36,495 nt of DNA. It comes from Perkinsus marinus ATCC 50983. Taxonomy: Eukaryota; Perkinsozoa; Perkinsida; Perkinsidae. Position 1 is the stretch's first letter. Every line of letters starts with the position of its first letter. Positions 1 to 36,495 of this stretch are shown here, piece after piece. Position numbers and translations under genes: made by a program. Where the stretch lies: NCBI RefSeq assembly GCF_000006405.1, contig NW_003201482.1, forward strand, positions 20,874-57,368. Direction: 5' to 3'. The notes beneath the pieces are model-generated. The model was not told where the DNA came from and ran no database searches. It saw only the letters and a list, made by a program, of their open reading frames with translations.

Positions 1-71
1 ACAGAGGGCGCAGTCCGCACAGGCAAGAGAAAATACGGTAAGACACGATTAGTTTCTCACATGGTATCTTT

Positions 72-107
72 ACTCATCCGCAAAGATGCCGATTGCTCTC
101 GCTCGCC
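72..107 (+). promoter_or_regulatory. 36-bp conserved block upstream of G1
   Basis: An ungapped 36-bp block begins ACTCATC and ends CTCTCGCTCGCC. It matches blocks upstream of G4 (9246-9281) and G6 (17222-17257) at about 28 of 36 positions, while the sequence around it has diverged. It lies 150 bp before the G1 start codon. A promoter or 5'-UTR element is an inference from conservation and position. Nothing else is recognised in positions 1-256. Confidence 0.45.
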
Positions 108-256
108 CGTCTCAGATGCGGTACATGCTCATAAGTTGATAAAGTTCACAGTGAACGTTGTCTCGGTTTATGACGGAGCAAACGCTATTCGAGAATAGAT
201 ATATATTCCATATTATGAGATTATCTCAGGTGAGCATCTGTGTTTTCTCGGTCCCG

Positions 257-2562
257 ATGACTCTCCATCTCTCCTTCATTGGCTGCTTGCTCTTCGCGGT
301 CCCCGGCGCGGCTAAACTAAGACGCCTTCAAGTCTCTACCACTGACGCTCCCACCTACAGTCCTGGAGCTCGACAGCGTTGTGATCTTTACTGCCAAAGT
401 AAGGTTGCTCTTTGGAGACTCACTGCTTTCTGATGTTCCTCGTCTGTAGTTCAGAACGGGTCGCCGAGCTATTGCAAGTATTGGTTATCTCCTCCAGTCT
501 GCCAGGCGGGGGATCAGCCTTGCTCGCCTGACGTGTGTGATGGTAGGACCATTGCTGCATTCTACTGTCCTGAATGTTTCTCTCAGTTCCACCTGAAGCT
601 ACTGTACCGTCCTTGTCCACACCACCGTCGACTGACTCGGAAACCTGCGACCGTTATTGTCAAAGCTTGAATGGCCCTGCGAGTTACTGTAAATGGTGGC
701 AGTCGCCTGCTGTTTGTCAATTCGGTGACCAGTTCTGTGGTGATGTGACTACGTGTGATCCGACCGCTCCGACTACATCATCAACGTCCTCGATCACTTC
801 TTCGACCGGCTTCACGACAAGCACTCCGATCGTTCCTACTACCACGCCTGTGGCTCCTACTACAACACCGATCGTTCCTACTACAACGCCTGTGGCTCCT
901 ACTACAACACCGATCGTTCCTACTACAACGCCTGTGGCTCCTACTACAACACCGATCGTTCCTACTACAACGCCTGTGGCTCCTACTACAACACCGATCG
1001 TTCCTACTACCACGCCTGTGGCTCCTACTACAACACCGATCGTTCCTACTACCACGCCTGTGGCTCCTACTACAACACCGATCGTTCCTACTACCACGCC
1101 TGTGGCTCCTACTACAACACCGATCGTTCCTACTACAACACCGATCGTTCCTACTACCACGCCGATCGTTCCTACTACAACGCGTGTAGCTCCTACTACC
1201 ACGCCTGTGGCTCCTACTACCACGCCTGTGGCTCCTACCACAACACCGATCGTTCCTACTACCACGCCGATCGTTCCTACTACTACGCCTGTGGCTCCTA
1301 CTACCACGCCTGTGGCTCCTACCACAACGTCTGCGGCTCCTACTACTACGCCTGTGGCTCCTACTACTACACCGATTGTTCCCACTAGTACGCCTGTGGC
1401 TCCTACTACAACACCGATCGTTCCTACTACCACGCCTGTGGCTCCTACTACTACACCGATTGTTCCCACTAGTACGCCTGTGGCTCCTACTACCACGCCT
1501 GTGGCTCCTACTACTACGCCTGTGGCTCCTACTACTACGCCTGTGGCTCCAACTACTACACCGATCGTTCCTACTACAACGCCTGTGGCTCCTACTACAA
1601 CGCCTGTGGCTCCTACTACAACACCGATCGTTCCTACTACCACGCCGATCGTTCCTACTACCACGCCGATCGTTTCTACTACAACGCCTGTGTCTCCTAC
1701 TACAACACCGATCGTTTCTACTACCACCCCTGTGGCTCCTACCACTACGCCTGTGGCTCCTACTACTACACCGATTGTTCCTACTACCACGCCTGTGGCT
1801 CCTACTACAACACCGATCGTTCCTACTACAACGGCTGTGGCTCCTACTACAACACCGATCGTTCCTACTACAACACCGATCGTTCCTACTACAACGCCAG
1901 TGGCTCCTACTACCACGCCTGTGGCTCCTACTACCACGCCTGTGGCTCCAACTACCACGCCGATCGTTCCAACGGCCACGCCTGTGGCTCTGACGACGAC
2001 GATTCCTACTACAACACTCTCGGGGCCCATCTTTGGGAGCGATGGAGATGTTACCACTCAAGCTGGCGAGTGCGACTCTTACTGTTTCTTACTCAACGGT
2101 GTGGGGAGCTACTGCAAGTCTTGGCTCAGTCCTCCCGTATGCCAACTTGGTAACCAACCTTGCACTGCAGCCGATTGCGCTGTATCAACTACATCGATAT
2201 CGAATCCGGCAACAACGACTGAGGGCATCCTGTTCGGAGGAGATGCCGATTCTACCACTGTTGAGGAAACGACCACTGCCACCGCGGGGGTATCGACCAC
2301 ATCTGATGCTGGTCAAAGTATTACCTCGACAAGTGGCCCTCAGACTTCGACGATTGCCATGACAACGGGTGCTAGTGTTGCGTCATCAACTGGCGAAGTG
2401 CCTACCATCTGGTCTCCGATGACAGGACCGGATGCTGTTTGTGATCGCAACTGTATTTTGATCAATGATGATTCATCCTCGTATTGCAAGTACTGGTTGT
2501 CTCCTCCTGTCTGCCAAGGAGGGAACCAGTTATGTGATTGCGAGGCTGCTAGACTTCGTTAA
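257..2562 (+). CDS. G1: secreted mucin-like protein with four six-cysteine modules and a long Thr/Pro heptad array
   Basis: Predicted exons are 257-398, 450-542 and 587-2562, with GT-AG introns of 51 and 44 bp, both phase 1; the product is 736 residues. The start was chosen because it begins a hydrophobic signal peptide aligned with the paralogues; an in-frame ATG at 215 is the alternative. R-R-L-Q follows at residues 22-25. Module 1 spans exons 1 and 2. Exon 3 has module 2 near its start, then about 55 heptads of TTTPVAP/TTTPIVP type, then modules 3 and 4. Module 4 is degenerate at its end (C-D-C-E). The Thr/Pro array should be heavily O-glycosylated, as in mucins. There is no C-terminal hydrophobic segment, so the protein is probably released or bound to a wall. 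The function is unknown; adhesion, wall or host-interaction roles are guesses. Confidence 0.8.
823..1990 (+). repeat. 21-nt in-frame tandem repeat array (Thr/Pro heptads) in G1
   Basis: About 55 copies of a 21-nt unit encode T-T-T-P-[V/I]-[A/V]-P. In the 5' half, PVA and PIV heptads alternate strictly, so the real unit there is 42 nt (14 residues). Further 3' the order becomes irregular. Variants such as SAAP, TRVAP, TSTP and IVST mark older copies. No copy breaks the frame, which fits selection on the protein. The array also leaves a long open frame on the opposite strand, which is a composition artefact. Confidence 0.95.
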
Positions 2563-3122
2563 TTTGGCGAGTCTAAATTTGAGGTGTGTGGACCGCCTCA
2601 TTCGTATATCTTTAGGTGGGTACCTCATCTTCATTCACGATTCATCATAGTAATACTGAGTAGTTCTCGCCCATGGTTTGCTTAGCGACACGTATTCACA
2701 TGCATCCTCTCAAAAGGCAGGCTCCTTGTGTTCATTACCAGGGAAAGTCGCTCCACGGCGTTCGAGTGCGCCTCTTAGCCGAGACTAGACAATTGATAGA
2801 ATTGAAGAAACAATTGGCTGTTGCAGGAGTAATGGAGGAAACGTCGATGCTTGGAGTCTCCAAGTTGGGGAATTCGGGAGTTTACGTTCGAATGAGACGA
2901 GCCTTTTCTGACGATTTTTGAAGAGGGTGTGAAAACAGACGTAAATATGTGGAGAAAGAATTGATCACCACGACAAGACATTGGAGGCTCAAGACGAGGA
3001 TCGTGTGATGGGTCATTGGGTGTAGAAGTGGAATACACAGGACTCTGAATCCTGTACAATCGGTATAATTGATTTTCTTGCTATAATTGTTTTGGGGATT
3101 CGCAGCCGGAAGATTTTACTGA
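2563..3122. other. Intergenic, no supported gene
   Basis: This is the 3' flank of G1. An open frame at 2673-2921 (+) would encode a basic peptide with no recognised motif, signal peptide or match to the array family. I do not support it as a gene. No repeat or RNA was seen. Confidence 0.4.
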
Positions 3123-3170
3123 TTAGCCCGCCCGGCACGGCAAGATATTTGTGGAGTGTATCTTGGTTGG
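3123..3170 (+). promoter_or_regulatory. Orphan copy of the AAGATA-N11-TATCTT upstream element
   Basis: The sequence TTAGCCCGCCC, then ACGGC, then AAGATA-N11-TATCTT (inverted repeat at 3142-3164) closely matches the element upstream of G3 (5950-5997) and more loosely those of G5 and G7. No array gene begins within 1.1 kb downstream. It is probably a relic of a lost or relocated gene of the family, or a distal element of G2 (start 4355). Similarity is seen directly; the function is inferred. Confidence 0.45.
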
Positions 3171-3320
3171 GTTGTCCGTGAAAACAGTGAATCCTGGAAA
3201 TGGTGAACCGGAATAAATTTCCCGCGAACCCTGATAACGGTGAAGGAGCTAGCGCGCGCCACGAGTGCGCGCCAACAGAAGTTCATGCCGAGATCCCCTT
3301 ACGTCATATGTGTTGTAATC

Positions 3321-3387
3321 GACCGGTTGGTGTAGTGGTTAGGCGTTGTAGTTAGTTACCGACTGTTCAAGGTACAAATCGTGTGAT
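3321..3387 (+). repeat. tRNA-like Pol III promoter sequence, possible SINE head or tRNA relic
   Basis: The stretch GGTTGGTGTAGTGGTTAG closely resembles a tRNA D-arm/A box. About 30 bp further on, GGTACAAATC resembles a B box (GGTTCRANNC) with one or two mismatches. The spacing suits a tRNA-derived element. The flanking bases do not form a good acceptor stem, so this is not an intact tRNA. No second copy was found in the window. Confidence 0.35.
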
Positions 3388-4354
3388 CATCATGGTAATT
3401 TTGTAATTGAGACGCGGTTCAACCAGACCAGCTCAAACCAGTAAGCTTGCCTAACTCAGCTGGCACGCCTCCTTAGCAGTTACTCCGGGTCCACGAGCTG
3501 TAATACAATGCTATCCAGGAGCTCAGTATAGAGGTTGTATTTGTTCATGCTCAAGAGGAACAGGCATTAGGATCTGTTTCCTCATGCATTGCTGTTTATC
3601 CTTGTGGTACTGCCAGAATTGTTCATCAACAAGGTTCCCATACTTCTTCTATAGTCACTACTTTGGACTCAAACGCTTTGCTTATGGCAATCGCGTATCT
3701 CAGCTAGTTGGTTACGGATTGAGAACTCACTCCCTCGTTTTGGAAGATCCATTATGGAACAGTGGAACAGAAGACAAAATATTTGATCAAAACACGGATT
3801 TCCGAATCCCGAAGCCCGAAGAAAGAGCACCATTCAGTACTTCGGAAGTGCTACTTCCTATCCACAACCATGGCATAGTGAAACTCGAAAGCTATTACTA
3901 GACCGTTCGTGTTGCTCCTACTTTTGAAAAGTCGCTTCAAGACACGCAACGAAGAACCAGGCCTGAAAAAGATGACAATCTGTATAATATGTGCTCCGAC
4001 CCTCAGTGGTCCGTAGCGCTGCGGTTGCTCGAGCAAGCTGACTACTCAAACATTAAATCGGAGACGGATCATTGAAAGTTGAATTGGTTCGGGAAGGAGT
4101 GGTAGAAAAATTACTGATATTAAGGATACTGGTGCGGGCGAGTTTGTTGTTCACTATCGTCAGGCTTTCACCCGCTTTAGTGGGAGAAAAAGTCCCTTCA
4201 ACGGATTCACTCGCCCTTCACCTTTCCCAGGATTCACTGTTTCCAGGCGGGACCTCTTGGTTGCTAGATGCTGTCAGTGTCGTGAGTTATGGACTGACAT
4301 CAACGCTGTGAGAACTCACCTTATTTCTTCAGCTTGATTCACCTTACCTTCATT
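3388..4354. other. Intergenic, no supported gene
   Basis: Open frames at 3584-3901 and 4072-4311 (+) lack recognisable motifs. Their codons show no link to the array genes. It may be old transposon or gene debris; nothing specific can be said. Confidence 0.35.
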
Positions 4355-5084
4355 ATGGTACTCCCATGCGTCGCCTTTATCTTATCCATATGTTTGTTTT
4401 CTCATGGCTCTAGTCGTATGAGGAGGGCTCAAAGCGCATCCTCTTCTACCCCGCCATCCACAACGCCCGAGAATCGCCAAGTATGCGATTATTACTGTCA
4501 GAGTGAGGCAGCTTCTGTCTTGAGAAGTTTGGATCCACTTGGTTTCTCAAGATCTCAACGGCCCATCGAGCTATTGCAAGTACTGGCAGTCTCCTCCTGT
4601 TTGCCAAGTAGGGAACCAACCGTGCTCGGTTGACGTTTGCGAAGGTGAACTCCATGTGCGCAGTACTGTCGTGTATTTTATATCTTCCTCAGTTCCCGAT
4701 GGTACGAGTACTGCCTTCGGTTCAACGACTACTACGATAGTTTCAACAACCCCTACTGCAACCTCAATGGCTCCGACTAGTGCAATAGCATCTACAACTC
4801 CTCCCATCCCCTCAACAACTCCTATGGGCCCTTCAACTACTCAGACGCCTGTGACTACTACAACGTCGCCGCCTGTTACGACCGCAACATCAGTGGCTTC
4901 AACCAGTTTCCCACCGAGTTCTACGACCCTGCGGGTTATTCCCAGAGCAACTCCGGTGGTTCCCAGAGGACCGCCTGTGAATCCCGGCCCACCGTCGCCA
5001 ATTCCTAAGGCAACGCCGGTGATTCCTAGCGTCAGACCTGATATTCCGGCAGCGCCACCTGTTAACCCTCCTGGACTGCGTTGA
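4355..5084 (+). CDS. G2: short secreted protein, one six-cysteine module plus Thr/Pro tail
   Basis: Predicted exons are 4355-4502, 4552-4644 and 4693-5084, with phase-1 GT-AG introns of 49 and 48 bp; the product is 210 residues. A signal peptide starts at MVLPCVAF, with R-R-A-Q at residues 23-26. The single module spans exons 1 and 2 (CDYYC to SVDVC). Exon 3 is all linker: a Ser/Thr/Pro stretch, then proline-rich heptad-like repeats of the IP-x-ATPV kind, ending in NPPGLR. That tail is shared with G4 and G6, so G2 is a short relative that lacks their second module. It is secreted with no membrane anchor. Function unknown. Confidence 0.75.
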
Positions 5085-5949
5085 TTGTGTAATGCTTGCT
5101 CAGGATGACCATACGTATATCCGGAAATGGACCTCCATCTCTTTTTCATCTACTCTTTGAGCGTCTTTCTAATTGACTAGATCGTAAATCGATCCGGACA
5201 TCCATATGCATCGATTCCGCATGATACTTTGTTGAGTGTGGAGTCATCTAGGATAAAAGAGCGTAAAAAGTCGTTGCTCCGCGTATATAAAGTGAGCTCT
5301 CGGTAATTGAGCGTCAAAATTCTCACGCCTGGTGAATCCTTGCTGATTTTCGTGGCACATTGGTAAAACAGCAAACGCCATGCGTTGCGACCTCTGTGAA
5401 TCCTGTCGTAATATGGTGCGGGATATAACACCCACATTTCAAATAATTCCTTGAGCTCTCACGCATGAGATTGAATAGAGCTTTAGATGCGCTCATTAAC
5501 CACATTTGGTCGATCTCACGAAGTAAAATCGATTTTTATAGAGGAGTAGATTACGGAAGTTATTGAGGGAATCTGATCGACGGTTCGACAATCACCGTCT
5601 TGAAGTATCGCGGACAATATACTCGTGACAAATCCGTAACCGATATCCGATGAGATTGCTGCGGTTCACACGCTTATAGCAATATGCTAGAATCCCAACA
5701 GTAAAATCAATCAGAATATCCTTAAAACCAGTGTATGTATGTATTTGTGAGTACGAGACTGGTTCATAATTACCAGATATCTCGACCACCTAGGTGACTA
5801 CTAAGGCGCCTGGGATAGTTGACCGAAGTGTCTTAGAGATGAGCTACGAGAAGTTCGTAGAATTCGCCTACAAGCGCTTTATAGGAGGCCTTTGGGCTCT
5901 GTGATCGTGATCGATTCGTGGCACTTCCGCAGTCGAAAGAGTGCCACAT
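5085..5949. other. Intergenic, no supported gene
   Basis: Several overlapping - strand open frames near 5177-5505 and one at 5592-5789 have no recognisable motif or family resemblance. Nothing supported was seen before the conserved element that starts at 5950. Confidence 0.4.
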
Positions 5950-5997
5950 TTAGCTCGCCCATAACGGGAAGATATGCACAGAGCGTATCTTGACAGC
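5950..5997 (+). promoter_or_regulatory. Conserved upstream element of G3 with AAGATA-N11-TATCTT inverted repeat
   Basis: TTAGCTCGCCC, then AACGGG, then AAGATA (5969-5974), an 11-nt spacer and TATCTT (5986-5991), followed by GACAGCG. The element is conserved before G5 and G7 at similar distance, and its last T is 112 bp before the G3 ATG. The perfect 6-bp dyad with fixed spacing suggests a dimeric DNA-binding site or an RNA hairpin. The function is inferred. Confidence 0.5.
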
Positions 5998-6102
5998 GAA
6001 AGTCGATTATCGGATACATGTGGACTCCTTGTCTTTCCATATATGAAGGTCGATCTATCGTAGCCTGGATTCTTGCAGCTTTCCAAACTCATGTTCCACA
6101 TC

Positions 6103-8263
6103 ATGGTTCTTCGCGTCGCTGCAGTCTTGTTCGTGACTAGTATTTCGCAGGGCTCCAGTGACCTGAGGAGACTACAGACCTTACCCTCCAGTACCCCGCC
6201 TATTTCCAGCACTACCCCTGAAAATCGCCAAGTATGCGACTACTACTGCCAATGTGAGGCCACTTTGGTTCCGATCGATTGATTTGTACATCGCTGTTCT
6301 GTCAGATCTCAATGGTCCTTCGAGCTACTGCAAATACTGGCAATCTCCTCGTGTCTGCCAAGGTGGAGATCAGCCGTGCTCCATCGATGTTTGTGATGGT
6401 AGGGCCGATCTGTGAGCTGGTATGGAATGCATTGTTTCAGTTCCCGATGGTGCTACTATTGCCCCTATTCCAACGCCTTCTCCTGTTGATGCCGAAGCAT
6501 GTGATCAATACTGTATGCTTCTCAATGGTCCATCAAGTTATTGTAAGTATTGGCAGTCCCCTTCGGTCTGCCTGTACGGCGACCAGCCTTGTGATGACGT
6601 GAGCACCTGTCAAGCCCCTATCGTCGGTTTTACGACCTTCGACTTGGACGGAGATCAGCACGTCGGTCCTTCAGCTGCATGCGATCTGTACTGCCAAGGG
6701 TTGAACGATGACGAGAGCTACTGCAAACACTGGCAGAATCCTGCAGTTTGTCATTCTGGCGACCAACCATGTGGACCAACTGTATGCGATCCCATTGATA
6801 CGACCGCAGTCGTCTCGACCACTGCAGTGTCCACTGCCCCGGCCTCATCCAGCCCGACGACGACTCTTGTCACGACACTGGCTCCGACTACTACAACTGC
6901 TGTTGTCACTACTACTTCCGCTGGTACCTCCGTATCTCCGACGACTGTTTCTGCCATCTTTGGTGGGGACTCGGATCCAACGACTCCCGAGTCAAGCGAG
7001 TGTGACCTCTACTGCAGGTCTCTGAACGGAGACGATAGTTATTGCAAGTCCTGGCTGAGTCCTCCTGTATGCCATAAGGGTGATCAGCGATGTGATCCAT
7101 CTACCTGCATTGTGGAGACCCCCGAGCCAATCTTTGGTGGAGATGCGGAGACAACTACCGCTACCTCTACAACGGATGACAATGCCGCGTGCGATCATTA
7201 TTGTAAACTTCTCAATGGTGAGGCTAGCTATTGCAAGCAATGGCAAACTCCTGCCGTTTGCCTCTATGGCGATCAGCCCTGTGATGACGCCAACATATGT
7301 AGATCACCAATAGAAGGCATCACCACTGCCGACTTGGATGGTGACAATCATACCGGTGAATCTTCCGCCTGTGACGCATATTGCAAGGGCCTGAACGGTG
7401 TCACAAGTTACTGTAAGTACTGGCAGCATCCTGCCGTTTGTCTTGATGGTGATCAGCCTTGCGGACCCTCTGTTTGTGATCCCTCATCGACGACTTCCAG
7501 CCTCACTTCAGAGCCAGTCTCTACTACGACTTCAACCGAAGCGACTACTCCCACGACTACAACAGTTCTGACTTCAGCCACGACCACAGTCGCTACCACA
7601 GTTAGCTCTACTACGGGCAGCGACTCTGCCACCATTTCTACAACTCCAGGGGACCCTCTGTTTGGTGGGGACGCTGATACATCAACATCTCCGGCGGTCG
7701 ATGAAGGTTACGTTTGTGATCGCTATTGCCAGCTGCTGAATGGTCCGGAGAGTTACTGCAAGTTCTGGCAGTCTCCTGCCGTTTGTCAATATGGAGACCA
7801 GCCATGTGGTGATGTTACAACATGCTCGTCGCCAATCATTGGCACTTCAACTTATGACTTGGTTGGTGATCAACACGACGGTTCTTCATCGGCCTGCGAC
7901 TCATACTGCCAAGGGCTGAACGACGACTCGAGCTATTGCAAATACTGGCAGAATCCCGCAGTTTGTCTTGGCGGTGACCAACCTTGTGGTCCGTCAATAT
8001 GCGATCCTACAACTTCGACTGCCTCGGCCTCCACTTCATCGACTCCGCCTTCATCCGTATCTTCTACTACGCCGGGGACTTCTCAATCGGTGGCCACCAC
8101 GTCACTCGTCTTCGGAGGTGACTCAGATTCGAGCACCGAGGTCTCTAATGGGTGCGACACCTACTGTAAGGCTCTGAACGATGAGTCCAGTTACTGCAAG
8201 TACTGGTTGGATCCTCCAGTCTGCCAAAGTGGAGATCAGGTGTGTGACCCCTCTGTTTGCTGA
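6103..8263 (+). CDS. G3: secreted nine-module cysteine-rich, mucin-like protein
   Basis: Predicted exons are 6103-6253, 6306-6398 and 6441-8263, with phase-1 GT-AG introns of 52 and 42 bp; the product is 688 residues. The start at MVLRVAA aligns with G2; ATG at 6091 is the alternative. After the signal peptide comes R-R-L-Q (22-25). Six-cysteine modules lie near residues 45-80, 102-138, 162-197, 269-304, 332-368, 392-427, 507-543, 567-602 and 653-688. Three pairs (2-3, 5-6, 7-8) are joined by a short linker containing DL-[D/V]-GD-[Q/N]-H. Pairs and singles are separated by Thr/Ser-rich stretches ending in FGGD-[S/A]-[D/E]. The chain ends on the last module cysteine, so it has no anchor. Exons 2-3 are almost identical to G5 and G7, but exon 1 and intron 1 are clearly different. 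Confidence 0.85.
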
Positions 8264-9481
8264 ACATAGCAGAACAGCGACGTATATTCCTTCCCGTCTC
8301 CGATAGCATTCCATTCAACGTATTCGATATATCCTCTCAGCATGTTGCTGATTTTTTGCACGTATAAATGCTACCGTATTACACTATAAAAACTCTACTC
8401 CATTAGATGTATCCCCACAGATCATTTTGTATATCTCATCTCAGTGTTCGTGATTCATGGAATCATTGACCAGAACCACCATGTTGAGTTTGAGATTCTG
8501 AAACGACCTGAGACGCCAGGAGAATACTAGTTTACCGAAAAAGTTCTCGTGATTGTCGATAGACGTTGAGCATCATTAAACTCTAGCTACTAGAGCACAT
8601 GCCAAGAGTGTGTTAGTGACCGATTACTATACATTCTTTTCAGCGTTGCAGTCAGTAATGATTATAGAATATTGAGTAGTATCATCGTTGTCACGCGTAT
8701 GGGTAATGAACTATCATCTATCACCTAGATATCGACATCAACCCAACCATGATGGTGTGAGGCTGGCTTACACAGGGAATATGTTTACAAACGCGCTCAG
8801 ACTATTTGGTTCGCTGTCGACTGACCCAAGCTTATCATCGACACTGTTTCGTCGGCTTGTCAGAACATCAATATGAATTCGAGTGTCCAGCGGCAGACGG
8901 TTTTCTCTTGGGGAGTCTGCTTCGTGATATTTCAGGCGCGTGACAGGGCTGTCACTGTATGGATGTCGGTTCGACGAGAGAGCGGAAAGTGTACAAGAGT
9001 TTGCCAAGATATCCAAAATTTGGATTCCAAATGGAGTTTCTAGGGTGGAATGTGGATATCTCAATCAGGTCACATGAACATTCCGCACAGATCCCTGCTA
9101 ATAGTGAATGAGAATGCTAAGATGATCAGTAAGTGAAATTTGTGACATCCTATCAGGAGTAGCCTCCTCATGATTATATTAAGTATCAACCACTGATGAG
9201 GTGTGAGTGGTGAACACACAGGTTGATATCTCTCATGGAATCTCCACTCATCTGCAAGGATTCGCGATACTCTCGCTCGCCTTCGGTTACGATAGCCAAC
9301 TGAGCCGTCCATGTATCAATCCAGTCCATCTTTGGCCTGCAGGAGGTCTCAGAACCATCTGGGCCATGGTTTCTGTCAGATTGTCTTCCGATCTATTCAT
9401 GATTCATCGCCTATCCCTAGCCGTCAGCACGCTCCTCTTGGCCACTGGTGACGCAGGTCTCAGAAGACTCCAGTTTTCGAC
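8264..9481 (+). repeat. Duplicated intergenic segment, copy A (G3 3' flank to G4 exon 1)
   Basis: This stretch aligns along its length with 16127-17472 after G5, for example around the GTATATCTCATCTCAG and TATCAACCACTGATGAGG motifs. It contains no gene other than the 5' end of G4. The first 300 bp also recur after G7 (21474-21770), so the 3' flank exists in three copies. Confidence 0.8.
9246..9281 (+). promoter_or_regulatory. 36-bp conserved block upstream of G4
   Basis: Same block as 72-107 (G1) and 17222-17257 (G6), ending CTCTCGCTCGCC, 118 bp before the G4 ATG. Conservation with G6 is expected from recent duplication; conservation with distant G1 is the informative part. Confidence 0.4.
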
Positions 9482-12065
9482 CGGTGTAATACAATCCGGC
9501 AATCGCAACTTTTTGCTAATATTGCGGATTTGCCGAATGCTATAATTTCTGACAGTCTCACTTTTTTGCTCTTTTGTATGTGCTGCTTCCTCAGTTACAA
9601 AGTAGCAACCACATTTACAACCGGGCAATTTCTGGTATAGGTTTTAGCAACCCAATGTTGAAAGTAGCAAATCCAAAAGTGTTTTCCAGCAAGTCGCTCT
9701 TTTTTGCTCTTTTTTTGCTGCATTGTATATTTCCTCGGAATGTTTTACACGCTGGCACTTTTGCCCAAGTGGGCTTCGCCCGCACGTTTTCGTTATTCTG
9801 GCAAGTTGTACTCATTTGCTGTTTGATATGTTTTGCGTTGTAATTACATGGTCTGGCATATTTCAAGGTTTGCCCTTGTGTGATGTTCCTGCATGAAATA
9901 TACAAATCGGCAGTTGCCGGTATGTGACAACGCTGCGCTACTTTTATGTTTCGGCTATTTGCTCTCTTGTAACTTACGCCCTGCGAGAATATATACTAGC
10001 GTTTTGCTCACTCGCTCAAACTCCGTCTCTGTTAGCGTTATTAGCAAACTTGTTATTTTGCATTATTCGTACGAGCAATATACAATCGAGCAAACATAGT
10101 TATGGGATAGCGTTTCTCGTTCGATTACGGTATTACGCCTTATATCTTACGCTCCAGAACATGCTCATGCCCTGTGCACTTACTAAGTATCTTATCTATC
10201 AAAGGTGTCACACTTTGTGTCTCACTTAAAGCGAGTCACTTAGTATCGGGTCCAAGCGTGATAGCACTCTAGTGAGATATATCATTCACTCCCAAGTCAG
10301 CGCGAGTTATGATCAATGCTGAATACCAAAAACATGATTACTCTTGCACGTCGCGATTAAATAAGATGAGATAACAGTTAAATTGAGTCCCATCTACGAG
10401 TATCCTCTCTCTTGTTGTATCGTATCAGTTGTGTCTCATGGTTTGGTACGATTGTACGTATTGACGACTCAACAATACCCACAAGTTGAACCCTTGAGTA
10501 GGCATTAGGTAAGTATTACGGGCAATTTTGACATTGTGGCACTTATCGGAGTGCCTCTAAGGAGCTATTATTATGGACTGTGCAGAGATGTAGAAGAATT
10601 GTACAGGGGAAACGCAACATGGACAGAATTACTAGATATGAACTCTACAGCCCTTCGCACACAATATTCACTCCCGGGCTCCACTAGAGTTACTATGAGG
10701 GGTTGCATAAGAAGCATATTGAGGAACGTGCAAATTTTTCTCTACCAATCACCGAGACAGTTACTTATAGCAACTACAACAGCTGAGCACCACTGAGGTG
10801 CCTACCTTACTGCGAGTGCGTACATGGTCGCTAGTCTCCAGTGATGGGAGAAACTTCTTCGATTCCTCACGCTCGTCCTCTTTCGACCGCTTGTGCTGCA
10901 ATTCTTTTGCCGCGTGGCTCTCGTACTCCTCCACCAATAAAATAACATTGGTGTTAGACGAGTACTTTCGCACTATCTCCTCACATCTGGTACCTCGGGA
11001 GAACTTGTTCAGCGCCGGGTAGATGCGGAGTGCTAACTTAGCACTGCTAAGCCAGCCTGCCTCTTTCCTCGATAATTTCGATGTTCGCGAGGGGCATCTT
11101 TCTGCAATGACCAGTATTTGCTCAGACCACCGAAGAGCATAATAGGCCACGTAAGGATCAGGATGCGTGTATGAAAGTCACGACATCTCGCATGGGCACC
11201 ACTGGGGTGCCTGCAATACAGCACTACACTGCAGATGAGTGATCCACGTTGATCCAAATGAGTGATCTCGGATCACTCAGTACGAGTGATTCCGCCCAAT
11301 ACGAACTACCACGTAAACACAAATCCTCTCCCTCGTTGTTCTGTGACCATGTGCGAACTGCAATGATGTGGAAAATATGAAAATCCAACGAACCCTTAAC
11401 GAACCTAAGTCTTTACTAACGAGTCGTTAGTAACGACCTACTACCACCTACAATAGTCCATCCATCATTCTCCCAGTGCTGCAACTATACTTATCTATAT
11501 CGACAGAACCAAAGAACTTTGCAAAATAGCCACCACTCAGAGACTTCGAAACTATAATGCAATGCTCAACACAATCACCAATGACCCACCATTGGTGGGC
11601 CACCAAGGTTAGAATCTCGCGTGCGAAATTTCAATTTCTTCTTCCGATTGTAGAACAGCAAAAATTTGCTCCATTGCGGGGTTGTCCATTCGTAAAGCGG
11701 CAAATTGCTACTCTGAAAAGTAGCAATTTGCTCAATAGTAGAAGGAGCAATTTATCGGGTTGCCCCTTCTTTGAGCAAAATTGCTCAATTTTGTCACATA
11801 GTAGCACTTCACATAGCGGCAGCTTTTATATATTCTAGCAATTTTCTGAAATATAAACAAGCAAACGATATTCATTCGAGCAGTTTCTGTTATACAAAAT
11901 GGCAAATTTGCGTTTTTGTGAAGCGAATTTTGCTACTTTGCTCTTCTGTATATCAGCCATAGCATTTTTACACACTAGCACAACAGCAAAAGCCGCAGGA
12001 AATATACATTCCAGCTAATTAGCACTTTTTTGCTATTTGCTCCTTTGCTATTTTGTAACTGAGCC
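9482..12065. mobile_element. 2.58-kb non-autonomous DNA transposon-like insertion, Mutator-like by target duplication
   Basis: The element is bounded by direct copies of GTTTTCGAC at 9473-9481 and 12066-12074. G6 has a single such site (17464-17472) with no insert, so the ends are defined by comparison. The two ends share an inverted pattern: TACAA-N4-GCAA near the left end, and the reverse complement of TTGCTATTTTGTAACTGAG (12045-12063) at the right. A nearly exact inverse partner of the latter lies at 9590-9608. Both terminal 450-600 bp are packed with AGCAA/TTGCT motifs, typical of subterminal transposase-binding repeats. The interior has a - strand open frame (10761-11150) and a + strand one (10536-10796), neither recognised as transposase. 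Nine-bp target duplications are typical of Mutator-like elements; this class assignment is tentative. Confidence 0.75.
10761..11150 (-). CDS. Unrecognised open frame inside the 2.58-kb element
   Basis: A 129-codon frame with a Lys/Glu/Arg-rich centre (KRSKEDEREESKK) that could form a helix. It resembles no transposase I know, and has no zinc finger or visible catalytic DDE pattern. It could be a captured host-gene fragment or a chance frame. Its position within the element is the only context. Confidence 0.2.
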   Translation of the reverse strand: MAYYALRWSEQILVIAERCPSRTSKLSRKEAGWLSSAKLALRIYPALNKFSRGTRCEEIVRKYSSNTNVILLVEEYESHAAKELQHKRSKEDEREESKKFLPSLETSDHVRTRSKVGTSVVLSCCSCYK

Positions 12066-12528
12066 GTTTTCGACTACAACCTCTTCACCGACTACTGACC
12101 TGGATGACCGTGAGCGTTGTAACCTCTATTGCAAAAGTGAGGTTGAAGTCCGTCTATTACGGCTCTCAACTTGAGATCTCCGGTTCTCCATTTCAGTTGA
12201 AAACGGGGCCGCAAGCTACTGCAAACATTGGCTGACCCACCCAGTGTGCATGACAGGGAATCAACCTTGCTCGGCAGATGTTTGTGATGGTAACGTGCGA
12301 AATGTGGAGTCTTGTGGTCCCATTATGATATGTAGCTAACCGTTCCTCCTCAGTTCGACCTGGTGCTACGATTCCACCTCGACCTACGCCCCCCAAGGAA
12401 ACTGCCGATGCCTGTGATCGGTACTGTCAAGATCTCAATAATCCCGCAAGTTATTGCAAGTGGTGGCGGACTCCACCAGTATGCCACTTGGGTAATCAGT
12501 TCTGTGGCAGTCTAGCTGTATGCGAACC

Positions 12529-12660
12529 TACGACTACAACTACGACTACAACTACGACTACGACTACGACTACGACTACGACTACAACTACAACTACAAC
12601 TACAACTACAACTACAACTACAACTACGACTACGACTACGATAACAAGTACGACAACTAC
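12529..12660 (+). repeat. Thr-codon microsatellite (ACN)n in G4 exon 3
   Basis: A run of alternating ACG, ACA and ACT codons encodes over 30 consecutive Thr, following module 2. The matching tract in G6 (about 17925-17960) has only about a dozen Thr codons, so it has expanded or shrunk since duplication. Threonine tracts of this kind fit an O-glycosylated spacer. Confidence 0.9.
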
Positions 12661-12946
12661 TTCTACAACTACTACTGCGTCTGCTCTCACAACCACTACG
12701 ACTCAGCCTACATCAACCTTTGTTTTCACGCCATCTTCAGCAACTCCTACAACTACTGAAACCATGACAACTACATCCGTAATCCCTACCAGTTCGCCCA
12801 CGACTTCAACACCGCGTGTTATCCCCAGTGCAACGCCAGTTATTCCCAGCGCAACGCCAGTTATCCCTAGCGCCACGCCTGACATCCCTAGTGCAACACC
12901 CAATATCCCTGCATCGCCATCTGTCAACCCTCCTGGGTTGCGGTAA

Positions 12947-13800
12947 CCGTTTGGTAGTTCAAGTTAGTTGTTTACGGTGGCGATGCGCATATCTGAGGAA
13001 GATGCTTCACTTCTCGTTCTTCGCCAACCTAAGACCATTTTTTTGCATGTCAGATTCGTAAACCGATTCAAACCCGTAGTCTTTCATTCAATCCCAGTTG
13101 GTGTCGTGTTTGTAGTGTTATTCACAATAAATACCCTCGAGACGAACACATTCCGAAAAACGGTGACATGGATACTTCTGAGTGCACTAACTGTGTTGAG
13201 TTCATCAGTGCCATAGCGCCCCTATGGGTTGCTGATTTCCGCAAGTGTTGGATGGGACGCGGGAATTCGCATAATAAGGTGATCCGCAACGGCTCCACTA
13301 CGATAAAGTTTATATGACTGAGTCATGTAGCTTTAATCGTTACCTAAGTCACTGAACGTGTCGCTACCCTTGAATGTGTTCTACTCGAGTCCTGAACGTC
13401 ATTCAATACTCTGTAACATGTAGACGCTCCCGAATGGCGGTGTCGAACCCGCGACGCGTTTGAGTAGTACAGGTTTCTAGTGTTTGTCCTTGACCCGATA
13501 TATGAAGCGCACATAACTTGCTACACGTTAGTAACTCGCGGCGTGTAACTATTGTTGCTTCGTCGGTTAGTATTGAGTAACGACGTTCTCTCACTGGTAT
13601 GGGAACCACCTCACAGACACACTGAGATATTCTCAGTGCATTCTCAGTGAGAATGCATCTGCAGACTATAGCGAAGACAGCCGACAGGCGGTTCTGTAGA
13701 CAGGCGATTCTGGAATTGATTCTGAGCATCGAAATCGATTTATTGAACGACCCCACTGGAGCGAGCTCATACGTGTCCCGCACCGGCAAGATTCCAGCGT
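12947..13800. other. Duplicated intergenic segment between G4 and G5
   Basis: This stretch aligns with 18324-19150 between G6 and G7 at high identity. The main difference is an extra piece near 13621-13656 that carries an 8-bp inverted repeat (GCATTCTC and GAGAATGC around AGT). The - strand open frame at 13403-13855 is broken in the other copy and is not supported. Confidence 0.6.
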
Positions 13801-13848
13801 TGAGCTCGCCTGGAACGGGAAGATACTCGGAGAACGAATCTTGACTGC
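13801..13848 (+). promoter_or_regulatory. Conserved upstream element of G5
   Basis: TGAGCTCGCC, then AACGGG, AAGATA, 11 nt and AATCTT (inverted repeat 13820-13842, one arm mismatch), then GACTGCG. It lies 130 bp before the G5 ATG. It matches the elements of G3 and G7 and the orphan at 3123. Confidence 0.5.
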
Positions 13849-13971
13849 GACGCAATCGTGTAATACACGCTAATGAGCTTAAATGAACTTCCTAATTTAA
13901 GCCACGAAGATTCCCGGTCCGTCGTTTTCATACTATTCCGTTTTCAGCCTGTTCCGGCCAGCACTCACCCT

Positions 13972-16126
13972 ATGCTCGTCCGCCTTGCTATAGTCTTGCC
14001 TGTACTGGGCTTCTCACAGGACTCTGGTGATCGGAGGAGAATTCAAGGCTTAACTTCAACTACACCACCAGATTCTACCACTCCCGAGAATCGCCAAGTA
14101 TGCGACTACTATTGCCAATGTAAGCCAGGCATCTAAATTTAACACCAACTCCACTCTTTTATCAGATCTCAACGGTCCTTCGAGCTACTGCAAATACTGG
14201 CAATCTCCTCGTGTCTGCCAAGGTGGAGATCAGCCGTGCTCCATCGATGTTTGTGATGGTAAAGCCGATCTGTGAGCTGATATGAAATACACTTCTTCAG
14301 TTCCCGATGGTGCTACTATTGCCCCTATTCCAACGCCTTCTCCTGTTGATGCCGAAGCATGTGATCGATACTGCATGCTTCTTAATGGTCCATCAAGTTA
14401 TTGTAAGTATTGGCAGTCCCCTTCGGTCTGCCTGTACGGCGACCAGCCTTGTGATGACGTGAGCACCTGTCAAGCCCCTATCGTCGGTTTTACGACCTTC
14501 GACTTGGACGGGGATCAGCACGTCGGTCCTTCAGCTGCATGCGATCTGTACTGCCAAGGATTGAACGATGACGAGAGCTACTGCAAACACTGGCAGAATC
14601 CTGCAGTTTGTCATTCTGGCGATCAACCATGTGGACCAACTGTGTGCGATCCCACTGATACGACCGCAGTCGTCTCGACCACTGCAGTGTCCACTGCCTC
14701 GGCCTCATCCAGCCCGACGACGACTCTTGTCACGACATTGGCTCCGACTACCACAACTGCTGTTGTCACTACTACTTCCGCTGGTACCTCCTTATCTCCG
14801 ACGACTGTTTCTCCCATCTTCGGTGGGGACTCAGATCCAACGACTCCCGAGTCAAGCGAGTGTGACCTCTACTGCAGGTCTCTGAATGGAGACAATAGTT
14901 ATTGCAAGTCCTGGTTGAGTCCTCCTGTATGCCAAAAGGGTGATCAGCGATGTGATCCATCTACCTGCATTGTGGAGACCACCGAGCCTATCTTCGGTGG
15001 AGATGCGGAGACAACTACCGCTACCTCTACAACTGATGACAATGCGGCATGCGATCATTATTGTAAACTTCTCAATGGTGAGGCTAGCTATTGCAAACAT
15101 TGGCAAACTCCTGCCGTTTGCATCTACGGCGATCAGCCCTGTGATGACGCTAACGTATGTAGATCGCCAATAGAAGGAGTCACCACTGCCGACTTGGATG
15201 GTGACAATCATACCGGTGAGTCTTCCGCCTGCGACGCATATTGCAAGGGCCTGAACGGTGTCACGAGTTATTGTAAGTACTGGCAGCATCCTGCTGTTTG
15301 TCTTGATGGTGATCAGCCTTGCGGACCTTCTGTTTGTGATCTATCAACGACGACATCCAGCCTCGCTTCAGAAGCAGTCTCTACTACGACTTCACCCGAG
15401 GAGACTACTATTCCTACGACTACAGCCGCTCCGACTTCAGCCACGACCACAGTCGCTACCGCAGTTAGCTCTACTACGGGCAGCGACTCTGCCATCACCA
15501 CCACGACTGCAGGAGGCCCATTGTTTGGTGGGGACGCTGATACATCGACATCTCCGGTGGTCGATGAAGGTTACGTTTGTGATTACTATTGCCAGCTGCT
15601 GAATGGTCCGGAGAGTTACTGCAAGTTCTGGCAGTCTCCTGCCGTTTGTCAATATGGAGACCAGCCATGTGGTGATGTTACAACATGCTCGTCGCCAATC
15701 ATTGGCACTTCAACTTATGACTTGGTTGGTGATCAACACGGCGGCTCTTCATCAGCCTGCGACTCATACTGCCAAGGGCTGAACGGCGACTCTAGCTATT
15801 GCAAATACTGGCAGAATCCCGCAGTTTGTCTTGGTGGTGACCAACCTTGTGGTCCGTCAATATGCGATCCTACAACTTCGACTGTCCCGGACTCCACTTC
15901 GTCGACTCCGCCTTCATCCGTATCGACCACTACGTCGGGAACTTCTCAGTCGGGGGCCACCACGTCACTCGTCTTCGGAGGCGACTCAGATTCGACCACC
16001 GAGGCCTCCAATGGGTGCGACACCTACTGTAAGGCTCTGAACGATGAATCCAGTTACTGCAAGTACTGGTTGGATCCTCCAGTCTGCCAAAGTGGAGATC
16101 AGGTGTGTGACCCTTCTGTTTGTTGA
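13972..16126 (+). CDS. G5: secreted nine-module cysteine-rich, mucin-like protein
   Basis: Predicted exons are 13972-14119, 14166-14258 and 14301-16126, with phase-1 GT-AG introns of 46 and 42 bp; the product is 688 residues. The start is the ATG of MLVRLAIV, aligned with the paralogues; an upstream in-frame ATG at 13873 would add 33 residues and bury the signal peptide. R-R-R-I-Q sits at residues 21-25. It has nine six-cysteine modules in the same 1+2+1+2+2+1 layout as G3, with FGGD tags and DLDGD linkers. It differs from G3 by scattered substitutions, mostly in the Thr linkers, while module cysteines are all kept. Exon 1 is identical in protein to G7. Secreted, no anchor, function unknown. 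Confidence 0.85.
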
Positions 16127-16435
16127 ACATCAGATCGGCGACGTATATTTCTTTCCGTCTCGGATAGGATTCCATTCAACTTATTCGATATATCCTCTCA
16201 GCATGTTGCTGATTTTTTGCACGTATGAATGCTACCGTATCACTCTATAAGAACTCTACCTCAGATGTATCCCCACAGATCATTTTGTATATCTCATCTC
16301 AGAGTTCGTGATTCATAGAATCATCGACCAGGATCACCATGTTGAGTTTGAGATTCCAATACGACCTGAGGCGCGAGGAGAATAATATTTTACCGAGGGA
16401 GTTCTCGTGATCGTCGACAGACGTGGAGCATCATT

Positions 16436-16557
16436 GGAGTTTCACCCGTTTTACGTGAAGTGGCGTAAAACTCCGTGAAAAACGCGATATTTGCGACTTG
16501 CAATAGCCGTGAAATATGTTTTTCACTAGTGTTTTTCATATCACGGGGGAAAACTCC
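16436..16557. mobile_element. 122-bp MITE-like insertion downstream of G5
   Basis: The matching flank of G3 reads straight through CATCATTAAACTC at 8571-8583, while after G5 the ATT is duplicated (16433-16435 and 16558-16560) around 122 extra bp. The ends are inverted: GGAGTTTCACCCGT at the left, and the complement of ACGGGGGAAAACTCC at the right. It encodes no protein. A 3-bp target duplication with short terminal inverted repeats suits a PIF/Harbinger-derived MITE, but this assignment is tentative. Confidence 0.75.
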
Positions 16558-17221
16558 ATTAAACTCTATCTACTAGAGCACAGGTCAGGAGTATATCAGT
16601 GACCGATTAGTGAAAATTCTTTTCAGCGTTGCAGTCAATAATGATATTCGAAACGATAGTAGTATTATCGATTTCACGCGTATGGGCAATGAGCTATCAT
16701 CTGTTACCCTAAATATCGACATCGACTAAGCCATGGTGATGTGAGGTTGGCCTACACAGGGATTATGCTTACACATGCGTTTAGACTATTCGATTCACTG
16801 TGAACTGACCAAGCTGTTCATCGACACTGTTTCGCCGGCTCGTCAGAACATCAACGTGAATGTGAGGGTCCAGCGGGAGCCGATGGGCTCTTGGGGAAGT
16901 CTGCTTCGTGATATTGGTCCAGGCGCGTGACAGGGCTGTCGCTGTATGGATGCCGATTCGACGAAAGGGCGGAAAGTGTACAGGAGTTTGCCAAGATATC
17001 CAAATGGATCCTCTAGGGTGGAATGTGGATGTCTCAATCTGGTCACATAAACATTCCGCACAGATCCCTGCTAATGGTGATTGAGAATGCTCAGAAGTTC
17101 AGTAAGTGATATGTGTAACGTTCTACGTTCGGGAGTAGTCTCCTTATGATCAAATTAAGTATCAACCACTGATGAGGTGTGAGTGGTGAACATACCGGTT
17201 GATATCTTTCATGGAATCTCC

Positions 17222-17257
17222 ACTCACCTGCAAGGATTCGCGATACTCTCGCTCGCC
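17222..17257 (+). promoter_or_regulatory. 36-bp conserved block upstream of G6
   Basis: The same block as upstream of G1 and G4, 133 bp before the G6 ATG, ending CTCTCGCTCGCC. Confidence 0.4.
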
Positions 17258-17389
17258 TCCGGTTACGATAGCCAACTACCGATCCTACCGAACTACCGGT
17301 ACCAATCCTATCCATCTTCGGCATGCAGCAGGTCTCAGAACCATCGAAACCTTACATTGGTTTCTGTCAGATTGTCTTCCGATCTATTC

Positions 17390-18323
17390 ATGATTCATCG
17401 TCTATCCCTAGCCGTCAGCACGCTCCTCTTGGCCACTGGTGACGCAGGTCTCAGAAGACTCCAGTTTTCAACTACAACCTCTTCGCCGACTACTGGCCTG
17501 GATGACCGTGAGCGTTGTAACCTCTATTGCAAAAGTGAGATTGAACTTCGTCTATTATGGCTCTCAACTTGAGATCTCCGGTTCTCCATTTCAGTTAAAA
17601 ACGGGGCCTCAAGCTACTGCAAACATTGGCTGACCCACCCAGTGTGCATGACAGGGAATCAACCATGCTCGGCGGATGTTTGTGATGGTAACGTGCTAAA
17701 TGTGGAGTGTTGTGGTCCCATTATGATATGTAGCTAACCGTTCCTCCTCAGTTCGACCTGGTGCTACGATTCCACCTCAACCTACGCCCCCCAAGGAGAC
17801 TGCCGATGCCTGTGATCGGTACTGTCAAGATCTCAATAATCCCGCAAGTTATTGCAAGTGGTGGCGGACTCCACCAGTATGCCACTTGGGTAATCAGTTC
17901 TGTGGCAGTCTAGCTGTATGCGAACCTACGACTACAACTACAACTACGACTACGACTACGATAAGAAGTACGACAACTACTTCTATAACCACTTCTACAA
18001 TTATTTCTACTACGTCTGCTCTCACAACTACTCCGACTCTGCCTACAACAACGTTAGTCTCTACGCCATCTTCGGCAACTCCTACAACTACTCAAACCGT
18101 GACAACTACATCCGTAATCCCTACCAGTTCATCCGCGACTTCAACACCGCGTGTTATCCCCAGTGCAACGCCAGTTATCCCCAGCGCAACGCCAGTTATC
18201 CCCAGCGCAACGCCAGTTATCCCCAGCGCAACGCCAGTTATCCCTAGCGCCACGCCTGACATCCCTAGTGCAACACCCAATATCCCTGCATCGCCATCTG
18301 TCAACCCTCCTGGGTTACGGTAA
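17390..18323 (+). CDS. G6: secreted two-module protein with Thr tract and heptad tail
   Basis: Predicted exons are 17390-17534, 17595-17687 and 17752-18323, with phase-1 GT-AG introns of 60 and 64 bp; the product is 269 residues. A signal peptide begins MIHRLSLAV, with R-R-L-Q at residues 22-25. Module 1 (CNLYC to SADVC) spans exons 1-2; module 2 (CDRYC to SLAVC, with W-W in place of the usual x-W) is in exon 3. A Thr-rich stretch follows, then SATPVIP heptads (four perfect copies against two in G4), and the NPPGLR end shared with G2 and G4. It is the intact twin of G4 and preserves the empty insertion site in exon 1. Secreted, no anchor, function unknown. Confidence 0.82.
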
Positions 18324-19150
18324 CCGTTTGATAGTTCCTAGTTAGTTGTTTACGGTGGCGATGCGCATATCTGAGGAAGATGCTTCACCTCTCGTTCATC
18401 GCCAACCTAAGACCATTTTTTTGCATGTCAGATTCGTAAATCGATTCAAACCCGTAGTCTTACATTCAATCCCAGTTGGTGTCGTGTTTGTAGTGTTATT
18501 CACAATAAATACCTCGAGACGAACACATTCCGAAAAACGGTGACATGGATACGTCTGAGTGCACTAACTGTGTTAAGTTCATCAATGCCATAGCGCCCCT
18601 ATGGGTTGCTGATTTCCGCAAGTGTTGGATGGGACGCGGGAATTCGAATAATAAGGTGATCCGCAACGTCTGCACTACGATAAAGTTTATATGACTGAGT
18701 TATGTAACTTTGATCGTTACCAAGGCCACTGAGCGTGTCGCTACTCGGATGTGTTCTACTCGAGTCCTGAACGTCAGTCAATAATCCGATACTCGTAGAC
18801 GCTCTCAAATGGCGGTGCCGAGCCCGCGACGCGTTTGAGTAGTACAGGTCTCGAGTGTTTGTCCTTGACTCGATATATGAATCGCACATAACTTGCTACA
18901 CGTTAGTAACTCGCGGCGTGCAACTATTATTGCTTCGTCGGTTAGTGTCGAGTAATGACCTTCTCTCACTAATATGGGAACCACCTCACAGACACACTGA
19001 GAATTCATCTGTAGACTAAAGCGAAGGCAGCCGACAGGCGGTTCTGTAGACAGGCAATCCTGGAAATGATTCTAAGTATTGAAATCGGTATATTGAACGA
19101 CCCCACTGGAGCGAGCTCATACGTGTCCCGCACCGGCAAGATTCCAGCGT
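18324..19150. other. Duplicated intergenic segment between G6 and G7
   Basis: Counterpart of 12947-13800. Open frames here are not conserved intact between the two copies, so none is supported as a gene. Confidence 0.6.
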
Positions 19151-19198
19151 TGAGCTCGCCTGGAACGGGAAGATACTCGGAGAACGAATCTTGACTGC
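19151..19198 (+). promoter_or_regulatory. Conserved upstream element of G7
   Basis: Identical in its core to the G5 element, with the inverted repeat at 19170-19192, 130 bp before the G7 ATG. Confidence 0.5.
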
Positions 19199-19321
19199 GA
19201 CGCAATCGTGTGATACACGCTAATGAGCTTAAATGAACTTCCTAATTTAAGCCACGAAGATTCCCGGTCCGTCGTTTTCATACTATTCCGTTTTCAGCCT
19301 GTTCCGGCCAGCACTCACCCT

Positions 19322-21473
19322 ATGCTCGTCCGCCTTGCTATAGTCTTGCCTGTACTGGGCTTCTCACAGGACTCTGGTGATCGGAGGAGAATTCAAGGCT
19401 TAACTTCAACTACACCACCAGATTCTACCACTCCCGAGAATCGCCAAGTATGCGACTACTATTGCCAGTGTAAGCCAGGCATCTAAATTTAACACCAACT
19501 CCACTCTTTTATCAGATCTCAACGGTCCTTCGAGCTACTGCAAATACTGGCAATCTCCTCGTGTCTGCCAAGGTGGAGATCAGCCGTGCTCCATCGATGT
19601 TTGTGATGGTAAGGCCGATCTGTGAGCTGGTATGAAATGCATTGTTCCAGTTCCCGACGGTGCTACTATTGCCCCTATTCCAACGCCTTCTCCTGTTGAT
19701 GCCGAAGCATGCGATCGATACTGTATGCTTCTTAATGGTCCATCAAGTTATTGTAAGTATTGGCAGTCCCCTCCGGTCTGCCTCTACGGCGACCAGCCCT
19801 GTGGTGACGTGAGCACCTGTCAAGCCCCTATCGTCGGTTTTACGACCTTCGACTTGGACGGGGATCAGCATGTCGGTCCTTCAGCTGCATGCGATCTGTA
19901 CTGCCAAGGATTGAACGATGACGAGAGCTACTGCAAACACTGGCAGAATCCTGCAGTTTGTCATTCTGGCGATCAACCATGTGGGCCAACTGTATGCGAT
20001 CCAATTGACACGACCGCAGTCTTCTCGACCACTGCAGTGTCCACTGCCCCGGTCTCGTCCAGCCCGACGACGACTCTTGTCACGACGCTGGCTCCGACTA
20101 CTACAACTGATGTTGTCACTACTCCTTCCGCTGGTACCTCTGTATCTCCGACGACTGTTTCTGCCATCTTTGGTGGGGACTCGGATCCAACGACTCCCGA
20201 GTCAAGCGAGTGTGACCTCTACTGCAAGTCTCTGAATGGAGACGATAGTTATTGCAAGTCCTGGCTGAGTCCTCCTGTATGCCAAAAGGGTAATCAACGA
20301 TGTGATCCATCTACCTGCATTGTGGAGACCACCGAGCCTATCTTTGGTGGAGATGCGGAGACAACTCCCGTTACCTCTACGACTGATGACAGTGCGGCGT
20401 GCGATCATTATTGTAAACTTCTCAATGGTGAGGCTAGCTATTGCAAACAATGGCAAACTCCTGCCGTCTGCCTCTATGGCGATCAGCCCTGTGATGACGC
20501 TAACGTATGTAGATCGCCAATAGAAGGAATCACCACTGCCGACTTGGATGGTGACAATCATACCGGTGAGTCTTCCGCCTGCGACGCATATTGTAAGGGC
20601 CTGAACGGTGTCACAAGTTATTGCAAGTACTGGCAGCATCCTGCCGTTTGTCTTGATGGTGATCAGCCTTGCGGACCTTCTGTTTGTGATCCCTCAACGA
20701 CGACTTCCAGCCTCACTTCAGAAGCAGTCTCTACTACGACTTCATCCGAGGCGACTACTCCCACGACTATAACAATTCCGACTCCAGCCACGACCACAGT
20801 CGCTACCGCAGTTAGTTCTACTACGGGCAGCGACTCTGCCATCACCACCACGACTGCAGGAGGCCCATTGTTTGGTGGGGACGCTGATACATCGACCTCT
20901 CCGGTGGTCGGTGAAGGTTACGTTTGTGATTACTATTGCCAGCTGCTGAATGGTCCGGAGAGTTACTGCAAGTTCTGGCAGTCTCCTGCCGTTTGTCAAT
21001 ATGGAGACCAGCCATGTGGTGATGTTACAACATGCTCCTCGCCAATCATTGGCACTTCAACTTATGACTTGGTTGGTGATCAACACGGCGGCTCTTCATC
21101 AGCCTGCGACTCGTACTGTCAAGGGCTGAACGGCGACTCTAGCTATTGCAAATACTGGCAGAATCCTGCAGTCTGTCTTGGTGGTGACCAACCTTGTGGT
21201 CCGTCAATATGCGATCCTACAACTTCGACTGCCCCGGACTCCACTTCGTCGACTCCGCCTTCATCCGTATCGTCTACAACGTCGGGGACTTCTCAGTCGG
21301 TGGCCACCACGTCACTCGTCTTCGGAGGCGACTCAGATTCGACCATCGAGGCCTCCAATGGGTGCGACACCTACTGTAAGGCTCTGAACGATGAATCCAG
21401 TTACTGCAAGTACTGGTTGGATCCTCCGGTCTGCCAAAGTGGAGATCAGGTGTGTGATCCCTCTGTTTGTTGA
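19322..21473 (+). CDS. G7: secreted nine-module cysteine-rich, mucin-like protein
   Basis: Predicted exons are 19322-19469, 19516-19608 and 19651-21473, with phase-1 GT-AG introns of 46 and 42 bp; the product is 687 residues. Start and signal peptide are as in G5 (MLVRLAIV; R-R-R-I-Q at 21-25). It has nine six-cysteine modules in the same layout as G3 and G5. Changes against G5 are few and lie mainly in the Thr/Ser linkers (for example VFSTT for VVSTT), with one codon lost. All module cysteines are conserved, so the copy seems functional. Secreted without anchor. Function unknown; a surface, wall or host-facing role is a guess from the mucin-like design. Confidence 0.85.
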
Positions 21474-22354
21474 ACATAGCGACGTATATTTCTTTCCGTC
21501 TCGGATAGGATTCCATTCAATATGGATAGGATTCCATAGGATTCGATATATCCTCTCAGCATGTTGCTGATTTTTCGCACGTATAAATGCTACCGTATCA
21601 CACTATAAAAACTCTACCTCCTTAGATGTATCTGCACAGATCATTTTGTATATCTCATCTCAGTGTTCGTGATTCATAGAATGACTGATCAGAACCACTT
21701 TTGTTGAGTTGGATATTCTGATATGATATCAGGCGCGAGGGCCGAATATGTGGAGTTACTGTCGCCAGACGTTGAGCACGACTCGATTTTATTCACACAC
21801 GGAGCGCATAAATCGGTTAGACGGATCACCACCCGTCAATCAGCGACAGCCCGTCCTGGGCTATCGAGCAAGGCTACGTCGCAATAATTGTTAAGGATAA
21901 TGTCAGCGCTTTCACTGTATATGCCAATTCGATGAAATGCGGAAAGCGTATAAGAATTTGCCCAGATGCCCAGTTGGAGTCTGTATGTTTAAATGTGGAC
22001 ATCACGATCAGATAACCTCCTTATGAAAAAATTCATAACAACGAGAATATTGTTAGCTCGTTCAAATGGACACACTGAGTGAAGCGCAGTGAAGCAAACG
22101 GACAAGTACCTATGAACTTATCTTCCCGAATGAAAAACATTCCGAGATGCCCCGCGCACGAATCTTGAACTCCCCATCACGTGCGATGGATTTTCAATGT
22201 CTGCGTTTCGAGCAACCATCTCCAATTGATCCATGTATGCGCAAACTCAACTCCGATTTCCAAATAATATTTCGATATCAGACTTGGGCACACAACAACA
22301 GTGGTCAAGTATGGTAGGCAAAGGTTATTCTGGTTAACCAGAAAAACAACCAAG
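21474..22354. other. Right edge of the array; no supported gene
   Basis: The first 300 bp are a third copy of the G3/G5 3' flank, with a small local duplication around TGGATAGGATTCCAT near 21520. Similarity fades after about 21770. The rest has no supported gene. Confidence 0.55.
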
Positions 22355-23252
22355 TCAATCATCACCATCCTCGGACGCGGCAGCTTCCTCAGCCTCTTCT
22401 GCATCATCTTTCGACTCCTCTTCGGGATTCTCGGGAACCACCCAGTCTGTCTCTGTCCGACTATTGGAGCCTAAAGAATGAGAAGACTCGTTTCTAGAAC
22501 CCCATCCGCGTAGAAGACGACTCACCAGTCGGGCACTTCTGAGTCTTCCCAGAATTACCCTCTGCTCCGCAACAAAAGCCTTCCTTAACACAGCTCTTCA
22601 TCAGAGCGCATGGACATAGCATCACAGTGACTGGAGTCTGACTACCGCTTTCATTGCGGATGGTGATGACTCTCTCGTTCATAGGCAAGACCGGAGGAGA
22701 CGCTCCGTTATAATCGGGTGCATCAATAGTGACCACGGGAACTGCATCAACCCCTTTGGGAGGCGCTTCACGGCAAAACTTGAGATAAAGGTCCATGCGG
22801 TAGTCGCCTCTCTTCACAATCTCGGTGGTTGGACGCTCACTCACAAGCGACACCAAGTCAGCCCACGACTCTTCAATAAGTGGACAATTATCTCCGTCAT
22901 CATCAACATAGAACACGTTGAAGTCTCGGTGGACCAGCTCAGGCCAAGCTGTCCTAGCCAGACGACGGATGTCATCAACTCGAGACTTCTCCTTGGTAGC
23001 TTCCATACGAGTCCTGAAGACCTCCTTCTGGAAATGGAGCTTCACGGCCAGTTGAGCCTTCTCAGGAACCACATCTGTTTTGTTGCAGTAGGCGGGGTTC
23101 GAGAATACACTTGCAGTCTGTTGCATCTTGAGGGTCAAATAGAAGCTAACCCAACTGCAACCACGAACGCCGTCCAATGAGAAGCCGTCAACTGAACTCA
23201 ACCGCAAAAGCTCAGCCGAATCGGTAATTACGCCAACACTATGCAGCGCCAA
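22355..23252 (-). CDS. PB1-domain protein, 5' end uncertain
   Basis: Two exons on the - strand, 23252-22526 and 22470-22355, are joined by a 55-bp GT-AG intron, giving 280 residues if read from 23252. A PB1 domain is visible around residues 68-155: a basic K-L-H-F start, then F-Y-V-D-D-D-G-D followed by an acidic E-E-S-W-A-D-L, the OPCA motif that binds the basic face of partner PB1 domains. A cysteine-rich patch (CPCALMKSC, FCCG) and a strongly acidic tail (EEESKDDAEEAEE) follow. The first in-frame ATG is at 23126; the frame stays open up to 23324, where an AG could be an acceptor, so one or more upstream exons may be missing. Likely a scaffold or signalling adaptor; the exact family is not recognised. 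Confidence 0.65.
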
Positions 23253-23324
23253 ATGACGATCAGTAAGAGCGAAACAGGGACAGTCGTAATGATCAGAAAT
23301 GTGACGTACAGAATTGCCGTCAGT

Positions 23325-24265
23325 CTATCGTCTACAGCCGAGGTTCTTCAAAGAGCATGACACACACATGATTGAAAGGGACAAAGAAGAAACTGTTAAC
23401 CATCACGATAACCATCAGTAAAACATAAAGGAATCCTCTCTAACGACTTTCTGGATACAGCGGCACAAGCAAAGGTAGCACAAACAGCTAGTGAACGCAG
23501 TTCGCTAGCCGCTTACCAGTCGTAGAACGGTGATCGGGTTTGCATTAGCAGCATCTCAATGAATGATGTATCTAACACCTCCCCTCAGCGTGCCTCACCA
23601 TCTAGGTCTACACACGATCAATCGACAACCTAATCAATCATGTCTCATTTCTGTATGGGAATCGACCTACTCAATGTGCTACAGAATCGTAAACCGATCG
23701 CTCAGCGTACAGTGTCGTGTGTTGTTCTAAGTTCAGTGTAACCAGGGGGGCGAGGACTTTTTGTCCTCCTAGACAAATATCTCTCGCATAAATACGTGTG
23801 TTCGGGATCAAACGTGCACAAGTTATCATCGTGATAACACAATAAGGTGAGGACTAGTAAGCTAAGGGAAGTTCCATGGAAGACCTTCATCGTCAATAAG
23901 CACCTTTTGTCGAAGTCCAGTAGAGTTGCCCGACTCGACTAATTATTTCATGCCCGACTCAAGTTCACTTGTCTTCCCAAGGTCTCACAACAGTGTTATG
24001 TAGCGACTCCGACTTCGAACACAACCTGAGTCTTCTGGGATGAAGATAATTAGGCCCAACAGGGTGCTGCAACCAACCACGACAATCAATTAGAGGGAAA
24101 CAACAGCAGACGAGGAGGGGAAAAAATAGTCGTTGAAAAACTATTTGTCACTATCACTGCCATTCATTCGAGCTCGGGCACCAAATAAGGTTACCCGCTG
24201 TAGAGAAAGAAAGTAATATAGTGTGATAATAACGAGAAAGGCAAAACGTCCACTTATAATAGTCA
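23325..24265. other. Intergenic, no supported gene
   Basis: It may contain missing 5' exons of the PB1 gene. A - strand frame at 23702-23896 begins with a hydrophobic stretch (SLSLLVLTLLC) that could be a signal peptide, but nothing links it to the exons downstream. No repeats or RNA genes were seen. Confidence 0.35.
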
Positions 24266-26110
24266 TCACCACAACACGAATGGGTCTTCGTCCGGAGGAA
24301 CAATGGGAGCAAGTTCTGCCGAGTCGGGATAGTCCTCGAAATTGGAGGTGTCCGTGTCCGACTTCACGATCGGCTTGTAAGGCGCCTCGATCTCCTTCCT
24401 GTATAGGGCCTCCCACGAGACACCTATGGACAAGCACGACCATCCAGACTCCAGAATCAATGTCTAATATTGATTCACACACGAAGGAAAATGTCGATTC
24501 GAGCTGCGCACCAGTTGTTGCAACTGAGTTGTGGTTATGATTGAGAGATTGTAGACTCAGCTACACTCTAAGCCGATTAAGAATGATCTTTGTGTTAGGC
24601 TGTCTACATAGTTGGCCCACAGCGAAAGGAGACTTCATTTCCTGGCCAGATGTGGTAGGCCTCGGAACCACGAGTGCCACACAGAAGGAGCAACTTCCGC
24701 GAGAGGACTCACTTGAGAACCACCTGCACTTCTTGATATCATCCACGCCACCTCTAAGTGTCCCATACCGTTTCGCTGCGAAATAACTCACGAATCAACA
24801 TACTAGTCCTGTCCTACCCAAATCAGCAGTGAGGAGTTTCTTGACCAGAGACTTGGCGTGTTTGTCGAAGGAACGCGGAAAGATTATTTTACCCATCAGG
24901 ATTTTCTGATAGATACCTATACAGGGGGATCAGGTCGATGCATAAATATAACATGATCTTATTATGTAACAATATTCATATAAACAATATGAAAGATATA
25001 TAGATAAAACTTCAGAAAGATATCTATGAATCTATGATGACGATAATTTATTGATAAGCGTGTAATGAATGACAAATTCCTCAATGCAAAATGAATAGCA
25101 CATGATAAAATCTGACAACCTGCATTAATAGCAATATATACATCAGAATACTATATGTATTGATAACAACTGGATGAAAACGAACGAACACTAACCCATT
25201 GGGTCCTCATCAACAAAAGGTGGATAACCAACCATCATCTCATAGGTAAGGATGCCCAGGGTCCACCAGTCAACTGCTTTACCATGGCCCTACACCACTA
25301 ATATCAGTCTACCTCCCTGAACCACTTCGCCCACCTTATTGAGCAGGACCTCAGGGGCGATGCACTCCGGTGTGCCACAGAGTGTATACGTTCGTTGTTC
25401 GACAATCTATGAACACCAAATGTGGACACTACCCGTTCGGTTACTCTCACTTTAGCAAAGCCAAAGTCTGTGAGCTTCAAGTAACCGTCCGAGGCGAGCA
25501 GGATGTTTTCTGGCTTTAGATCACGATAGATGATATTCTTCGAGTGAAGATATTCAAAGATGCTCACAATTTGAGCTGCGTAAAATCGGGCCGTCTCGTT
25601 TTCGAACCGCCCCACTTTACGTAAATGCGTGAAAAACTCACCACCGACGACGTACCTGAATCACTCCCTTGGTAGTTCTGAGAGCTCCAGGGAAAACGGA
25701 CTACTCCAGTGCAAGATAAATATGACGACTGTCATGGAAACACCCATAAAGGTTGACGATCATAGGGTGGTGTATGGTCTTGAGGATCGCTTTTTCCGAG
25801 TTGATGTGATCAACCTGATAGGAATGGGGTTACTATGATTTTGATGAGCTCGTCTCACTTGTTTGAGCCGTACGATCGCGATCTTTTTCAGTATCTTCAA
25901 CGCATAGTGTTTCCCAGTGTCCCTGTGCGTCACGAATCGGACCCTCCCAAAGGAGCCCGTCCCCAACGTCTTGCCCAATTGGAAGCTCTCTGGACCACAC
26001 GTGTCCAACATAGAGCACTCAGCGGGCGATGGTCCAAGTGGCTGCATCGGGCAGCTGACCACCGTAATCGGTATATTCACCATTGCCCTTGGGCTCTCTA
26101 CTCCTGCCAT
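24266..26110 (-). CDS. cAMP-dependent protein kinase (PKA) catalytic subunit, eight exons
   Basis: Exons in transcript order: 26110-25859, 25814-25705, 25655-25451, 25406-25335, 25289-25196, 24916-24818, 24775-24713, 24423-24266, giving 350 residues. All splice sites are GT-AG and the frame closes exactly. Family landmarks fall at the same numbers as in mammalian PKA-C: glycine loop GTGSFGRV (50-57), Lys72, Glu91, catalytic YRDLKPEN with Asp166, DFG Asp184, activation-loop Thr197 in [13 protein letters not shown] 206-208. The C-tail has the DTSNFEDY segment and ends F-V-L-W, close to the usual F-x-x-F. No N-terminal Gly for myristoylation. It phosphorylates Ser/Thr on proteins when freed from the regulatory subunit by cAMP. 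Six introns are 42-49 bp except two of 279 and 289 bp; the 279-bp one is AT-rich. Confidence 0.93.
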
Positions 26111-27411
26111 CAATTAAGATACAACGTCAAACTGAAATGGCGACCAGAGTTGGGAGCCTGAGTTCCACACGTGTAGTCTCGGCACGGCGAAAATTACAAG
26201 GGAAGTTTCGATTGATTCCAACATCACGATAGATGCCTAGGGATAGATGCCACGCAACCCCAATAAACCAGGATTTAGGCCAACCCGTATTGATCACGAA
26301 GATGCTCAGCTGGCTAGGAAGTTCCTAGTAGGAACCCACTGTGAGATTGAAGCTTGCACGACCTTCCATGAAGGCCACCCGAGCGCGAGCCCAGTCGACA
26401 GACTAAGGTAGACGATCTAACAGCGAGGCCAAGTATTCGATGGGTAGTTGGTCAGCACTCGAACAACTTCAACTCGACCGAATAAAAGCTTCATCGTAGA
26501 CTATAGATCGACGTTTGGGGACGTTGAGATCAACTTAGGTGGAGATGGTAACACAAATATGATTGACAACGTTTCGAAAGCCTTATGTAGTCTTTGGACT
26601 TACTCTCCGAAGTGGGAAAGTATAATGGAAGCATCGGACCGTCTCGACAATAAAAGTGCAAGGCATTCCGAGATCTGCTTCTCGAAACTTTCAATCCGAG
26701 AATTCATGATTGAAGTGTGAGGCTTGAACGTATCCAACCGCGTATCTAGTTGGGGGATTCAATAAACCCCTCCTACGATAAGCGATCCAAAGATAAGACT
26801 TAACGTGTGGAAGGTTCACGCGTATGGAAGTTGAAATTCCACAGTGAAGCTCAGAAGAGGTCTATTGAACGCCTCGACTAATCCTTCGTGGCTATGTGTT
26901 TCATCATGGGGCTCTGCGAGCGCCACCAAAGATACTTATCACCAAATATAGAGCGTGCGCTCCTGCAGGTGGTAGATGGGCACATCTTTGCTCCAGTGGA
27001 ATCAGCACTCAGAGTATCTGACTTCTGTGTTTGAAGCTAAAAGTTGAGATTGTCTTAAGTGAGTGTCTGGGTCTGTTTTCTGCGCTCATGTTGGTTTTTT
27101 TCTGAGCTCGGGTCAGGATTAACGAGAGTATGGAGACTCTTGAAGCTTTCACAGAGAGGATGGACCTCAATCTGCTTTGGATATTCCGAGTCACTCCCCA
27201 TTACGATCGATCTACAGAGTGCGCATAGATGCTCTGTAAATGAACAGCCATTATGCGCACACAAAACATTTTATGGCGCGCGCTAATTCAATCGCGCGTT
27301 TTGATACTGACACATTTCGTTTCACAAAGTTGATGACTCTTGAGGGTTCCGTGTTACTCTTGGCCTCACAAGATATTTTGCATCTACCATCAGATGGAAT
27401 ACCTTAACGTG
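26111..27411. other. Divergent intergenic region between PKA and the next + strand gene
   Basis: It should hold the promoters of both flanking genes. The frame at 26448-26720 (+) has no ATG at its start, and its sequence is not recognised. No repeats or RNA genes were identified. Confidence 0.35.
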
Positions 27412-28068
27412 ATGTCCCTTCTCCGTCTAGCCCTGATTGCCGGTTGCCTCCCATTATCGCGTGGTGATGATATTCCCAAATTTAAAGTAGGCGACTGTTA
27501 CGTTATTGTGATGATCACTGTAATAGCTCATTGTGCAATTCGATTCATCAGGTTCAAACTGGCCATCGTAGCGATGGCACAAGAACGACTACCTGTGAAG
27601 TCGGAGAGCCTGGTCACGATGAAAGAGTTTACTTCCTCGCTGCGATACAAAATGAAACTCTCTCTCTCCGAGTGGCAGCATTCTGCAACTGGGGAAAAAA
27701 CCTTGAATTGTTCCACGAGTGAGTCCCTCGCTCTATGCAATGTTTTTCAATTAGTTCCAATTTTTTGTAGGGGCTCCCCTAGTGCAAGTGGCTTTCTGGG
27801 CGGTAGACTTACAGAAGCTCTCACTCCCGCGGGTGGATGGACAAATGCCATCGAGGAGTGGAAAATTCCGAAAAAACTCTGCAAGGGGTTGATCAAAACG
27901 ATTTACCAAAAAGAATGTGGAGGCGACCACCATCGTGGGCGTCGTCGAGTCTGTCCTAGCTGTGGTCAACGCGAGCTTTGCTTCGTGGAAAGAATCTGTG
28001 AGATTGCCTATGATATTCATACGTCTCTAGAAAGTGACAAAATGATTGAGCGAGTGACCTCCGTATAA
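27412..28068 (+). CDS. Small secreted protein, exon structure ambiguous
   Basis: The start MSLLRLALIAGCLPLSRG is a clear signal peptide. Two readings are possible. Spliced: exons 27412-27486, 27552-27718, 27771-28068 with GT-AG introns of 65 and 52 bp (the second donor is GTGAGT), 179 residues, with exon 2 encoding a stretch such as RVYFLAAIQNETLSLRVAAF. Unspliced: one frame open from 27412 to 28068, 218 residues. The spliced form fits the small introns of this genome and gives a more protein-like middle; the unspliced frame is long enough that chance is not a comfortable explanation. Both end in the same Cys-containing C-terminus (CPSCGQRELC). No family is recognised. An ATG at 27394 is an alternative start. 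Confidence 0.5.
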   Translation: MSLLRLALIAGCLPLSRGDDIPKFKVGDCYVIVMITVIAHCAIRFIRFKLAIVAMAQERLPVKSESLVTMKEFTSSLRYKMKLSLSEWQHSATGEKTLNCSTSESLALCNVFQLVPIFCRGSPSASGFLGGRLTEALTPAGGWTNAIEEWKIPKKLCKGLIKTIYQKECGGDHHRGRRRVCPSCGQRELCFVERICEIAYDIHTSLESDKMIERVTSV

Positions 28069-28907
28069 ATATTACTGTATACGATAGAAAGAACGTTGAA
28101 GGGGCCTCCTGGCTGGATTCCTGTTGTTGAGTCATGTGACGCATGTTATGATTGTGGTGTCGTGTGATGTTCTGTTGAAACTTGGCGTGTTGAGTGTTAG
28201 TCTCGAGTATTCACAACTCTAACGGGGTCCAACATAACCGAATATTCAAGGTTGCGGTCTCTTCCGAACAGACTATCATTCGCGACTGACGAATGGCAGC
28301 ATTCACTAGCGTGATTTGATCCAATTCTATCGAGCTGCCTGTCGATTAAGTCAGAGAGCTGCTTCAAGCTACTGAGAAAATAAACAATCGATAACACACC
28401 AAAAGTACGTGAATCTCTTTGAGCTATATCAACGATCACTAAACTTTACATACAGCGTGTGTTAGGCTAAGGCAATCATTGACTGACTCATCTCAGACGC
28501 ACGATTCTCCAGACACAAAACTGTGTATCTGCTGCGCTACCCAGCGCTCCGGAAAGCGCTCTAACGGAGGCCCTCACCGGGACGTGTGCTGCTGTGATAG
28601 AGGGATTACTCCTCTATCGCAACATCACGTGTTACTGCTTAGAAGTATGTCGCAGTTTCGATTGCCTTAATGACTGGTGTTGTGTATGTGTACGACATGT
28701 TGCGCAGTAGTGATATTATTTCTCATGGTGTATACAAATATTGCACGCACTTATATAAGGTGTGACCCCTACACTGACCCCTCGTGGCTAGTGTTACCAG
28801 TGGGCTTGACAGCTACCCGAAACATACGTGAGCGTTAGCTTAGCACCGTCCCTGATAGATAGATTGATTTGCGATTCACCTCAAGTTCTTAATGCAAACT
28901 AGCTCAT
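28069..28907. other. Intergenic, no supported gene
   Basis: An AGCGCT-CCGGAA-AGCGCT inverted repeat lies near 28543-28560. A tRNA-like A-box match on the - strand beside it lacks a B box and stems, so no RNA gene is called. Confidence 0.3.
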
Positions 28908-29237
28908 TCAGCTCAACAGCTGAAGACCTCCGAAATTAAAACACTCACAGTTCGGAGGCTTATACCGACACATCCAGTAAGGTGTAATAACACGAACTAA
29001 ACCTCCAGACCTCTCTAATGTTCTGGGGTCAATGAGCAAGACTAGGTCATTGGAGTTGTACGGGCAATACATATGAAACAGTTTCACGCGAGGGTAGATA
29101 TGTGTGACACCCGTAGTGGAGTGTGATTGACCCAGTTTGCGTACTGATGTAGCCGCACCCCAAGAATGTGTATCATTCCTTGGGGATCCTATCCTGGTGT
29201 GTGCAAACCGTGCAGTATATTTAAAGAGTTTTCTCAC
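28908..29237 (-). CDS. Possible exon of an unknown protein
   Basis: The - strand frame stays open for more than 100 codons and extends upstream to about 29310 without an in-frame ATG. The N-terminal part is rich in Arg, Lys, Ser and Thr with few acidic residues, which would suit a mitochondrial presequence. The later part contains a strand-like segment (NDLVLLIDPRTLERSGG). No family is recognised. If real, it is probably one exon of a spliced gene. Confidence 0.25.
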   Translation of the reverse strand: MRKLFKYTARFAHTRIGSPRNDTHSWGAATSVRKLGQSHSTTGVTHIYPRVKLFHMYCPYNSNDLVLLIDPRTLERSGGLVRVITPYWMCRYKPPNCECFNFGGLQLLS

Positions 29238-30781
29238 AGCAGTGGAAGTGAAGGATGTTCCCTTGTAGAGGTTTTTAGTGATTCTACGGGGAGAATTTTT
29301 TAGTGATTATTCCCATTCAGGATGATGTATCACTCGGATCAACAGTGATCGAGCGGATAACAATCGTCAAGTGAATGAGATGGAAGTATCGCACCCGTTC
29401 CGATAAACTCAATACGATGGCTCTCGATGATGCCCATAATATGAGCGCGTGACCAGCGCTGGTTAGAATGCATGAGTAACACCAACAAATCAGAAACACA
29501 GAAATCCACGAATCGAAATCATCATGATGATTCTCCGGGCACAGGGAGTCGGGAATTCGTACTTGCGGGATAAGAGGCTGATTTTGCTATAGTCCAGGCC
29601 GCTGTATACAATGACAAAATATAAATATACGAGAATGAGGAACAACAACCAGCAAGCCAGCGTTACGGAAGGGAAGCATCCTCCCTAAAAATTATCTGTC
29701 CATACTCGGTGGAATCAGAGAGTTGTTGTAGCTTACGACAGCTTTCTGCAGTGTGAGCGGTTGCAATACTAGTCCAACACATCTCAAATCCAGACAAGGC
29801 GACACTCCCAAATGCAAAGATGGCGGCGTTAAGAAGTGAACATTCAAGCTCGTGATGTCTTGAGACGATCCTAGCATAGCTACGCCTTTCGGGCTGTTGT
29901 ATGCTAGCGGCAAAATAGGGCTCCTAAGGCAGGAACAAGTATGACTGGTACAAGGTACACTTTTGAACCATACCGACAATTTCCTTGAGAATATACTCTC
30001 ACGATTTGCCTAGTGAGCCGAAATTCAACGTTCACCATTATCAATAGTGGCCAGAGTTTCATTGCGACTGGAGTATGGTTTATTCAGGCCATCTACCTTA
30101 ACGGATCGGCGCTCAACTTGGTTGTAAGCAATCTTTCCTCGCATACGAGATCTACGGTGATCTCTACAGATTGGGGAACATTCTGGAGGATCACCAACCC
30201 TTTCGAGGAGAGCTTGAAGGAGAAGCATATGAGCTTTCGCTCTGGAAGAGCGATTCCCACGGAGCACAATGCAGGAAGGAGCTCACCTCGCACTATAAAG
30301 CTTTGTATGGCTTGAAAAGTGGCCTGGAACGAACAAGTAGTCTCGTTCACTCGTAGATGTCGATGTTTTTGGACTCCTACCTGAGATCATACGTATCCTA
30401 AACTGGGTATACGGAATCACTGATCTCAGATCAGTACGGAAAATGACACAAAACAACAATAAAACCTTCAACATCACTTTCAGAATTCTCATCTCGTCTC
30501 GAAGAGCTGAACGACCGGATAGATTATCCAAAGAGATACTTCCTGTGAGAAGGCAGTAGAAAATTGTTGGAAGCAGCATGATGTTCGGTAGCTAAAAAGA
30601 ACACTTCGACCGTGTTCGCGAATCGAGGATGATATAGTCTGGACTTCCCCACCAGGGAAGACTCCAATAAACCCCGGCAAGTTGTGGAGTCATTATGAAT
30701 TCTAATGACTCTACATTATAATTTATAATGTGTCCGATACTTGACCTTTTCGAGGTGTGTTTCACCAAGATCAATTGCTCC
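29238..30781. other. Intergenic, candidate exons only
   Basis: Two frames look weakly protein-like but lack starts and recognisable domains: 29692-29979 (-), and a + strand frame ending at 30356 that reads around YGDLYRLGNILEDHQPF. They may be single exons of unidentified genes. Nothing here is supported enough to call. Confidence 0.25.
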
Positions 30782-30995
30782 GGTTGGGGCCGCTATGCCA
30801 CCCCAAAATTGTATTCAAAATAGAGTGGCATAGCCACCCCACCAGAAGAAAAAATACCATTTTCTTTGGTGGGGCGGCTATGCCACTCCAAGATATGCCA
30901 CCGTAAAATCCTCTTCCTCTGTTGAGGCGGCTATGTCACCCTAAGGCATGCATCAACGCGACGATTTCCACTGGTGGGGCAGCTATGCCACCCCA
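30782..30995. repeat. Cluster of five short GC-rich palindromic repeats
   Basis: Copies of a unit close to GGTGGGGCGGCTATGCCACC, each an imperfect palindrome, occur at 30782-30806, 30823-30844 (inverted), 30866-30891, 30921-30944 and 30973-30995, with a partial ATGCCACCG near 30896. Starts are 41-55 bp apart and the spacers between them are unrelated and AT-rich. This is not a CRISPR (eukaryotic context, inverted copy, imperfect units). It could be a protein-binding array or a small palindromic mobile repeat. Confidence 0.75.
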
Positions 30996-31588
30996 AAAAA
31001 TGCCTCAAAATGATCAATCCGGATGAGATAGAAATTCTCGACGAATTGCCATCAGCAGTTTTCGCTACCAATCAGGTCAAATCCAAAAGACGCAAATGTC
31101 ATCCTGAGAGTCAGTGATGACATCATGTCTATGAAAATGCACGTCTCCTAGTAAGATGATAATGGACACCACCTTAGAGACTGGTGTCTATTAACATCTC
31201 ACTTAAGGTGAAATAGGCACAGAAATGGTGTAGAGAATAGCAATACTCTGAGCTTTATACTCATAACAGTGTCTAAATTTACTTGTCGCTACTATTCCAA
31301 CGAAACACTTCGCCCAAAGCGAGCTGTTCCCAGGGTCCAATTTTGCAAACGGAACACTATGCGAGAGCGTTGGCGCTCTCTCCAAAGATTCAGTTTCAAT
31401 ACAATCCTCAAGTCGAGGATTTCATCGAGGCTCATGAGTTTCGGTTTGAATCAGTCCGAAACTCCGACTGACCCAATCCAGATATGATGAGTGGTGATAT
31501 ATAACACAACAGAAATACTTATAAGTAGATGTGATGTGCATAACGCTGATGTCATTCCACCATGATACCGTTACCATAGATACTCAGT
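30996..31588. other. Intergenic, no supported gene
   Basis: Overlapping short frames at 31203-31487 on both strands carry no motif. Nothing else was seen. Confidence 0.3.
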
Positions 31589-32656
31589 TCAAAGCCGATG
31601 GCCTCTTTTCAATGTTACGAGGCATCCGCGAAGGCACTCCGTGAGCGGTCCAGCTGCTTTACTGGGACGAACCTGTGACACTTTCGGAGGGCTATCCATC
31701 CCAAGACTCATCGGCTCGCTGTGTATCAAGGAGACCGCAGCCGAATTGGTCGCTCTGGTCGAGATAGGGCTCGAGTTGGGCTCGATGTTCTCCATCGCTC
31801 TTCCGATAGCTCCAGGCTTCCTCAAATCATGATTGCCATCAAATTCAAGACCATCACAATATTCACGCTCCACCTGAACCCCGATATCTAAGCTGTAGTC
31901 TGGCTGATCCGTCTGCACAGCGACGTCCACAGAGCGAAGTCGTCCAGTTCTCCCCACCATGGCCGTTTCAATACGCTCCAGTATCTCACGGACCTTCCTC
32001 AACCCCTTAGCAGTATCAGATCTCTCACGTCGCTGGATAGCTTCACCGAAAGAACATTTTCTTCTGTCGTGAATAAGCGATTGATGATGGTCGAAACCAC
32101 AGTCAGACTCAGCTATTCCTCTACCCCATAGTGGACTCCCCACATCCAATGGCGTTGAGGTAAGTACTACTCGGCCAAAGCGACCTCTTCTCATTGGAGT
32201 TGTAGCTCCAATTGGGAAAGCGGTGCAACCGTTATAGACGGGCATCTCATCGAACCGTGACCGCGGCCTTCCGCTGGCCGTCAGCAGCTGATTCGAATAG
32301 GCTGGCAGAGATCGCAACGAGCTATCCAAGTCGGTCAGGATAGGCCTTACTCTCGAGGTCGAGTTCATTCGCTGTTCCGATCTGCCATAGAACGATTCAT
32401 CTCTTCCCAGTGGTGATTGTTGGTCTTCATAAAATTCACTTTCTTCGAAATGTGTACTGAGCTGTGATGATTTGTAATTCCTTAGAAGTCTAGCTTTGTC
32501 CCTCAGCCTCTTGATGTCATCAATGGACTGCGTCAGTAGCACTGACGAACAACTCCTTTGCTGTCGCCTACGTTGTTCAACGGCACTAGAATGCGATGCA
32601 CTCGGCAAGGTTGTGCACGACAAGCTGTGGAGCTGTCCTCTTGAGAGCCCTGGCAT
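31589..32656 (-). CDS. Uncharacterised 355-residue protein, single exon
   Basis: An uninterrupted - strand frame from an ATG at 32656, the longest non-repetitive single-exon frame outside the array. It is rich in Ser and Arg with low hydrophobicity, and has neither signal peptide nor membrane segment. A likely helical segment lies around DDIKRLRDKARLLRNY (about residues 46-61), and a second near GLRKVREILERIETAM (about 218-233) could form a short coiled coil. V-A-V-Q-T-D and I-G-V-Q-V-E repeat the pattern V-x-V-Q-[T/V]-[D/E] about 15 residues apart, a pattern also seen in coiled-coil and cytoskeletal proteins. No catalytic domain is recognised. Likely an intracellular, partly disordered protein, perhaps cytoskeletal; that role is a guess. 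Confidence 0.6.
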   Translation of the reverse strand: MPGLSRGQLHSLSCTTLPSASHSSAVEQRRRQQRSCSSVLLTQSIDDIKRLRDKARLLRNYKSSQLSTHFEESEFYEDQQSPLGRDESFYGRSEQRMNSTSRVRPILTDLDSSLRSLPAYSNQLLTASGRPRSRFDEMPVYNGCTAFPIGATTPMRRGRFGRVVLTSTPLDVGSPLWGRGIAESDCGFDHHQSLIHDRRKCSFGEAIQRRERSDTAKGLRKVREILERIETAMVGRTGRLRSVDVAVQTDQPDYSLDIGVQVEREYCDGLEFDGNHDLRKPGAIGRAMENIEPNSSPISTRATNSAAVSLIHSEPMSLGMDSPPKVSQVRPSKAAGPLTECLRGCLVTLKRGHRL

Positions 32657-33959
32657 TTAAAAGCGTTCAACCTTTCTACAGAATGCATGGGAAAAATTCA
32701 GATTCTTTCACAAGGTTATTGAAGGTTGATCCATTAAGCTCTCCGCCAATAATTTCCTCTTGCGAAAGCGAATTATCTTCCCAAATCAGATCCTTATGAA
32801 ACGACAGGGAGATAATTTCCGTCACACACATTTCTGCAATAAAGCATTATAAACGAGCGCCCCTCGGAACCATACAGGACCTCCTTGCGTGCAACAAATT
32901 AAGCCGACTCTCACACCAGAGTATTGTTAGAAACATCTCAACATGGATCAACAGTCATGAACCTGCAAACCTCATGCTTATCAGGCTGACGGCCAACATC
33001 ATTGGCAAGGCTTGCCCGAGTGGACATTGAACTCGACGGCTACATGCAGTAGAGATCAGCTTAGAGTGACGCAAATACTTAGGAAAGTTCTTGTTGTGTT
33101 TTTGTATGGCGTACCACGATATAGATAAATCCGCTGATCCAATGGGGTTCGTACTGCGGATTGATGCTGGCCTTGCGACCAGAGGCAGTGCTCCAACTCG
33201 CAAAACCACATGGAAACTTCCCTACAACAACGAAACCTGTCAACCAATACTGGTCTAATTAGACCGATAAATATCACAATGGAAGGGGAAGCAGAGATGG
33301 TCGATAACAGGTCAATATTTTCACTTGGTATTTGACGAAATCAATACTATCCCGGGCTTGGAGTCGCTCAGCAAGACCTAACTCAGTTACTAGATTGCCC
33401 GACTACAGGGCGAGCGATTCAGGTATGGTAGCGAAAGAATACAACACAGAATAATGAAGTCTGTCCTCATTTGGTCGCCACTGCCCCCTAGTCTCTCAGT
33501 CTATAGATGACAGCTACAAAGTACGAGCAGAATGCAACGGTGCGTGCAAGAATACCGTAAAAGACAATCCAACCGGCGGCTTTTGGAACTCCCCATCACT
33601 GCTAATTGACAACAAAATCATATACAGGAGATAACTACTGGGAGTCATGGTATATAACGTAGAGAATGGCGACTAGCAACGGTGCTGTCTATGAGTATCT
33701 GAGAACAGGTTAAGCATTGAACACACTAGCTTGACAGCTTGACAGAAAACTGGCGATTTGAATGTTAACGTTGGCACGCTTCTACCAGCACAGATTTCCC
33801 AGCGAGCCTATAGGTTACTCAGAGAGGAAGATCTCCAATTTCCATGATCTCACTGATCGCGACTGAACGCACTTCCACGGAATGACTTCTGTTATTCCTG
33901 AATTTCCTAAATTTTTCAATACTCCCCTTGTAGTGATATAGTACTAGAACGAATCACTA
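32657..33959. other. Intergenic, no supported gene
   Basis: It contains the presumed promoter of the 355-residue gene. Frames at 32955-33277 (-) have no recognised motif. Nothing else supported. Confidence 0.3.
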
Positions 33960-34170
33960 TGCAACCCACCAGTGTGGAACAGATGCGCATGGTCAACTAC
34001 ATGTGTTGGTGAAAATATGAACATTCTGAGCAAACTCTGAGAGATTCTTATTGGTTTCTGTACACTTCTACTTATTCGTATATAAACTTCTATAATGTAG
34101 CTTTGGAAACTCCTGAGCTCCAACTGAGGAAAGCGAACATATATTCTCCCAGCACTGCAGCCCACCGAGC
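33960..34170. repeat. Diverged direct repeat, left copy
   Basis: This segment aligns with 35325-35520 in the same orientation. Shared stretches include GGTCAACWACATG, TTCTGYACACTTCTAC and AACTCCTGAG. On the - strand both can be read to give T-H-V-V-D-H-x-H-[L/I]-F in one frame, which hints that the repeat was once coding. Confidence 0.5.
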
Positions 34171-34295
34171 TGAGTTTAATTCCTCAACTATTATTAAATA
34201 TACCCTAACGGTACCGGAGCATAATCATAGTCATCTAGATCATCACAAATCGCCAACGTTGGTATACACAGTAGTAGTGACCAACCACACACGAC

Positions 34296-34947
34296 CTAAG
34301 CGCACAGCAAGCCACACGGTACACTCTTCTTGTTCGTACAGGGATGGCAAGCAACATGTAAAGACCCCCAGTGACGCCGCTGCCTCGAATGAAAATCAAC
34401 GGTCCCAATATGAGGAAACCTGCACAGAAGTTTATGCATACGAAAGCGAGTCTTCTTGAGCGAGACAGATAGGGTCTCTGTAGTCACTTGCGTCACGGCG
34501 ATGATAGTGTTCAATAATATGACAGAAATATATGATTTTTGGCGCAGGCATGTGAAGAAAACAACGAAATCCCGAACGGAATCAACGTCTTCCGAGGGGT
34601 TGAGAAAGGCGCCAGAGAATCGAAAATATGGTTCGTGTGTGAGAGCCTTTCCAACGATTGGCTGAAAGTTCGGCTGGAGAATGTACTCGTGACGATAGAT
34701 GAGTATACGGAAGCACACCAGTAGTGAAGGGCAAGAGCAAGAGGCTTGCCAAGCCTATTCTTGTGAGGCCGCCCATGCAGTGATGATCCAATTCGTCGTC
34801 TGGTGTCACATATCTAGCGTTACGGTTGAGCGTTTTCTGACGAATTAAGAGTTGGGGCGTCAGAGCGGACAGAGTTACCGCAATAACCACGTATCTAAGA
34901 CCGGCGACTGCAGACCATGTCGTATCATGCGGATGCACATTCTCCAT
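34296..34947 (-). CDS. Possible membrane-protein exons, structure unresolved
   Basis: Two overlapping - strand frames are protein-like: 34947-34582, starting with an ATG and containing a hydrophobic segment (YVVIAVTLSALTPQLLI) and later LASLLLLPFTTGVL, and 34718-34296, containing SYISVILLNTIIAVTQV, a likely membrane helix. They could be exons of one spliced membrane protein, but I could not find a joint splice set that convinced me. The LLNTII pattern is seen in first helices of voltage-gated channels, which is too weak for a name. Confidence 0.25.
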
Positions 34948-34986
34948 GTAGTCCCAAAGTACTCGTACGCTGATATAGAGCAGAAC

Positions 34987-35308
34987 TCAGCAATCTTGTT
35001 TAGCTGACCTCAGTGCGCCATGCATAGGATCAGCATCGAAGTTTTCACAATGATTCGGATGAAACATGCACATTTGACACTGGAGCCCATTGCGACCATA
35101 CCAATAGTAAATATAAGAAATTAACAGCACCTGCATGGTGATAATCCGAGACTACTCTTGTTCGAAGGCTCACTTGAATGGAAATGTCAATGATGAACGA
35201 CTTGAATAGAACTGCTAGCGAGAAGAATTCAACTTTAGCGCTTGTGTTGTTCAGGCCGCGAGAACAGATCAAGTACACCACTGCTGCTATTAATAAAAAA
35301 CCTGCCAT
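34987..35308 (-). CDS. Small membrane or secreted protein, 92 residues, two exons
   Basis: Exons 35308-35174 and 35130-34987 are joined by a 43-bp phase-0 GT-AG intron, the same size class as other introns here. The ATG opens a hydrophobic N-terminal helix (MAGFLLIAAVVYLIC) that may be a signal peptide or anchor. Two more hydrophobic stretches follow (FFSLAVLFKSFIIDISI and VLLISYIYYWY), then a hydrophilic C-terminus with four Cys (CQMC, HC, terminal C). No family is recognised. It lies directly beside the right copy of the diverged direct repeat. The splice is predicted from consensus only. Confidence 0.4.
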
Positions 35309-35324
35309 AGCATTGCGATTGATG

Positions 35325-35520
35325 TGCACTGGTACCCGTGTGGGAAGATATGCATATGGTCAACAACATGCGTTGATGACAATATCCAAAATCTGAAAAA
35401 AAATGGGAAACTCTTGTTAGTTTCTGCACACTTCTACCAGAACTCCTGAGATCAGCTGAGAAAAAGAACATGAATCTCAACACTGCATCTCCAATTTTAT
35501 GCAACTTTCACGACCACAAT
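35325..35520. repeat. Diverged direct repeat, right copy
   Basis: Partner of 33960-34170, about 1.36 kb away. It lies between the 92-residue gene and the candidate exon at 35497-35760, so it may be a duplicated promoter or exon region. Confidence 0.5.
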
Positions 35521-35760
35521 TATTTGGCCTGAGGAATTACTCGACTCGCTTACTGAACCATAGGAAATTGCGAATCCCGTCAACAGCAAATTGTGCCCAA
35601 GTGATATCGTGCCTGTCTGCGAGGCGTAACCACGTCCTGATAGAACGAGCTGAGTGCCTATGAGTGCAGCGCATGGTGCCATACCCCGCGAATTCACATT
35701 GACCATTGGAGCCTGTGAACTTATCGTGTATACGGGGAAGGTGTGGTTGTTGATTGTCAA
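35497..35760 (-). CDS. Candidate 3' exon of an unknown protein
   Basis: The - strand frame runs through a beta-rich sequence (for example IGTQLVLSGRGYASQTG and QIIVVVKVA) to a TAA stop. It lacks an ATG at its start, but a good acceptor (pyrimidine tract then CAG) lies just upstream near 35775. The first exon was not located. The alternation of hydrophobic and polar residues suggests a secreted or surface beta-domain. No family is recognised. Confidence 0.3.
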   Translation of the reverse strand: MTINNHTFPVYTISSQAPMVNVNSRGMAPCAALIGTQLVLSGRGYASQTGTISLGHNLLLTGFAISYGSVSESSNSSGQIIVVVKVA

Positions 35761-35972
35761 CGACGAAACTGGAAAGGGTAGCGGTAAAGTTAGGATAGCA
35801 GTGCAGCACGGTTATCGTTATCCACGATTGACACTTCGAGTGATGGTGAATTTGATGATGATAATGCTGATGAGTTTGAAACACATGATCGATCGACATT
35901 ACTCTCCTCGAAGATTATCAATGTTAATTATCATAATTGCCTTAGTAACAGCATGATGATGATCATCATCAT

Positions 35973-36252
35973 TGATGATCATGATGATGGTAATAATGAT
36001 GGTAATAATGATGGTAATAATAAGGATCATGATGATGGTAATAATAAGGATCATGATGATGGTAATAATGATGGTAATAATAAGGATCATGATGATGGTA
36101 ATAATGATGGTAATAATAAGGATCATGATGATGGTAATAATGATGGTAATAATAAGGATCATGATGATGGTAATAATGATGGTAATAATAAGGATCATGA
36201 TGATGGTAATAATGATGGTAACAATAAGGGTTATGATGATGGTAATAATGAT
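35973..36252 (+). repeat. 36-bp minisatellite, about five full units plus partial copies
   Basis: The unit begins AAGGATCATGATGATGG and continues with TAATAATGATGG-type sequence. It is built from GATGGTAAT-like subunits, so it probably grew from a trinucleotide-like seed. The unit length is a multiple of three, so it stays open in several frames; in one + frame it reads KDHDDG-NNDGNN within an open frame 35953-36486. No start context, introns or domains support that as a gene. The last copies (near 36225) have drifted. Confidence 0.9.
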
Positions 36253-36495
36253 GATGTTGGTCTTGTTGGTCGATTGCAAATAGTACTCATAATAGTATCA
36301 AAGCCAGTGATAATGATCGTGATCCTTCATCCTACATTTCTATCTCGCACATTTCGCTTCCTCCAAGCTCATTTCCTCCTCTCAAAAGAGATACTTCAAC
36401 TCTCCATGAACCAGCAACATATTTACTGCCAGTGCTCACAACAAAACTCTGAGCCCCTGTCCCTGTATGGGACTCCTCTACCCTAACACACCGTA

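What the first reader, a model, noticed from the sequence alone, without database searches (positions are those of the whole stretch)
257..21473. Tandem array of seven genes for secreted proteins built from one six-cysteine module
The same module (C-D-x-Y-C, S-Y-C-K-x-W, P-x-V-C, G-x-Q-x-C, C) appears once in G2, twice in G4 and G6, four times in G1, and nine times in G3, G5 and G7, always with mucin-like Thr/Pro/Ser linkers. I do not recognise the module as a named domain. Invariant Trp and Tyr with conserved Gly-Asp-Gln suggest a ligand-binding fold, possibly for sugars. A clustered, expanding family of this design is typical of surface or host-facing proteins.
Basis: partly seen in the sequence, partly recalled or inferred. 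Interest (0 to 1): 0.82.

Follow-up and report, generated by a model that had tools for sequence, protein, structure and literature searches.

The report
Shared cysteine module of Perkinsus proteins
A small disulfide-rich building block, not matched in the domain libraries searched, is repeated in seven neighbouring genes of an oyster parasite and recurs across its genome, in places fixed by a flexible linker to secreted enzymes, so it is probably a shared docking or binding piece.

Summary
Seven three-exon genes (257-21473) encode secreted proteins with 4, 1, 9, 2, 9, 2 and 9 copies (36) of a six-cysteine module, CX3CX9CX8CX6CX4-5C. One correction: G4 is split in exon 1 by a 2,585-bp multicopy element.

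The module is not special to this cluster. Matches form 83 clusters on 44 contigs (alleles not separated). A shorter form (ending PCxC) is attached by Thr/Pro linkers to secreted enzymes: S1/P1 nucleases, an FAD-linked oxidase, a nucleotidase-like phosphoesterase. All 38 named database relatives are Perkinsus. No Pfam, NCBIfam or PDB match to the module is significant. AlphaFold gives a confident compact fold (pLDDT 94).

Modules are under purifying selection (dN/dS 0.07-0.09; linkers 0.32-0.41), against a diversifying antigen. Best reading: a Perkinsus-specific accessory binding module that works like CBM1 or a dockerin, tethering enzymes and multivalent mucin-like proteins to a fixed ligand, perhaps the parasite's own wall. 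Binding and ligand are not shown. PmMOE1, a GFP-tagged protein of the cell edge, is an indirect lead: its published guide RNA reads, in one frame, like a module ending.

The parts
257..2562 (+). G1: exons 257-398, 450-542, 587-2562; 736 aa; 4 modules (first split by intron 1; others at 646-738, 2071-2163, 2440-2535); long PTTTP(V/I)(A/V) linker; last module ends CDC
4355..5084 (+). G2: exons 4355-4502, 4552-4644, 4693-5084; 210 aa; 1 module (split by intron 1)
6091..8263 (+). G3: exons 6091-6253, 6306-6398, 6441-8263; 692 aa; 9 modules (first split; others start at 6500, 6680, 7001, 7190, 7370, 7715, 7895, 8153)
9399..12946 (+). G4: exon 1 in two pieces (head from 9399 to 9481, tail 12067-12136) separated by an insert; exon 2 12197-12289; exon 3 12354-12946; 2 modules. 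Interrupted gene; described only, not joined
9482..12066 (.). 2,585-bp insert in G4 exon 1, flanked by the 8-bp direct repeat TTTTCGAC; a 761-bp part near its right end (11300-12060) has 44 listed matches in the genome, itself and fragments included
13972..16126 (+). G5: exons 13972-14119, 14166-14258, 14301-16126; 688 aa; 9 modules
17390..18323 (+). G6: exons 17390-17534, 17595-17687, 17752-18323; 269 aa; 2 modules (first split; second at 17811-17903)
19322..21473 (+). G7: exons 19322-19469, 19516-19608, 19651-21473; 687 aa; 9 modules

Best explanation
The module is a Perkinsus-specific, disulfide-stabilised, non-catalytic binding (accessory) module of about 36 residues. In the window it is strung 1-9 times along Thr/Pro/Ser-rich arms, giving multivalent secreted proteins. 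Elsewhere in the genome one to three copies are attached through the same kind of linker to secreted enzymes and other globular domains. It most likely holds its cargo to one fixed, repetitive extracellular ligand, the likeliest being a component of the parasite's own wall or extracellular coat. Enzymes that feed on host nucleic acids or oxidise small molecules would thus act close to the cell, while the multi-module mucin-like proteins cross-link or coat that layer. Shown: the gene structures, the module and its forms, the genome-wide spread, three enzyme fusions, the selection regime, the predicted fold, and restriction of the named relatives found to Perkinsus. Inferred: that it binds, what it binds, and that it tethers.
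For: Enzyme plus Thr/Pro linker plus module: S1/P1 nuclease PF02265 (7.8e-52; 3.5e-54; 12 of 14 database hits carry PF02265, from P. marinus, P. olseni and P. chesapeaki, each of the 12 with one C-terminal module); FAD oxidase (FAD_binding_4 3.7e-21; BBE just under cut-off in that gene, just over it in a sister gene); nucleotidase-like NF006937 1.2e-8, far under its full-length cut-off. Genome spread: 146 YCKxWxxP codon-pattern sites against 1 in the reversed control; 83 clusters on 44 contigs. Purifying selection in modules, dN/dS 0.07-0.09 against 0.32-0.41 in linkers. Confident fold, pLDDT 94.0, pTM 0.73. Cys1 sits either 4 or 7 residues before Cys2, 73 and 19 of 92, never both, in or just before the predicted helix. 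No hydrophobic tail in the six uninterrupted window genes. Indirect: the PmMOE1 guide RNA (PMC8062965) reads PCKCGG in one of its two stop-free frames, like the short-form ending; a 2-mismatch site lies just downstream of a module half; [quoted passage not shown]
Against: No binding was measured and no ligand is known. The nuclease and nucleotidase cargo gives no reason to expect a sugar ligand. No localisation exists for any window gene. The PmMOE1 link is weak: its exact guide sequence is not in the held genome, the coding frame of the guide was not shown, and at the similar site the frame that holds the first module half reads PVNVVV, not a module ending; the module-like ending is in another frame, beside a stretch of Ns. 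Several cargo domains remain unidentified and one model was too poor to use.
Confidence: 0.52

Rival explanations
1. Host-facing lectin or adhesin: the module binds oyster or clam glycans or mucus, and the multi-module proteins are secreted adhesins or decoys.
For: Mucin-like secreted proteins in a parasite; multivalency; conserved aromatics (Tyr/Phe in 91 and Trp in 81 of 92 modules at two columns); tandem duplication.
Against: Modules are under strong purifying selection; the same module is on nucleases and a nucleotidase-like enzyme; no sequence match to a lectin family.
Confidence: 0.22
2. Protein-protein docking module, like the fungal dockerin: it binds a cognate receptor protein and assembles enzymes and scaffolds into complexes.
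For: One module on unrelated enzymes, in single or tandem copies, with a second class of multi-module proteins.
Against: No cognate receptor identified; no sequence match to dockerin/CBM_10 among the families listed.
Confidence: 0.15
3. Secreted defence peptide or protease inhibitor unit: a small disulfide-rich domain that is released from the linkers and acts alone.
For: Weak matches to Antimicrobial25 (2 of 19 modules, best 7.9e-4; 4 of 92, best 0.02) and to toxin-like knots (Toxin_30 0.01).
Against: All below curated cut-offs; most of the 92 modules match none of these families; modules are built into enzymes and long proteins.
Confidence: 0.06
4. Structural wall protein only: the modules cross-link through disulfides to build the wall, with no specific ligand.
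For: High cysteine and Thr/Pro content; no hydrophobic tail; a thick-walled life stage exists (PMC8792838, passages seen).
Against: Six cysteines per module and, by count, none elsewhere in the mature proteins, as for internal disulfides; fusion to soluble-type enzymes.
Confidence: 0.12

Closest known systems
Fungal cellulose-binding module CBM1 on secreted hydrolases (recalled)
   Same: Small disulfide-rich non-catalytic module of about 36 residues at one end of secreted enzymes, joined by a Thr/Ser/Pro linker, with conserved aromatics.
   Different: Different cysteine spacing (recalled); no Pfam match at E<=1 among 92 modules; cargo here includes nucleases; multi-copy mucin-like proteins without an enzyme.
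Anaerobic fungal dockerin (CBM_10, PF02013; recalled)
   Same: Short Cys-rich module, single or tandem, on unrelated secreted enzymes.
   Different: No sequence match; no scaffold or receptor known here.
PmMOE1 (Pmar_PMAR027036), the P. marinus transfection marker
   Same: Guide RNA reads PCKCGG in one frame, like the short-form ending; a related site in this genome lies next to a module half; GFP fusion at the cell periphery.
   Different: Its full sequence and the frame of the guide were not available here, so membership is a lead, not a test.
ADAMTS disintegrin-like region (2rjp, 3b2z; domain name recalled)
   Same: Top-ranked structural match; aligned over model residues 4-44.
[quoted passage not shown] marinus in PMC8062965
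   Same: The words describe proteins like these.
   Different: The passage gives no sequence and no identifiers for that family, so identity could not be checked.

Membership tests
CBM1 (fungal cellulose-binding) | Sequence match to the family profile | tested here: not met
   Not among the 13 families listed at E<=1 for 92 modules nor the 2 listed for 19 modules at E<=5
CBM1 (fungal cellulose-binding) | Small module joined by a Thr/Ser/Pro linker to a secreted enzyme | tested here: met
CBM1 (fungal cellulose-binding) | Binds cellulose | not testable with these tools
   No binding data
Fungal dockerin (CBM_10) | Sequence match to the family profile | tested here: not met
   Not among the families listed
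Fungal dockerin (CBM_10) | Same module on several unrelated enzymes | tested here: met
   S1/P1 nuclease, FAD oxidase, nucleotidase-like
Fungal dockerin (CBM_10) | Cognate scaffold receptor | not tested
   No candidate sought
Antimicrobial25 (PF16839) | Score over Pfam cut-off of 27 bits | tested here: not met
   12.1 bits for the one member whose score was shown; 4 of 92 members match weakly, best E 0.02; the whole exon-3 proteins of G1, G3 and G7 do not list it
ADAMTS disintegrin-like fold | Significant structural match | tested here: inconclusive
CS-alpha-beta toxin/defensin fold | Significant structural match | tested here: inconclusive
   Scorpion toxins at Foldseek E 4.6-7.7
PmMOE family | Contains the short-form module | tested here: inconclusive
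   One frame of a guide RNA and a 2-mismatch site only; the two module halves there are in different frames
Perkinsus module family (this report) | Match to the iterated module profile | tested here: met
   Window and fetched loci; 41 of 41 database hits have at least one module at domain E<1e-3

The most novel reading that the evidence does not exclude
Perkinsus independently evolved a genome-wide docking system: one 36-residue disulfide fold, in two or three forms, used as a common plug on many secreted enzymes and mucin-like multi-plug proteins, which together assemble an enzyme-bearing extracellular layer, comparable in logic to a cellulosome but built from an unrelated fold and holding nucleic-acid-scavenging and oxidising enzymes.
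Probability: 0.25. Interest if true: 0.8.

Novelty: new variant of a known kind. Interest (0 to 1): 0.6.

Why it matters
It gives a profile to a module that recurs in 83 clusters of one parasite genome and in three Perkinsus species, where most relatives are filed as hypothetical proteins. It links enzyme classes (nuclease, nucleotidase-like, FAD oxidase) to one shared piece, which makes a general question testable: how a parasite that feeds on dissolved matter keeps its secreted enzymes where they are useful. If PmMOE1 proves to carry it, it may also explain why that widely used marker labels the cell edge.

Tried and rejected
Known domain: Pfam and NCBIfam scans of whole proteins and of 19 and 92 single modules, and PDB sequence profiles gave no match over a cut-off to the module itself. 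Cornifin hits fall on the linkers. Weak hits to Antimicrobial25, DUF7772, Toxin_30 and GAD-like were set aside as below cut-off and not shared by most modules. Fold comparison gave nothing significant.

Outside Perkinsus: scans with the 19-module profile of bacterial/archaeal genomes (16 pattern sites, none a relative) and of viral contigs (7 sites, none) were empty. The protein searches see only relatives that share exact 5-residue words, and one search scored only the 7,987 candidates sharing most words, so distant homologues, for instance in dinoflagellates, are not excluded.

A giant protein (6,847-aa open frame on C49) was rejected: 4,759 of 10,000 fetched bases are N.

Unknown cargo: AlphaFold of the C-terminal domain of L050/L066/L067 from 3 sequences was poor (pLDDT 50.8) and was not used. 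The beta-propeller reading of L046/L049/L053 rests only on sub-threshold NHL/arylesterase hits to L053. The module in L063 is a weak match.

A count of the first cysteine's place (65/18/9 unplaced) used a faulty motif search; the column count (73/19) replaces it.

On re-checking, the frame of the PmMOE1 guide proved not to be shown, so I lowered the best explanation from 0.55 to 0.52.

Papers: ten searches showed no paper describing this module in their listings. I saw those listings, plus passages of PMC2868825, PMC8062965, PMC4858233, PMC9678886, PMC7200600, PMC8792838 and PMC4501334; no paper was read whole. A supplementary table of extracellular domains that includes P. marinus (PMC4501334, mentioned) was not seen. 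Fernandez Robledo 2008, the source of PmMOE, was not read.
Full report
WHERE IT IS. The window is contig C138:20874-57368 of a 54.5-Mb, 347-contig genome. Contigs C178, C201 and C233 have the lengths (156223, 695714, 1018260) given for the contigs of Perkinsus marinus ATCC 50983 proteins P0013/P0024, P0034 and P0025, and P0025 is 100% identical over the scored region to the C233 gene. So the genome is P. marinus ATCC 50983.

THE GENES. A strict pattern finds 29 intact modules in the window, all on the + strand, and 0 in 50 mononucleotide shuffles. Seven more are first modules split by an intron. Total 36: G1 4, G2 1, G3 9, G4 2, G5 9, G6 2, G7 9. All genes share one plan: exon 1 (signal-like peptide and the first two cysteines), exon 2 (rest of module 1), exon 3 (everything else). 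Introns are GT-AG, 42-64 nt. By count, every cysteine of the six uninterrupted genes outside the N-terminal hydrophobic stretch lies in a module, and none of the six has a hydrophobic C-terminus. No dedicated signal-peptide or GPI predictor was run.

ARRAY HISTORY. 12066-16378 and 17464-21740 (G4-G5, G6-G7) are 91.4% identical over 4,377 columns, and G3 matches G5 and G7 at 91-92%. G4 exon 1 is split by a 2,585-bp insert with 8-bp direct repeats; 761 bp near its right end have 44 listed matches in the genome at E<=0.001, itself and fragments included, so it is a multicopy mobile element.

SELECTION. Between G3-G5, G3-G7 and G5-G7, dN/dS in modules is 0.09, 0.07 and 0.07; in linkers 0.33, 0.32 and 0.41 (327 module codons, 360 linker codons, Nei-Gojobori counts). 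Modules are held fixed while linkers drift. Gene conversion between copies was not tested and could affect these values.

THE FAMILY. A codon pattern for YCKxWxxP has 146 exact sites in the genome and 1 in the reversed control. Hits at E<=1e-3 (126 used; 100 used) merge into 83 clusters on 44 contigs, 77 of them outside C138. One search did not list all matches, one search scored 150 of 220 candidates, and hits and hits above 1e-3 were left out of the merge, so this is a low count of places. On the other hand several clusters are near-identical (for example C233 and C265, C36 and C266) and may be alleles, so the number of distinct genes may be smaller. Iterated profile search over the fetched loci and the window gives 115 distinct modules. 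Of these, 92 were aligned; I left out the 7 intron-split copies and 16 others, mostly near-duplicates but also the divergent copies in L061 and L044:3372. Cysteines 2-6 are invariant in 92 of 92. Cysteine 1 is 4 residues before cysteine 2 in 73 and 7 residues before it in 19, never both. All 19 of the latter, and 18 of the former, have the short ending; 55 have the long ending. The last module of G1 has a short-type ending, so both endings occur in the window.

CARGO. Short-form modules are joined by Thr/Pro-rich linkers to other domains. (a) S1/P1 nuclease: PF02265 at 7.8e-52 (L054) and 3.5e-54 (L059), two proteins tested; partial C-terminal stretches of the same kind are read in L059 and L060. 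In the database 12 of 14 hits to the short form carry PF02265, from P. marinus, P. olseni and P. chesapeaki, each with one module at the C-terminus. (b) FAD-linked oxidase on C188, two modules: FAD_binding_4 at 3.7e-21 (L068), with BBE at 8.9e-4, just under its cut-off, in the continuing frame (L045 minus strand), and 3.4e-4, just over it, in the neighbouring gene. (c) Nucleotidase-like phosphoesterase on C124: NF006937 at 1.2e-8, far below its full-length cut-off; Pfam 5_nucleotid_C and Metallophos sub-threshold. (d) Possible beta-propeller (L046, L049, L053), an unidentified C-terminal domain (L050, L066, L067) and another in L063: no match over a cut-off. Other module proteins show no cargo in what was fetched, like the window genes.

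RELATIVES. Three protein searches returned 41 distinct proteins. 38 are named and all 38 are Perkinsus (marinus, olseni, chesapeaki); 3 (P0006, P0032, P0041) come from unnamed assemblies. All 41 hold at least one module. Most names are 'hypothetical'; source names such as 'Cell wall integrity and stress response component 3 precursor, putative' (P0007) were not tested. Bacterial/archaeal and viral scans found none.

FOLD. AlphaFold2 on 92 modules: pLDDT 94.0, pTM 0.73, helix 4-14, short strands, helix 38-41. In the modelled sequence cysteines 1 and 2 (residues 6 and 10) are on that helix; the alternative place of cysteine 1 (residue 3) is just before it. Foldseek and VIA find nothing significant.

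A WEAK LEAD TO THE CELL SURFACE. PmMOE1 is the gene used for P. marinus transfection. [quoted passage not shown] The guide RNA printed in PMC8062965 has two stop-free frames on its strand; one reads PCKCGG, like the short-form ending PCxCG, the other PVNVVV. Which is coding was not shown. The guide is not in the held genome exactly. One site with 2 mismatches exists, none in the control; by my own arithmetic for random sequence about 0.2 would be expected. It lies downstream of DAFCRKRTGNPGSYCK, which scores 16.7 bits with the module profile, and reads CQGTHISCKCGG in another frame, which scores only 1.7 bits; the frame of the first half reads PVNVVV there, and Ns lie just upstream. This is suggestive, not proof.

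READING. A module that is conserved, lineage-restricted as far as searched, too small to be an enzyme, and shared by unrelated secreted enzymes and multivalent mucin-like proteins is best explained as an accessory binding module. The wall or coat of the parasite is the likeliest ligand because one ligand must suit nuclease, oxidase and mucin-like proteins alike, because the modules do not diversify, and, weakly, because of the PmMOE1 lead. Host binding and protein docking remain open. Ligand, tethering and localisation of the window proteins are inferred.

WHAT IS NEW. I found no match to the module in the libraries and no description in the listings of ten paper searches of the held library (given under Tried and rejected). 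The kind of thing, a small accessory module on linkers, is known from CBM1 and dockerins (recalled); this module family and its cargo I did not find described.

Noticed in passing
9482-12066: A 2,585-bp multicopy element with 8-bp direct repeats splits exon 1 of G4; 44 listed matches for 761 bp of it, itself and fragments included.
   Followed up: partly
N-termini of G1-G3, G5-G7 (e.g. residues 22-25 of G1): A motif R-x-[L/A/V/I]-Q follows the signal-like peptide in 17 of 28 long-form proteins that I picked for having an N-terminus, always at residues 17-26 and nowhere else in those 17; it is absent from residues 11-50 of 12 of 12 nuclease-module proteins, one of which lacks its N-terminus. 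Its RRL core recalls the PEXEL/TEXEL processing sites (recalled); untested.
   Followed up: partly
G3/G5/G7 linkers between modules 2-3, 5-6, 7-8: Conserved acidic linkers (TxDLxGDxH, and FGGDxD before other modules) look like possible calcium-binding loops.
   Followed up: no
L051 (C25) and C230: Repeated small proteins in 143-150-aa open frames with a related cysteine-rich pattern; only weak matches to the module (E 0.04-0.15).
   Followed up: no
L040 (C333), P0006, P0028, P0029, P0044: A variant module in which the first cysteine is replaced by Trp (W-D-x-Y-C...) occurs beside normal modules.
   Followed up: no
19322-21473 (G7): The named P. marinus protein P0001 (Pmar_PMAR012010), very like G7, is listed on a contig of 175,004 bases, while C138 has 140,509; allele or different contig version, not resolved.
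   Followed up: no
25304-26113, - strand: Protein kinase exons (Pkinase 2e-23 over cut-off, and 6.5e-6 under it) to the right of the array.
   Followed up: partly
22494-23324, - strand: Open frame with a sub-threshold PB1-like stretch (0.0019).
   Followed up: no
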